A stretch of 54,875 nt of DNA from an uncultured Bacteroidales bacterium (GTDB lineage: Bacteria > Bacteroidota > Bacteroidia > Bacteroidales > P3). Under the pieces are notes generated by a model that was given only the letters and a program-made list of their open reading frames with translations, did no database searches and had not been told where the DNA came from. This document shows, piece after piece, positions 1 to 54,875 of this stretch. Made by a program: the position numbers and the translations under genes. The first letter of the stretch is position 1. Each line of letters begins with the position of its first letter. The stretch is from positions 1 to 54,875 of the forward strand of contig CAMJJD010000008.1 of assembly GCA_946406015.1 (NCBI GenBank). The letters are read 5' to 3'.

Positions 1-133
1 GCCCGTCGGCAGCAGGTCTTATTCACTTAACGAAATAAAGAATTATGCAAATCGAAAGCTTTCGCCGTTGTGGCAAATATGTGTTCCACTACAAAAAATA
101 TCAGGATTAACAATCTACCTGTACACCGCGGCT

Positions 134-172
134 GATGTGCCTTTACGTGGCACCCTGATGTAAGGGCACATC
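134..172. other. imperfect inverted repeat, stem-loop
   Basis: A 12-nt arm at 134-145 pairs with 161-172, with one mismatch. It lies in a gene-poor stretch and has no U-run after it, so it is not a clear terminator. The first 200 bases otherwise hold only a 21-codon open frame from 45, which I do not consider a supported gene. Confidence 0.35.
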
Positions 173-204
173 ACAGGAGGGGTAAAAGAGAAATGGAAGA
201 ACAC

Positions 205-257
205 GCGGACGGGTTCCTGTTTCATCACATTCATTCTTGAAACAGGAACCCGTCCGC
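205..257 (+). terminator. perfect 20-bp hairpin, likely intrinsic terminator
   Basis: Arms 205-224 and 238-257 are perfect reverse complements over 20 bp and enclose a 13-nt loop. A short T-run follows on the plus strand. The stem is unusually long for a simple terminator and could act in both directions, because remnants of genes converge on it. Confidence 0.6.
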
Positions 258-276
258 ATTTTTCAGAAACCCGTCC

Positions 277-438
277 TCACAAGCCCTGCTTCTGCTGGCG
301 GCGGAGGGCCATAGCGTCGATGTCGGCGTGGTCGATGGCATCCTGCAGGGCGTCGAGTATATGCTGCTTGCGCGGGAGGAAGGGGCCAGTGAGGTGGAGC
401 GACGAGGTGTGGTGGGTGTTCACCTCGCAGTCACAGCG
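277..438 (-). pseudogene. orphan C-terminal coding remnant
   Basis: An open minus frame of about 53 codons ends in TGA at 277-279 and is closed upstream by a stop at 439-441, with no start codon. It reads like real protein, including the segments LTGPFLPRK and QHILDALQDAIDHADIDAM. I do not recognise the family. It lies against the AraC remnant on the other strand, which suggests that rearrangement joined two broken gene ends here. Confidence 0.4.
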
Positions 439-446
439 TCAGCAGC

Positions 447-626
447 TTCATCGACCGCGCCACGGTGCCCATCCTGAAGAAATACCTCAACGACGAACGC
501 CTGTCGCTCACGCAGATCGCCGACCGCATGAACTTCACATCCCTCTCCTATTTCAGCCGCTACTGCACCAAGCACCTCGGCCAGTCGCCCAGCGACTACC
601 GCCGCAGCCTACAACCACGAGGATGA
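447..626 (+). pseudogene. AraC-family regulator, C-terminal HTH remnant
   Basis: This frame encodes the last 59 residues of an AraC/XylS protein. It has the second helix-turn-helix (LSLTQIADRMNFTSLSYFSR) followed by the typical end CTKHLGQSPSDYRRSL and a stop. No sensing domain or first HTH lies upstream, so it is a truncated fragment. Its 3' end at 576-622 is nearly repeated at 2100-2145, on the other side of the intact AraC gene. Confidence 0.75.
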
Positions 627-711
627 ATGAAGATTGTCAGATTGTGGACAAGATACAGGCAGTGAGGCCCGCGACGTTCCGTCGCGGGCCTCACTGCATT
701 TTATGATTTTC

Positions 712-1101
712 TCAGTTTGAAGCGTTACGCTGACGGCTGGCGACTGTGCGTTCTTGGTTTTGCCGGTGCAGTTCCTCCTCTTCGCGGGCTATGCGGGCTT
801 TCGCTTCTTCGAGGGTCTCGCCGTCGCGCATAAGGAATTTCTTGACAAAGGCGTCGCTGATTTTGGTAAAACCCTCAACCACGCCGTCCTGAATGGCAGT
901 ATAGCCGCTTACCACGCCGTTCTCGATGGCCTTGTAACCTTTTACTACACCATCCTCAATCTTCTGATAGCCGTTTTTCTCCGTGTCGGCCACACGCTGC
1001 ATTTTGTTCTCTTCCATTTTCGTTGCGTTTTGCGCTCCAGCTACACCGCACATTGTGGTGGCAGCAAGGAGCAGGATTAATGACTTGATGTTACGTTTCA
1101 T
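712..1101 (-). CDS. small secreted repeat protein of unknown function
   Basis: A 129-residue protein. I chose the start at 1101 because it opens directly with a signal peptide (MKRNIKSLILLLAATTMCG, then GVAGAQ); a longer frame runs to 1143. The mature part carries four degenerate 11-residue repeats of the form DGVVxGYxAIxN at about residues 40-85, then a charged, Glu/Arg-rich helical tail. Such repeats suggest an extended amphipathic structure in the periplasm. The family is common in Bacteroidales but I know of no assigned function. A TATTTTTG -7 box lies at 1126-1133. Confidence 0.7.
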   Translation of the reverse strand: MKRNIKSLILLLAATTMCGVAGAQNATKMEENKMQRVADTEKNGYQKIEDGVVKGYKAIENGVVSGYTAIQDGVVEGFTKISDAFVKKFLMRDGETLEEAKARIAREEEELHRQNQERTVASRQRNASN

Positions 1102-1125
1102 TTTTGGAGTTCTTGAATTTTGATG

Positions 1126-1133
1126 CAAAAATA
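1126..1133 (-). promoter_or_regulatory. Bacteroidetes -7 box
   Basis: On the minus strand it reads TATTTTTG, which fits the Bacteroidetes consensus TAnnTTTG, 25 nt upstream of the ATG at 1101. I could not see a convincing -33 TTTG at the right spacing. Confidence 0.45.
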
Positions 1134-1216
1134 CACTATTCAACAGACAATAGCCATTAATATAGCATAAAACAACAATAAATATACTAAATTGAACAAT
1201 TCGGCGTTATCTTAAC

Positions 1217-2077
1217 ATGGAAAACATCCACGAACAGTTTGAACAATCGGTGGCGTTGCTCCACTACGTCGACGACATATACCTGATTGACGAAGAACAA
1301 CAGACGGACAATCTGATGCCTATTGTGGCGGGACGTGAGATAATGACCGACAAGATTGTCTTCCTTATGTGTCGTTCTGGTGCGATGCACCTGCTTCTCA
1401 ACTACCACAAGTTGTCGCTCTCGGCAGGGCAAATCTTCATCGCTCTCCCCGGAATGATTATCGACACGCGAGAGGTAAGCCCTGACTTCCGCGCCACCAC
1501 GATGCTCCTCTCCGAAAGGTTCACCGACAGCCTTAATCTTGGAAGCCCTTACCGTACCCTGCTTTCCATCCAGCGGCAACCGATATTAACCCTTATGGCT
1601 GGAATGGAAGAAGCAATGGCCAACTTTGTCGGTATGGTGCGAGGACTTCTGTCACAGCCGTCACATCCCCACCTCGACCGCGTGTTGCATCTGCTCTTCG
1701 AATCGTGGTTTTTCGGCTTCGGTCCCTACCTGCACAGCACAGAGAGCCAACGGATAGCCACAGCGGCAGAACAGCACACCGAGCAGTTCTTGCGATTGGT
1801 GGAACAGAACTTCCGCCAGCAACACTCGCTCAACTGGTATGCCTCCCAAATGAACATCACCGCAAAAAGACTCAGTATCTGCGTCAAACAGACCTCGGGG
1901 TGTACCGCTGCCGATTGGATAGAGCGTCACCGTCTGCACGAAGCCTTGAGACTGCTCCGCAGCGGCAAACTCACAGTTAAAGAAATTGCCTTCCAACTCG
2001 GCTTTCCCAACCAGTCGACCTTCGGCACCTGGTTCAAGCGCCACACCGGCACCAGCCCCAGCCGAATGGCAAGATAG
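1217..2077 (+). CDS. AraC/XylS family transcriptional regulator
   Basis: 286 residues, the usual length for an AraC regulator with an N-terminal sensor. Residues 1-170 form a cupin-like ligand domain. From about 195 come the two HTH units: the first LNWYASQMNITAKRLSICVK, the second LTVKEIAFQLGFPNQSTFGTWFKRHTGTSPS, a strong match to the family signature. The ligand cannot be told from sequence. It stands alone, convergent with the acyl-ACP thioesterase gene. An eroded piece of a different AraC gene follows directly at 2091. Confidence 0.9.
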   Translation: MENIHEQFEQSVALLHYVDDIYLIDEEQQTDNLMPIVAGREIMTDKIVFLMCRSGAMHLLLNYHKLSLSAGQIFIALPGMIIDTREVSPDFRATTMLLSERFTDSLNLGSPYRTLLSIQRQPILTLMAGMEEAMANFVGMVRGLLSQPSHPHLDRVLHLLFESWFFGFGPYLHSTESQRIATAAEQHTEQFLRLVEQNFRQQHSLNWYASQMNITAKRLSICVKQTSGCTAADWIERHRLHEALRLLRSGKLTVKEIAFQLGFPNQSTFGTWFKRHTGTSPSRMAR

Positions 2078-2090
2078 ATTCTTCTCTCAT

Positions 2091-2150
2091 AAGCCCAACT
2101 TCGGCCAGTCGCCCAGCGACTACCGCTGCAGCCTCCAGCCACGGGGGGTG
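2091..2150 (+). pseudogene. second AraC C-terminal remnant
   Basis: The frame reads KPNFGQSPSDYRCSLQPRG, almost the same end as the remnant at 447-626. At DNA level 2100-2145 matches 576-622 closely. A one-base gain in a run of six G shifts the old stop codon out of frame. Only about 20 codons survive. Confidence 0.6.
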
Positions 2151-2171
2151 ACACTGCCGGCAGGCGTAACC

Positions 2172-2873
2172 TTATGTGAATTCTATGATCGCACTCGTCT
2201 CGTTGCCGACGGACAGCGCGACGATAAGGCCTCCGTCAATACGGTAAAGCGTAGGAACAAGCACGTCGCCCAGCTTGGCGGCGACACGGTATTCAACCCT
2301 CAGGCCTCTGACCTCGAAGCCTTCAGGCAGGAGTTCCATCGCCACACGCACATAGTTGGCGTTGTTCATGTGACGGTTGTAGTCGATGTCGGCGCGCAGC
2401 ACACGTACCGGTTCCAGCACTTCGCCACCCTCTTTGGGCAGGATGATGCGGCGGTCTTTGTAGTTCATCTCAAGCCGTGATTCCAACGCCATCGAGGCGA
2501 TGGTGGCGTTGTCGACGCGCTTCAGCTTGCCTGCAGCCTTGTCGACGAAAGCCCCCATACTCCACGTCTTATAGCAAGGGTTCCCCTCGGCATCGTAGAT
2601 GAAGGTGTTGCGGAAACCGAACATAGGCTTAACCTCATAGACAGAGGTCGTCACCGTCAGCTCCTCCTTGTATTCCGGCACACGGACGACCTCCACCTGG
2701 CGGGTGGCCAGCAGCTGCGCCATATTCTGCTCGGCGAAATACTGCTTCACCATCGGCACTGAGTCAATCCACATCTCCGAGCAGTCCTGCATCATCTGAA
2801 GGGCCGAGTAGAGCTTCAGCCTTCCCTCGCTGTCGCAGCAGCTCGTGGTCACGTTATACTTCAAGTTGTACAT
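2172..2873 (-). CDS. acyl-[ACP] thioesterase (FatA-like)
   Basis: 233 residues, resembling the bacterial acyl-ACP thioesterase family (PF01643) that releases fatty acids from acyl carrier protein. Such proteins carry two hotdog folds. The first begins at LKYNVTTSCCDSEGRLKL; the second holds the catalytic-type segment DIDYNRHMNNANYVRV with its Asn and His. Length fits bacterial members. It is followed on the minus strand, one base away, by the end of the flavin reductase gene, so the two are likely co-transcribed (reductase first). Confidence 0.85.
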   Translation of the reverse strand: MYNLKYNVTTSCCDSEGRLKLYSALQMMQDCSEMWIDSVPMVKQYFAEQNMAQLLATRQVEVVRVPEYKEELTVTTSVYEVKPMFGFRNTFIYDAEGNPCYKTWSMGAFVDKAAGKLKRVDNATIASMALESRLEMNYKDRRIILPKEGGEVLEPVRVLRADIDYNRHMNNANYVRVAMELLPEGFEVRGLRVEYRVAAKLGDVLVPTLYRIDGGLIVALSVGNETSAIIEFT

Positions 2874-2874
2874 A

Positions 2875-3537
2875 TCATCCTTGTTTTACCTCCGTCGCCA
2901 ACCGCTTGCCGAGCTCGTAGGCCTTCTGCAGGTCCTGCGGGAACTGCGTCTCACGCACGCGGGCTTTACGCTCCTCGGGGAGCATGGCGGCATCGTAGCG
3001 GCTGTAGTCGTTGAACTGGTAGGTGTCGAAGCTGTAGAGGATTTCCGTGGGACCGAACATACCCAGCTGGTGGGCGCTGGCGTCCATCAGGATGTGGTAG
3101 TTGTTGGCGCGGTACACCTCCTCGTCAGGACAGTTCATGGTGAAGATGGTCGCCGAGCGCTTGGGCTTGACCACCACAGGTCTGCGGAAGTCGGAGTAGT
3201 TCACCCCAGGAAAGATGAGCCTCTCCATGAAGGCGCGCAAACCCGCCGTGGGGTAGCCGCAATAGACCGGCGAGCCGCACACCAGCACGTCGGCCTCGAC
3301 GGCCTTCTCCATAATGGGCTTCAGGTCGTCGGGGAAAGAGCATACGCCCTTCCTGCCACCCTTCACCTTGCAGGCGAAGCAGCTCATGCAGCCTTTGTAG
3401 TTCAGATTGCGGTCGTAGAGGTTGACCATCTCCACCTCGGCGCCAGCCTCGCTGGCACCCTCCATGGCGCGCTGCAGTAGCTGTGCCGTATTGAAGTTCT
3501 TACGAGGACTCCCATTGATAAATAATGCTTTAGTCAT
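2875..3537 (-). CDS. NADPH-dependent FMN reductase / flavodoxin-fold oxidoreductase
   Basis: 220 residues from the ATG at 3537; the open frame extends further upstream, but that part is antisense to the DUF486 gene and is not protein-like. The N-terminus MTKALFINGSPRKNFNTAQLL is the FMN phosphate-binding loop of iron-sulfur flavoprotein-type reductases. A Cys cluster, GCMSCFACKVKGGRKGVC (about residues 46-64), matches the position of the cluster or disulfide region in that family. GSPVYCGYPTAGLRAFMERL is the second flavin contact. Substrate unknown. Confidence 0.85.
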   Translation of the reverse strand: MTKALFINGSPRKNFNTAQLLQRAMEGASEAGAEVEMVNLYDRNLNYKGCMSCFACKVKGGRKGVCSFPDDLKPIMEKAVEADVLVCGSPVYCGYPTAGLRAFMERLIFPGVNYSDFRRPVVVKPKRSATIFTMNCPDEEVYRANNYHILMDASAHQLGMFGPTEILYSFDTYQFNDYSRYDAAMLPEERKARVRETQFPQDLQKAYELGKRLATEVKQG

Positions 3538-3548
3538 AATATATCGTT

Positions 3549-3926
3549 TTATTTCGTTTTCCAGAAGGCGAAGACGACGGCCAGCAGGATGAAAACGAAG
3601 CTGACAAGGTGGTTCCAGCGGATGGGCTCGCTTTTGAAAACGGTGGCCACGATGACGGTGAAGACCGTCAGTGAGATGCACTCAGCCAGTATCTTGAGCT
3701 GCATCAGCGAGAATGGCCCGCCGTTGATCTGGCTGCCGATGCGGTTGGCGGGTATCATGAACGAATACTCGAAGAAGGCCACGCCCCACGAGGTGAGGAT
3801 GATGAGTATCAGCGGCCAGCTGGTGTTGATTTTCAGCTCGGTGAGCTTGAGGTTGCCGTACCAGGCGAAGGTCATGAAGACATTGCTGACGATGAGCAGC
3901 AATATCGTGATTAATCCCTTAGGCAT
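3549..3926 (-). CDS. DUF486 (DMT-type) small membrane protein
   Basis: 125 residues with four predicted membrane helices (MPKGLITILLLIVSNVFMTF, WPLILIILTSWGVAFFEY, a third around LAECISLTVFTVIVATVF, and HLVSFVFILLAVVFAF). The pattern and length match the DUF486 family (PF04342), related to small multidrug-type transporters. Role unproven. It starts 24 nt after cinA ends and lies 11 nt upstream of the reductase, so cinA, this gene and the reductase may form one transcript. Confidence 0.85.
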   Translation of the reverse strand: MPKGLITILLLIVSNVFMTFAWYGNLKLTELKINTSWPLILIILTSWGVAFFEYSFMIPANRIGSQINGGPFSLMQLKILAECISLTVFTVIVATVFKSEPIRWNHLVSFVFILLAVVFAFWKTK

Positions 3927-3934
3927 TGTCTTAA

Positions 3935-3962
3935 CTACTTAACTACTGACTACTTAACTACT
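3935..3962. repeat. short tandem repeat overlapping the cinA 3' end
   Basis: Units of TTAACTACT recur here. The reverse complement of the same unit is repeated upstream of cinA at 5262-5312, so cinA is bracketed by inverted copies of one family. The last codons and stop of cinA fall inside this copy. Confidence 0.6.
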
Positions 3963-5251
3963 AAACGCATTAACATTGCATAGGCTTGGTTGGTGCTGCG
4001 ATCGATGTTCTGCTGTCTTCTGTTTGCACCGAACTGCAGCAGTTTGGCTTCAGTGTGTGTGGCGTCGGCGACGGCAATCCACACGGTGCCCACGGGCTTC
4101 TCCGGAGTGCCGCCGTCAGGGCCTGCGATGCCGGTGGTGGCGATGGCTAGGTCGGTGCCCATTCGCTGGCGCACGCCTTCCACCATCTCGCGTACAGTTT
4201 CTTCGCTCACGGCGCCGTGTGCCTCGAGGGTGCTGTGCTTCACGCCGAGGGCGCTTTCTTTCACCTCGTTGCTGTAGGCGATGATGCCGCCTTTGAAGTA
4301 TGCCGAGGCGCCGGCTTGGGCGGTGAGCAGACGGGCGATGTTGCCGCCCGTGCAGCTCTCGGCGGTGGCCAGCGTCAGGCCGCGCTCCGTGAGGGTCTTG
4401 TGCACCAGCTCGTCGAGCGTCTCGCAATCTTCGCCGACGATGTACTGTCCGGCAAGGTCGTACAGCCCTTCAAGTGGAAAGTGGAAAGTGGAAAGAGGAA
4501 AGTCTTTCGGTAGATGTGCCGTCAGGCGCAGCTTGGTGAGACCGGCGACAGGCAGATATGCCAGCTTGATGTTCTCCGGCAGCGACAGCTCCCACGGCTC
4601 GATGAGGTCGCTGAGGAAACTCTCGCCGATACCTTGCGTCAGGATGTTCTTGGTGATGATGATGTCGGTTTTGAAGGTCTCTTGCAATTTCGGTATCACG
4701 CGGTTGCGCATGAGCCATTCCATCTCGAATGGCACGCCGGGCAATGAGACTAAAACAGGTTGGAGGTTGGAGGTTGGAGGTCGGAACTGTGGGACGGTTT
4801 CCGACTTCCGACTTCTGACTTCCAGCTTGGATTGGAACCACATGCAGGGGGCGGTGCCGAGGTCGTTGTTCAATACCTCGCAGCACTTGGGTACCAACGC
4901 CTGTGCGCGGTTGACGGGCGTCAGTTCGTAGCCGCGGCTCTCGAAGATGCGTCTCACATTGTCCAGCGCCATCTGGTTCTCCACCAGCTCGCTGTCGAAG
5001 TATTCGCACAGCAGTTTCTTGGTGATGTCGTCTTTGGTGGGACCGAGGCCGCCGGTGACCAGCACGGCGTCGCTGTCACGCAGGGCCTCGTCGACGGCCA
5101 CCCAGATGTCTTTGTATACGTCGCCTACCACAAGGGTCTTGCAGACATCCATACCCGCTGCGGTGAGCAGTCGGCTCATCGTCGAGGCGTTGGTGTTGAC
5201 GACCTGCCCTATGAGCAGCTCGTCGCCTATGTTGATGATGGTTACATTCAT
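3950..5251 (-). CDS. cinA: CinA family protein (nicotinamide-nucleotide amidase)
   Basis: 433 residues. The N-terminal MoCF-like domain (INIGDELLIGQVVNTNAS, VLVTGGLGPTKDD) and the C-terminal amidase domain (TLATAESCTGGNIARLLT and ATTGIAGPDGGTPEKPVGTVW) are both complete. In this family the C-terminal domain hydrolyses NMN and the N-terminal one acts as an ADP-ribose pyrophosphatase. Two segments look foreign: residues about 141-166 (KLEVRSRKSETVPQFRPPTS) replace the short turn before LVSLPGVPFEME, and about 249-259 (DFPLSTFHFPL) sit before GLYDLAG. Both are encoded by repeat DNA, stay in frame, and leave motifs intact. Confidence 0.93.
   Translation of the reverse strand: MNVTIINIGDELLIGQVVNTNASTMSRLLTAAGMDVCKTLVVGDVYKDIWVAVDEALRDSDAVLVTGGLGPTKDDITKKLLCEYFDSELVENQMALDNVRRIFESRGYELTPVNRAQALVPKCCEVLNNDLGTAPCMWFQSKLEVRSRKSETVPQFRPPTSNLQPVLVSLPGVPFEMEWLMRNRVIPKLQETFKTDIIITKNILTQGIGESFLSDLIEPWELSLPENIKLAYLPVAGLTKLRLTAHLPKDFPLSTFHFPLEGLYDLAGQYIVGEDCETLDELVHKTLTERGLTLATAESCTGGNIARLLTAQAGASAYFKGGIIAYSNEVKESALGVKHSTLEAHGAVSEETVREMVEGVRQRMGTDLAIATTGIAGPDGGTPEKPVGTVWIAVADATHTEAKLLQFGANRRQQNIDRSTNQAYAMLMRLVVK
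4475..4507 (-). repeat. in-frame repeat insertion in cinA (GTGGAAA family)
   Basis: Plus-strand GTGGAAAGTGGAAAGTGGAA encodes STFHFPL on the cinA strand. The same repeat lies in frame in hydF at 6250-6282. Confidence 0.7.
4754..4831 (-). repeat. in-frame repeat insertion in cinA
   Basis: This stretch contains tandem GGAGGTTGGAGGTTGGAGGT, then CCGACTTCCGACTTCTGACT, two low-complexity arms that are partly complementary. It encodes about 26 residues where CinA proteins have only a short turn. Confidence 0.7.
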
Positions 5252-5261
5252 ATTATCTTTA

Positions 5262-5312
5262 GTAGTTAAGTAGACAGTAGTTAAGTAGACAGTAGTTAAG
5301 TAAACAGTAGTT
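5262..5312. repeat. 18-nt tandem repeat upstream of cinA
   Basis: AGTAGTTAAGTAGACAGT is repeated about three times in the space between folA and cinA. It is the inverted counterpart of the repeat at 3935-3962. Confidence 0.75.
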
Positions 5313-5345
5313 AAGGCAATACCGCAGGTATGGCCACCGTCTCGG

Positions 5346-5891
5346 CTACTGTTTGCCCATTGTTGGTTTCCTGTCGTATTCGGCGTAGGAGAATTCCAGG
5401 CCGCTCTTCTCGTCCACCATGCGTTCGGTCTCGTTGACCTTGGTGAACTCCGAGAGGTCGATGACGGGGAAGTAGGTGTCGGCTTCGGGGAAATCCTTAT
5501 GCACCCAGGTGATGTAAAGGCGGTTTGTCCACGGCATCAACATGTTGTAGATACGTCCGCCGCCGATGATGAACACCTCGTCCGAATTGAAAGTTGAAAA
5601 TTGAAAATTGAAATGCAGCAGGTCATTGATGCTGTGCACCACTTCTGCACCCTCGGGATGGAAGTCCTCGTTTTGAGAGAACACTATGTTTTGGCGTCCT
5701 GCTAGCGGGCGTTTGGGCAGGCTCTCCCATGTGCGGCGGCCCATCACCACAGGGTGTCCCATGGTTAGTGCCTTGAAGCGCTTGAGGTCGCCGCTGAGGT
5801 GCCAGGGCATGTCGCCGTTGAGGCCTATGGCGCGGTTCTCGGCCTGCGCCACTATGATGCTCAGATTTGGTTTCTTGTTAATGTCAATCAT
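5346..5891 (-). CDS. folA: dihydrofolate reductase
   Basis: 181 residues; reduces dihydrofolate to tetrahydrofolate with NADPH. Family motifs are complete: SIIVAQAENRAIGLNGDMPW with the active-site loop, LKRFKALTMGHPVVMGRRTWESLP, and VFIIGGGRIYNMLMP. Bacterial DHFRs are about 160 residues. The excess here comes partly from LHFNFQFSTFN (about residues 92-102), inserted between SINDL and DEVFIIGGG and encoded by TTGAAAATTGAAAATTG repeat DNA. The insert precedes the strand that carries the cofactor loop and leaves it intact, so I expect an active enzyme. Confidence 0.94.
   Translation of the reverse strand: MIDINKKPNLSIIVAQAENRAIGLNGDMPWHLSGDLKRFKALTMGHPVVMGRRTWESLPKRPLAGRQNIVFSQNEDFHPEGAEVVHSINDLLHFNFQFSTFNSDEVFIIGGGRIYNMLMPWTNRLYITWVHKDFPEADTYFPVIDLSEFTKVNETERMVDEKSGLEFSYAEYDRKPTMGKQ
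5583..5615 (-). repeat. in-frame repeat insertion in folA (TTGAAAA family)
   Basis: Plus-strand units of TTGAAAATTGAAAATTGAAA. The same family flanks the start of the barrel gene at 37736 and lies in its signal-peptide codons. Confidence 0.7.
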
Positions 5892-5945
5892 ATCTTTGTT
5901 TTATTCTCAATCAGAACGAAAAGAACTATCAATACTTTACTTTTG

Positions 5946-6073
5946 GAAGTTATAGAAGTTAAAGGAAGTTATCGCGCTTCGCGCTAGAAGTTAAAGACAA
6001 TACCCTCTGCAGGTAAAAGGTGCGATATGTACATTTGTCTTTAACTTCTTTAACTTCTCTAACTTCTTTAACT
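5946..6073. repeat. compound inverted repeat of 9-nt units
   Basis: The left side (5946-6000) carries several copies of GAAGTTAAA-like units and a small inner hairpin at 5983-5993. The right side (6035-6073) carries AACTTCTTT units. The 15-nt segment 5986-6000 pairs perfectly with 6035-6049, and other registers pair as well. It fills the gap between hydF and folA (about 190 bases) and probably ends hydF transcription. Confidence 0.7.
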
Positions 6074-6081
6074 ACCATAAT

Positions 6082-7215
6082 TTATTTTCCAGTAAAAACT
6101 CTTGTCGCACGTTCGAAGATGCCGCCGCACCAGGCAAGCGCAAGGCCGTAGTTGCTCACCGGCACGCCGGCTTCCAGCGCGGGCAGCAGACGGGCTTTCA
6201 CTTGCTGGGCGGTGATGACGCAGCCGCCGCATTGAATGACTAAGGAATAAGTGGAAAGTGGAAAATGGAAAGTGGAAAGAGAATCGGAACCGCCGAGGAT
6301 GTCGAACTGGAGTTCTTTGCCGGTGGCTTTGCGGAGGGCGGCGGGCAGCTTCACGCGGCCGATGTCTTCGCAGGTGACGTTGTGCGTGCAGCTCTCCAGC
6401 AGCAGCACGCGGTCGCCGTCTTTCAGGTTGCCAATCTTGCGGGTTCCTTCAAGGTATTCGGTGAAAAGTCCTTTCTGTCGGGCCAACACGACGCTGAAGC
6501 TGGTGAGCGGCACCTCGTCGGGTACTATTGTGGCCACCTGTTTGAATGCCTGGCTGTCGGTGACCACCAGCGCCGGCGGCTCCTTCAGCGCCGCCAGCGT
6601 CGAAGGCAGTTCCTCGGGTTGGCAGAAGAATGCCTGCGCGTGGATGTCCATCAGGTCGCGCAGCACCTGCACCTGCGGAAGTATCATGCGTCCTTCGGGA
6701 GCCGACGAGTCGATGGGTGTCACCAACACCACAGTATCACCTAGCGAGACAACATCTCCCAGCAGCGACCGACTGCGGTAGGCGCTCTCGGGCAGGGCTT
6801 CTTTTATCTGTGCTATCAGCGCATCTTTGTCGATGGGGGCTTTCTTTGTCAGCACCTTGAGCATCGGTGTGCCGTGCTCCGCGCACCAACGCTCCACCAT
6901 CTCTTCGGGTTCGCCATAATTGCCTTCGGTGTAGAGCAGCAGCGCCAGGTCGACTTCGGCCAAAGCGGCCATGCTTTTCTCCACTCGCATCCTGCCCAGC
7001 TCGCCCTCGTCGTCGATGCCGGCGGTGTCGATGAGCACCACAGGCCCTATGCCGCCAATCTCCATGCTCTTGCGCACGGGGTCGGTGGTGGTGCCGGCGG
7101 TGTCGCTCACGATGGCTATCTGCTGACCAGTCAGGAAGTTAATCATCGTGCTCTTGCCCACGTTCCGACGGCCGAAGAAACCAATGCGCGGCTTCAGTTC
7201 ATTTCCTTTATTCAT
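6082..7215 (-). CDS. hydF: [FeFe]-hydrogenase H-cluster maturation GTPase HydF
   Basis: 377 residues. HydF is the scaffold on which HydE and HydG build the diiron subcluster before transfer to the hydrogenase. The GTPase domain is clear: GRRNVGKST (P-loop, about 16-23), TAGTTTDPV (switch I), DTAGIDD (G3), TKKAP. The C-terminal cluster region has SCTH (C276, H278) and CGGC (C329, C332), but the residue before the first Cys is Gln328 where many HydFs have a His ligand. Residues about 312-322 (SLSTFHFPLST) are a repeat-encoded insert just before that motif. HydE, HydG and a hydrogenase are not in the window. Confidence 0.92.
   Translation of the reverse strand: MNKGNELKPRIGFFGRRNVGKSTMINFLTGQQIAIVSDTAGTTTDPVRKSMEIGGIGPVVLIDTAGIDDEGELGRMRVEKSMAALAEVDLALLLYTEGNYGEPEEMVERWCAEHGTPMLKVLTKKAPIDKDALIAQIKEALPESAYRSRSLLGDVVSLGDTVVLVTPIDSSAPEGRMILPQVQVLRDLMDIHAQAFFCQPEELPSTLAALKEPPALVVTDSQAFKQVATIVPDEVPLTSFSVVLARQKGLFTEYLEGTRKIGNLKDGDRVLLLESCTHNVTCEDIGRVKLPAALRKATGKELQFDILGGSDSLSTFHFPLSTYSLVIQCGGCVITAQQVKARLLPALEAGVPVSNYGLALAWCGGIFERATRVFTGK
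6250..6282 (-). repeat. in-frame repeat insertion in hydF (GTGGAAA family)
   Basis: Plus-strand GTGGAAAGTGGAAAATGGAA, continuing with another unit, encodes SLSTFHFPLST. It is the same unit, in the same frame, as the cinA insert at 4475-4507. Confidence 0.7.
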
Positions 7216-7327
7216 GCTGCAAAAGTACTAAATAAATCGCACATGCGTGAAGAAAGTTATCAACCTTGCTTTTCCCCATGCTCATTTCACCCACTATATG
7301 CTGATTTCGCCAAAAAATGATTTTCTC

Positions 7328-7410
7328 CGCTCCGTGCATTCTCCCTACCTTCTCCCTACCTTCTCCCTACCTCTCCTTGGCGCCCACGAAGAAAGCAGGG
7401 AGTTGGTAGG
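7328..7410. repeat. 11-nt tandem-repeat element A
   Basis: Three exact copies of TTCTCCCTACC (7339-7371) are preceded and followed by related 11-nt units. AGGGAGTTGGTAGG (7397-7410) is nearly complementary to two joined units. The block shares its layout and about 50 bases with element B near 27.2 kb. It occupies the 300-base gap between hydF and the DUF4919 gene, which shows nothing else. Confidence 0.75.
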
Positions 7411-7516
7411 TTGCAGATGATGAGTCGATGTTGTTTGTGTGATGTTCGGCAAAGAATAGATGTTGTGTGCAATAAATGTTTATTGTTGGCGTTTTCTAAT
7501 GGTATCGCTCTGTTGT

Positions 7517-7996
7517 ATGCGAAAGCTGATAGTCATAATAGGGTTGTTGATAATGTCTTGTACAATTATGGCACAGGACAACGGACGCACGTTGAAACCC
7601 AACTACCGCAAGATTGCGCGTGTGGTGAAATCGCCGTCGAGCCCCTATTATCTTGATTCGCTTGAGGAGCGATTCTCCCGTTGCGACACCACGCTCACGG
7701 TCGACGACTTGCGTTGCCTATATTATGGCGGGGCGGCCAATATGCTCACCGCTTCCCACAAGGCACTCGATGCCGCCGTCTTGCGGTTCGGGATGGCCTC
7801 GCGCCGGGCGGGTATCATGTGGTGGCGCTACCAGATGCTGACCACAGCCGTCTGGAGTACGGGCGACGGCAGCAAGCGCAATCCGTTGTATGTCACCGGA
7901 CGCGACGATGCCCTATGGGTGGCCACCGACTTCGGTGCCCCCTTGTGGTTCAAAATCAAAGGCAAGCGTAAGTTCAGCGCAGCTCCACAACGGTGA
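7517..7996 (+). CDS. secreted DUF4919-like protein
   Basis: 159 residues from the ATG at 7517, chosen because it opens with a signal peptide (MRKLIVIIGLLIMSCTIMAQ); an in-frame ATG at 7460 would bury it. The mature part has YYLDSLEERFSRCDTTLTVD followed by DLRCLYYGGA, the hallmark of DUF4919, a secreted Bacteroidetes family of unknown role. The C-terminus (LWFKIKGKRKFS) fits the family end. Its last 23 bases overlap the 3' end of mutS2 on the opposite strand, a convergent overlap. Confidence 0.75.
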   Translation: MRKLIVIIGLLIMSCTIMAQDNGRTLKPNYRKIARVVKSPSSPYYLDSLEERFSRCDTTLTVDDLRCLYYGGAANMLTASHKALDAAVLRFGMASRRAGIMWWRYQMLTTAVWSTGDGSKRNPLYVTGRDDALWVATDFGAPLWFKIKGKRKFSAAPQR

Positions 7997-10496
7997 TGCC
8001 TTCGCCGCCTAGTTCCAGCTTCTCGGGGTGGAAGGTGCGGACATCTCGGTTGGCACGCAGTTCGTCGCGGATTATCTGCATCAATATGCCGTAACCCTTG
8101 CCGTGCAAGATGCGCACTTCCTTCTCGGAAAGGAGTAGTGCTGTGTCGAGGAACTGGTGCAGTTCGGCGATGGCCTCTTCGGCTCGGTGGCCGCGCAGGT
8201 CGAGAGTGGGGTTGAATCGGGCGCGCTTCTCGTTGATGTCGTCGTAGATGCCGCGACTGACGCTCACCGCAGATTTGGCGGTGGGTATCTTCTGCTTGGC
8301 GGTGCCTTGCAGGCGGCTGAGGGGGATGGTCATGCGGATGCTGTTGCTCTCCACTACGGCTTTCTTGCCCTTGATTTCCACTACCTGCCCGTAGGTTTCT
8401 TCGCCGTCGATGCGGACGATACTCCCAACCAGAATTGGCATTTCTTTATCTCTAACCGAATTATCCGAATTAATCCGAACTTGGCTTTTTCGGTTTCTTT
8501 CGGATTGTTCGGTTAGAGCTTTGGTGTTTTGTTCGGTGGCTTCGGCCAGGCGGGCGCGGGCTTGTTGCGTGGCTTCTTTCTCGGCTTTGGCGCTCTTGAT
8601 GTCGCTGATGGTGCGCTCGACGGTGCGGTTGGCGTCGGTGAGTATCTGTTGCGCCTCGCGGCGGGCGGCGCCGACTATCTCGTGGCGACGGGCCTGCAGG
8701 TTGTCGCTCATCCGTTGGTATTTCTCGGTCACCTCGGCCAGGAATTCGTCGGCTACGCGCAGCTCCTCTTTCTTCTTTTCAATCTCTTTCTTGTCAAGCT
8801 CCAACTGCTGCAGCTGGTGCTCGAAGTTGAGCTGTTCGCGACCTACCATCTCGCCGGCTCGGTCGAGGATGTCCTTGGGGAAGCCGATGCTCTCGGCAAT
8901 CTCGAAGGCAAAGCTGGATCCGGGATGCCCCACGCTGAGGCGGTAGAGCGGCCGCATGGCGTTGGTGTCGAAGAGCATGGCGCCGTTGACGATGCCCGGC
9001 ATGCGGTCGGCCAGCAGCTTGAGGTCGGCGAAGTGGGTGGTGACGACGCCGAAGGCCCCTTTGTCGTAGAGCACCTCCAGCACAGCTTCGGCGATGGCGC
9101 AACCCGAGCGAGGCTCGGTGCCGCCACCCAACTCGTCGAGGAGGAAGAGCGTCTTTTCATCGGCTGAGCCGACGAGCGCTTTCATGTTCTGCAGGTGCGA
9201 GGTGTAGGTTGAGAGGTCGTTGTCGATGCTCTGCTGGTCGCCGATGTCGATGAAGATGGAACCGAAGAGGCCGCACTCCGAGGTGGGCCGCAACGGTACC
9301 GGCATTCCGCATTGCAGCATGTATTGTATCAAGCCTACGGCTTTGAGCAGCACCGACTTGCCGCCGGCGTTGGGGCCGGAGATGATCAATATTCTGGCCT
9401 CACCCCCGCCCCCTCTCCCAGAGGAGAGGGGAGTGGAATGTAGATTTAAGTCGAAAGGAATTACTCCTTCGAAGGAGTCTACTCCCCTCGCCTTTAGGGA
9501 GAGGGGTTGGGGGTGAGGCTGCCTTTTCTTCTGCAGGTATAGTATCGGGTGGCGGGCGTCCATCCAGTCGACGCGGGGTTCTCGGTGGAGGATGGGGACG
9601 CAGGCGTTGAGTTCTATGGCAACACGGGCTTTGGCACGCAGGAAGTCGATGCGTGCGAGGAAGTGATAGGCTTCGTCGAGTTGTGGCAGCAAGGGACGCA
9701 GCCGGTCGCTGAAGGTGAGCAGGATGCGTTGTATCTCGTGCCGTTCGTCGAAGTCGAGTTCGCGTAGGTCGTTGCCGAGTTCGACGACTTCGGCAGGTTC
9801 CACGAAAGCGGTGAGGCGTGTGGCGGACTCGTCTTGTATGAGGCCTTTTATCTTGCGTCGGTGGGTGGTGAGCAGGGGAATGACGGGACGGCCGTCGCGG
9901 ATGGTCACTTCGGCCCCCTCGGGAGCCCAACCTTCGCGCTTGGCTCGCGAAAGGGTACTGTTGACTTGAGCCTCTACCTCCGCTGCTTTGCGGGCTTTGG
10001 TGCGCCGTATCTCGGCTAGGGCGGGGGAGGCGTTGTCGTAGAGCTCGCCGTGGTCGTCGATGAGTTTCCCTAAAAGGGAGTTGATGACGTTGAGTTGCGA
10101 GCTTTTTCCGCCATAGCCTAGTTCCACCTCGATGGCGAGGTTGCGCAGGGCGGTGTATTGTTGATGCTCTTCGGCTGTGAGGAAATAGTAGCACTCGCGG
10201 ATGGTGCGGAGCGAGAGTTTCAGGTCGAACAAGCTCTCCAGAGGAATGACCGTGTTGCCGACCCGGAGGTGGGTGAGGATAGGGGTGAGGTCGATGAAGT
10301 CTTGCTGGGGAAACTCGCTCTCCATAAGTACTATCTGGCGCATCTCCTCGGTGAGTTGCAGCTCATATTGCACCTTCTCGAAGTCGGAAGAGAAACGCAT
10401 CTCGTCGGCCATGCGGGCGGCAAGGGCGTTGGTGCATTGCTCCGTCACCATCTGGCGGATGCGGTCGAAACCCAGTTTCTGTTCTATATTTTTCAT
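7974..10496 (-). CDS. mutS2: endonuclease MutS2
   Basis: 840 residues. MutS2 proteins act on recombination intermediates or collided ribosomes. Seen in order: N-terminal core, the ABC ATPase with Walker A GPNAGGKS (about 372-379), Walker B LFLLDELGGGTEP, a long coiled coil (about 510-650), a KOW-like segment (VGSIVRIDGEETYGQVVEI), and a C-terminal Smr nuclease domain (LDLRGHRAEEAI, HGKGYGIL). Normal size is about 780-830. Three repeat inserts account for the excess: two around the native strand GVIPFDLNL just before Walker A, and one at about 660-682 between coiled coil and KOW. Confidence 0.94.
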   Translation of the reverse strand: MKNIEQKLGFDRIRQMVTEQCTNALAARMADEMRFSSDFEKVQYELQLTEEMRQIVLMESEFPQQDFIDLTPILTHLRVGNTVIPLESLFDLKLSLRTIRECYYFLTAEEHQQYTALRNLAIEVELGYGGKSSQLNVINSLLGKLIDDHGELYDNASPALAEIRRTKARKAAEVEAQVNSTLSRAKREGWAPEGAEVTIRDGRPVIPLLTTHRRKIKGLIQDESATRLTAFVEPAEVVELGNDLRELDFDERHEIQRILLTFSDRLRPLLPQLDEAYHFLARIDFLRAKARVAIELNACVPILHREPRVDWMDARHPILYLQKKRQPHPQPLSLKARGVDSFEGVIPFDLNLHSTPLSSGRGGGGEARILIISGPNAGGKSVLLKAVGLIQYMLQCGMPVPLRPTSECGLFGSIFIDIGDQQSIDNDLSTYTSHLQNMKALVGSADEKTLFLLDELGGGTEPRSGCAIAEAVLEVLYDKGAFGVVTTHFADLKLLADRMPGIVNGAMLFDTNAMRPLYRLSVGHPGSSFAFEIAESIGFPKDILDRAGEMVGREQLNFEHQLQQLELDKKEIEKKKEELRVADEFLAEVTEKYQRMSDNLQARRHEIVGAARREAQQILTDANRTVERTISDIKSAKAEKEATQQARARLAEATEQNTKALTEQSERNRKSQVRINSDNSVRDKEMPILVGSIVRIDGEETYGQVVEIKGKKAVVESNSIRMTIPLSRLQGTAKQKIPTAKSAVSVSRGIYDDINEKRARFNPTLDLRGHRAEEAIAELHQFLDTALLLSEKEVRILHGKGYGILMQIIRDELRANRDVRTFHPEKLELGGEGITVVELR
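8450..8518 (-). repeat. in-frame palindromic insertion in mutS2 (CCGAAT family)
   Basis: CTCTAACCGAA (8450-8460) and TTCGGTTAGAG (8508-8518) are perfect complements. Between them lie repeats of CCGAAT/TCCGAA. The block encodes about 23 polar residues (SERNRKSQVRINSDNSVRDK) that do not belong to the family. Confidence 0.65.
9398..9519 (-). repeat. pair of inverted in-frame insertions in mutS2 (CTCACCCC family)
   Basis: Two hairpin repeats, 9398-9437 and 9478-9519, lie in opposite orientation. Each has CCCCTCTCC-type arms, and their outer ends (CCTCACCCCCGCCCC versus GGTTGGGGGTGAGG) also pair. Between them lie the native codons for GVIPFDLNL. The same family occurs between genes at 30405-30444. 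Confidence 0.8.
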
Positions 10497-10540
10497 TAAG
10501 GAGTCAAGGAGACAGGAGTTAAGGAGACAGGAGTCTGGAA
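10497..10540. repeat. short tandem repeat between nitrilase gene and mutS2
   Basis: Tandem GGAGACAGGAGTTAA units. The reverse complement, CTCCTGTCTCCTTAACTCC, recurs in the 77-nt repeat at the right end of the window. Confidence 0.65.
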
Positions 10541-10555
10541 ATTATATTCTATTTT

Positions 10556-11386
10556 TTATTTGTCGAAGTCGAGATATAGGGGCCATTTCTGGCGGAAGGT
10601 GTCGAGCTTTTCCTTGTCGAGGGTGACTGTGACGAGTTGGTCACTTCCGGCTACGGCTTCAGCCAGAGGAAAGCCTTTGTAGTCGATGAGGGCGCTGTTG
10701 CCTGTATAATTGCCCCCTACGCCATCCACCCCGCTGCGGTTGCATCCAAGCACATAGCTGAGGTTTTCGATGGCGCGGGCTTTCAGCAATGTTGTCCAAG
10801 CCTCGTGGCGGCTGCCCGGCCAGTTGGCGCAGACGAGCAGCAGGTCATACTGTAGTTTTGAATTTTGAATTTTGAATTTTGAACATGTTGCTGCCACTTC
10901 AGAATTCGACTTTCGAAATTCAACATTGTTGCGGAGCCACTTGGGGAAGCGGAGGTCGTAGCAGACGGCGGGTTTGATGCGCCATCCTTTGTATTCGAAC
11001 ACCTCGCGTTGTGTACCGCGGCTGATGATATTGTATTCGCCGCTGACGCGGAAAGTGTGGGCTTTGTCGTAGTGGCCAACGCTGCCATCGGGATAGACCC
11101 AATGCAGGCGGTTGTAGCAGCGGTCGCCCTCGCGGATAATCCATGTGCCGACGAAGAGAAAATTGTGCTTCGAAGCCATCTGGCGAGCCCATTGCAGGGT
11201 GGGTCCTTCCTGCTCTTCGGCCAGCGAGGCCATGTGGTCGCCGAAGCCGGTGGTGAATGTCTCAGGGACGACGAAGATGTCGTTCTTGGGTGCTGAAGCG
11301 AGCACCTCCTCAACGCGGCTGCGGTTGGCTTCGGCGTCGCCCCAGACGATATTCTGCTGGTAGAAGGTTATGTTCAGCTCGTTCAT
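10556..11386 (-). CDS. nitrilase-family amidase (omega-amidase-like)
   Basis: 276 residues of the carbon-nitrogen hydrolase fold. The catalytic triad is visible: Glu42 (VVPETFTTG), Lys108 (GHYDKAHTF) and Cys142 (AVCYDLRFP). The pattern best fits Nit2/YafV omega-amidases, which hydrolyse alpha-ketoglutaramate-type amides. Residues about 154-179 (VEFRKSNSEVAATCSKFKIQ) interrupt the segment that in relatives runs straight from the catalytic CYDLRFP to YDLLLVCANWP. This insert is encoded by repeat DNA matching the kamD-kamE spacer. The ATG overlaps the ribF stop by 4 nt, so the two are translationally coupled. Confidence 0.88.
   Translation of the reverse strand: MNELNITFYQQNIVWGDAEANRSRVEEVLASAPKNDIFVVPETFTTGFGDHMASLAEEQEGPTLQWARQMASKHNFLFVGTWIIREGDRCYNRLHWVYPDGSVGHYDKAHTFRVSGEYNIISRGTQREVFEYKGWRIKPAVCYDLRFPKWLRNNVEFRKSNSEVAATCSKFKIQNSKLQYDLLLVCANWPGSRHEAWTTLLKARAIENLSYVLGCNRSGVDGVGGNYTGNSALIDYKGFPLAEAVAGSDQLVTVTLDKEKLDTFRQKWPLYLDFDK
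10850..10927 (-). repeat. in-frame repeat insertion in nitrilase gene (TTCAAAA composite)
   Basis: Read on the minus strand it has AATGTTGAATTTCGAAAGT, a GC-rich middle, then repeated TTCAAAATTCAAAATTCAAA. The order and sequence parallel the spacer at 29524-29610. Confidence 0.75.
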
Positions 11387-12309
11387 GGGTTGATGCAGGA
11401 TTCAAGGTCTTTCTGTAGCTGGGCGTGCAAAGCTTCGGGGGAGTCGAAATGCACGATGTCGCGCATGCGGTATCGCAGTTCCACTTCGATATCGTGGCCG
11501 TAGAGGTCGCCGTTGAAGTCTCTCAAGTGCACTTCGAGCAGCGGTTTCTCTATTCCGAAAGTGGGTGCGGAGCCGAGATTGGCCATACCGTAGCATATCA
11601 TGGGCTCGCAGAAATCGGCCGTCACGCTTACGGAGTAGACGCCTTCTTTGGGCAGCATCTTGCGGGTGTTCTCCAACGACACGTTGGCGGTGGGGAATCC
11701 CAGTTTGTGGCCCACACCGCGGCCATGCACCACGCGCCCCTCGATTCGGTAGGGGTGGCCGAGCAGATTCTCTGTGGCCACAACGTCGCCCGCCAACAGT
11801 GCCTGCCTTATACGCGACGAGCTGATGGGTTCTCCGTCGACGAGATAGGGTTCTCCGCGGTGGAGCGTGAAACCCAACTCGCCGGCCAGTTGGGGCAGGT
11901 GGTCGAAGTCGTCGTTGTGCTTTGAACCAAAGCGTGAATCGTATCCCAGCAGCAGGCTCCGCATATTCAGATCTTTGTGCAGCAGGCTTGCCATCTCGCA
12001 GGCCGACAGCTGGGCGACCTCGCGGGTGAATGGCAGCACGGCGACATACTTCACGCCGGCGTCGAAGAGCAGGCTCAGGTGTTCGTCGGGGTCGTCGAGC
12101 CAATACTCACTGTCGCGGCGACCGAGGACGAAAGAGGGATGCGACGTCAGCGTCACCGCCAAGGGCGCGAGGTGAGGTTCGAGTGTGGAAAGTTGTTCGA
12201 GCAGATGCCGGTGGCCGCGATGCACTCCGTCGAAGACGCCGACGGTGACGGCGGTATCTTCGCGGATGGCATCTATGGGGCCGTTTATATCGTAGAGCTG
12301 GAAGGTCAT
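11383..12309 (-). CDS. ribF: bifunctional riboflavin kinase / FAD synthetase
   Basis: 308 residues from the ATG at 12309; the open frame continues upstream, antisense-like, into the barrel gene. Makes FMN and FAD. The adenylyltransferase part has VTVGVFDGVHRGHRHLLEQL (nucleotide-binding HxGH), LLLGYDSRFGSKHNDD and ISSSRIRQALLAGD. The kinase part has GRVVHGRGVGHKLGFPTANV and the active-site Glu in LLEVHLRDFNGDLYG. The start overlaps the upstream barrel stop by 4 nt and the stop overlaps the nitrilase start by 4 nt, a chain of ATGA junctions. Confidence 0.95.
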   Translation of the reverse strand: MTFQLYDINGPIDAIREDTAVTVGVFDGVHRGHRHLLEQLSTLEPHLAPLAVTLTSHPSFVLGRRDSEYWLDDPDEHLSLLFDAGVKYVAVLPFTREVAQLSACEMASLLHKDLNMRSLLLGYDSRFGSKHNDDFDHLPQLAGELGFTLHRGEPYLVDGEPISSSRIRQALLAGDVVATENLLGHPYRIEGRVVHGRGVGHKLGFPTANVSLENTRKMLPKEGVYSVSVTADFCEPMICYGMANLGSAPTFGIEKPLLEVHLRDFNGDLYGHDIEVELRYRMRDIVHFDSPEALHAQLQKDLESCINP

Positions 12310-13532
12310 TTCAGGCGGAAGGAAGGTTTGAAGAGGATCGAGCAGCCGAAAGAATACTGCATGCGGTGCTCGTCGGGGTAATAGTAGCCCGACACCTCGA
12401 GCCGGAGCATGCAGGGTTGGTGCCCCGAAGTCCAGATGTGCGAGGCTTTGGCGATTAGCACCTGTGTGCGGTCGAAGGTTAGGGTAGGGGTAAGCGCCGA
12501 GAGGTTGCTGAAAAGCCAGCTGCCCATCAGCGGTACGAAGTCCTTGCCGTACCAGTAGCTCAATGTTACTTGTGTTTCCGACCTTTCTCGTGGAAAGCGC
12601 ATGTTCAGCTCTGGATAGACACCCCAGCCCGATGTGAACGGAATCGCGGTGTTGCCGCGCTGGTTGTACCACATCATGCGGCAGCTGAGGTCGAAGTAGA
12701 CGTTACCTGCATCGTAGAATGCACCTAATCCTGTGGAAACGTTGAAGTTGTTGTTAATCCGGTGGCTGACCGCCATGTTTTGACCGCCTTCGTGCTGGCC
12801 GATGGCGTGGAATGGAAGGTATAGTTGCACGTCGCCCAGATATGTTTGCAATCTGCCCGACAAACCAGCCGTGAAGCGCTCGGGTACTATGCTTTGGTTC
12901 CAGATGTATTCGCGCCAGTCGACCCAAAGGTCGGCCTCGGCATGACTACCTTCGTAGGTCAGCTCCACACCCGCTTCGGGGTCGGCCACATAGAGCAGGT
13001 CGGGGTTGTAGAGCGGCAGTGGCAGCTTGTGTGTGCTGTTGCCCAAGCTTCCGAGGGTGAGTTGCAGATGTTCGTTGAAAGTTATCTTCGCCTGTAGCCA
13101 GGGCAGCAGGTGGAGGCGGTTGATGCTGTCGGTGTTCGCCGGCCAGGGATTGTTGCTCAGCAGGGTGGGGTAGTTGCGTGCTCCCCATAGGTGCAGCCAA
13201 TGGAAGCCCCCCTCGAGCGTAAAACCTTTTCCCCACAACAGTTCATGATTCTTCCACAGCACCAGTCGCGGCCTCAGAACGAAGCCCGGCAGGGTGTAGC
13301 CGCTGATGCGGTTGCCGAAGTATTCGTTGTCAATGAAGAACACCTGTCCGTCAATGTCGAGCGAAAGCCAACTGAATCCGGTGCTGTCTGCGTGGTCGGG
13401 TGCGTAGGGTGGAGTAGTGGCTGTTGCTGCAATGGGTTGGATGGGGTCAATGGATTGAATGGGTTTGGCATGGGCATTGCCCATCAAACCCATTAGAACC
13501 ATTAATCCTATTATTCCCAGCAATCGCCTCAT
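12306..13532 (-). CDS. secreted outer-membrane beta-barrel protein, unknown function
   Basis: 408 residues: signal peptide (MRRLLGIIGLMVLMGLMGNAHA), a Pro/Ile-rich linker of short repeats (PIQSIDPIQPIAATA), then alternating aromatic strands throughout, ending in GCSILFKPSFRLK, as in outer-membrane barrels. I do not recognise the family. The codons for the signal peptide and linker consist of ATGGGT/CCATT-type repeats, so repeat DNA appears to supply part of the export signal. It overlaps the TlpA-like gene upstream and ribF downstream by 4 nt each. Confidence 0.75.
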   Translation of the reverse strand: MRRLLGIIGLMVLMGLMGNAHAKPIQSIDPIQPIAATATTPPYAPDHADSTGFSWLSLDIDGQVFFIDNEYFGNRISGYTLPGFVLRPRLVLWKNHELLWGKGFTLEGGFHWLHLWGARNYPTLLSNNPWPANTDSINRLHLLPWLQAKITFNEHLQLTLGSLGNSTHKLPLPLYNPDLLYVADPEAGVELTYEGSHAEADLWVDWREYIWNQSIVPERFTAGLSGRLQTYLGDVQLYLPFHAIGQHEGGQNMAVSHRINNNFNVSTGLGAFYDAGNVYFDLSCRMMWYNQRGNTAIPFTSGWGVYPELNMRFPRERSETQVTLSYWYGKDFVPLMGSWLFSNLSALTPTLTFDRTQVLIAKASHIWTSGHQPCMLRLEVSGYYYPDEHRMQYSFGCSILFKPSFRLK

Positions 13533-14632
13533 TTACCCAGTGCGTTGATGACAGCCTCCTCGACGGCGGGACCGCGCAGGTCGCGGGCCAGGATGGTTCC
13601 GTCCTTGTCGATAAGCATAATCTGCGGGATGCCGTTGACACCGTAGGTGTCGGTGGCCGTGCGGGTGCTGTCGACCAGCTGGGGATAGGTGATGCCGAGG
13701 TCGGCCATCACTTTGGCGTGGGCGGCTTCGCGCTCCTCGCGGCTGCCGCGCTCCCACACGTTGAGGCCTACGACGACGAGGCCTTTCTTCTGGTATTTCT
13801 TCCATAGCGGCACGAGGTTGTCCTTAATCTCGATGCGGCAGGGACCGCACCAGCTGGCGTAGAAGTCGACCAGCGCCAGCTTGCCGTCGATAAGGTCGCT
13901 CAATTTGCCGTCGACACCCTGGATGTCAGTATAGTGTTTGCCGGCCGAGGTAGCTTCCCTGGCGCGCAGTTGGACAAGCGTTTTCTGAACAAACTCGCTG
14001 TTGGCCACGCGGGGTGAGGCTGCTTTGGCAACACTGTCAAGTACGCTGTAGGAAAAGTTCTCTAAGTGAACGATTTCCTCCATCGCGATGAGCGCGAGGA
14101 TGTTGTCTTTGTTCTCATTGTAGAGTTTCCAATCGGCCTCGAGTATACGGGCAGCGCCAATGGAGTCGATGCTGTCAAGTATATGCTCGGCTTCGGCACG
14201 GGCGGCTGCGTTAGGTGCACTGTAATACAGGGGGAGATACTCATCCATAGCGGCAATAATGTCGTCTATGTTATGGCTCTTATTGTATGCCAGAAGTTTG
14301 TCGTTGAGGGGAGTACCGCCGATGCTGTCGTTGTTGATTGTGATGGTGCCGGGCTCCAGGATGATTCTGACCAGATATGAAACATCTGGAGATTCGATGA
14401 TGACATTCTTGGCCTCGTCGACGGTGCCCTTGAAGGTGTATTTCCCATCAGTTACCACAGCGCTGTCCAACGGCGTATCAGGGTCGTTGTACAAGTCATG
14501 TATGTATAGCATCTTTCCGTTTAGTTCGGTATCGTTGACGGTACCGTTGATGGTGAATTGATGTTTGGTGCCACAGCTGCAGGTGAAAGCGCAGGCTATT
14601 GCCGCACAGATGATTAAACCATATCTTTTCAT
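13529..14632 (-). CDS. TlpA-like thiol-disulfide oxidoreductase lipoprotein (DUF4369)
   Basis: 367 residues. N-terminal lipoprotein signal with Cys at 18-20 (CAFTCSCG). Residues 25-110 resemble DUF4369 (FTINGTVNDTELNGKMLYIHD), which in Bacteroidetes is joined to thioredoxin domains. The C-terminal AhpC/TSA-thioredoxin domain has FYASWCGPC with Cys262 and Cys265, and the cis-Pro segment GVNGIPQIMLIDKDG. Likely a periplasmic reductase anchored in the outer membrane. First gene of a four-gene minus operon; a TATCTTTG promoter lies at 14657-14689. Confidence 0.88.
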   Translation of the reverse strand: MKRYGLIICAAIACAFTCSCGTKHQFTINGTVNDTELNGKMLYIHDLYNDPDTPLDSAVVTDGKYTFKGTVDEAKNVIIESPDVSYLVRIILEPGTITINNDSIGGTPLNDKLLAYNKSHNIDDIIAAMDEYLPLYYSAPNAAARAEAEHILDSIDSIGAARILEADWKLYNENKDNILALIAMEEIVHLENFSYSVLDSVAKAASPRVANSEFVQKTLVQLRAREATSAGKHYTDIQGVDGKLSDLIDGKLALVDFYASWCGPCRIEIKDNLVPLWKKYQKKGLVVVGLNVWERGSREEREAAHAKVMADLGITYPQLVDSTRTATDTYGVNGIPQIMLIDKDGTILARDLRGPAVEEAVINALGK

Positions 14633-14656
14633 AATGATGAATTATTTTATAAAGTG

Positions 14657-14689
14657 CAAAGATACAAATTTATTTTGTAATGGTTCAAA
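14657..14689 (-). promoter_or_regulatory. Bacteroidetes promoter of the TlpA-barrel-ribF-nitrilase operon
   Basis: On the minus strand TATCTTTG (14657-14664) is a perfect TAnnTTTG -7 box. TTTG (14686-14689) lies 21 nt upstream as the -33 element. Confidence 0.65.
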
Positions 14690-14705
14690 CGATGTTTTTT
14701 TCGTC

Positions 14706-14767
14706 ATTTCTTCGGTGTTTCTTTGGTATTTCCTCGGTATTTCCTCGGGTTTTACCGAAGAAATACC
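14706..14767. repeat. 11-nt tandem-repeat element D
   Basis: Four contiguous 11-nt units (ATTTCTTCGGT, GTTTCTTTGGT, ATTTCCTCGGT, ATTTCCTCGGG) are followed by ACCGAAGAAAT (14754-14764), the exact reverse complement of the first unit. It sits between two divergent promoters. Confidence 0.8.
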
Positions 14768-14829
14768 ATTGAATGTTCAAAGGATCAGCTTAATAGATGT
14801 AAACTTGAGGTGCGTTCTTTATTAACTTT

Positions 14830-14861
14830 TTTGGTGGTGTCGTTTTTTTTGTTTACTTTTG
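14830..14861 (+). promoter_or_regulatory. Bacteroidetes promoter of the DUF4831-panB operon
   Basis: TTTG at 14830-14833 and TACTTTTG at 14854-14861, spaced by 20 nt, match the -33/-7 consensus. They lie 23 nt upstream of the ATG at 14885. Confidence 0.65.
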
Positions 14862-14884
14862 CATTTTCAAGATGGCGTGATATA

Positions 14885-16171
14885 ATGTATAAGAATAGAT
14901 GTAATATGTTGGGGTTGAGTGCGAAAAGAATACTGCTTGTGGCTGTTTCCATGTGCTGTGCTCTGTCTGTGGAAGCACAGTCGGGCTTCTATTTGCCTAC
15001 CGCCAAACCGGTGCGTGACATGCAGAAGGCGTTGGCCAATCCCGAGGCATTCCACCTGTTGCTCAGTGGTCCGGAAGGCGCTGTCTCGTGTTCGGAGGCA
15101 GACCTTGACCTGCTTGACTCGGCCTATGCCATTGCCTTCGGAGTCGACAATCCGATGCTCTACACGATGACCATTGAGGGCTATGGCGGAAGTGATGAGG
15201 AAGTCACGCGGCAGCTGGTTGATGCTGTCTACCGCTATTTTGCTATGCGCTGTCATGCTCAGTTCCCTATTCGCTATGCCAAGAATCCGATTCACTGCTC
15301 ATGTAACGGCGATACTGCCGAGGTGCTGCGTTTCGAGGTTCCGGTCAAGACAGCGATATACCGCTATGCGGAGTTGCCGGAGTCGCGTCGGGTGCTCAAC
15401 AAGAGTGTCGACCTGAAGAATTCGGTGCTTATCACTTTCCGCAACAATCCCGAAGAGTGTGTGGGTAGCGCCCGTGGCTGCTATGTGCCGAGAGAGGACA
15501 GCACGGTGTATGGCTACTATGCCTCGCTTTTGTTGAGCAAAGGTTCTGTCTATTCGGTCGAGAACACCAAAGACACCTGTCCCGGTGGCTTGCAGATAAA
15601 GATTGACGACTACTTGGATTACGGGTATATACTTGATCGCTACCACCTGATTCCGCATCGCAAGCAGATTCTTGTGCAGGCAGGTTATATTGTGGTGCGC
15701 TGCCAGTTGCCGGTGGCGCTGGATTCCTGCACTGAGGCGCAGAAGGACAGCATCTTTGTCCGTATCCCTGCCACTCAGGAACAACTGGACGCCAAGTTGA
15801 AGTTCTTTGCCAAGGTGAAGACGTCTCGAGGCATGGAATACAAGCAGCTGCCTACGCGCAAGGTGCCCGGCAAGGGTATCCTGGCCCTGCAGGCCCCAGT
15901 CAACGTGACGCAGCTCGACACCATCTATGTCGGCAAGCGGATACAGGACAAGGAGGTATCCAAGTATTTCTATGAGGTCGACAGCCCCACCGAGGCGTCG
16001 TCGTTTGCTGTGGGCAACCGATTCTATGTTGCTTCGCGGCCTGGCAAGGACGGCCGTCCGGAGATGAAGAAACTGTTGCGACAGCTTTTCCGCATCATCC
16101 CCGACCAAGAGGAGGACCTCACCCCCGAGAAAACCAAAACGCCCAAGGGCGAAGAAATCATTGAAGAATAA
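14885..16171 (+). CDS. secreted DUF4831 family protein
   Basis: 428 residues from the ATG at 14885 (a second ATG at 14906 is possible). Signal peptide ([20 protein letters not shown]). The mature protein runs [18 protein letters not shown] onwards, then a region with several Cys and a repeated beta pattern, ending with a charged, Lys/Glu-rich tail. It resembles DUF4831, a secreted Bacteroidales family without known function. Its stop overlaps the panB start as TAATG, so the two are co-translated although their roles appear unrelated. Confidence 0.7.
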
Positions 16172-16989
16172 TGGCTTATTTACAGACTGATGTGACCAAG
16201 GTCACAACTCGTGTACTACAGAATATGAAGCTTCATGGCGAGAAAATCGCTATGCTGACGGCATACGACTTCTCTATGGCTGCTTTGCTGGAAAGCACCA
16301 AAATCGATGTGGTGCTGGTCGGCGACTCGGCCGCCAATGTGATGGAAGGCCACAAGACCACGCTGCCCATCACCCTCGACGAGATGATTGTCTACGCCAC
16401 CTCGGTGGTGCGCGCAATCAACCGCGCCCTCGTGGTGGTCGATATGCCCTTCGGTACCTATCAGGGCAACTCCAAGCAGGCCCTCGCCAGCGCCATCCGC
16501 ATTATGAAAGAAACGGGTGCCGACGCCATCAAGTTGGAAGGTGGTGAAGAAGTGCTCGAGAGTGTGCAGCGCATCCTCTCGGCGGGCATTCCTGTGATGG
16601 GGCATCTTGGGCTCACGCCACAGAGTATCAATAAGTTTGGTACCTATGCCGTGCGCGCCACCGAACAAGAGGAAGCCGACCGGCTGAAGAGAGACGCCCT
16701 CATCCTGCAGGAGGCCGGTTGTTTTGCCATCGTGCTGGAGAAAATTCCGGCGGCATTGGCTGCCGAAGTGACGGCTGAACTCAAGATACCCACCATCGGC
16801 ATAGGTGCCGGTCAGGCCACCGACGGACAGGTGCTGGTGTTGCAGGATATGTTGGGCATCACCCGTCAGTTCATGCCGCGTTACCTGCGCACCTATGGCA
16901 CCTTCGGCGAAGACATAGCCAACGCCATCCGCCACTACATCAGCGACGTGAAGAGCGGCGACTTCCCCAACGAGAAGGAACAGTACTAA
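16171..16989 (+). CDS. panB: 3-methyl-2-oxobutanoate hydroxymethyltransferase
   Basis: 272 residues. Makes ketopantoate from 2-oxoisovalerate and methylene-tetrahydrofolate, the first step of pantothenate synthesis. Motifs: [30 protein letters not shown] (metal-binding Asp), [26 protein letters not shown], and [21 protein letters not shown]. Full length and no inserts. The start is fixed by the TAATG overlap with the preceding gene. Confidence 0.96.
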
Positions 16990-17003
16990 AGAAACGTTAC
17001 TTT

Positions 17004-17588
17004 TTATTTCGTTTCCACCACTTCGGCCTCCTGGAATTCAGAAGAGGTGGTGACGGTATGTTTGACCCCGTGTAAGAAATTCTCCACGCGGCCGATGCTT
17101 ATAAGTGCTGCGAAGCAATCGATGCTGACGCAGAGGCATCCGATGCCGATGATGATGCTCAGCACGGTGGCACCCACCCAAGGACTCAACACGGCCCATA
17201 GCCCCAGCAGTGTGACCAGAATGCCCAATCCGAGCAGTAGTCCCCAATATTTGACGTCGGCACGGCGGAAACGCACCGCCAGCAGTGTGAAGTCGATGCC
17301 TTCGAGCAGTATGACCAGTCCCACGAGGATGGCGATGATATTGGGGCGCACGATGATGATGATGCCTACGGCGGCCATCAGTATGGCGGCGATGAGGTGC
17401 AACGGGCTGATGCCTTCGTTGCCGCGCCGGCCGAGGAAGAAGGTGAGCACGCCGCCCAGAATGAAGAGCACACCGAGCACCCATGCCAGGGTGTTGAGGG
17501 TTCCCTGAGGGGTTAGGAAGCAGATGAGGCCCACGGCCAACATGATGATGCCGTGCAGGATGAGGTTGGTTTTCGTGCGTTTGAACAT
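17004..17588 (-). CDS. HdeD-like DUF308 membrane protein
   Basis: 194 residues with six predicted helices and the DUF308 repeat: LHGIIMLAVGLICFLTPQGT, LIAAILMAAVGIIIIVRP, LLEGIDFTLLAVRFRRA and AVLSPWVGATVLSIIIGIG. HdeD of E. coli is linked to acid tolerance, but that role is not shown for Bacteroidales. It is the last gene of the porU-porV-ispF-clpS transcript, 19 nt after clpS, and converges with panB. Confidence 0.85.
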   Translation of the reverse strand: MFKRTKTNLILHGIIMLAVGLICFLTPQGTLNTLAWVLGVLFILGGVLTFFLGRRGNEGISPLHLIAAILMAAVGIIIIVRPNIIAILVGLVILLEGIDFTLLAVRFRRADVKYWGLLLGLGILVTLLGLWAVLSPWVGATVLSIIIGIGCLCVSIDCFAALISIGRVENFLHGVKHTVTTSSEFQEAEVVETK

Positions 17589-17607
17589 ATATTAGATGAA
17601 TTCTTTT

Positions 17608-17904
17608 TTACTCTTTGACTTCGGACGTGAGCTCTTTGTCTAGCAAGGCCTGATGCATGGGCAACAGGTCGGTGTAGGAACCCTGTTTGACAACGCAAGA
17701 CCCGTGACAGTGAACCAATACGGCACATTGCTCGGCCTGCTCTTCGGTATGGCGGCAGATGTCGACCAGCGCCTTGATGACATAGTCGAAGGTGTGCACG
17801 TCGTCGTTGTAGAGTATCAGGCTGCAGCCGCTATCTTCAAGGGTGTCCACCTCTTCGTCGGCTTCCGGACTTACGTATGGTTTCTCTTCCTGTGCCATAG
17901 TCAT
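17608..17904 (-). CDS. clpS: ATP-dependent Clp protease adaptor ClpS
   Basis: 98 residues. ClpS delivers N-degron substrates to ClpA/ClpC-ClpP. The core motif [20 protein letters not shown] and the segment [13 protein letters not shown] are both present; the N-terminal 25 residues are acidic and flexible, as usual. The start overlaps the ispF stop by 4 nt. Confidence 0.92.
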
Positions 17905-18374
17905 ATCTGTTCTATCAAGGCCACTGCCTGCGCCGAGATTCCTTCTTCGCGACCCTCGAAGCCGAGGTGCTCGGTGGTGGTGGCTTTGACCGACACTTGG
18001 TCGATGTCGATGCCTAGGGTGTCGGCAATATTGCGGCGCATCTGCTCGATATGGGGGGCCAACTTGGGCCGTTGGGCCGCCACAGTGCTGTCTATGTTGC
18101 CGATGCGGTAGCCGTGCTTCTGCAGCAGAGCCCCCACGTGTGCCAGCAGACGCAAGCTGCTGATGCCTTTGTACTGCGGGTCGGTGTCGGGGAAATGCTT
18201 GCCGATATCGCCCAGCGCGGCGGCTCCCAACAGGGCGTCGCAGATGGCGTGCAGCAGCACGTCGGCATCACTGTGGCCTATCAGGCCGTGAGTGTGGGGC
18301 ACCTGCACGCCGCCCAGCCACAATGGCAGCCCTTCTCCGAGAACATGTACGTCGTATCCGGTGCCGATTCTCAT
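17901..18374 (-). CDS. ispF: 2-C-methyl-D-erythritol 2,4-cyclodiphosphate synthase
   Basis: 157 residues, full length. Catalyses the cyclisation step of the MEP isoprenoid pathway. Metal ligands Asp8 and His10 ([11 protein letters not shown]) and His42-type ([20 protein letters not shown]) are present, as is the C-terminal signature [18 protein letters not shown]. Start and stop overlap porV and clpS by 4 nt each. Confidence 0.96.
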
Positions 18375-19534
18375 TTCTCAGGCTTTAAATCCACCGACAG
18401 GGTGATGCGGATGGTGTTCGACAGAGGATTGGTGCTGAGTTTGGCCGTGGGGACAAGGTAGGAGAAGTCGAAAGTGAAAACGGTGTAGCGCAGGCCGAAG
18501 CCCACGGTGGCATACTGGCGGCCTCCTTTGTTCTTGTGCTCGAAGAAGTAACCTGCGCGTACAGCAAAGGTCTCGGCATACCAATATTCGGCACCCGCCG
18601 ACAGCTGCATCTCCTGCAGCTCCTCGCCCATGCCGCCCGGGGCGTCGCCAAAGCTCTGCAGAGCACCGGCGATGACGCCTATATTGTTATAGGAGGTGAG
18701 GTTCTGTGTGGAGTCGCTGCGCCAGCGGGGTGTGGGCACCAACAGCTTGTTGACATCGACCATCACGGAAATCTTGTTGTAGTCGTCGATGCGGTTGGTG
18801 TAGCGGCCACCGATGCGCAGGTTGGCGGGGAGGAACTCCTGGTTGTTGTTGTCCTCGCTGTAGCGCAGTTTGGCGCCCAGGTTGCTGATGAAGGCACCGA
18901 GGGCAATCTCTTCGGTCTTGGTGACTGACTTCTGGTAGTAGAGGCCGATGTCGGCTGCCAGCGAGTTGGCTGCGTGGGTTTCGCTGTTGCCGCTACCGTC
19001 GTTGATGGTTTGTCCGTTGGTGAGGTCGCTGCGCATGAAACGGCCGGTGGCACCGAGCGACAGGTTGTCGGTAAGCATTAGCGCGTAGGTGACGTCGAAG
19101 GCAAACTCGTTGGGGTGCAGGTCGGTGACCTTCTCGCCCATAATGTCGGTCATCTCGATGTCGCCTAGCGAGAAGTAGGTCAGCGAAGCCGCTGCCGTAC
19201 CGCGTCGGCCGATACGATAATAGCCGCCGAGATAGAGCAGGTTCATGTCGCCCACTTTGAGGTTGCGCAGCCAGGGGGTGAAGGTGGTGCTGACACCCAT
19301 GTCGCCTTCGATGAAGGCGAACTTGGCGTTGTTCCAATGTGCCGAATAGGCGTCGGGCAGTGTGGCAGCACCTACGTCGCCCATGCCGCTGCTGATGGCG
19401 TCGGGGGCGATGAGGAGTATGGGCATGCCCGTCGAAATATAATTCTGGTTGTTGCTCTGTCCCAGCCAGGTCGTCTGTGCCCACAGGCTTCCGCCTAGGA
19501 CCAGAAGTAGGGTCAGAAAGGTGAGTTTCTTCAT
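18371..19534 (-). CDS. porV: type IX secretion outer-membrane protein PorV
   Basis: 387 residues; signal peptide [20 protein letters not shown], then the conserved PorV start ([35 protein letters not shown]). PorV is a FadL-like barrel that shuttles cargo from the SprA translocon to the PorU attachment complex. The C-terminal strand ends in [13 protein letters not shown]. It lies downstream of porU as in other Bacteroidetes. Start at 19534 follows a 53-nt spacer. Confidence 0.94.
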
Positions 19535-19587
19535 TCTTTTGCAGTGTTGTTTGGCTTAAATAACGCGGTTGGTTTACTTTTATTGTA

Positions 19588-22500
19588 TCAGCGTACGACA
19601 CATTTTGTCGTCTGTTGGTAGCTGTGTCCGTCGGTGTCGGTGACAATGATGCGCGCCAGGTACAGGCCCGCCGGCACCGACGCAAGGTCCCACACCACAG
19701 GCCCCACCACATAGCCGTCGGCCGACACCGACGGGGTGTGCGTGTGGATGCATTGCCCGTGGGGATTGTATATCTGCAGCTCGGCAGTGGCTATCTTGGC
19801 GGTGTTGTTCGCCTCTAGAAGGAAATGAGCCTGCTCGCTCGCGGGGTTAGGATAGCAGCGCAGCTCTGAGAGGGTCAGGGTGTCGCGGCTGCACACGTTG
19901 AAGCTCACCGTGGCCTCGGCCGAGCGGTTGAAGATGTTCCATGCTTTCAGCGTCAGGGTGTGGTGTCCGGGCGTGAGGCCGGTGAACTGGTAGCTGACGC
20001 TTCCGCTGCCGGCATGCTCCACGTCGGGCTCATACAGGTCGTTCAGCACCACCAGGCTGCTGGGGTTGCCGTCGAGGATGGCTGTGATGTCGTGCCCCAA
20101 GCCGGAGCCGGCATTGATGCCCGCCGAGTCGCGCAGCAGCGCCACCAGCGTAGGGTCAGCATCGACGATGCCGCCGTCCAGGAAATGGGTGTCGCCGATG
20201 AACAGGCGTATCTCGGGAGCCAGCGAGCTCACCGCTACAGTGTCGTTCAGGCCGCCCAGCAGCAACTGCATGTAGCAGCCCGAGGCATGGTCGCTGGCCG
20301 ACTTGGCATAGTGGCTCAGTTTGGCATAGCCGTACTGGTAGGCCACGTCTTGCGGCACAATGAACGAGTATTCGAAGCGGCCACCGCTGACAGCCACACT
20401 GCCGCGATAGAGCACGTTCTTCTGCTGGTCGAAGCTCACCTCTGTGCCGGGATTATCGTTGGCCAGCGTGCGGCTACGCATGGTGCGGTCGAAGACGATG
20501 GGGTAGAGCGTGCCGTCGAAGTCGGTGAGTAATGTCCCGTTCGAGTCTTGTATCTCGCCGGCAACGGTGACATTCGACAGCACGGTGGCGGTGTCGTCGA
20601 CACCTTCGCTGACGGGGCGTGCATTGATGTGCGTCACCACCACGCGGTTCTCCGGCTGGCTCAGCCGCAGGGCCGGGTCGCCTGTCAGGCCGATGCATTG
20701 GGCCACCATCGTGCGGTTCTTCGCCATCCGCAGGGCGTCGCCGATGGTGTTGTGCGGATTGAGCGAGTAGCACACCACGTCGTTGTTGAAGCGTTCTATA
20801 TGGCTGATGGGACGCGAGGCGCTGATGACCGCCACCGAAGCGGCCGGCGCCAGCAGGAACGCCTCGGCGCCGCTTGTGACGTCGGGCTTGTCGAAGCGGC
20901 CGTAGGAGCAGGTGCTCGTCACAAACAGCGGCAGGCGGTCCACATTGCTGTAGGACTCTACGTCACTCAGCTCTATGTAGCGTTCGGTGCCGATATAGCT
21001 GTTCGAGCCGTGACCTATGTAGTTCAGCAGCAGGCATCCTTTGTTCATCCGCTGCCGCAGGGCGTTGTTCAGGTCGGGATAGTACGAGCCGATGGCGCCC
21101 GAACTCTGGTGGTACGAGTCGGCATACAGCTTGTCGATGTTCAGTTGCGGGAAGCGATATCCGATGTTGCCTGCCACCACCTCGCTCGAATGGGCAAAGG
21201 CACTGTCGCCCGGATGGCCCGGGTCGGCATCGTCGGCCAGCAGGGCCACGTAGTTGCGCCAGTCGCCGCGTTCGCCGTCGGTTAGCAGGTCGCGCCGGGT
21301 CATGTAGCCCTCAATCTTGTCCACCATGTGGCGTGCTTCCGCCAGACTTTTGGCCGGCAGACGGCCCACGCTCACCTCCATCGTCTCGCTGGTGGCTCCG
21401 CGACCGGTAGGGGAGAGGTAGCCCAGTATGTCGTCGCTGCAGTACGATACGCCGTCCTCGTCGAACGAGTAGGGGGTCTCGTATACCGCCACCGACGGCA
21501 CGTCGGCGCCGCCCAGCAGATGCCGCGCGTCGTAGGTGCCGCTGCCCATGATGAGCAGCCAGCGCGGCGGCTCCGACGCATGCCGCGACTTCAGGTCGCG
21601 CAGCAGGGTTCGCAGCGCCAGCGGGTCTTGTTTGCCCGACGAATATTCGTTGTACACCTCTTGGTCGGTGACGGTGAGCGTGCTGATGCCGTCGAACAGC
21701 TCGTGCAGCGTCGCCACCCGTTGCGCCTCGCTCAGCAAGGCTGGATGCGACACCACCACCAGCTCGGCAGCCCCGCAGCCGTGCAGGTTCTGGTTGGCCT
21801 GTGTGGCGATGGCTGTAGGCGTGCGGTAGCTGCTGCCGTCGAAGACGATATATCGCCGTGCGGTAAGCGTGCTGTCGCTCCATTGGCCGTCGGCTACGCC
21901 CATCTCGCGCTCGTGACCTGCCTGCGTCACCTCCCACACGCGCACGCCGCCTGTCTGGCCGCCCATGAGGAAGCGTGCTGTGCTGCCCGTCCCGGGGTTG
22001 TGGCGCACCACCAGCTGTCCGCCGCCAAAGGTCAGCGGCGCCTGGGTGTTCAGTTCGATAAAGTCCAGATAGCCAGAGGCGGAGCTCTCGCCCGCATTGA
22101 AGGTGACGTTGAAGGTGAAGGTGCTGGCCGTCGACGTGAATGCGTCGACGACGGTGTTGTAGACGAGGCGGCTGGTGATGCCCACATGGTTGGTGTAGCC
22201 CGTGGTGCTCACCACAAACTGGCTGGTCACCGACGCCTGGTTGGCCAAAGCATAGCGCAGCTTCACCGTCCCGCCGCTGTTGCCGGCGGTTTGCAGGGTG
22301 AAGGTGCGGCTTGTCAGGCTCGTGTTGAACCGTTCGCCCATCCATTTCTGGCCCGTTTGGAATATGTTTACAAGATCGTTGTCGACATGCGCCACGCTTG
22401 TGTAGCTGCTCTCCTCTTCTGTCGCCGCTACGGTCGCCGCTGTGGCGATGCGGAGCCGCTCGCGGCAGCTGGTGGTGAGGAAATAGTGGTTGGTTGTGGC

Positions 22501-22887
22501 GTAGGCGTGTTGCTCGTATTCCCAGCGGCTGTCGGTCTGCGACCAGTACCATTGCCCGGCCCCTTCGCCGAAGAAGAGCACCGCGTCGCCGTCGCCGAAC
22601 ACCCCGTTGCCGTCGGCATCGACCACGTCGATGGCCAGGGGCTGCAGTCCGTCGGTGGACACCTCGCTGTTGAGCAACGACAACATACCGCCGCCGGCAC
22701 CGTACACGCCGATGCTGTCGACGTTGGCACCCGCCAAACCTGGCACCTCGGCCGTCGTCAGGCGGTACAAACCATCCTGCTCGACCGTCAGCCGCCACCA
22801 GCGGCCGCTGCCCAGCGCCGACCCCTGGGCCTTGACGGTGGGCAGGAACGACGCCATTATTATTATGTATAATAGTATCCTTTTCAT
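19588..22887 (-). CDS. porU: type IX secretion system sortase PorU
   Basis: 1099 residues from the ATG at 22887 (signal peptide MKRILLYIIIMASFLPTVKA); an upstream in-frame ATG at 22938 would add an unlikely leader. A gingipain-type peptidase C25 domain lies in the middle, with catalytic His626 in LLNYIGHGSNSY and Cys660 in FVTSTCSYGRFDKPD. The end (CYPNPASEQAHFLL, then PAGLYLARIIVTD) is a FlgD-like C-terminal domain. PorU cleaves the sorting signal from cargo and links it to lipopolysaccharide. First gene of the operon with porV, ispF, clpS and the DUF308 gene. Confidence 0.95.
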   Translation of the reverse strand: MKRILLYIIIMASFLPTVKAQGSALGSGRWWRLTVEQDGLYRLTTAEVPGLAGANVDSIGVYGAGGGMLSLLNSEVSTDGLQPLAIDVVDADGNGVFGDGDAVLFFGEGAGQWYWSQTDSRWEYEQHAYATTNHYFLTTSCRERLRIATAATVAATEEESSYTSVAHVDNDLVNIFQTGQKWMGERFNTSLTSRTFTLQTAGNSGGTVKLRYALANQASVTSQFVVSTTGYTNHVGITSRLVYNTVVDAFTSTASTFTFNVTFNAGESSASGYLDFIELNTQAPLTFGGGQLVVRHNPGTGSTARFLMGGQTGGVRVWEVTQAGHEREMGVADGQWSDSTLTARRYIVFDGSSYRTPTAIATQANQNLHGCGAAELVVVSHPALLSEAQRVATLHELFDGISTLTVTDQEVYNEYSSGKQDPLALRTLLRDLKSRHASEPPRWLLIMGSGTYDARHLLGGADVPSVAVYETPYSFDEDGVSYCSDDILGYLSPTGRGATSETMEVSVGRLPAKSLAEARHMVDKIEGYMTRRDLLTDGERGDWRNYVALLADDADPGHPGDSAFAHSSEVVAGNIGYRFPQLNIDKLYADSYHQSSGAIGSYYPDLNNALRQRMNKGCLLLNYIGHGSNSYIGTERYIELSDVESYSNVDRLPLFVTSTCSYGRFDKPDVTSGAEAFLLAPAASVAVISASRPISHIERFNNDVVCYSLNPHNTIGDALRMAKNRTMVAQCIGLTGDPALRLSQPENRVVVTHINARPVSEGVDDTATVLSNVTVAGEIQDSNGTLLTDFDGTLYPIVFDRTMRSRTLANDNPGTEVSFDQQKNVLYRGSVAVSGGRFEYSFIVPQDVAYQYGYAKLSHYAKSASDHASGCYMQLLLGGLNDTVAVSSLAPEIRLFIGDTHFLDGGIVDADPTLVALLRDSAGINAGSGLGHDITAILDGNPSSLVVLNDLYEPDVEHAGSGSVSYQFTGLTPGHHTLTLKAWNIFNRSAEATVSFNVCSRDTLTLSELRCYPNPASEQAHFLLEANNTAKIATAELQIYNPHGQCIHTHTPSVSADGYVVGPVVWDLASVPAGLYLARIIVTDTDGHSYQQTTKCVVR

Positions 22888-23023
22888 CAAACCTCCCTCA
22901 TAACGCGTGTTTGCATTAATTATTGTATCCGCCCTCATTTCTTCGGTCGATTTGCTAAGACAGACAATTTTTTTTTGTCAGTGCACAATATTATTTTCGA
23001 ATCATAGTTAATCTATCCGACTT

Positions 23024-23097
23024 GGCCCCGTAGTTCAGCTGAATAGAACGTCGGATTCCGGTTCCGAAAGTCGTGGGTTTGAATCCCGCCGGGGTCA
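23024..23097 (+). tRNA. tRNA-Arg (anticodon CCG)
   Basis: A cloverleaf folds cleanly: acceptor GGCCCCG with CGGGGTC, D stem GTTC/GAAC, anticodon stem TCGGA/TCCGA with loop TTCCGGT (anticodon CCG), five-base variable loop, T stem GTGGG/CCCGC with loop TTTGAAT, and discriminator A. The CCA end is not encoded. Confidence 0.95.
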
Positions 23098-23106
23098 CAA
23101 AAAACA

Positions 23107-23196
23107 AATGCTTGAATGCTTGAATGCGTAAATGCTTGATTATTTTTGCCTGCGTAAGCCACTCAAACAATCAAGCGCTCAAACAATCAAGCAATG
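23107..23196. repeat. compound inverted repeat after tRNA-Arg
   Basis: The left side repeats AATGCTTGA four times with variation (23107-23141). The right side repeats CAAACAATCAAGC twice (23164-23193). Any left unit can pair with either right unit. The right side runs into the start codon of the CPBP protease. Confidence 0.65.
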
Positions 23197-24075
23197 AAGA
23201 AATCCACCCACCCTTTGCTGCAACTCCTTGTGATGCTGGCGATGGCGTTAGGCTTGATGCTGATTGCCACGCTGGTCACAGCTCCTTTCCTGATCCTTTC
23301 CGGAGGCTCGATGTCGACCACCGCCCTGCTGGTGACGCAGGCAGTCACCCAGCTGCTCACCTTCCTGCTGCCCGTGGTGCTGATGACGGTCATCTATTAT
23401 CGTAAGGAGCAGCGCGCGTTCTACCGCCTCGACTTCGGCGGGCAGAAATGGCTCTACGGTCTTGCAGGTGTGGTGATTATGCTGCTCCTCATCCCCCTGA
23501 ACGACTGGCTCACCGAGTGGAACGACTCGTGGAATCTGGGCCGGCTGGGCGAACTGCTGCGCAGCCTTCAGGAACAGACCGAAGCCATCCTCAAGCAGAT
23601 AGTTGCTGCCGATACCGTGGGTGGCCTGTTGGCCAACCTGCTGGTGGTGGCGCTCGTCCCCGCCGTCTGCGAGGAAGTGTTCTTCCGCACCGGCATACAG
23701 AACCTGCTGCAACGCTGGATATCGGCCGACGGCCGCAAGCCTTGGGGTGTGCATGTGGCCATCTGGTTGACAGCCGTCATCTTCAGCCTCGGTCACGGCG
23801 AAATCTTCGCCTTCATGCCACGTCTGGTGATGGGGGCCACGCTGGGTTATCTCTATGTCTATGGCGGCTCGCTGCTGCCCAACATGTTGGCCCACTTCGT
23901 CAACAACGCCCTCGTGGTGGTGCTCTACTGGCTCGTGGCACGCGGCGTGCTCGACATCGACCCCGAGGCACCCCTCCGTGTCGGCCTCGAACTGACGGTA
24001 TGCTGCACCGCCGCCGCCGTCGCCCTCTTCGGTGTAACCTTCCTCCGTCGCCGCAACGAGCAATCTTTGCAATAA
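23194..24075 (+). CDS. CPBP family intramembrane metalloprotease
   Basis: 293 residues with about eight membrane helices. The CPBP/Abi signature is present: the paired Glu motif VCEEVFFRTGIQNLLQ at about 164, then FSLGHGEIFAFMPRLVMG with the ligand His, and NMLAHFVNNAL. In bacteria these are CAAX-protease relatives that cleave prenylated or membrane proteins; some act in bacteriocin immunity. The substrate here is unknown. Start set at the ATG next to the repeat; no Shine-Dalgarno is seen. Confidence 0.9.
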   Translation: MKKSTHPLLQLLVMLAMALGLMLIATLVTAPFLILSGGSMSTTALLVTQAVTQLLTFLLPVVLMTVIYYRKEQRAFYRLDFGGQKWLYGLAGVVIMLLLIPLNDWLTEWNDSWNLGRLGELLRSLQEQTEAILKQIVAADTVGGLLANLLVVALVPAVCEEVFFRTGIQNLLQRWISADGRKPWGVHVAIWLTAVIFSLGHGEIFAFMPRLVMGATLGYLYVYGGSLLPNMLAHFVNNALVVVLYWLVARGVLDIDPEAPLRVGLELTVCCTAAAVALFGVTFLRRRNEQSLQ

Positions 24076-24229
24076 AAGACTAAAAATAAGCCGTTAAACT
24101 ACCGTTTTTTCGATTGTGTCCACTACGCGAAGACGTTAAAATAAAAAATATTGTAGCTTGCTATGCTGTTGTTTTACAGCATTATGGAATTAATTTGAGG
24201 GAGGTTGGTGTGAAAAAATCGAAAAAAAA

Positions 24230-24261
24230 TTTCACCATGTTGAAAAAAAGTAGTATTTTTG
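24230..24261 (+). promoter_or_regulatory. promoter of the HU gene
   Basis: TATTTTTG (24254-24261) fits the -7 box. TTTC (24230-24233) lies 20 nt upstream as a weak -33. The start codon is 49 nt downstream. Confidence 0.55.
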
Positions 24262-24310
24262 CAGTCCGTTTTGAATGAAAGACAATTAATAACATTAAAA
24301 TAAAAGTAAA

Positions 24311-24595
24311 ATGACAAAGGCAGAAATCGTAGCTGAAATAGCTCAGAAAACCGGTATCGAGAAGGTCGCCATCCAGGCCACCGTCGAGGAGTTCATGTCC
24401 GTTATCAAAGAGAGCCTGTCCGAGGGAGAGAACGTCTACCTGCGTGGTTTTGGCAGCTTCATCGTGAAGAAACGCGCCGAGAAGACCGGCCGCAACATCA
24501 GCCGCAACACCACCATCATCATCCCGGCTCACAATATTCCCGCTTTCAAGCCCGCCAAGACTTTCATGCAGGAAGTGAAAAAGAAAGTGAAATAA
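24311..24595 (+). CDS. HU family DNA-binding protein
   Basis: 94 residues, single-domain histone-like protein that bends DNA in the nucleoid. MTKAEIVAEIAQKTGI, the dimer core VYLRGFGSFIVKKRAEKTGRN, and the DNA-contacting arm with Pro (IIIPAHNIPAFKP) match the HU/IHF fold. It is followed 20 nt later by the tiny basic ribosomal-type protein and then a terminator. Confidence 0.95.
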   Translation: MTKAEIVAEIAQKTGIEKVAIQATVEEFMSVIKESLSEGENVYLRGFGSFIVKKRAEKTGRNISRNTTIIIPAHNIPAFKPAKTFMQEVKKKVK

Positions 24596-24615
24596 AGTAA
24601 AACAACACTACAACA

Positions 24616-24705
24616 ATGCCTAACGGAAAGAAACACAAACGCCACAAAATGTCGACGCACAAGCGTAAAAAACGCCTGCGCAAGAACAGACATAAGAAGA
24701 AGTAA
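24616..24705 (+). CDS. tiny basic AURKAIP1/COX24-domain protein
   Basis: 29 residues, beginning MPNGKKHKRHKMSTHKRKKR and ending RHKKK; over half are Lys, Arg or His. This matches the Bacteroidetes proteins annotated as AURKAIP1/COX24 domain (relatives of mitochondrial mS38), thought to sit in the small ribosomal subunit. It is short enough to be missed by gene callers. The position just after HU and before a terminator supports it as a real gene. Confidence 0.8.
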   Translation: MPNGKKHKRHKMSTHKRKKRLRKNRHKKK

Positions 24706-24747
24706 GGCGTAAAAAAGGGTAGCCTCACTACCTTCTCTGAAAAGACT

Positions 24748-24794
24748 AAAACAAATTACACACCGCCCGCAAGGGGTGGTATGTAATTTGTTTT
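24748..24794 (+). terminator. intrinsic terminator after HU and the small basic protein
   Basis: AAAACAAATTACACACCGCCC pairs with GGGGTGGTATGTAATTTGTT across a GCAA tetraloop. The flanking A and T tracts make it work as a terminator in both directions. Confidence 0.8.
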
Positions 24795-24835
24795 ATTGTA
24801 TTCAACTGTACTTAATACTCTCGCTATATTAATAA

Positions 24836-26389
24836 GTGGAAAAAGAACTGATTATTTCACAGCAGCCTGACGGTGTGCAGATTGCCCTCACCGAGGACAA
24901 GAAGCTTGTCGAGCTTCACAAGGAGCAGCCAGGTGGTCAGTTTGCTGTGGGCGACATATATTTCGGCAAGGTGAGGAAGATTATGACGGGCCTCAATGCC
25001 GCTTTTATCGACCTGGGGGGTGACAAAGAGGGCTTCATGCACTACCTCGACCTGGGTCCCGACTACAACTCCGTCGACAAATACCTCCGGCTGGCCATGA
25101 ACGGCGACAAAGGTGCCGCCACGCTGGCCAACTTCAAGATAGAACCTATCCTCGGCAAGGTGGGCAACTTCGACAACGTCCTCAAGGTGGGACAACCCAT
25201 CCTCGTGCAGGTCACAAAGGAACCCATCTCGACCAAAGGCCCCAAGGTGTCGGGCGACATCAGCATCGCCGGCCACTACCTGGTGCTCACCCCGTTCAAC
25301 AACAAAGTCTCCATCTCGCAGAAAATCAAAGGGTCGGAAGAACGCAACCGCCTGCGCCGCCTGATGCAGAGCATCCGGCCCCAGAACTTCGGCGTCATCG
25401 TGCGCACCGTAGCCGAAGGCAAGAGTGTGGCCGAACTCGACGCCGACTTGCGCCACTTGATGGATTGCTGGCGCGATATGACCGAGAAACTCAAGCGCGT
25501 CAGCGCACCCGCCAAGGTGCATGCCGAACTCGACACCACCAGCGCCCTGCTGCGCGACGTGCTCTCCGACGACTTCTCCAGCATCTATGTCGACAACGCA
25601 CAGCTCTGCGAAGTGGTGCGCAACGCCGTCAAGGTGATGATGCCGGGCAAGGAAGACCTCGTCAAGCACTACAAACTGGATACCCCCATCTTCGAGCAGT
25701 TCGGTGTGCAGCGCGACATACGGCGCGCCTTCGGACGCATCGTCACCATCCGCTCGGGCGTCTACCTCTACATCGAGCACACCGAAGCCATGCATGTCAT
25801 CGACGTCAACAGCGGCAACCACATCAAGGCCGGCACCGGCCAGGAGGACACCGCCCTGCAGGTGAACATCGAGAGCGGCAAGGAGATAGCCCGCCAGCTG
25901 CGACTGCGCGATATGGGCGGCATCGTCATCGTCGACTTCGTCGATATGGACAAGGCGGAGAACCGCAAGAAACTCTTCGACGTGATGACCGAGGAGATGA
26001 AACGCGACAAAGCGCGCCACACCATCCTCCCGCTCAGCAAGTTCGGCTTGATGCAGATCACCCGTCAGCGTGTGCGCCCGGCTATGGAGGTCGACGTGCA
26101 GGAGAAATGCCCCATGTGCGATGGCACCGGCCACATCAAGCAAAGCCTCGTCGTGGTCGACGAAATCGAGGCCAACATACGCCATCTGGCCACTGCCCAG
26201 GGCGAACGGCGCCTCACCATCGTCCTTCACCCCTACATCCACGCCTACCTCACCCGTGGAGGCCTGCGCAGCCTCCGCCACCAGTGGATGCGCCGCCACC
26301 ATGTGCGCCTCAAGATGGAAAGCTCCGAGAAATACGGCCTTCTGGAATTCAAATTCTTCCATAGCAATGGCGATGAAATTCAGATGTAG
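24836..26389 (+). CDS. rng: ribonuclease E/G
   Basis: 517 residues with a GTG start at 24836, since the N-terminus MEKELIISQQPDGVQIALTE aligns with the normal RNase G start. It processes rRNA and mRNA. An S1 domain comes first (FAVGDIYFGKVRKIMTGLNAAFIDLGGDKEGF). The DNase I-like catalytic site has MHVIDVNSGNHIK and GGIVIVDFVDMD, carrying the magnesium-binding Asp residues. The Zn-link CPMCDGTG is present near 420. No long C-terminal scaffold, hence G-type. Its 3' end overlaps the lysozyme gene. Confidence 0.95.
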   Translation: MEKELIISQQPDGVQIALTEDKKLVELHKEQPGGQFAVGDIYFGKVRKIMTGLNAAFIDLGGDKEGFMHYLDLGPDYNSVDKYLRLAMNGDKGAATLANFKIEPILGKVGNFDNVLKVGQPILVQVTKEPISTKGPKVSGDISIAGHYLVLTPFNNKVSISQKIKGSEERNRLRRLMQSIRPQNFGVIVRTVAEGKSVAELDADLRHLMDCWRDMTEKLKRVSAPAKVHAELDTTSALLRDVLSDDFSSIYVDNAQLCEVVRNAVKVMMPGKEDLVKHYKLDTPIFEQFGVQRDIRRAFGRIVTIRSGVYLYIEHTEAMHVIDVNSGNHIKAGTGQEDTALQVNIESGKEIARQLRLRDMGGIVIVDFVDMDKAENRKKLFDVMTEEMKRDKARHTILPLSKFGLMQITRQRVRPAMEVDVQEKCPMCDGTGHIKQSLVVVDEIEANIRHLATAQGERRLTIVLHPYIHAYLTRGGLRSLRHQWMRRHHVRLKMESSEKYGLLEFKFFHSNGDEIQM

Positions 26390-27104
26390 TCTTCTGGTGC
26401 TGCTGCTGAGCCTGTGCGCCCTCGGCGCGCAGGCCCAGGTGCGCACCCGCGGTATCGATGTCTCCAAGTTCCAGGGCACCGTCAACTGGCCCAAGGTGGC
26501 CAAAGACTCCACCATCAAGTTCGTCTACATCCGCGCCACCGAAGGCACCTCCATCCAGGACGCCTACTACAAGACCAACCTCACCAAGGCCAAGAAAGCA
26601 GGCCTGCTGGTCGGCAGCTACCACGTCTACAGTTCCAAGACCACCGCCTACCAGCAGATGGGCAACATGCGCAAGATGGTCAAGAAAAGCGAGCAGGACC
26701 TCATCCCCGTACTCGACATCGAGGGGCACCATTCCGGACGCCTCTACATGGAGCGTGTCGACAAGCTGCTCGAGCTCATGGAGGCCGAATACGGCGTCAA
26801 GCCCATGATCTACACCTCCGAGCGCGTCTACAAGACCCATTTCGCCACCAAGAAGTACGCCCGCTACCACATCTTCATCGCCAACTATCGCGGCTATCCC
26901 ACCACACGCTTCACCCTCTGGCAGTACACCGAGAAAGGCCATTGCAACGGTATCAGCGGCTTTGTCGACTTCAACCGCTTCCACCGCAACCATTCTCTTG
27001 CCGACATCAAGATGCCGAAGAAGAAGAAAACGGCCACCAAAGCCGCCGCCTCCGACAGCACCAAGACAGCCGCTTCCAAGACCGACACTGCCGCGAAGCA
27101 GTAA
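26373..27104 (+). CDS. secreted GH25 lysozyme
   Basis: 243 residues from the ATG at 26373 (26367 is also possible), overlapping the rng stop by 17 nt. Signal peptide MKFRCSLLVLLLSLCALGAQAQ. The GH25 barrel shows RGIDVSKFQGTVNWPKV (first catalytic Asp), FVYIRATEG, YHVY, PVLDIEG (catalytic Asp and Glu) and FTLWQYTEKG. It cleaves peptidoglycan between MurNAc and GlcNAc. The last 35 residues are a Lys/Ala/Thr-rich tail of unknown role. Confidence 0.93.
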   Translation: MKFRCSLLVLLLSLCALGAQAQVRTRGIDVSKFQGTVNWPKVAKDSTIKFVYIRATEGTSIQDAYYKTNLTKAKKAGLLVGSYHVYSSKTTAYQQMGNMRKMVKKSEQDLIPVLDIEGHHSGRLYMERVDKLLELMEAEYGVKPMIYTSERVYKTHFATKKYARYHIFIANYRGYPTTRFTLWQYTEKGHCNGISGFVDFNRFHRNHSLADIKMPKKKKTATKAAASDSTKTAASKTDTAAKQ

Positions 27105-27197
27105 CGAGTTAATTCACCGGTAAACCGTAAGCTTTACCCGTTCGTTCACCCACTATAGCGCATTTTCACCCACTTGGCATTAGTGAGGGACCTCACC

Positions 27198-27288
27198 TTC
27201 TCCGTGCATTCTCTCTACCTTCTCTCTACCTCCTCTCTACCTGCTCCGTGGCCTCCACGGAGAAAGTACCGTGCGGGTAGTTTTTTGC
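27198..27288. repeat. 11-nt tandem-repeat element B with terminator hairpin
   Basis: Six 11-nt units run from 27198 to 27263, including two exact TTCTCTCTACC. The last units form a perfect 8-bp hairpin (27244-27251 with 27255-27262). An outer CTACC/GGGTAG pair followed by six T ends the block, so it may terminate the rng-lysozyme transcript. It is a sequence relative of element A at 7.3 kb. Confidence 0.75.
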
Positions 27289-27565
27289 CCCCGCGATCGT
27301 GTTCATACCACTAACTGAAAAAAACGAACAATGCCGAATCCGGATTGATGCGTCCTCTTTTCGCCCTTTTATCTCTCATATTTCACCTTCTACTCCCTTC
27401 CAAAAAGGGGAAAGTCGCATTTTCCCGAACGCTGATATGTGTGCCTTATGAGGGGGGGGCGAAACAAGGCCAAATGACATCCCGGCACCTAATTGATTTT
27501 TTTTATAAACACCTATACGGCTAAAAAAGTGGGGCGGCAGGATAGTTGATTGTTGACTAGAGTGT
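27289..27565. other. gene-free stretch upstream of kamD
   Basis: Within the 860-base gap between the lysozyme gene and kamD, this part contains an 8-G run near 27450 and a T-rich tract near 27500, but I see no gene, RNA or clear repeat in it. Confidence 0.4.
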
Positions 27566-27688
27566 ATTCTAGGTCTGTTCTAAGTCTGTTCCAGGGCCGT
27601 TCTAGGTCTGTTCTAGGGTCGTTCTGGGGTTTCTCCAGGTTCTCTCTGGGTTTTCTCTAGGTTCGCTCCGTGAAACCCCTAGAGAAAG
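27566..27688. repeat. 11-nt tandem-repeat element C
   Basis: Ten contiguous 11-nt units (27566-27675). The first six follow GTTCTAGGTCT and then drift to TCTCTAGGTTC. The complementary arm AACCCCTAGAGAAA follows at 27674-27687. The period is strict over 110 bases. Confidence 0.8.
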
Positions 27689-27910
27689 ATAGGTGAGAGT
27701 AAGGAGAGGGTGAGGCGCGAAGGTATAGTTTACGGAATTCAACTTTCCTGCCTGCTCTCAGGCCTTGAGCACCGCTGAATTAAATATTATCAGCGAAAAA
27801 CTTTCAATTTTCATTTTTCAATTCACTGGTCACTAACGCATTGTCGGCTGAGGCGACGGCATGCTACGGAAGAAGTTTTTTATTTTGTTTCTATTATATT
27901 ATTTTTTTTG

Positions 27911-27918
27911 TATCTTTG
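27911..27918 (+). promoter_or_regulatory. -7 box of the kamDE operon
   Basis: TATCTTTG matches TAnnTTTG, 48 nt upstream of the kamD ATG. A TTTG at 27884-27887 is 23 nt upstream, a little far for a -33. Confidence 0.5.
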
Positions 27919-27966
27919 CACTTTGAATTCTTGTGTAAAAACGATAAACTAACAATATAGAAGACA

Positions 27967-29523
27967 ATGCAAAAGAGTAAAGTAGGACTTGATTTTGTGG
28001 AGGTTGAGCACGCACGTTCGGTGGCGAAGAAGATTGCCGGACAGGTGCAGGATTTCGTGGAAGACTACACGACGGTGGCTGTGGAGCGCACGCTGTGCCG
28101 CTTCCTGGGCATCGACGGCATCGACGCCAACGAGGTGCCTATGCCCAACGTGGTGGTCGAGGAACTGAAGGCCAAGGGTGTGCTCGGCGAGGGAGTGATG
28201 TTCTATGTGGGCAACGCTATGGTGGAGACCGGCAAGAGCCCGCAGGAGATTGCCGAGGCCATCAGCGCCGGCACGCTCGACATCACCAAGCTGCCCGTCC
28301 ACAGCAAAGCTGACATCGACAAGGCCCTGGCACCTGTAATCAACAAGACCATCGAGAAAGTGCGCGGCAACCGTCTGCGCCGCGAGAAGTACATCGAGAC
28401 GATAGGCGAGGGCAGCAAGCCCTACCTCTACATCATCGTGGCCACGGGCAACATCTACGAGGACGTGGTGCAGGCGCAGGCCGGCGCACGTCAGGGTGCC
28501 GACATCATCGCCGTGATCCGCACCACGGGCCAGTCGCTGCTCGACTACGTGCCTTACGGCGCCACCACCGAGGGTTTCGGCGGCACCTTCGCCACACAGG
28601 AGAACTTCCGCATCATGCGCAAGGCGCTGGACGAGGTAGGCGAGGAGGTGGGCCGCTACATCCGCCTCTGCAACTACTGCTCGGGTCTCTGCATGCCGGA
28701 GATCGCCGCCATGGGTGCGTTGGAAGGTCTCGATGTGATGCTCAACGACGCCCTGTACGGCATCCTGTTCCGCGACATCAACATGCAGCGTACGCTGATT
28801 GACCAATACATGAGCCGCATCATCAACGGTTTCGCGGGTGTTATCATCAATACCGGCGAGGACAACTACCTGACCACCGCCGACGCCTTCGAGGAGGCGC
28901 ACACGGTGCTGGCCTCGGACCTGATCAACGAGCAGCTGGCCCTGATGGCCGGCCTGCCGGAGGAGCAGATGGGTCTGGGTCACGCCTTCGAGATGGACCC
29001 CATGCTGGAGAACGGCTTCCTTTACGAGCTGGCGCAGGCGCAGATGCTGCGTGAGATTTTCCCCAATGCGCCGCTGAAATACATGCCGCCGACGAAGTTC
29101 ATGACCGGCAACATCTTCCGCGGCCACATCCAAGATGCGCTGTTCAACGTCATCGGCCAGTGGACGCACCAGGGGCTGCAGCTGCTGGGTATGCCGACCG
29201 AGGCCATCCACACGCCCTTCATGAGCGACCGCTACCTGAGCATCGAGAACGCCAAGTATATCTTCAACAACATGAAGGATATCGGCGAGGAGGTGGAGTT
29301 CAAGGAGGGCGGCATCATCCGCCAGCGTGCGCAGAAGGTGCTGCACGACGCCACCCATCTGCTGGAGACGATGGAGAGCGAAGGCCTCTTCACCGCTTTG
29401 GAGAAGGGTATCTTCGCCAACGTGAAGCGTCCGAAGAACGGCGGCAAGGGCCTGGACGGTGTGACGCTGAAGGGCGAGCACTACTTCAACCCGTTTGTGG
29501 AATTAATGAAAGGTAAAAAATAA
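27967..29523 (+). CDS. kamD: D-lysine 5,6-aminomutase alpha subunit
   Basis: 518 residues, matching the PLP/B12-binding large subunit of lysine 5,6-aminomutase, which shifts the terminal amino group of D-lysine or L-beta-lysine in anaerobic lysine fermentation. Characteristic segments: VERTLCRFLGIDGID, IRTTGQSLLDYVPYGATTEGFGGTFATQENFRIMRKALDE, RLCNYCSGLCMPEIAAMGALEG, and MPPTKFMTGNIFRGHIQDA. Length fits. It heads the small operon kamD-kamE-CoA transferase; the rest of the lysine pathway is absent from the window. Confidence 0.93.
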   Translation: MQKSKVGLDFVEVEHARSVAKKIAGQVQDFVEDYTTVAVERTLCRFLGIDGIDANEVPMPNVVVEELKAKGVLGEGVMFYVGNAMVETGKSPQEIAEAISAGTLDITKLPVHSKADIDKALAPVINKTIEKVRGNRLRREKYIETIGEGSKPYLYIIVATGNIYEDVVQAQAGARQGADIIAVIRTTGQSLLDYVPYGATTEGFGGTFATQENFRIMRKALDEVGEEVGRYIRLCNYCSGLCMPEIAAMGALEGLDVMLNDALYGILFRDINMQRTLIDQYMSRIINGFAGVIINTGEDNYLTTADAFEEAHTVLASDLINEQLALMAGLPEEQMGLGHAFEMDPMLENGFLYELAQAQMLREIFPNAPLKYMPPTKFMTGNIFRGHIQDALFNVIGQWTHQGLQLLGMPTEAIHTPFMSDRYLSIENAKYIFNNMKDIGEEVEFKEGGIIRQRAQKVLHDATHLLETMESEGLFTALEKGIFANVKRPKNGGKGLDGVTLKGEHYFNPFVELMKGKK

Positions 29524-29610
29524 TTTCGAATGTTGAATTTCGAATGTTGAAAGGCTGCCGCAAGATGGAGACGGAAATATTCAAAATTCATAATTCAAAA
29601 TTCAAAATTA
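29524..29610. repeat. composite repeat between kamD and kamE
   Basis: TTTCGAATGTTGAA occurs twice in tandem, then a GC-rich middle, then ATTCAAAATTCATAATTCAA followed by a further copy. The same order of parts is found in frame inside the nitrilase gene (10850-10927). Confidence 0.75.
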
Positions 29611-29617
29611 ATTAGAC

Positions 29618-30406
29618 ATGAGCGAAGGATTGTATTCGATGGAGGCAAAGGATTACGACAAAACCCTTGACCTCACCAAGATAAAGCCATACGGCGACAC
29701 GATGAACGACGGCAAGGTGCAGCTGAGCTTCACGTTGCCGGTGCCTGCCGGCGCCGAAGCCGAGGAGGCCGCCAAGCAGCTGCTGAAGAAGATGGGTTTC
29801 GAGAACCCGCTGGTGGTGTACCAGAAGGAGCTGACCGAAGGTTTCTGCTTCATGAACTGCTACGGCTCGCTGACCCACACGGTCGACTACACGAGCATCC
29901 ATGTGCCGAAGGTGGAGAGCACCACGATGGACATGCACGAGTGCGACGAGTATATACGCGAGCATATCGGCCGCAAGATTGTCATCGTCGGCGCTTCGAC
30001 GGGAACGGATGCCCACACGGTGGGTATCGACGCCATCATGAACATGAAGGGCTACGCCGGCCACTACGGCCTGGAGCGCTACGACATGATCGAGGCCTAC
30101 AACCTGGGTAGCCAGGTGCCCAACGAGGAGTTCATCGCCAAAGGCATCGAGCTGCATGCCGACGCCCTCATCGTCAGCCAGACGGTGACGCAGAAGGACG
30201 TGCACATCAAGAACCTCACCGAACTGGTGGAGATGCTGGAAGCCGAGGGCTTGCGCGACAAGGTGATTCTCATCTGCGGCGGTCCGCGTATCAGCCACGA
30301 GCTGGCCAAGGAGCTGGGTTACGACGCCGGCTTCGGCCCCAACACCTACGCCGACGACGAGGCTTCGTACATCGCCCAGGAGATGGTGGCCAGAGGGTGG
30401 AAATAG
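29618..30406 (+). CDS. kamE: D-lysine 5,6-aminomutase beta subunit
   Basis: 262 residues; the cobalamin-binding partner of KamD. The B12 motif DxHxxG is seen in GTDAHTVGIDAIMNMKGYAG, where His is the lower ligand of cobalt. The Rossmann-like region continues with LGSQVPNEEFIAKG and VILICGGPRISHELAKELG. The PLP-binding Lys of this enzyme lies in this region as well, probably in GSQV-adjacent sequence, but I cannot assign it with certainty. Confidence 0.93.
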   Translation: MSEGLYSMEAKDYDKTLDLTKIKPYGDTMNDGKVQLSFTLPVPAGAEAEEAAKQLLKKMGFENPLVVYQKELTEGFCFMNCYGSLTHTVDYTSIHVPKVESTTMDMHECDEYIREHIGRKIVIVGASTGTDAHTVGIDAIMNMKGYAGHYGLERYDMIEAYNLGSQVPNEEFIAKGIELHADALIVSQTVTQKDVHIKNLTELVEMLEAEGLRDKVILICGGPRISHELAKELGYDAGFGPNTYADDEASYIAQEMVARGWK

Positions 30407-30444
30407 GCCTCACCCCCAACCCCTCTCCCAAGGAGAGGGGAGTG
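30405..30444. repeat. CTCACCCC-family hairpin repeat, intergenic copy
   Basis: CCTCACCCCCAACCCCTCTC, then CCAAGGAGAGGGGAGTGG. The arms CCCCTCTCC/GGAGAGGGG pair. The same family is inserted in frame in mutS2 and in the primase-like gene. Confidence 0.8.
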
Positions 30445-30476
30445 GATAGCAATCAAACAATCAAACAATATTTAAC

Positions 30477-31136
30477 ATGGAAAAAGAACAGATTAAACCT
30501 TTTATCGCCAAGCGTGCGGCCAAGGAGCTGCATGACGGTGATGTCGTCAACCTTGGTATTGGTCTGCCGACCCTTATCCCCAACTTTCTGCCCGAGGGTG
30601 TCAAAGTGGTGCTGCAGAGCGAGAACGGCATGATCGGTATGGGTCCCACCCCCGAGGAGGGTAAGGAAGACCCGTGGTTCATCAACGCCGGCGGCGGCTT
30701 TGTGACTCCCGTCGAAGGTGCCAGCACGTTCGACAGCGCCACCTCGTTCGGCATCATCCGCGGCGGCCATGTGGACGTCAGCGTTCTGGGTGCCATGCAG
30801 GTGGATGAGGAAGGCGACTTGGCCAACTGGATGATTCCCGGCAAGAAGACCCCCGGTATGGGCGGCGCTATGGACCTGCTGGTGGGCGCCAAGAAGGTGA
30901 TCCTCGCTATGGAGCACACCGCCAAGGGCAACCCCAAGATTCTGAAGAAATGCACCCTGCCGCTCACCGCGAAGGGCCAGGTGAACATGATTATCACCGA
31001 GATGGGTGTGATGGAGATCACCCCCAAGGGCATCGTCCTGACCGAGATCAACCCCGAGTTCACCGTCGAGCAGGTGCAGGCTGCCACCGAGGCTACCCTT
31101 ATCGTCAGCCCCGACCTCAAGCCGATGAATGCCTAG
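30477..31136 (+). CDS. atoA: CoA-transferase beta subunit (butyrate/acetoacetate type)
   Basis: 219 residues. Family I CoA transferase subunit B: VNLGIGLPTLIPNFLPEG and the catalytic Glu loop LQSENGMIGMGPTP, then GGHVDVSVLGAMQVDEEGDLANWMIPG and AMEHTAKGNPKILKKCTLPLT. In lysine fermenters the enzyme moves CoA from butyryl-CoA to acetoacetate. The family needs an alpha subunit (AtoD), but none is adjacent. The name atoA is by context and similarity; substrate is not proven. Confidence 0.85.
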   Translation: MEKEQIKPFIAKRAAKELHDGDVVNLGIGLPTLIPNFLPEGVKVVLQSENGMIGMGPTPEEGKEDPWFINAGGGFVTPVEGASTFDSATSFGIIRGGHVDVSVLGAMQVDEEGDLANWMIPGKKTPGMGGAMDLLVGAKKVILAMEHTAKGNPKILKKCTLPLTAKGQVNMIITEMGVMEITPKGIVLTEINPEFTVEQVQAATEATLIVSPDLKPMNA

Positions 31137-31264
31137 TGATGAAAGATGTGATGATGTAGGGACACAGTGTGCTGTGTCCGCAAGCGGCGAAAGGAGAATC
31201 CGGCCGGGTGCGGGCACGGCGCGCGATGTCCCTGCAATCTTTCAAACAAAACCGTTATAATAAG

Positions 31265-31873
31265 ATGAGAAAACTAATCTTGGCCGCTGTCGCGTTGATA
31301 TGCCTGACCGGCACGGCGGTGGCGCAGCGCCACGTGGAGTTTCGTTGGCACGGAGCCTATCTTGTGGCAGACGCCTCGTATGGCTTCAACCTCAACCGAG
31401 GACAGGACGAGTTCGACACCATCCCGACCACACTCAACGCCTTTATGCCGGGTCTTTCGGTGGGCTACCAGTTCCGCAAGGAAGCCGGCGTGGGTTTGGG
31501 ATTCAACTATGTGGCCGACCCGACGGGTGCCTACACACAGCTGCCGGTATTTGTTGAATTGCGCAGCCACTTCATGCGCAACCAGTTGACGCCCTACACG
31601 GCGTTGCAGGTGGGCTACAGCCTGCCGCTGGGAGCTTCGTCGGTGGCAGACCCTGTGAGCAGCACGATAGAGGAAGGTGGGCTCTATTTCGGTCTCGAAG
31701 TGGGTGCCCGCTATGCTTTCAGTCGTTCGGTGGCCGTTTCCGGCCATGTGGGCTACCGCCTGCTGCAGTCAAACCTGGTCAGCCGCAAAGACCTGCAGGG
31801 ACACTCCATCCTGTCGACGCCAGTCACCCTGCATGTGCTCGCCATCGGTGCGTCGGTCTATTTCGGCAACTAA
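31265..31873 (+). CDS. small outer-membrane beta-barrel protein
   Basis: 202 residues from the ATG at 31265, where a signal peptide begins (MRKLILAAVALICLTGTAVA). An in-frame ATG at 31169 would add a non-signal leader. The mature part alternates strands typical of an eight-stranded barrel (GLSVGYQFRKEAGVGLGFNY, TPYTALQVGYSLPLGA, YFGLEVGARYAFS) and ends in an aromatic residue pattern (IGASVYFGN). Function unknown. It is followed 4 nt later by the GH2-fold gene. Confidence 0.75.
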   Translation: MRKLILAAVALICLTGTAVAQRHVEFRWHGAYLVADASYGFNLNRGQDEFDTIPTTLNAFMPGLSVGYQFRKEAGVGLGFNYVADPTGAYTQLPVFVELRSHFMRNQLTPYTALQVGYSLPLGASSVADPVSSTIEEGGLYFGLEVGARYAFSRSVAVSGHVGYRLLQSNLVSRKDLQGHSILSTPVTLHVLAIGASVYFGN

Positions 31874-35083
<3,210 letters not shown>

Positions 35084-35086
35084 TAT

Positions 35087-36073
35087 ATGAAATTCAAGTT
35101 CCTGAACACCATATTCACAATTGCGGCAACCCTGCTGCTCTTGACTTCCTGCGAAGTTGATTTCTCGCCCAACGCCAAGTATGTAGAGACACCAGTCGTC
35201 TATTGTGTCCTCGATCAGGACGACGACACCACCTGGGCGCGTGTGGAGCGGTGCTTCCTCGAAGAAGGCAGCATCTATAACTATGGTTCCGAGAACCAGC
35301 TCTACACCTATCCGCAGGGGGCTTTGCAGGTTACACTTGTCGCTTACCGCAACGGCAGGCAGATGGCCACTGTGCAGCTTTCCGACACCCTGTGTGGCCG
35401 AGAGGACGGCACCTTCGACAACAGCCCGCAGCCCCTTTTCTACACCACTGTACCCCTTGACAGCACCTACATGTACCAGCTGCAGGTGCGCCATACAGAC
35501 AATGATAGCCTCATTGCCTCCACCGACTCCATACCCCTCATTCTCCAAACCGACGAACGACTCATTACAACACCCTCTAATACGCAGCGTTTCAGGTTTG
35601 TAAACAATAAATGCAAGATTGCCTGGATTGCCCTTGAGAATGCACGTCGCTACCAGCCCTTTGTGCGTTTCTACTATGGAGAGAATGGCGACACCCTCTC
35701 GCTCGACCTTTTCTGCAATATCGAGACCTCGGGACGGCTCTCCACCGAGTACATGCTACAGTCCTTCCTCAATTCCCTCCAGCAAGCCCTCAAGGACGAT
35801 ACCAACCACAAGCAGTACCTCGAGATCGTCGACATCTACCTCACTGCCTGCGACGAAAACCTCAACGTCTACATGAATTCGGTCAACAGCGGCTCAAACA
35901 TCTCGCAGGCCACCGACACCTACACCAACATTCGTGGCGGTGTCGGCATCTTCGCCGCCCGCCGCACCCACCTCTTCAAGAGTCTTCTTTCCGACAACTC
36001 GATGAATCCCATAACCTCCAGTGCACCAGGTTTGCGGGCTTACATCAGGGAACTCGGTATCGGATTCGACTAA
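35087..36073 (+). CDS. lipoprotein of unknown function (DUF4249-like)
   Basis: 328 residues. Lipoprotein signal MKFKFLNTIFTIAATLLLLTSC with the lipid Cys at 22. The start of the mature part (VETPVVYCVLDQDDDTTWARVERCF) resembles the N-terminal immunoglobulin-like domain of DUF4249-type Bacteroidetes lipoproteins. No catalytic motif seen. It follows the GH2-fold gene by 3 nt and ends in YIRELGIGFD. Likely an outer-membrane lipoprotein made together with the GH2-fold protein and the small barrel. Confidence 0.65.
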   Translation: MKFKFLNTIFTIAATLLLLTSCEVDFSPNAKYVETPVVYCVLDQDDDTTWARVERCFLEEGSIYNYGSENQLYTYPQGALQVTLVAYRNGRQMATVQLSDTLCGREDGTFDNSPQPLFYTTVPLDSTYMYQLQVRHTDNDSLIASTDSIPLILQTDERLITTPSNTQRFRFVNNKCKIAWIALENARRYQPFVRFYYGENGDTLSLDLFCNIETSGRLSTEYMLQSFLNSLQQALKDDTNHKQYLEIVDIYLTACDENLNVYMNSVNSGSNISQATDTYTNIRGGVGIFAARRTHLFKSLLSDNSMNPITSSAPGLRAYIRELGIGFD

Positions 36074-36121
36074 CCTCGGGTCGCCAACTGCAATCCACCC
36101 GTTTCCTTCCGCCATTCCGAC

Positions 36122-36154
36122 GGTTCTTAGGTTGTACTTGGGTTTTCACCGAAG
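36122..36154. repeat. possible short 11-nt repeat element E
   Basis: GGTTCTTAGGT and TGTACTTGGGT followed by TTTCACCGAAG have the phasing and ACCGAAG end of element D. There are only two units and they are diverged. Confidence 0.35.
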
Positions 36155-36255
36155 GACAGCTATGAAATAACTGTTGGATAGGAAAAGATGCGCTTCGAAG
36201 GAGTGGAAGAATGTGTGGTTGACAGATGATTCTGAGGGCGCTGAGTAATATTTTT

Positions 36256-36286
36256 TTTGCTGTTTTGAAAAAAATGTGTAAATTTG
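36256..36286 (+). promoter_or_regulatory. promoter of tig
   Basis: TTTG (36256-36259) and TAAATTTG (36279-36286) are spaced by 19 nt, a strong match to the Bacteroidetes consensus. The start codon lies 52 nt downstream. Confidence 0.75.
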
Positions 36287-36338
36287 CATTTTCGTTATTA
36301 TATGGATTATATTAAAAATCAATAAAATAAACAACCAG

Positions 36339-37694
36339 ATGAACATCACAAGAGAGAATTTAAGTGATTTGGAACTCTGTATCAAGGTTGATATAGAGGA
36401 AAAAGACTACATCGAGAACGTTACGAAACAACTCAAAGACTACCAAAAGAAGGCTGTGGTCCCCGGTTTCCGCAAAGGTATGGCCCCTATGGGTCTCATT
36501 CAGCGCATGTACAAAGGCGCCATCGTGGGTGATGCAGTACAGAATGAACTCAACAACAGTCTCTTCAAGTATATCGACGACGAAAAGCTGCATATCCTTG
36601 GCATGCCCATGAGCGACGATGAGAAGACCGGAGAGGTCGACTTTGCCAAGCAGCAGGCTTTCACATTCTACTTCAACGTGGCTCTGGCTCCCGAGTTTGA
36701 AATCGACTGGAGCAAGATCAACGTGGTGTACAACCAGATCAAGGTGACTGCCAAAGAGGTGGAGAACGAGATAGCCAATGTGACCAACCGCTATGGCAAG
36801 TTTGAGACCCCCGAGGCCGTTGGTAAAGGCGACATCATGTATGGCAAGTTGGTCGAACTCGACAAGAAAGGCAATGTGAAAGAAGGTGGTATAAGCACTT
36901 TCGTGAGCCTCAACCTGATCAATCTCAAAGACGAGGAGCTTCTGCCTCTCTTCGAAGGCAAGAAAGCCGAGGAGAAGATTGTCTTCAACCTTTACAAGGC
37001 TTTCCCTGTGGCCGACATCGAGCGCGCCCTGCATATCGATACTGACGCCGCCAAGAAGTTCAAGAGCGATGTTGAACTGACCCTCAGCGGTATCTCCCGC
37101 ATCATCCCCCACGACATCGACGAAGACCTCTTCAAACTAGTTTTCCCCGACCAGAAGATTAAGGATGCCGACGCCTTCACCAAGGCTATGAAGAAAGAAT
37201 TTGAGAAGGCCAACGGCGAGCAGAGTGACTTCCTCTTCGTCAACCAGGTGCGCAAGGCATTGGTAGAAAACTTCGACAAACCCCTGCCCGAGGCTTTCCT
37301 GAAGCGTTGGTTTGCCAGCCGCGGTGAGAAGGACATGACTCCCGAGAGCATCGAGGCCGACTGGGCCGAGAAGTATCTGCCCTCGCTCAAGTGGGAACTC
37401 ATTGAAAGCAAACTTGAGACCATCAGCCCGGTCGAGCCTACCAACAACCAGTTGGTCGACTATATCAAGGACATCCTCCGCCGCAACGACAACAAGCCCG
37501 AAGGTGAGAAGAAGGAGGAGACCGAGCAGCGCCTCGAGCAGGCTGCCCGCAGCATCGCTGCCGATCGTAAGAATGTGCAGCAGGTGGCCGATCGCCTCTA
37601 TGCGGAGAATCTTGCCAAACTCTTCAAAGACCAGCTGAAGCCCACTGTGGAGAAGGTCTCTGCCAAAGAGTTCGCCGAGCGCGCCAAGAACTAA
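36339..37694 (+). CDS. tig: trigger factor
   Basis: 451 residues, full length. Ribosome-bound chaperone with three parts: N-terminal ribosome-binding domain with the signature VPGFRKGMAPMGLIQRMYG-like segment (GFRKG at 43-47), a degenerate peptidyl-prolyl isomerase domain (about 150-240), and a helical C-terminal arm. Bacteroidetes trigger factors have this divergent isomerase domain. No repeat insert is seen. The last 60 residues are rich in Lys/Glu/Ala helices. Confidence 0.93.
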   Translation: MNITRENLSDLELCIKVDIEEKDYIENVTKQLKDYQKKAVVPGFRKGMAPMGLIQRMYKGAIVGDAVQNELNNSLFKYIDDEKLHILGMPMSDDEKTGEVDFAKQQAFTFYFNVALAPEFEIDWSKINVVYNQIKVTAKEVENEIANVTNRYGKFETPEAVGKGDIMYGKLVELDKKGNVKEGGISTFVSLNLINLKDEELLPLFEGKKAEEKIVFNLYKAFPVADIERALHIDTDAAKKFKSDVELTLSGISRIIPHDIDEDLFKLVFPDQKIKDADAFTKAMKKEFEKANGEQSDFLFVNQVRKALVENFDKPLPEAFLKRWFASRGEKDMTPESIEADWAEKYLPSLKWELIESKLETISPVEPTNNQLVDYIKDILRRNDNKPEGEKKEETEQRLEQAARSIAADRKNVQQVADRLYAENLAKLFKDQLKPTVEKVSAKEFAERAKN

Positions 37695-37713
37695 GAAAAC
37701 TCATTAACTGACC

Positions 37714-37837
37714 ATTGAAAATTGAAAATTAAGAAATGAAGACTATGAAACAATCAATTATTCATTTATTCATCCGTTCTCGCATCGTCATCGTGTGCGT
37801 CGGCCTCGTTTTCGTTTCTCAATTTTCAATTTTCAAT
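37714..37837. repeat. inverted repeat spanning the start of the barrel gene (TTGAAAA family)
   Basis: Arm 37714-37734 and arm 37817-37837 are complementary at 20 of 21 positions. The left arm lies just before the ATG and the right arm codes for SQFSIFN in the signal peptide. In mRNA they would form a hairpin over the translation start. Confidence 0.7.
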
Positions 37838-38995
37838 AGGGTCCAGGCTCAGGAGAATGACGGCCTGATTTACCCCAACGCCATGTACGGCGCGGTCAAT
37901 GTTGGTGGTTTTGGCTATTCCCATAATGGGGAAAGCTCCTTCGGCGCCCCCTCGTTCAGCCTCGCCGGCGGTTGCTGGGTGGGCACCTCGCTGGCGGCGC
38001 AGTTGGCTGTTGACGGTGCGCTGGCCCCCAACACGGCTGGCGACAACAGCATGTTCCTCTTTACAGGTGCTGAGTTCAAGTGGGACGTCAATTCCACCTT
38101 TTTTCACATTTACAACAAGGACTTCCTTTATCCCATACCATTCTATCCTTTGGTCGGTTTGGGGCTTTCAATGTGTAACCTAGGCGATACGGCCACGGTC
38201 GACTACGCCTTCCACATGATGCTTGGCTTGCAGGTGCCTTATCGCATCAACGAGAATATCGACGCCTACCTGCAGTACAAGTGCTTCTTCTTGCGTCAGG
38301 GGTTCGACAATTCGCCGGGCGACAATTACATGCACACTTTTGGTATCGGATTGCTTTTCAGCCAGCGTCGTGATCCGTTCCACCGTCGCACCATCTTCTC
38401 CACTCGTGACAAGTCCGAAGACTGGTTTTTCGGTCTCGGTTTTGGCGCCAACTATTCGACATTCGACCTTTTCACCAATGACAACCTTGGTGGCACGACG
38501 ATGATTGGAGTGGCCCCCGAGATTATGGTGGGTCGCAACTTCAGCAACTTCTGGTCGGTGCGTCTGCAGTTGAGCGGTATCTCGGCACATGAGATGTATG
38601 ACACCGTGTGGCAACAACCGGGTCAGTCTTATCGTTTCTCCCACCTCCATGCCGATCTTATGCTCAATGTCAGCAGTCTTATCTGGCGTCAGCGGGGGGT
38701 GAAGTTCAATGTAATGCCCTATTTGGGAGCCGGTCCTGTATGGCGCTACGACAATCTGACGTTTGACGTTGGAGCCGATTTTGGCTTGTTCCTGCGTTAC
38801 TATGTCGGTCGCAAGAGTGACATCTATTTTGATGCCAAATACCTAATGGTAGCGCCCGCCATCGGTGGCGGGCGCGGTCCCTCAGGTAATTTCTATGGAG
38901 TGGGTTTGCCCAGCGTGACGGTGGGCTACATCTACAACTTTGGTCAGCACACAACGCGTTACCGCATGCCGCTGACGTCAGTTATCTCACGGTAG
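37736..38995 (+). CDS. outer-membrane beta-barrel protein, unknown function
   Basis: 419 residues. Signal peptide residues 1-38, in which SQFSIFN is encoded by repeat DNA. The mature protein has regularly spaced aromatic and Gly-rich strands (AVNVGGFGYSHNGESSFGAP, WFFGLGFGANYSTFDLF, VMPYLGAGPVWRYDNLTFDV) and ends with a barrel strand (PSVTVGYIYNF). A 22-strand-type transporter is possible but unsupported. No family assigned. Its last 14 bases overlap the rhodanese gene on the other strand. Confidence 0.75.
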   Translation: MKTMKQSIIHLFIRSRIVIVCVGLVFVSQFSIFNRVQAQENDGLIYPNAMYGAVNVGGFGYSHNGESSFGAPSFSLAGGCWVGTSLAAQLAVDGALAPNTAGDNSMFLFTGAEFKWDVNSTFFHIYNKDFLYPIPFYPLVGLGLSMCNLGDTATVDYAFHMMLGLQVPYRINENIDAYLQYKCFFLRQGFDNSPGDNYMHTFGIGLLFSQRRDPFHRRTIFSTRDKSEDWFFGLGFGANYSTFDLFTNDNLGGTTMIGVAPEIMVGRNFSNFWSVRLQLSGISAHEMYDTVWQQPGQSYRFSHLHADLMLNVSSLIWRQRGVKFNVMPYLGAGPVWRYDNLTFDVGADFGLFLRYYVGRKSDIYFDAKYLMVAPAIGGGRGPSGNFYGVGLPSVTVGYIYNFGQHTTRYRMPLTSVISR

Positions 38996-39386
38996 ATTTG
39001 CCAGCTTGGCGCCAGGCCATGATGCCGCCGCCAAGGTCGTAAACATTATACCCCTGCTCGGCAATCAGCATGGCTGCACGGGCGCTGCGTTTGCCGGTGC
39101 GGCAATAGACGGCTACGTCTCCTTTCAGACGTAGACGCTCGATGAAGTCGGGCTGGTTGACGTCAATGTTTTCGGCACCAGCAATATGTGCTTCGGCATA
39201 CTCGCTACGGGTACGCACGTCGATGACGCGCATCTCACCTTTCTTTACCAGTTGTTCAAAGTCGTTGACGTGCAGGATGGTGATGCGGTCCTGCGGTTTT
39301 ACTTGCTCTGTCTGCTCGGTTTTCTTGCTGCAGCTGCAACCAACGGCCAGCAGGGCGGCGACGGTCATAAGTAGTATTCTCTTCAT
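38982..39386 (-). CDS. rhodanese-domain lipoprotein
   Basis: 134 residues. Lipoprotein signal MKRILLMTVAALLAVGCSC (lipid Cys 17), then one rhodanese domain: MRVIDVRTRSEYAEAHIAGAENID and the active-site loop VYCRTGKRSARAA with catalytic Cys, then YDLGGGIMAWR. Rhodaneses transfer sulfane sulfur; periplasmic lipoprotein forms are common in Bacteroidetes with unknown acceptors. Stand-alone gene, convergent with the barrel gene. Confidence 0.9.
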   Translation of the reverse strand: MKRILLMTVAALLAVGCSCSKKTEQTEQVKPQDRITILHVNDFEQLVKKGEMRVIDVRTRSEYAEAHIAGAENIDVNQPDFIERLRLKGDVAVYCRTGKRSARAAMLIAEQGYNVYDLGGGIMAWRQAGKSTVR

Positions 39387-39442
39387 ATTGGTTTGTTTTG
39401 TCGCTATAACGATATTAGATTGTATTTATTATCCTGTGTGTT

Positions 39443-40639
39443 TTATTTTTGTAATGCGCTGGCGATACGTTCGAGGACGTCGAGAAGCATAGTGCGAGGG
39501 CAACCGAGGTTGAGGCGGAAGCAATGCTCGTAGTCCTTGCCCCCGAATGTCGTCCCGTCGTTCAAGACCACCTTTGCGTCATATAGGAGCTTGTTTTTCA
39601 GTTCTTCATGTGAGATTCCATGAGTGTTGTGGTAGGCCGTTGGCACAGCCGACAAGTCGAGCCATGCGAGGTAGGAGGCTTCGGGGAGGACTGCTTTCAC
39701 GTAAGGCATCCTGGTTTTCAAAAAGCCGTCGAGCGCCTGCACGTTGCCGCACAGGTAGTCGAGCATCTGCTGCAACCATTCTTCTCCTTGTGCGAAAGCT
39801 GCTTCAGCGGCGGTGAAAGCGAAGATGTTGCCGCCTGCCACACCCATGCCGTCGAGCCATCCGAAGAAATGCTTACGGAGGTTTTCGTCGCTGACGAAAC
39901 ATACGGAGCTGCCCAAGCCAGCGATATTGAATGTCTTGCTGGGCGCCATGAAGGTGATGCTGTGGTGGGCGGCGGCTTCGCTCACGGTGCTGTAGCTTAC
40001 ATGCCGATGGCCGGGGAGGGTGAGGTCGGCATGTATTTCGTCGCTGATGACGAGGACACCCTTGCGTTCGCATATATCGGCGATTTCAGAGAGGGTCTCT
40101 TTGCCCCACACCGTACCTGCAGGATTGTGAGGGTTGCTCATGATGAAAAGCTTGCAACCATCGGCTTTGCGCTCGAAGTCGTCAAAATCGATGGCAAAAC
40201 GGCCGTTCATTATCTTCAGCGGACTGCACACCAACTCGCGCTGACTCTCTTTGGGTAAGTTGAGGAAAGGAGGGTAGACAGGTGTGGTGACAAGAATCTT
40301 GTCGTCTGGTTGTGTAAGGCATAGCAGGGCATAGGCGATGCCAGCCACGATGCCGGGGATAAAATGAAGGTTGTCTTTGGAGGCATTGATGCCATAATGT
40401 TTCTGTAGCCATGTGGTTACCGCCTGCCAATAGCCTTCGGAAGGCATGGTATATCCCAGCACAGGGTGCTCACAGCGGCGACGGATAGCCTCCATCACGA
40501 AGTCGGGCGAGCGGAAGTCCATGTCGGCCACCCACATAGGTGTCAGGTCATCACGTCCGTACATCGCCGGCAAGGCGTCCCACTTGAAGCAGTCGGTGCC
40601 TTTGCGTTCTATCATCTCGTCAAAGTTGTATTGTTTCAT
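39443..40639 (-). CDS. patB: PatB/MalY-type aminotransferase (cystathionine beta-lyase)
   Basis: 398 residues of the PLP fold-type I class. Motifs: PMWVADMDFRSPD, CLTQPDDKILVTTPVYPPF, SNPHNPAGTVW, VISDEIHADLTLPG and the Schiff-base Lys in FMAPSKTFNIAGLGSS. PatB/MalY enzymes are C-S lyases that split cystathionine or cysteine conjugates. Substrate unknown. The ATG overlaps nothing upstream, and the 3' neighbour of the transcript is not on this strand; alkD and the next genes lie upstream with 4-nt overlaps. Confidence 0.9.
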   Translation of the reverse strand: MKQYNFDEMIERKGTDCFKWDALPAMYGRDDLTPMWVADMDFRSPDFVMEAIRRRCEHPVLGYTMPSEGYWQAVTTWLQKHYGINASKDNLHFIPGIVAGIAYALLCLTQPDDKILVTTPVYPPFLNLPKESQRELVCSPLKIMNGRFAIDFDDFERKADGCKLFIMSNPHNPAGTVWGKETLSEIADICERKGVLVISDEIHADLTLPGHRHVSYSTVSEAAAHHSITFMAPSKTFNIAGLGSSVCFVSDENLRKHFFGWLDGMGVAGGNIFAFTAAEAAFAQGEEWLQQMLDYLCGNVQALDGFLKTRMPYVKAVLPEASYLAWLDLSAVPTAYHNTHGISHEELKNKLLYDAKVVLNDGTTFGGKDYEHCFRLNLGCPRTMLLDVLERIASALQK

Positions 40640-41295
40640 GCTTGTTTAATATTTTTCAGTATTGCTTTGTGCTCTTCGCTGACGCGGAAGCTCTCGCAGG
40701 CTTTCTGTATGGTCTTGTTGCGTACCCAGTCGGGCAAGGTGGGGATGATTGCCAGCGTGGTGTCCCATTGTTTGGCGAGGGCTGTGGCGAAGTACCAGGC
40801 CTGCATCATGCAGATGTAGTACTCTTCGCGGTTAATGGCGGATACCCATTGCAGATGTTCTTCGCGGAAGGTACCGTCGAGGTAGAATGTTTCCAGTATG
40901 CCGATGCCGAAGCGAACAGTGTATTCGTGTTTGGCGTTCAACCAATGTTTCACAAAGGGCAACAGCTCGTCAGTATGTTTTGCGAAGCAGCGTGGTCGCA
41001 AGCCGTCGCAGGTGGCCCAGTTGTTGATGAAAGGCAGGAATCGTTCCACCTGTGTGAGGCATTCGGCATAGTCTTTCATGCTGCTGAGGAGGATGGCGTG
41101 CAGCTGGTTTTCTTCGTAGTATCGGTGGGGAAGGGTGGCGAGCAGCTGCCTGGCATCAATTGTTTTGGCTAGTTGGCGCAACAAGGGCATGCGCACGCCG
41201 ATGATGTAGTCGTCGGGCATTCCTGGCACCAAGCCTCGGTGGAAGTCGCGGTAACACGTATCTTGCAGGGCGAAGAGTTGTTCTTCGATGGTCAT
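40636..41295 (-). CDS. DNA alkylation repair protein (AlkD-like)
   Basis: 219 residues built of HEAT-like helical repeats. The segment FINNWATCDGLRPRCFAKHTDELLPFVKHWL carries the Trp and Asp typical of AlkD glycosylase-type proteins, which remove N3- and N7-alkylated purines. Length matches the family. The stop overlaps the patB start by 4 nt and its own start overlaps the next HEAT-like gene by 4 nt, so all three are one operon. Confidence 0.85.
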   Translation of the reverse strand: MTIEEQLFALQDTCYRDFHRGLVPGMPDDYIIGVRMPLLRQLAKTIDARQLLATLPHRYYEENQLHAILLSSMKDYAECLTQVERFLPFINNWATCDGLRPRCFAKHTDELLPFVKHWLNAKHEYTVRFGIGILETFYLDGTFREEHLQWVSAINREEYYICMMQAWYFATALAKQWDTTLAIIPTLPDWVRNKTIQKACESFRVSEEHKAILKNIKQA

Positions 41296-41795
41296 AGCAG
41301 TTTCAGTATTTTGTTGCGTGTGTGGCGTACGCCGGCACCCAGTTCGGAGGGCTCGAGCAGTAGCAGGCTTTGGCGCAACTCCTCAAGCAGTTCGGGGTAG
41401 GGGAGGCTGAGCTTGTAGGCGAGTTTTATGCACAGCGCGCGGACGCCGTAGGGTTCATCGCCGGTCATCATGTGTGAGAAGCAGAAATCCATCAGGGTGA
41501 CGTAATAGGCGGGAGGTTCGTCGGAGGTCTGCCAGTCGAGTCTTTCGAGAAGCGCCAAGGTAATGCGACGCAACGAACAGTCGGGCGTGTTTGTGGCAAG
41601 GTGAACCAGCATTTCGCGGTGTGTGGCAATATGGGTGTTGTCTGATTTGGGCAGGTGTGTCAGCGCCCATGCGGCGTGTACCGCCTCGTCACGATTGTCG
41701 CCCTGCATGGTGTAGAAAAGCCCCTCGAGTATGGTGGAGTCGTCGTGAGCCCGCCGTGCGATTGCTTTGACCTCGTCTATATGCATCGTTGCCAT
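41292..41795 (-). CDS. HEAT-like helical protein, adjunct of the AlkD-like gene
   Basis: 167 residues, all-helical, without signal peptide. Segments such as RDEAVHAAWALTHLPKSDN and CSLRRITLALLERLDWQ look like HEAT repeats. I do not recognise a named family. Its place directly upstream of the AlkD-like gene with an ATGA overlap suggests a linked function, but this is inference. Confidence 0.7.
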   Translation of the reverse strand: MATMHIDEVKAIARRAHDDSTILEGLFYTMQGDNRDEAVHAAWALTHLPKSDNTHIATHREMLVHLATNTPDCSLRRITLALLERLDWQTSDEPPAYYVTLMDFCFSHMMTGDEPYGVRALCIKLAYKLSLPYPELLEELRQSLLLLEPSELGAGVRHTRNKILKLL

Positions 41796-41801
41796 CGTCG
41801 T

Positions 41802-42086
41802 TCAGTTTATGGGGCAACTCAGCGGACTTGTAATCTCGCAACCCCTGTTTCGCGCCAACCAAAGGGCAGCGTATGAGCATGTCGCCTCCACGCGGCCGCC
41901 TCTGCCTTCGATCTCTTCCACTGCTCTCCGAACCAACTCCGATGCAACTCCCTGTCCACGGTATCGGTCGTCAACATAGGTGTGGTTGATGACATACACG
42001 CCGTCCCTCTCTGGGAAGGTCACCTCGCCGATTTCCTCGCTGTTATCCACGACGAATATCCTGTGTTTCTCAGTAATGTATTCCAT
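41802..42086 (-). CDS. small GNAT-fold N-acetyltransferase (YidJ/PF14542 type)
   Basis: 94 residues, the short GNAT variant. The acetyl-CoA segment VDDRYRGQGVASELVRRAVEEI and the following ATCSYAALWLARN match the family of minimal acetyltransferases. Substrate unknown. It ends 6 nt before the HEAT-like gene starts, so it may head that operon. Confidence 0.85.
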   Translation of the reverse strand: MEYITEKHRIFVVDNSEEIGEVTFPERDGVYVINHTYVDDRYRGQGVASELVRRAVEEIEGRGGRVEATCSYAALWLARNRGCEITSPLSCPIN

Positions 42087-42133
42087 CTGTCCTCTAGTCA
42101 GTCTTTCTGTATAGTACCATTGAAACTTTAAAC

Positions 42134-42805
42134 TTATAATTCCCTTAGTCTCTCCATTACCTGCTTTTCCATGATGTAGTATGTGTCGGGCTTTGGGTGG
42201 CAGCCGTCGTCGCTGAGCTCCTTCGGTAGACCGTTGCGCTCGTCGGCGAGGGCAGAGTGGTAATCCACATAGGCGATGCCGTTAGCCTCGGCGTAAGCTT
42301 GCAGGCGCTTGTTGATGTCGACGATTGTCTGGGCGGCGTCCTTGATGTCGGGGTTCCACACGAACGAGGCGCAGGGTGGGATAGAGCTGATGAGCGGCAC
42401 GATGTCGTTGGCACGTGCCAGCTGGCACATAGCCACGACGTTCTCCACCACCTTGTCGGGCTCCACCCAGTAGGCGTTGTGCGCCACGTCGTTGGTGCCG
42501 GCCATAATGACCACCGCCTTGGGATGCAGGTTGACCACGTCGGCCGTGAAGCGCGCCAGCATCTGGGTTGACGTCTGTCCGCCGATGCCTCGGCCGCAGA
42601 AGTTGTGCTGGCGGAAGAACTCGGGGTGGTAGAGCGCCCAGTATTCCGTGATGGAGTTGCCCATGAACACCACTTCGGGGTATTCGCCGCTGGCGACGAT
42701 GCGCTCGTTGTCGGCCCTGTAGCGTTCAAAGCCACACCAATCCCCCTGTGCGAATCCTGATAAAGTCATGATAGTGAAAAGTATGATAAGCGTTGTTTTC
42801 TTCAT
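42134..42805 (-). CDS. secreted SGNH/GDSL hydrolase
   Basis: 223 residues with signal peptide MKKTTLIILFTIMTLSGFAQ. All four SGNH blocks are visible: catalytic Ser in VVFMGNSITEYW, Gly in GRGIGGQTS, Asn in IMAGTNDVAH, and Asp/His in DDGCHPKPD near the end. Such esterases deacetylate or de-esterify polysaccharides or lipids; substrate not known. Stands alone. Confidence 0.9.
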   Translation of the reverse strand: MKKTTLIILFTIMTLSGFAQGDWCGFERYRADNERIVASGEYPEVVFMGNSITEYWALYHPEFFRQHNFCGRGIGGQTSTQMLARFTADVVNLHPKAVVIMAGTNDVAHNAYWVEPDKVVENVVAMCQLARANDIVPLISSIPPCASFVWNPDIKDAAQTIVDINKRLQAYAEANGIAYVDYHSALADERNGLPKELSDDGCHPKPDTYYIMEKQVMERLREL

Positions 42806-42847
42806 ATTATAATATAATGTATCGCCCTGAAATTCATGTAATTTATC

Positions 42848-43969
42848 CTAGTTCAAAAAATCTGTTATGTTTTCGGGAGTGATAACCTGTAGTTCGGTAT
42901 TTGGATAGGCTTCGGCGAAGGTCTTGGTAAGAGATGCTTTGGTGCGCGGGTTCCATTTTATCTCGTATGCGCTCAGTTTTCCTCCTCCCTCTTCCAGGTA
43001 GTCCACTTCCTGCTGTTGCTTTGTACGCCAAAAATACGAATTCACCCACCGACGGTGGTACTCGTTGCACTTCATACGCTCTGCAATGACAAAATTCTCC
43101 CACAAGGCTCCTATGTCTTGTCTGATCTCGGGAGCGTTGAAGTCGGCAATCAAAGCATTGCGTATGCCATTGTCATAGAAATATATTTTGCGGCTCGACT
43201 TTAGTTCGTGTCGCAGATTGCGTGAGAAGGAGGGTAGTCGGAAGATGATGTAGCATTGCTCCAAGAGGGTGACATATCGCTCCACAGTCTTATTGTCGAG
43301 AGAGCACATCTGGCTTAATTCGTTGAACGACACCTGAGACCCCACCTGATAGGCAAGTGCACGCAGGAGGGTCTGTAGTTTGTCGGGGTGCTTGATGTTC
43401 TCCCACGAAAGAATGTCTTTATACAGATAGGCATCCGTCAACAACTTGAGTATCTCCACTTCATTCCCGTCGTTCATCACCACCTCGGGGTAGTAGCCGT
43501 AGACGATACGGCGGGGCAACATGCGCATCTCTTTCATTTTCCCGTGATGTGCCACCATCTCGCCAAACGACAGGGGGAACATCCGATATTCCCATTTCCT
43601 GCCCGTCAGCGGTTCGTTCACCTTGTTTGCCAAATCGAACGACGAACTGCCTGTGGCAATCACTTGTATGTCGCTATCCGAGTCGGCAAGCAGCTTCAGT
43701 CGCAGTCCTATGTCCTTTATGCGTTGTGCCTCGTCAAGTATCACTATCTTGCTGTTTCCAAACTCTGAGAGAAGTCTGTCTGCCGACGCATTGTTGAAAA
43801 GGTTTTGCACTTGCATTTCGTCACCATTCAACCACAAGACCTCTTCGTTTTTTGCCAGGATTTGTTTCAGCAAGGTTGTTTTTCCCACTTGTCTGGCACC
43901 TAAAAGCACAATAACTTTGTCTTTAAATAGCTTGTCCTCAATTGTTTTTGAAAGGAAACGACTGATCAT
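42848..43969 (-). CDS. AAA-14 / DUF4143 ATPase
   Basis: 373 residues. Walker A at 24-31 (LLGARQVGKTTLLKQ), Walker B KIVILDEAQRIKD, and sensor segment VIATGSSSFDLANK. The C-terminal half is DUF4143, with a winged-helix-like part (VSFNELSQMCSLDNKTVERYVTLLEQCYIIFRLP) and a restriction-fold end (EVDYLEEGGGKLSAYEIKW). The family is greatly expanded in Bacteroidales and of unknown role. AT-richer than the backbone. A related gene lies 270 bases upstream, and both share an upstream motif. Confidence 0.88.
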   Translation of the reverse strand: MISRFLSKTIEDKLFKDKVIVLLGARQVGKTTLLKQILAKNEEVLWLNGDEMQVQNLFNNASADRLLSEFGNSKIVILDEAQRIKDIGLRLKLLADSDSDIQVIATGSSSFDLANKVNEPLTGRKWEYRMFPLSFGEMVAHHGKMKEMRMLPRRIVYGYYPEVVMNDGNEVEILKLLTDAYLYKDILSWENIKHPDKLQTLLRALAYQVGSQVSFNELSQMCSLDNKTVERYVTLLEQCYIIFRLPSFSRNLRHELKSSRKIYFYDNGIRNALIADFNAPEIRQDIGALWENFVIAERMKCNEYHRRWVNSYFWRTKQQQEVDYLEEGGGKLSAYEIKWNPRTKASLTKTFAEAYPNTELQVITPENITDFLN

Positions 43970-43989
43970 AATACCGTGTATTTACAATG

Positions 43990-44052
43990 CAAATATACAA
44001 CTTTTTTGGAATCAACTCCAAAAAAGTTATGACTTTTTGGGAATTGATTCCA
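43990..44052 (-). promoter_or_regulatory. promoter and paired palindromes of the first DUF4143 ATPase
   Basis: On the minus strand TATATTTG (43990-43997) is the -7 box and TTTG (44019-44022) the -33. Two palindromes lie over it: AACTTTTTTGGA...TCCAAAAAAGTT (12-bp arms, perfect, about 43999-44028) and a near-copy at 44030-44057. Their halves also pair with each other (44007-44027 with 44032-44052). Confidence 0.6.
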
Positions 44053-44237
44053 GAAAAGTCATGTTTTCGACATCAAATTACAGCAAAAGGACAGGGCGAT
44101 TTCGAAATAATTTCACATTTTGTGGTACACATTTTGCAAAATTATAAAACTATTTAAGCATTCTTTCGTCTGTGAGCCGTATAGTTCCCGTGTTTGTCGA
44201 GAAGAAATCCAAGAAAATAGAACTGCAACTCGACTTA

Positions 44238-45554
44238 TTACAAAAACATAATGTAATAAATCGGCAGATATGCGGTGTCGCCCTCCATGCAAGCGGCTCC
44301 TTCATTCGACAATACCACCGCAGATTTTATTTTGTAGTCGGGATTGGTAATGAAACGGTCAAGCGAACGATGGGTTGAATAGTCTTTGCCGGATTTCACC
44401 TCGATTGGCAATACCGAGAGGCTGTCATAATCATCGACCAGGAAATCCACTTCGCCTTTCTGCTTGTTGTCATAGTAGAAAAGTGTATGCCCATGGGCCT
44501 GTAGTTCGGTTGCAACAACGGTCTCGTAAATGGCCCCGAGGTTTATGCCCAGATGGTCGTCTTTGATGGCAGTGACATTGTTCCTGAACAGGATGTACGA
44601 CAGCAGCCCCACATCGTTGAGGTAGAGTTTCAGCAGGTTCTTCTTGGCGGAACTTATCAACGGGAATGTAGGGTTGGAGATGGCACGAACCTCAAGGGCA
44701 ACACCGGCACTGATGAGGTATTCGATGTCGTCCTCATAGTCGCGAGCCGCTTTGCCGCGCTTTTCTTCAATTTCGTTGAAACGAAGCCGTTTCTTGCGAT
44801 TCTCCATATTAGAGGGGATCAAATCGTAGATACGGCGGATATGCAGTTTCTCGTCAATGCTGTATTGCGAGGCATCCTCACGATAGAGGTTGTATATCTC
44901 CTCATGGATCTTGCGGACATGGTAAATGTTCTGTGAGTCAATATAGGTGTTCACTGCCTGAGGCAGTCCGCCAATCAACAAGTAGGTTTTGAACAACTCT
45001 AGCATACGACGATGCAATCCGTCGTTGTAGCTTTCCCGATTCTTGAATTTCGTCCTCATGCTCTCCACAACCTCTCCACCAACACCGTTTGCCCAAAGGA
45101 ACTCCTCGAAATCGAGGGGATACATGTGCGCTATCTGGATACGCCCTCCTGGGACGGACAACGTCTTATGCATGGTCACACCAAGCAACGAGCTGCTGAC
45201 AATATATGTGAACCGGCCTTCATCACATAGGAATTTTAGCAATGTGAGCAATGGTGGGTAGGCTTGTATCTCGTCGAGAAAGACCAAGGTATTGTCTTTT
45301 GTCCCCAACCGCCTGCCTGCAACAGCACTTAATCTTACGTAGAAGTCCTCTACTCCTTTCACGTCGGCAAACAGACGGGCACCATCCCTGTCGTTGATCA
45401 TATTAATCTCGACAAAATTGGGAAAAGCCGTGCGACCTTCGTGCCTGATGATGTACGATTTGCCAACCTGACGTGCACCATCGACAATAAGTATCTTGTT
45501 TCTGTCGGAGTTAAAGTACTCTTTTAGTGTCCGTTGTATCTTTCTCTTTAGCAT
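44238..45554 (-). CDS. AAA-14 / DUF4143 ATPase, second copy
   Basis: 438 residues from the ATG at 45554 (a further in-frame ATG at 45587 falls within repeats). Walker A at 25-33 (VDGARQVGKSYIIRHEG), Walker B NTLVFLDEIQAYPP, then DUF4143 with EVDFLVDDYDSLSVLPIEVKSGK, a PD-(D/E)xK-like end. Only distantly similar to the first copy, so this is not a recent duplication. Faces the same way, and carries 32-nt tandem repeats over its promoter. Confidence 0.88.
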   Translation of the reverse strand: MLKRKIQRTLKEYFNSDRNKILIVDGARQVGKSYIIRHEGRTAFPNFVEINMINDRDGARLFADVKGVEDFYVRLSAVAGRRLGTKDNTLVFLDEIQAYPPLLTLLKFLCDEGRFTYIVSSSLLGVTMHKTLSVPGGRIQIAHMYPLDFEEFLWANGVGGEVVESMRTKFKNRESYNDGLHRRMLELFKTYLLIGGLPQAVNTYIDSQNIYHVRKIHEEIYNLYREDASQYSIDEKLHIRRIYDLIPSNMENRKKRLRFNEIEEKRGKAARDYEDDIEYLISAGVALEVRAISNPTFPLISSAKKNLLKLYLNDVGLLSYILFRNNVTAIKDDHLGINLGAIYETVVATELQAHGHTLFYYDNKQKGEVDFLVDDYDSLSVLPIEVKSGKDYSTHRSLDRFITNPDYKIKSAVVLSNEGAACMEGDTAYLPIYYIMFL

Positions 45555-45576
45555 AATGCAATTGTATTTTGTGATG

Positions 45577-45607
45577 CAAAAATACAACTTTTTCCAAAAA
45601 TATCAAG
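45577..45607 (-). promoter_or_regulatory. promoter of the second DUF4143 ATPase
   Basis: Minus strand TATTTTTG (45577-45584) is the -7 box. CTTG (45604-45607) lies 19 nt upstream. The promoter is embedded in the first 32-nt repeat. Confidence 0.55.
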
Positions 45608-45700
45608 TGGAATTTACAACTTTTTCCAAAAATTTAACGCAATTTTTACAACTTTTTCCGATTTTTAGCCCCTGTTTTTACAGCTTTTTCTGTTTTCGAG
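45584..45700. repeat. four 32-nt tandem repeats upstream of the second DUF4143 ATPase
   Basis: ACAACTTTTTCC starts at 45584, 45616, 45648 and (as ACAGCTTTTTCT) 45680, a strict 32-nt period. The unit core also occurs at the first ATPase promoter. The rest of the gap up to 45922 holds only CATTCCCGCATTCAC-type repeats near 45845-45915. Confidence 0.8.
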
Positions 45701-45882
45701 GGCAAAGATACGGTTTATTTCAGTTACACATTCAATTTTACTCTGCCTGCCATGCAGGCTTTGAACCAAAGGTCGCGAACACCCTGGAATAGAAAACATG
45801 ATAGTGAGTCAGCTCCTTATAATTAGATTAAATCAAGCGAAAAACACATTCCCGCATTCACACATTCCCGCATTCCCATTTG

Positions 45883-45898
45883 GTCGCCGACCTCAGTT
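45883..45898. repeat. direct repeat flanking the VbhA-like gene, left copy
   Basis: GTCGCCGACCTCAGTT. The right copy, with one difference, is at 46333-46348. Both are set in CATTC-rich repeats. Confidence 0.5.
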
Positions 45899-45922
45899 CA
45901 CGCATTCACACATCTCCTTTCG

Positions 45923-46234
45923 TTAAATAGGCCGGCCCATTTTACTCTCAATCGGGTCAACAGCTTCGATTCTGGTATAGGATATATATTCTTTCAAGCG
46001 CGACTTCTTTGCATCGCGTTCTTTTAGCAGTTCAATCACTTCATCGATGGAAATCTTTCCTTCAATGTTCCTGCGAGCAAGTTCAAGGAGATAGTCCGAC
46101 ACCTGTAGCCCATCCACCGCCTGCAAGCCGATGGCAACGCTCCAAGCCTCCGCTCTTTCACGTTGTGCCGGCTCCCCTTGGCGTATATACTCGTCAAAGT
46201 TCAAATATCCGTCCTTATTGTTGCTCATATTCAA
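45923..46234 (-). CDS. VbhA-family antitoxin, orphan
   Basis: 103 residues. The segment AWSVAIGLQAVDGLQVSDYL and the following ELARRNIEGKISIDEVIELL is the signature of Bacteroidetes antitoxins of the VbhA family, which normally precede a Fic AMP-transferase and block its active site. No Fic gene follows; the next 370 bases are repeats and then the DUF4143 ATPase promoter. The C-terminus (KSRLKEYISYTRIEAVD) is not that of the usual family, which may mean the toxin was deleted at this joint. Confidence 0.7.
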   Translation of the reverse strand: MNMSNNKDGYLNFDEYIRQGEPAQRERAEAWSVAIGLQAVDGLQVSDYLLELARRNIEGKISIDEVIELLKERDAKKSRLKEYISYTRIEAVDPIESKMGRPI

Positions 46235-46244
46235 ATATTATCTT

Positions 46245-46465
46245 TCCAATTTTCACTTACACATTTACAAATTAGCACATTCACAAATTAGCACATTCAC
46301 ACATTAACGCATTCTCACATTGGCTCCACTTTGTCGCCGACCGCAGTTAAAGATTTCCCGCATTCTCTTTGAACCCAGAACCATTAACCATTAACCGTGA
46401 ACCATTAATCATTAACCATTACCCATTACCATTACCCATTACCATTACCCTATCCGTCAATTGGC
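46245..46465. repeat. block of short tandem repeats
   Basis: 46245-46320 repeats ATTAGCACATTCACAA-type units. 46333-46348 is the right copy of GTCGCCGACCGCAGTT. 46378-46450 repeats ACCATTAACCATTAACC and CATTACCCATTACC. No gene is seen here. Confidence 0.7.
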
Positions 46466-46467
46466 CG

Positions 46468-46674
46468 TTAATTGTTCCGCAGGCTGTCGAGTTCTGCTTC
46501 GAGGTAGTCGTTGTAGAGCCTGAGGTCGGAGTTCTCGAACCGGAGCGAGTCGTTCTCCGCCTCCAGCTCCTTCGTGTAGGCCTCCAGCGCGTCGTAGTCG
46601 GCCTGCGGGACGCAGGTGTTGTCGCAGGCGAGGAAGAGGAGCGCGAGGGGCAGGTATTTGAAGAGTCGTTTCAT
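46468..46674 (-). CDS. small coiled-coil lipoprotein
   Basis: 68 residues. Lipoprotein signal MKRLFKYLPLALLFLAC (lipid Cys 17), then a heptad-rich helix (ALEAYTKELEAENDSLRFEN) to the end, like a miniature Lpp. Function unknown. AT-normal composition. Pairs with the next small lipoprotein gene, 31 nt upstream on the same strand. Confidence 0.7.
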   Translation of the reverse strand: MKRLFKYLPLALLFLACDNTCVPQADYDALEAYTKELEAENDSLRFENSDLRLYNDYLEAELDSLRNN

Positions 46675-46705
46675 ATCAAGAATTAGAGAATTGGAGAATT
46701 ATTCT

Positions 46706-46909
46706 TCAGAAGTTGATTGTGGTGTCGCCCATCCAGACGGTGTCCAGCCGCAAGCCGTCCGGCTGCTTGTCCCAGAAGGCCCCGGGGTTGCTGTCCGTCC
46801 ACGTGGGGTGGTCTTCGTAACATTCGTACCCCGCCGGCCCCTCCTGCTTGCTGCAGGAGAGGAAAAGGAGTGCGAATGCGACAGGTAATATAATGTGGTT
46901 ATGTAGCAT
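46706..46909 (-). CDS. small lipoprotein, unknown function
   Basis: 67 residues. MLHNHIILPVAFALLFLSC is a lipoprotein signal (lipid Cys 19). The remainder (YECYEDHPTWTDSNPGAFWD) has no known family. It ends 2 nt after the start of the RM gene's 3' boundary, so it could be read from the RM transcript. Confidence 0.6.
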   Translation of the reverse strand: MLHNHIILPVAFALLFLSCSKQEGPAGYECYEDHPTWTDSNPGAFWDKQPDGLRLDTVWMGDTTINF

Positions 46910-46911
46910 TA

Positions 46912-49203
46912 CTAAATATTCTTTGAATACGGAAGGGATTTAATGTAATCTTCCATGAATTGCCAGTCGGGAGTTTCTGTACCTGCTATGACGGGTAATT
47001 TTATTTTGATCTTTTCCGTATCATTTTTTCTACATTGACGGCCATAATCCCATTTGTAATTTTCACTAAAGTTGATAATCGTGATAAGAAACATCCCAAT
47101 ATATGGATTCATACGAGTATCTTTTTTTGTAATAAAAACGTTAACATCGCTTGTTGCAGAGAATGGGGATGGTTGATAGAATGCAGTACATCCCACTTTC
47201 CCTGTCATTATCTGGTTCCCCTCAAAATCAGGTTGTAAATCAACGTATTGAGCAACCGCATTATTATTCGCAGAAGCCGAACAATATGGAGTATTCCCTG
47301 TTTCATATTCTTCAGGATAATAATAATGACCAGGGCTGATTTTGAAAAGCTTATCTATGGGAATCCATTTCCATTCGTCCACAGATAACTTAATACTTTT
47401 TTTTGTATGCGGTTTATTATCATAGACTCTTGGGATTGAATAGTCATCATGTTTCATCAAGAACGATGAATAATCCCTCATGGAATCTATAAAAAGTTTA
47501 TCCGAAAGAGGTTTATAATCCGTTTCCATATATGCTTCTGCACACCATTCGTCATTATAGCCAACTTTATGGGTAACAGATATTCCTGGTTTGTTTGTCC
47601 TATGTTCGTACAATTCAATCCACAGTGCCTCAATCGTTTCCCATTTGTCTCTACTATCTACTCGTCCAACACCTTTACGTTTTTCAAAACCGTCATCTTT
47701 ATAAAATCCGAAGAAAGTATCTTTGTCAGTATCTGCATGAGGTTTTCCTAAATCAAATACCATACAACAGGCAACGGCGCTAGCTCCTGGGTAGAACATT
47801 TCTGAAGGAAAAGAGAACACAGCGTCAAGCGTATGGTGTTCTAAGATGGATTTTTTTATCTGTGCAATTATACCGCTTTCTCCTATTGCCGCCTGCATTG
47901 GCAAGAGAGTAATCAGTCTCCCTTTATTTACTGCATTAGCTACATATTCAACAAAATACAATCCCTTTGATGGGTCTGTGGTAGATTTTCCCCAGGTCTT
48001 TGCATAGTCCTTGTCAACTTGTTTTTTACTCGCATTGTATGGAGGATTCATCAAAACCAAATCCACGTCTGCATTTCTAATAAAAGTTTCCTTCTCAAAA
48101 CAGGAGCCGCAATATATATTGGAATTACCATCGCCATGTATCAGCATATTTGTAGTTGAAAGGCCATATACTTTCTTATCTGACTCTATTCCAAAAATTT
48201 GATGTTGTTTCACATGGTCGCGTTCACTATTTGTTTCGCATTTTGAAAGTGCTTGTGACATCGCTTGAACAAGAAAAGTTCCACTACCACAGGTCGGGTC
48301 AAGTACTCTCGTTTTACGTGTAATATGACTCACTTTACACATAAAGTGAGCAATATGATTAGGGGTAAAAGCTTGATTCTTATCTCCTTTTTGAACATAT
48401 TTATTGAATGTGGTAAAGAAGTAGCTCAAAATATCATGTCCTTCTGTACTGGCTTCGTTGATATATGGTAAAATTTGGTCTTCAATAAAGGCAAGTAGTT
48501 TAATAAAATTGTCCGCATCAATCTTCTGAACATTTTGATCCTGCAGAACTTCAGTATCAAGCACAGATATTTTATTGGCCTTATCAACACTATCCTGAAG
48601 CAGTGTACCTAAAGTACCCTTTATTCCTGCTAAAATCTGACTTGTGGTTAAATTTTTGTAAACTAGACCCTCCTTAAGTGCCAATAAACATGTCCCTACA
48701 AATTGACTACGCAATCCCTCTTGTATTCCATTATCATGAAGCATACGATTAAGAGTGGCGGTGTTCTCTAATACCTTTGTTTTGTCATTGACATTATGTT
48801 TTTGAAAATATGAAATATATTCTTCTAATGATTTCAGTTTTGTATCAGACAACTCCTCATCATATCCGTTTGCAATTTTCCAAACCCTAAGAGAACCATC
48901 GTGTGTACCTGCAAGAATCGCTATTATTTTTGTGTGATTAGATAATTCCTTTTCAAGTTTTACATAGTCGAACAGTTGATTTATATCGGCCTTCTTGAAT
49001 TTTTTATCTTTTGTCTCAACAAGAATTGCAATTTTATTTTTTTCATCAAAAAAACGAATATCAAGTTTAAAATGACCTGTCAGATGCCGGTCAAAATCTT
49101 TTTGATAGCTGTACTCGCCATTTTCTATATTATCAGTATGATATTGGCGACCAATTATGTCAATTATTTTAATGCGAGGCAGCCGTTTAATCTGACTATT
49201 CAT
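46912..49203 (-). CDS. single-chain restriction-modification enzyme (type IIG-like)
   Basis: 763 residues. N-terminal PD-(D/E)xK-type nuclease with Asp48 and Glu63-x-Lys65 (LDIRFF...ILVETKDKK). Helical linker 120-270. N6-adenine methyltransferase with motif I VLDPTCGSGTFL (300-311) and motif IV NPPY (386-389). C-terminal region from about 610 (DEWKWIPIDKLFKISPGHYY) is an HsdS-like target-recognition domain. One polypeptide thus holds cutting, methylation and specificity. AT-rich relative to the backbone, so probably acquired. Controlled from a promoter beyond a large inverted repeat. Confidence 0.88.
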   Translation of the reverse strand: MNSQIKRLPRIKIIDIIGRQYHTDNIENGEYSYQKDFDRHLTGHFKLDIRFFDEKNKIAILVETKDKKFKKADINQLFDYVKLEKELSNHTKIIAILAGTHDGSLRVWKIANGYDEELSDTKLKSLEEYISYFQKHNVNDKTKVLENTATLNRMLHDNGIQEGLRSQFVGTCLLALKEGLVYKNLTTSQILAGIKGTLGTLLQDSVDKANKISVLDTEVLQDQNVQKIDADNFIKLLAFIEDQILPYINEASTEGHDILSYFFTTFNKYVQKGDKNQAFTPNHIAHFMCKVSHITRKTRVLDPTCGSGTFLVQAMSQALSKCETNSERDHVKQHQIFGIESDKKVYGLSTTNMLIHGDGNSNIYCGSCFEKETFIRNADVDLVLMNPPYNASKKQVDKDYAKTWGKSTTDPSKGLYFVEYVANAVNKGRLITLLPMQAAIGESGIIAQIKKSILEHHTLDAVFSFPSEMFYPGASAVACCMVFDLGKPHADTDKDTFFGFYKDDGFEKRKGVGRVDSRDKWETIEALWIELYEHRTNKPGISVTHKVGYNDEWCAEAYMETDYKPLSDKLFIDSMRDYSSFLMKHDDYSIPRVYDNKPHTKKSIKLSVDEWKWIPIDKLFKISPGHYYYPEEYETGNTPYCSASANNNAVAQYVDLQPDFEGNQIMTGKVGCTAFYQPSPFSATSDVNVFITKKDTRMNPYIGMFLITIINFSENYKWDYGRQCRKNDTEKIKIKLPVIAGTETPDWQFMEDYIKSLPYSKNI

Positions 49204-49245
49204 AGGCTATTGGGATGATTTTAATATAAAAAGAAATCCGTGAAA

Positions 49246-49375
49246 CTTTCTGTTGTGTACGGAGGTTCTCGACTACCTACTATCACATACAAGAAAGCCC
49301 ACGGATACCCGTGAGCGTTCTGCCTTCTTGTGTGATAGTATAGAAATTGTCGAGATTTCCGTACACCTAGAAAAG
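49246..49375. repeat. large inverted repeat with nested hairpin upstream of the RM gene
   Basis: Left arm 49246-49297 and right arm 49323-49375 pair over most of about 45 bases with small bulges (TGTACGGA, TACTATCACA and CAAGAA segments match their partners). The short centre contains CACGG/CCGTG, a further hairpin. It lies in the untranslated leader of the RM gene, given the promoter at 49470-49501. Confidence 0.75.
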
Positions 49376-49469
49376 CAAAAACGCTTCTATATTATGTCTT
49401 TATTCTATTATTCTATTTCTCTGTTTCTATACTGTTTTCTTTGTTATTTGTCATTTCATTTTCAAGGTG

Positions 49470-49501
49470 CAAAGATACGCATTATTTCCGAACCTACCAA
49501 A
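49470..49501 (-). promoter_or_regulatory. promoter of the restriction-modification gene
   Basis: Minus strand TATCTTTG (49470-49477) and TTTG (49498-49501) at 20-nt spacing, an excellent consensus. The start codon is 265 nt downstream, which leaves a long leader. Confidence 0.7.
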
Positions 49502-49615
49502 GTGTTTTTTTTAAGGTGACTGTAATCTTTGGCCATGCAAGCGTTCACACGCCTTTTAACAGAGCCGTGTTGAGAACTTTGTTTCGTGGTGAATGCATTT
49601 CTTCGTACTTTTGCA

Positions 49616-49623
49616 AATTATTC
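49616..49623 (+). promoter_or_regulatory. -7 box of the unknown two-gene module
   Basis: TACTTTTG, 38 nt before the ATG at 49662. No good -33 at 19-21 nt. Confidence 0.45.
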
Positions 49624-49661
49624 AACAAGAGCATTGAGCAGGGAATTAATTTATAAAAGAT

Positions 49662-50672
49662 ATGGAAAAATACGCGATATACAGGTTTGAACTGTCCAAG
49701 CTGAATAGAATTCAAGGTGACTGGACGCAGGGCGACGAAGTTGTCGCCCCCAAAATGGATCATGCTTACGAAAACTTCGAGCATGTGTTTGGTGAAAAAG
49801 GGACAGAGGTAAGAATGCAGGTAGAGCAGAAATCAGGCGGAGGGAAAAAGTTCCCCTGCAGAGTGATGGCCCACGAACGCAACATCATCTTGTTAAGACT
49901 CGCCAACGTCAAAAATGTAAGTGTCTACGAATCAAAGCAAACAGATGGCCCGATACCGCCTATCGAAAAGAAACAATACGAGTCTAATCCCTTCAAATAT
50001 ATACTAATTGACAACAGACCTGGAAAGTCCCAAATGGCCATAGAGATAGAATCAGAAGCGTGGAACAATACAAAAACGGTAAGTTGTTTGCTTCAAGATA
50101 ATCTGAACCGCGAATTAAAAAAGTTCGGATTAGAAATCAAAATATTTCCAAAAGTGCAAAAAAGTGACTTCTGGAGTTATGTAAATTATCGTAAAAAATA
50201 TGAACATAAGTATATTAAGCGGATGACCTTCAATTTCCCAAATGCGAAGATTCGTCCAGAGATAGAATCCTCTTTGGGATTAAGCAATCACCTGAAAAGC
50301 CTGATGGAATTGGTAAATAGTCTTGGTGGAGCTCAAGGAGAGTTGTCGCTACAGTCATCGGCAAAAGACTATTTGATAAAGCGGAAGCAGGCTGATATCA
50401 AAAACATCGTGGCTCTTTGCGCAAGTTCTGATTACTCTCTTAGCGTTACGTTTGATGATGATGTCACCTACAGATGCAATGAGTATATCCGAGCGGAATT
50501 TCCAATGAATAATGCCGCTTTGGATGATTTTAAAATCGGCCAGACAGCAACATTACTTGAGTACAGTATTGAACATTGGTTAAATTGGGTTATTGAACAA
50601 ACAGAAAACTATCAAGATGCAGAACAAATTAAACCAAAACCAAATAGAAAGAATAAGAGAAAGGTATCATGA
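49662..50672 (+). CDS. uncharacterised protein, first gene of a two-gene module
   Basis: 336 residues, cytosolic (no signal or membrane segment). The N-terminal 100 residues are mostly beta-predicted (MEKYAIYRFELSKLNRIQGD, GKKFPCRVMAHERNIILLRLAN). The middle has a highly charged, helical stretch, and the end is a Lys/Arg tail (PKPNRKNKRKVS) that could touch nucleic acid. I do not recognise the family and see no enzyme motif. It is AT-rich, divergent from the RM gene, and overlaps the next gene. Confidence 0.75.
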   Translation: MEKYAIYRFELSKLNRIQGDWTQGDEVVAPKMDHAYENFEHVFGEKGTEVRMQVEQKSGGGKKFPCRVMAHERNIILLRLANVKNVSVYESKQTDGPIPPIEKKQYESNPFKYILIDNRPGKSQMAIEIESEAWNNTKTVSCLLQDNLNRELKKFGLEIKIFPKVQKSDFWSYVNYRKKYEHKYIKRMTFNFPNAKIRPEIESSLGLSNHLKSLMELVNSLGGAQGELSLQSSAKDYLIKRKQADIKNIVALCASSDYSLSVTFDDDVTYRCNEYIRAEFPMNNAALDDFKIGQTATLLEYSIEHWLNWVIEQTENYQDAEQIKPKPNRKNKRKVS

Positions 50673-51525
50673 CCATCCTCTATATGTGGCATGCAAGCGT
50701 GCATTTGGGCAATATGAGACTCAAATGCAACGTTTGCTTTTTGCTCCTGAGGAGATTTTCCTTGAGTCCGCTATTATTCTCGACAACTTGCTGACAGAAC
50801 CGGAAAATGCTAAAAAGTATGTCTCTGACCTCTGGATAGAACTAAAGAGAAAGATAAGGTATTGGGATAGGGATGCTCCTCAAGATGATTTGGACAAGAT
50901 TGTGGGCGCTATCCTTTATGTTGCGGCGGCGGTTCTTTGTCATCATCCACACCCTTTCTACAATGACGAACTAAAAGAAATGATGCTTTCAGAAACAAAA
51001 GGGCAAATGAAGGTCTCTGCTAAAGAGGAAGAAAGATTTATTGTGCAACTGTCTCTTTGCGCCGAAGGTCTGGACAACTGGCTTATGGTATACATTGAGA
51101 GTGACACCTTGTTATCAGAGGAAATACTTGCAAATGATGCCGCAAATGGAGAATCTGGCAACTCATCGGTTCCGCATCACTTCTCATTGTCGAACGAAGA
51201 GGCGAACATTGCACGACTGAAAAGAGTTTTGGCAAAATTGAAGAAAGACAACTACGTGCATAAGGACACGAAGGTAAAAGACTGGATATTCGTATGTACT
51301 GGTTATGGCGAAGAACCCGACAACCCAATTCTATGGCTTAAGGATGATGATGAGTTGGGGTATTTTATACAACAGTTCTTTAGTGATAAAAAGAAATGGG
51401 ATAGAGCTGTACATTGCTTCCTACTCAAAAACAATGATGTCCCCAATGCAACAAATCTGCGTACTAATGCTACTAAAAAACCAGAAAAAACCGAACCTCT
51501 ATTTAAGATTATACACACAAAGTAG
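50617..51525 (+). CDS. uncharacterised protein, second gene of a two-gene module
   Basis: 302 residues from the ATG at 50617 (50593 is an alternative), overlapping the first gene by about 55 bases. Mainly helical: QIERIRERYHDHPLYVACKR, AILYVAAAVLCHHPHPFYND, and a conserved-looking EEANIARLKRVLAKLKKD. No family recognised. The overlap shows that both proteins are made together. Position beside an RM gene suggests a defence or mobile-element role, by context only. A terminator follows at 51566. Confidence 0.7.
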   Translation: MQNKLNQNQIERIRERYHDHPLYVACKRAFGQYETQMQRLLFAPEEIFLESAIILDNLLTEPENAKKYVSDLWIELKRKIRYWDRDAPQDDLDKIVGAILYVAAAVLCHHPHPFYNDELKEMMLSETKGQMKVSAKEEERFIVQLSLCAEGLDNWLMVYIESDTLLSEEILANDAANGESGNSSVPHHFSLSNEEANIARLKRVLAKLKKDNYVHKDTKVKDWIFVCTGYGEEPDNPILWLKDDDELGYFIQQFFSDKKKWDRAVHCFLLKNNDVPNATNLRTNATKKPEKTEPLFKIIHTK

Positions 51526-51527
51526 AC

Positions 51528-51671
51528 TACAAGCGGACTACAGCGCACTACATTTTCAATAATAAGGCATACTTTTTAGTATGTCTTTTTTTGTTTGCAT
51601 TTCAGTCAGATGCACACATATATACTGGCAAACTACAATTACGTCACACAGTCCGTGTAGTCCATTGTAGG
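51528..51671. repeat. inverted GGACTACA-type repeats around the terminator
   Basis: GACTACAAGCGGACTACAGC at 51533-51552 and, in reverse, GTCCGTGTAGTCCATTGTAG at 51651-51670. The two sides are imperfect complements that enclose the terminator. Confidence 0.5.
51566..51593 (+). terminator. intrinsic terminator of the two-gene module
   Basis: GGCATACT (51566-51573) pairs with AGTATGTC (51578-51585), followed by a run of T. Confidence 0.75.
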
Positions 51672-51694
51672 CTCAAAAAAATGTTGCATCTTTG
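51664..51694 (+). promoter_or_regulatory. promoter of the mobile-element block
   Basis: TTG at 51665-51667 and CATCTTTG at 51687-51694, 19 nt apart; the -7 box differs from consensus at the first base. It precedes a structured leader. Confidence 0.45.
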
Positions 51695-51700
51695 CACCGA

Positions 51701-51807
51701 ATTCACTACCGGACAAAAGCTGAGCACGGCTCCGGGCACGGGATGAAAAACGCCTTTCTATATCATCGTGCATGTGCCAGAAGGCATTTTAATACCATTA
51801 ATAAGAA
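51701..51807 (+). ncRNA. structured 5' leader with a possible pseudoknot
   Basis: Three helices can be drawn: CCGGA/TCCGG (51709-51713 with 51731-51735); GGCAC/GTGCC plus GATGA/TCATC (51735-51746 with 51763-51778); and AAAACGCCTTTCT/AGAAGGCATTTT (51747-51759 with 51779-51790). The left side of the third helix lies in the loop of the second, the layout of an H-type pseudoknot. It ends 18 nt before the start codon. Confidence 0.5.
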
Positions 51808-52203
51808 ATGAACAAGGTATTTAAATGCAACAGTAAGGCAGGTTCAAAGAAATCGAACAACCCTCGCCGGCGTAACAACAATACCGACCTCTGCGTCGAC
51901 CTGAAAACCCGTCTCCGCCACGACCGCATCGCGGTAATCGGAAAGAACTATCCCGGCGTGCTTAGGCGCGACGAGGAGTGCCACTACACTTTCACCGAGA
52001 CCGCCAACGCGGACAAGCGCAACCCGCGGGTCTTCGAAGGCAAATGCATCACGGTCACCCGTAGGGATGACGGGACGCTGCGCCTGAACTTCCGTCCCGT
52101 GACGATGGGAGCGGACTTCAACGCCGCCACCTACGCCACCGACGTGGCCAACGAAATCCTCTGGGCCCTCACAAGCCTCCTAGGGAAGGAGGCGAGGAAG
52201 TAA
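51808..52203 (+). CDS. small basic protein of a mobile-element block
   Basis: 131 residues. The N-terminal 28 are Lys/Arg/Asn-rich (KAGSKKSNNPRRRNNN) and likely disordered or DNA-binding. The rest is a compact beta domain (CHYTFTETANADKRNPRVFEGKC starts it) ending in a helix (ATDVANEILWALTSLLGK). Family not recognised. It precedes the DUF3987-like and primase-like genes. The return to high GC here marks a different origin from the RM-module region. Confidence 0.65.
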   Translation: MNKVFKCNSKAGSKKSNNPRRRNNNTDLCVDLKTRLRHDRIAVIGKNYPGVLRRDEECHYTFTETANADKRNPRVFEGKCITVTRRDDGTLRLNFRPVTMGADFNAATYATDVANEILWALTSLLGKEARK

Positions 52204-52228
52204 ACCGGTCGCGGAGGATGCGTTCCTT

Positions 52229-52359
52229 GTTCCGCGTTCCAATTAGAAAACAAGTTGTGAAATACCCCTTTTAAGAGTTTATAAATACTTAATATATAAG
52301 TAGATATATAGATAATAGGAGAATTGGAATACTCGAAAAAATTAATTGGAACGCGGAAC
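52229..52359. repeat. 17-bp inverted repeat around an AT-rich core, origin-like
   Basis: GTTCCGCGTTCCAATTA (52229-52245) and its perfect complement (52343-52359) enclose about 100 AT-rich bases. The right arm continues as tandem CGGAACG units. It lies directly upstream of the replication-type genes. Confidence 0.6.
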
Positions 52360-52406
52360 GCGGAACGCCCGCAGCCACCATCTATTCACTAAAAAGCATA
52401 ACGACA

Positions 52407-53711
52407 ATGAGATACGACATTAGTAAACCGTCGGCACCTGCGATGCCGGCTTTAGGAAAGGGCACAGAATGTATACGTCTGCTGCTCACGCAGGCCTCGA
52501 AAGATATGTATGAACCCCTCGTGCCGATGTTCTTCCCCGTACTGGGCGCACACCTCAGCGGCGCAGAATTCCAGTACCCCGACCTCAGTTGGAAGGAGCC
52601 GACGGGCATGATGGCCAACCTGGTGGGCGATTCGGGCTGCAACAAGGGCCAGCTGACGAACCTCGTGGAGGCCATCTGCCGCGACTTCCGCCAGCACGAC
52701 GAGGCTGAGCTAAGGAAACTCGTCGAATGGTCGAAACAGGTCAAGACAAAGAGCGCCAACAAGGAGAAACCCGCGCGTCCGGAAGTGGCTATCTGGTTCC
52801 CGCCCTCGGACACCACACGTCCGGCATTCATCCAGAACGCAATGGCGCTGGAGAATCTGGGCGGCCGCACGCAATACCTGAATATGCCCGAGGTGGAGAT
52901 GGCCGACGGCATGTGCGGCGGACACAAGCAGGTGTCGCAGATGCTGCGCAACATCTACGACCGCCAGCGGGCCGGCGCCCTGCGTGCCACGGCCGACGGC
53001 GTCACCGGCAACCCCATCCTGCGCGCCAACCTGACGCTCTCGGCCACACCCGTGTCGGCCCGCAAGTTCTACAAGAACGACCTCTTCAACGGCACCTTCG
53101 GCCGCATGGTCTTCTCCTACAAGGCCCGCGCCAGCCGCGACGGCCGCATCCCCCGCCAGGGGCGCTACAACGACGAGTTCTACCGCAAGCTTGACGAGTT
53201 CCTTGCGCGGCTCGATATCTGCAAGGGGCGCTTCATCGTCCGTCCGCTCAACAAGCTGACCGACAAGCTTGCCGCCGACATGGCGTCGCTGGCCGACCTG
53301 GCCGACGACGACGTGCTGTGGGATTGCTCCAAGCGCGCCCTCATGTCGGCTTGGAAGGCGGGCTGCATCATGTGGGCACTCAACGGTCAGACGTGGACAC
53401 GCTCCATGGGCGACGTGGTGGAATGGCTCGTCTACCGCGACCTCTGGAGCAAGATGCAGCTCTTCGCCGACCTGCTGGGCAAGGATGCCGACCCGATGGG
53501 CGATGCAGAGCGGCGCGGACCGAAGATTATGCTCGACAGCCTCCCCACCACCTTCAACGAGGCACAGCTCGAAGCACTCCGTCTGGAGCTCGGCAAGAGC
53601 AAGGAGGGTACCGGCAGCCAGCTGCGCAAATGGGTGTACCGCAAGTTCATCACCCACAACACGCAGACGGGACTTTACACGAAAACCGAAGAATACCTTA
53701 ACCGCAAATGA
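52407..53711 (+). CDS. DUF3987-like mobile-element protein with degenerate P-loop
   Basis: 434 residues. The region NLVGDSGCNKGQLTNLVEAI (about 72-91) has the shape of a Walker A loop but lacks the usual GK[ST]: the sequence is GCNKGQ. RPEVAIWFPPSDTTRPAFIQ and LRANLTLSATPVSARKFYK resemble DUF3987 proteins of Bacteroidales mobile elements, which are related to primase-helicases. ATPase activity is therefore uncertain. The stop overlaps the primase-like start by 4 nt. Confidence 0.7.
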   Translation: MRYDISKPSAPAMPALGKGTECIRLLLTQASKDMYEPLVPMFFPVLGAHLSGAEFQYPDLSWKEPTGMMANLVGDSGCNKGQLTNLVEAICRDFRQHDEAELRKLVEWSKQVKTKSANKEKPARPEVAIWFPPSDTTRPAFIQNAMALENLGGRTQYLNMPEVEMADGMCGGHKQVSQMLRNIYDRQRAGALRATADGVTGNPILRANLTLSATPVSARKFYKNDLFNGTFGRMVFSYKARASRDGRIPRQGRYNDEFYRKLDEFLARLDICKGRFIVRPLNKLTDKLAADMASLADLADDDVLWDCSKRALMSAWKAGCIMWALNGQTWTRSMGDVVEWLVYRDLWSKMQLFADLLGKDADPMGDAERRGPKIMLDSLPTTFNEAQLEALRLELGKSKEGTGSQLRKWVYRKFITHNTQTGLYTKTEEYLNRK

Positions 53712-54712
53712 TTATGGACAATCAACAGCTACAACAGCTCCGCGACCTCCCCATCGAGGGGGTCGCGGAGCGGCTGGGGCTCGAGGTCGTGCGCCACAAG
53801 GCCCTCTGCCCCTTCCACAACGACCACCACCCCTCTTTGTCGTTCAACGTGCGCAAGAACACCTTCCGCTGCTTCGTCTGCGACGCCCACGGCGGCACCC
53901 TCGACCTCGTCATGCGGACGCTGCACAAGGACTTCCGCGAAGCCTGCGAGTGGCTAAGCCTCACCCCCCTGACCCCCTCTCCAAGGGGCGAGGGGGGAGC
54001 CGACGGGCAACATGCTTGTTTCAATGCCAGCCGGTATGAACGCTACTTCGAGCGCCCCTGGCTGAGCGATGCGGCGCGGCGGTTCCTCTTCGACGAGCGG
54101 CGGCTCGACCCGCGCGTGGTGCGCTGGTGCCGCCTCACCTCGTGGCGCGACCGCAACGGCGTCGAATGGCTCCAGATTCCCTACTACGACCGCGACGGCC
54201 ATCTCACCGGCATCCAGAACCGCAACCTGAGCCTCACCCCCCATCACCCCTCTCCAGGAAAGAGAGGGGGAGCAGACAGCCAACCGCTCTCAGGTGAGGC
54301 CAGTCACCCCTCTCCAATCGGAGAGGGACCGGGGGTGAGGCCACCCCGCTTCCGCTTCCCGCAAGGCTCCCGTTGCGGCATCTACAACCTGCCCGTCCTC
54401 AACCGCCTCCGCGACGGCGAACCCCTCTGGATTGCCGAAGGCGCCTCCGACTGCTGGGCCCTCCTCTCCGCCGGCCACAAGGCCATCGCCATCCCCTCCG
54501 CCACACTATTAAAGAAGAATGACCTGCAACCACTCTTAACTCTTAACTCAGAACTCTTAACTGAATTCCACATGGCTCCCGACCGCGACCTCCCCGGCGA
54601 GCGCCTCTTCCTCCAGCTGCAGCAGCTCCTGCCCAACCTCCAGCACCACCAGCTGCCACCCGGATGCAAGGACTACAGCGACTACTATCTTATATTAAGA
54701 ATTAAGAATTAA
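53708..54712 (+). CDS. CHC2 zinc-finger, Toprim-like primase protein with repeat inserts
   Basis: 334 residues. The CHC2 zinc ribbon is complete: Cys34, His37, Cys55, Cys58 (LCPFHNDHHPSLSF, FRCFVCDAHG). A Toprim-like start follows (PLWIAEGASDCWALLSAGHK). Likely primes replication of a mobile element. Three CTCACCCC-family repeats are in frame: about residues 84-99 (LTPLTPSPRGEGGADG), 174-190 and 195-212, plus LLTLNSELLTE near 277. The last codons (LILRIKN) and stop fall within a TTAAGAAT repeat, so the C-terminus may be truncated. It still reads openly. Confidence 0.8.
   Translation: MIMDNQQLQQLRDLPIEGVAERLGLEVVRHKALCPFHNDHHPSLSFNVRKNTFRCFVCDAHGGTLDLVMRTLHKDFREACEWLSLTPLTPSPRGEGGADGQHACFNASRYERYFERPWLSDAARRFLFDERRLDPRVVRWCRLTSWRDRNGVEWLQIPYYDRDGHLTGIQNRNLSLTPHHPSPGKRGGADSQPLSGEASHPSPIGEGPGVRPPRFRFPQGSRCGIYNLPVLNRLRDGEPLWIAEGASDCWALLSAGHKAIAIPSATLLKKNDLQPLLTLNSELLTEFHMAPDRDLPGERLFLQLQQLLPNLQHHQLPPGCKDYSDYYLILRIKN
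53958..54003 (+). repeat. in-frame CTCACCCC-family repeat in the primase-like gene, first
   Basis: CCCCTCTCC and GGGGCGAGGGG arms around AA. Encodes PLTPSPRGEGGA. Confidence 0.75.
54231..54342 (+). repeat. in-frame CTCACCCC-family repeat pair in the primase-like gene
   Basis: Two hairpin copies (54231-54273 and 54294-54342) in opposite orientation. The outer ends GCCTCACCCC and GGGGTGAGGC are perfect complements, so the pair also forms one large hairpin, as in mutS2. Confidence 0.8.
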
Positions 54713-54731
54713 GAATTAAGAATTAAGAATT
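54694..54731. repeat. 8-nt tandem repeat at the end of the primase-like gene
   Basis: About five copies of TTAAGAAT; the stop codon of the gene is inside. Confidence 0.8.
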
Positions 54732-54875
54732 GGAAGTGGACTCAAGGACTCAAAGATTAACACATTTGTCTTATCTCCTTATCTCCTGTCTCCTTAACTC
54801 CTAAAAAAGGAAGTGGACTTAAGGACTCAAAGATTAACACATTTGTCTTATCTCCTTATCTCCTGTCTCCTTAAC
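54732..54875. repeat. 77-nt tandem repeat cut by the window edge
   Basis: A unit starting GGAAGTGGACTCAAGGACTC at 54732 recurs at 54809 with one base changed and runs off the window. Inside are TTATCTCCTTATCTCC and CTCCTGTCTCCTTAACTCC, the latter related to 10497-10540. Confidence 0.85.

Follow-up and report, generated by a model that had tools for sequence, protein, structure and literature searches.

Short in-frame repeat arrays and hairpins within conserved genes of uncultured gut Bacteroidales

In conserved enzymes of gut bacteria repeat DNA repeatedly becomes protein sequence, at the same codons. The genomes sampled in this study contain discrete elements of ~ 31 nt, each made of ~ 4.4 copies of one heptamer and belonging to many sequence families. 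Taking all evidence together, we regard it as probable that these elements are copied within a genome from existing arrays, while selection purges the copies that break frame or fold. The bearers are related uncultured bacteria of the gut, in many cases of the rumen. Since dozens of close relatives serve as natural replicates, the origin of the heptamer repeats is directly testable.

The window analyzed here is a stretch of 54,875 nucleotides of an uncultured Bacteroidales bacterium. Its own genome (G000) and the genome of a relative (G002) were covered as samples and not as a whole.

Repeat segments in the window

An initial annotation of the window had described short repeats inserted in frame into cinA, folA, hydF, mutS2, a nitrilase gene and a primase-like gene. 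All six cases were confirmed, with relatives carrying either no such segment or, at the corresponding codons, one of another repeat family, and the phenomenon is larger than described. The segments are:

cinA site 2, 4472..4503, minus strand: TTTCCAC array, peptide PLSTFHFPL
cinA site 1, 4757..4823, minus strand: GAAGTCG-type array, 13-nt core and inverted CCTCCAA array; peptide QSKLEVRSRKSETVPQFRPPTSNLQP after GTAPCMWF
folA, 5585..5613, minus strand: TTTCAAT/TTTCAAC array in place of the native FxLLRDSDE-type stretch, net +4 aa
hydF, 6249..6279, minus strand: TTTCCAC array (SLSTFHFPLSTY)
mutS2, 9398..9518, minus strand: two CTCACCCC...CCCTCTCC hairpins, an inverted pair around a core; fold -75.8 kcal/mol
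nitrilase gene, 10856..10919 (left limit approximate), minus strand: TTCAAAA array whose left part is degenerate and inverted; 22 aa, the repeat segment proper at 10856-10883
primase-like gene site 1, 53957..53998 (limits approximate), plus strand: CTCACCCC hairpin (SLTPLTPSPRGEGG)
primase-like gene site 2, 54231..54341, plus strand: inverted pair of CTCACCCC hairpins; fold -67.9 kcal/mol
primase-like gene site 3, 54532..54562, plus strand: ACTCTTA array, peptide PLLTLNSELLT
end of the primase-like ORF, 54694..54731, plus strand: ATTAAGA array, within which the stop of the ORF falls

The cinA site 1 insert was absent from seven CinA sequences of other genera, and the hydF array was absent from L227, the single sequence of another genus that was fetched, as well as from distant sequences of the same genus. 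A short form such as WLRNDNMxYDLL was found at the nitrilase site in 29 of 39 sequences. The 32-33 aa of primase-like site 2 were missing from L243 and L244, and a peptide similar to that of site 3 was present in L244 too.

The repeats had also been proposed to replace a short surface turn. This is consistent with cinA site 1, the nitrilase gene, mutS2 and primase-like site 2. In folA (+4 aa) and hydF (+3 aa), on the other hand, native residues are lost, and cinA site 2 is close to a long native form. In the stretch compared, site 2 has 24 residues against 25 in the long native form of the outgroups, and it exceeds the short form seen in several relatives by six. Here the array appears to stand in for a native stretch that is probably helical in longer homologues. 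Relatives carried at this site TTTCCAC as well, 9-mer arrays, CACTCCT, TCTCACC or native sequence. Repeat segments are not solely loop insertions, native residues being replaced in folA and hydF and probably at cinA site 2. In the CinA model (mean pLDDT 81.2, pTM 0.60) residues 143-158 of site 1 were predicted with a pLDDT below 50 and without secondary structure. The FolA model had a mean pLDDT of 83.2, with a predicted value of ~ 62 for the array region (residues 91-100).

Further repeats of the window lie outside these segments:

gene 37736-38995 with a signal-peptide-like start, 37819..37837, plus strand: TCAATTT array (VSQFSIFN)
folA-hydF intergenic hairpin, 5948..6073, no strand assigned: repeat arms AGAAGTTA / TCTTTAACT; fold of 5925-6075, -46.6 kcal/mol
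array adjoining the cinA start, 5261..5315, no strand assigned: AGTAGTTAAGTAGAC
array directly upstream of mutS2, 10499..10535, no strand assigned: AGGAGTCAAGGAGAC
intergenic array of 31 nt, 29579..29609, no strand assigned: TTCAAAA
intergenic hairpin, 30408..30440, plus strand: CTCACCCC
array, 46379..46447, no strand assigned: AACCATT
77-nt module (TTGTCTTATCTCCTTATCTCCTGTCTCC...) in nearly two copies at the contig end, 54732..54875, no strand assigned

Arrays in signal-peptide-like starts had similar layouts in G002, and stretches similar to the 77-nt module were present at other places in the genome sample. The single match of the window in an Rfam search was a tRNA (23024-23097). Several repeat families had been named as acting at once, and we found more than four, differing by species. 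One of those named, the CCGAAT palindromes, was not confirmed, since the window contained no ATTCGG/CCGAAT pair within 30 nt; arrays holding TTCCGA do occur.

Structure of the heptamer arrays

The length of period-7 arrays peaked at 30-32 nt (35 of 153 arrays in G000, 90 of 324 in G002 and 51 of 144 in 39 near-relative loci). In the same sets period 5 yielded 0-1 and period 6 yielded 9-21 arrays per set, and at a stricter threshold there were none of periods 4-6. The arrays have preferred start and end phases. End phases were non-uniform in G002 (pooled chi2 336 vs a maximum of 164 in 5000 uniform draws) and in G000 (pooled chi2 136.6 vs a maximum of 122.3 in uniform draws). Internal variants that unlinked copies share at the same unit numbered 123 in G002 against 73.9 under the null (sd 7.9, maximum 101 in 300); the corresponding test in G000 gave no signal (8 vs 8.2).

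GTGGAAA dimers occurred 33 times in the own genome and once for the reversed control. As candidates for a common core motif, GCGTCAGC and GCTACGCA were enriched in the 518 array flanks of G002, the former with 14 occurrences where 1.75 were expected and the latter with 13 where 0.67 were expected. We did not take them as a defining part, since only 24 of 175 motif matches in G002 and 6 of 129 in G000 lay within 45 nt of an array, overlapping matches being counted apart.

A stop-free heptamer array encodes the identical circular heptapeptide in all three frames. Hence any frame tolerates an array provided that the net length is 3n, and nothing counts beyond this length and how tolerant the site is. 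This amounts to a rule for the repeats that genes can absorb: they are stop-free and have a period prime to three, which gives one peptide in every frame.

Arrays inside genes

Based on gene calls of a codon-usage predictor, 29 of 634 genes in the sample of G000 and 70 of 618 in that of G002 contained an internal period-7 array. Those of G000 include NAD kinase, AroB, MetG, HemW and RsgA. With regard to placement, 53 arrays of G000 (n = 112) were intergenic, 21 overlapped a gene end and 38 were interior, the respective numbers for G002 (n = 259) being 98, 64 and 97. In-gene arrays were below the expectation from a coding share of 88%. Although ~ 1170 classes are possible, the top six made up 68% (G000) and 66% (G002) of the in-gene arrays.

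Among 336 G000-G002 ortholog pairs, repeat words were present in 21 of 85 unique in-gene inserts of at least 6 aa and in 78 of 1700 control segments; counted by periodicity alone, the numbers were 16 and 52. Some in-gene arrays add 6 to 18 aa, and others replace native codons with little net change. The net change was within 4 aa in 19 of 34 ortholog comparisons, which remained from 39 rows after five conserved 14/21-nt coding repeats had been dropped. In nine of the 34 (5 distinct sites) the orthologous site was filled by another array, as against 12 of 640 controls, and some codon positions hold different heptamer families in several species.

The reading frame, described as kept in the initial annotation, was intact in everything examined. 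At none of the loci (294 orthologs, ten genes, 38 loci) was there a second ORF of at least 60 aa scoring above 60 bits, and thus no sign of split genes.

Species comparison

Genome-wide 14-mer counts in 18 genomes showed that the abundant heptamer families are sharply species-specific. TTCAAAA was counted 71 times in L064 and 0-17 times in the others, TCATCAC 256 times in L067 and 0-60 times in the others. In some genomes the reversed-pattern controls also gave high counts, the reversed word being a repeat of its own there. A dispersal mechanism had been suggested before, and the copy pattern, with the ~ 31-nt peak, the preferred end phases and the species-specific abundant families, points to dispersal within genomes.

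In hydF, the segment was 3 aa longer than the native one in 14 of 32 sequences (13 recognisable arrays and one decayed) and native in 18. The arrays are in register across species, with different words from at least six heptamer families. L235 HydF had eight extra residues which are not an array. The family present in hydF follows its genome-wide abundance in the bearer (P 0.0003, or 0.0032 without the hydF array itself, by a statistic that ignores phylogeny). Two bearers did not match, L058 (genome count 3) and L040 (1), and hydF of L067 carries CATTCCT though TCATCAC is far more common in that genome.

The pairs L044/L045 and L062/L112 were considered for junctions and target duplications, but were too diverged and offered few clean repeat indels. 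The closest pair of loci was ~ 90% identical.

Origin of the repeats

The CTCACCCC hairpins look REP/REPIN-like. Close CTCACCCC pairs were inverted in 3 of 3 cases in G000, single copies also occurring. The palindrome was followed by GTAG in 6 of 27 cases, which recalls the GTAG tag of REPs (PMC3733652), by GCAG in five, by GTGG in four and by none of these in 12. A common nature of all families as REP/REPIN-like elements, mobilized by an IS200-type tyrosine transposase (RAYT), is nevertheless rather unlikely. A Y1_Tnp gene is present once in G000 and at least once in 31 of 41 genomes, GTAGGGAC palindromes were found in hydF of L064 and in one gene of G000, and the G000 Y1_Tnp match has a AGGAGATAAGGAGAC-type repeat ~ 120 nt before it, while the gene following downstream contains a TTTCAAC array. 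However, the 6 kb around this gene contained no CTCACCCC or GTAGGGAC words, and neither did 6 of 7 same-genus Y1_Tnp loci, L145 having one GTAGGGAC. G008, G009 and G019 (assemblies 88, 95 and 81% complete) had no Y1_Tnp match, yet of the loci tied to them L063 carried three and L057 four heptamer arrays (L042 none). Furthermore, most heptamer arrays are no palindromes: 10% of those in G000 and 22% of those in G002 had an inverted partner at a distance of up to 150 nt, against 1% and 4% under the respective nulls. Neither flanks nor genome presence revealed a firm link between the repeats and the single IS200-like transposase of G000.

Alternatively, the repeats might be old and static, and the in-gene segments might have passed between species chiefly as alleles, whole genes being exchanged by homologous recombination. 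The hydF repeat alleles are indeed scattered over the species tree with a mostly common left flank. L040 and L045 have an identical 78-nt hydF stretch in common, so gene exchange accounts for part of the pattern. As the main route we consider it unlikely, because the word at a site varies by species, with a tendency towards the family that is abundant in the genome as a whole, and because the folA array was found in G000 alone among 30 sequences.

Growth in place from a native heptamer by local slippage, with frame-breaking lengths purged, would be expected to produce tandem units, within-array variants and very long arrays. All of these exist, the last in some cases, and the null shared-variant result of G000 agrees with it. 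But the array length is peaked rather than decaying, ends have preferred phases, at the stricter threshold no arrays of periods 4-6 remain, a few families turn up again at unlinked genes and follow genome-wide abundance, and a 7-nt step within a gene is a frameshift. The pattern fits a dispersal of discrete ~ 31-nt elements better, and slippage as the source seems quite improbable. An assembly or binning artefact can practically be dismissed: the relatives come from metagenome assemblies, in which contigs stop at repeats, as the window itself does, but identical sites and lengths recur in assemblies of several projects and split genes were not seen.

For the copying of ~ 31-nt elements within genomes, we favor a sequence of steps. 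New copies would arise from resident arrays, most likely through template switching or short-homology conversion as DNA is replicated or repaired, and selection would eliminate those breaking frame or fold. An in-gene array could also be converted in place to the currently abundant family, leaving the frame untouched. The common register and the mostly shared left flank suggest such conversion. However, flank and array are not strictly linked, since the array of L071 has a flank of the native type and L216 combines FDILGG with the native loop, and separate insertions at a single tolerant codon would produce an identical register. A route of its own, REP-like in kind, would apply to the CTCACCCC and GTAGGGAC hairpins. 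As a more tentative extension, a dedicated or strongly biased copying process might rewrite resident ~ 31-nt arrays in place, in essential genes and intergenic regions alike, following the abundant family. Period 7 would then persist because it is independent of the reading frame, and the arrays would act as mobile coding sequence that is blind to frame, rewriting signal peptides and segments of proteins throughout the genus.

Comparison with known repeat systems

The nearest known kinds are heptamer repeats, intragenic REPs and Rickettsia palindromic elements. The STRR of cyanobacteria are tandem heptamer repeats, and the small dispersed repeats (SDR) of Nostoc are very short dispersed elements, a feature shared by the arrays. 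No description of in-gene heptamer arrays in Bacteroidales was found in the open-access literature, subscription papers being mostly outside the search.

Like intragenic REPs and REPINs, CTCACCCC and GTAGGGAC are short in-frame palindromes within genes, CTCACCCC also forming inverted pairs (PMC3733652, PMC3116915). Different REPs are described at about the same recB site in two Xanthomonas (PMC3733652). Compared with the GTAG/CGTC REPs, palindromes of 20-40 bp with GTAG or CGTC at one end, CTCACCCC has the palindrome but is followed by GTAG in only the minority of cases given above. REPINs differ as well, the RAYT-like gene of G000 having no CTCACCCC word nearby and the heptamer arrays mostly not being palindromes.

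Rickettsia palindromic elements are described as long stem-loops of 105-146 bp (PMC2229807). The likeness to them drawn in the initial annotation is a working one: both are fused in frame into conserved proteins, but the arrays are set apart by description, being ~ 31 nt long and mostly without an inverted partner (present for 10-22%). The hairpin pairs of mutS2 and the primase-like gene, with 110-121 nt, come near the Rickettsia elements when compared by size only.

TAACTGA heptamers are described from Beggiatoaceae, Cyanobacteria and some Bacteroidetes as strain-specific and mostly intergenic, with some copies in ORFs, for the most part at their ends or in hypothetical proteins; one orientation gives stops in all frames (PMC4679880). 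The arrays resemble these and the STRR in their tandem 7-nt units, in the several families per genome and in the location of some within ORFs. They differ from TAACTGA in being often internal to conserved enzymes, in the ~ 31-nt length peak with preferred end phases, and in having many families per genus, the word at a given codon position varying among species.

In-frame repeats at conserved gene sites

The repeats which the initial annotation had placed in frame in cinA, folA, hydF, mutS2, the nitrilase gene and the primase-like gene were all present in these genes of the window. The source assembly (here G000), in which the window is contig C8, comprised 2.2 Mb in 124 contigs with a completeness of 80.6%, and the codon-usage gene finder built for this analysis called 88% as coding. 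Relatives retrieved via MutS2 were Bacteroidales or Bacteroidetes bacterium assemblies, many from rumen or gut samples (genomes with G-numbers; loci with L-numbers). At minimum, 38 loci had in common the stretch running from gene 13529 through mutS2, and many of them also keep hydF, folA and cinA. Three of the sites lie at:

4757..4823, minus strand, cinA site 1
4472..4503, minus strand, cinA site 2
6249..6279, minus strand, hydF array

CinA was aligned with 22 other sequences of the same genus and seven from other genera. At site 1 two heptamer arrays encode 26 residues immediately after GTAPCMWF in G000. The same place held a GTGGAAA-type insert in G007, a degenerate one of this type in G010, a TTCAAAA-type insert in G001 and CTCACCCC hairpins in G004 and G012. 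A short turn was found in most of the remaining sequences; a few had a longer stretch with no obvious array. The nitrilase site carried TTCAAAA in G000 and L064, TCACTCA in L067, a CACTTAA-type word in L100 and a CTCCGAA-type word in L111, and the short form (e.g. WLRNDNMxYDLL) in 29 of 39 sequences. One MutS2 region contained CTCACCCC in G000, L055 and L064 and ACTAGTTCA 9-mers in L039, L052 and L054. The 32-33 aa insert of the primase-like gene was absent from L243 and L244, and L242 had a shorter, different stretch. Among 294 orthologs of ten genes no sign of split genes was found. CinA and FolA both gave folded predicted models, with very low confidence for the site 1 segment and lower confidence for the FolA array segment.

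Overwriting of native codons

The initial annotation had described the in-gene segments as added residues in place of a short surface turn. This holds in part; in folA and hydF native residues are overwritten as well. In FolA, LHFNFQFSTFNSDE was unique to G000 in a set of 30 sequences; it stands in place of the FxxLKDCDDE or similar stretch of the others, with a net gain of 4 aa. The native form of the hydF site, GGQSPLPxDLSxYA or near it, was present in 18 of 32 sequences. The other 14 were all exactly 3 aa longer and carried some four heptamers, which kept one register while the words differed (TTTCCAC, ATTCCTC, CCACTAC-type, CTCTCCA/G, TTCAAAA and TCATCAC), decayed in L044 and partly decayed in L043. 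Most of these 14 shared the left flank FDILAG or similar, L071 having a native-type flank; L216 combined an FDILGG flank with the native loop. The longer forms were dispersed across the species tree. An identical 78-nt stretch including the CCACTAC array in L040 and L045, two species distant on the tree, points to gene exchange. An inverted repeat, GTAGGGACGCGGCGTGCCGCGTCC, was coding in frame within hydF of L064 (columns ~126-149 of the alignment); a GTAGGGACACAGCGTGCTGTGTCC form of this repeat type was also found in a G000 gene.

Sequences with an array at cinA site 2 had about the length of the native form in outgroups, L069 and L056, and exceeded the short form of eight relatives by 6 residues. 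Array sites were also compared between G000 and G002, a relative sampled alongside it; five rows with conserved coding repeats of 14 or 21 nt were removed first, and some sites entered from both genomes. Although a typical array amounts to 10-12 aa, 19 of 34 sites were within 4 aa of the ortholog's length, 13 added 6 to 18 aa and two were shorter, by 5 and 12.

Scale across two genomes

Samples of 760 kb of G000 (634 genes) and 775 kb of G002 (618 genes) had period-7 arrays inside 29 and 70 genes, respectively. Ten array-bearing G000 genes were scanned against NCBIfam: MetG, HemW and RsgA scored above a curated cut-off; NAD kinase, AroB, a peptidylprolyl isomerase and an MtaB-like methylthiotransferase were strong matches below equivalog cut-offs, the last exceeding the subfamily cut-off for MiaB/RimO. 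Weaker matches were obtained for a sugar kinase, a serine protease and an AraC-type regulator. Unique inserts of at least 6 aa in 336 ortholog pairs contained repeat words in 21 of 85 cases vs 78 of 1700 control segments. An 878-aa gene of G002 (contig C1, 251845-254478), presumably alanyl-tRNA synthetase, carried three heptamer arrays.

In G002, 18 of 97 in-gene arrays started within the first 40 aa; about 12 of 14 shown were signal-peptide-like by eye, their hydrophobic core being where the array lies (e.g. FFNFQFSIFNSVSAQ). The window gene at 37736 has the same layout. TGCGTCAGC preceded the array in several such gene starts of G002 (C1 60013, C1 176507, C3 57734) and also occurred between paired intergenic arrays there; its window counterpart is TGCGTCGGC (37796-37837). 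Several intergenic tracts of G000 contig C5 (~26-32 kb and 45-49 kb) consisted almost wholly of 7-/8-nt words, e.g. AAGAGTCG.

Properties of the element and its families

Arrays of period 7 showed a length peak of 30-32 nt, both in G000 and G002 and in 39 near-relative loci; the 41 far loci, with 44 arrays only, had it too. The mode was similar within and outside genes. Periods 5 and 6 were nearly absent, and 8, 9, 10 and 11 occurred. The ends had preferred phases, e.g. AATTGAAAATTGAAAATTGAAAATTGAAAATT in G002. In G002, unlinked copies shared internal variants at the matching unit in excess of the shuffled expectation; no such excess was seen in G000, where copies were far fewer. The length peak, the near-absence of periods 5 and 6, the end phases and the shared G002 variants together favour whole-element copying over slippage.

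Period-11 arrays avoid genes (gene-interior in 1/37 and 3/49 in two genome samples) and frequently come with a partner in inverted orientation (30% and 39% vs nulls of 5% and 3%), and are thus a separate hairpin class. In the window these were:

7339-7372, period-11 array
14707-14748, period-11 array
27209-27246, period-11 array
27567-27617, period-11 array

Abundance of six families was determined as exact 14-mer counts on both strands of 18 genomes.

Family abundance in 18 genomes
TTCAAAA: 71 in L064; elsewhere at most 17
TTTCCAC: 2 to 94
CCACTAC: 52 in L043, 44 in L065; elsewhere at most 13
CTCTCCR: 140 in L117; elsewhere 1 to 55
TCATCAC: 256 in L067, 60 in L117; elsewhere at most 6
CATTCCTMATTCCT: 30 in L067, 21 in L064; elsewhere at most 10

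The reversed-pattern control was high in some genomes (reversed TTTCCAC: 113 in L115, 72 in L065), since in these the reversed word forms a repeat family of its own. The family at the hydF site tended to be abundant in its bearer's genome (P 0.0003 from 20,000 relabellings of 12 bearers and six families; P 0.0032 with three dimers subtracted for the array itself). The 12 bearers leave out L044, whose array is decayed, and L069, an uncounted genome nearly identical to L117; L058 and L040 were exceptions.

Reading frame and putative mechanism

Tandem TTTCAAC, TTTCCAC, TTCAAAA, TCATCAC and CCTCCGA each yield a single circular heptapeptide, whichever of the three frames is read. Therefore a stop-free strand is open in every frame and only a net length of 3n is required. 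Of the in-gene arrays, 33 of 38 in G000 and 71 of 97 in G002 had a consensus unit without stops on the coding strand. For arrays outside genes or at gene ends, one strand or both lacked stops in 37 of 74 (G000) and 96 of 162 (G002).

Resident arrays probably serve as source for new copies, which would be placed within or on top of other sites, even ones that have an array already, presumably by template switching or short-homology conversion; selection would then retain copies of net 3n length at tolerant positions. Site reuse is evidenced by another array at the ortholog's aligned place in 9 of 34 comparisons (5 distinct sites) vs 12 of 640 control segments.

The CTCACCCC hairpins and GTAGGGAC palindromes look REP-like. 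Nine CTCACCCC hairpins were found in the G000 sample, eight of them within genes, with three inverted pairs among the nine, and one in G002; GTAG followed the CTCACCCC element in 6 of 27 cases (G000, G002 and the 38 loci). The single G000 gene with a Y1_Tnp (IS200-like transposase) domain (L190 ~540-1400, contig C40) is surrounded by palindromes of GCCGGGGGCGATGYCCCCG and CCCCTGCAGGGG-like sequence and has an AGGAGATAAGGAGAC-type repeat upstream; these may be the gene's own terminal repeats. Near position 1584 of L190 a TTTCAAC array was located within the downstream gene, which by its sequence resembles a folK-type gene.

Comparison with known repeats

In the literature searched we found no description of a ~31-nt element with preferred end phases, of native codons overwritten by such arrays, or of family exchange at identical codons across relatives. 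Heptamer repeats, some within ORFs, are on record in Bacteroidetes (PMC4679880), as are intragenic REPs (PMC3733652) and the Rickettsia elements (PMC2229807).
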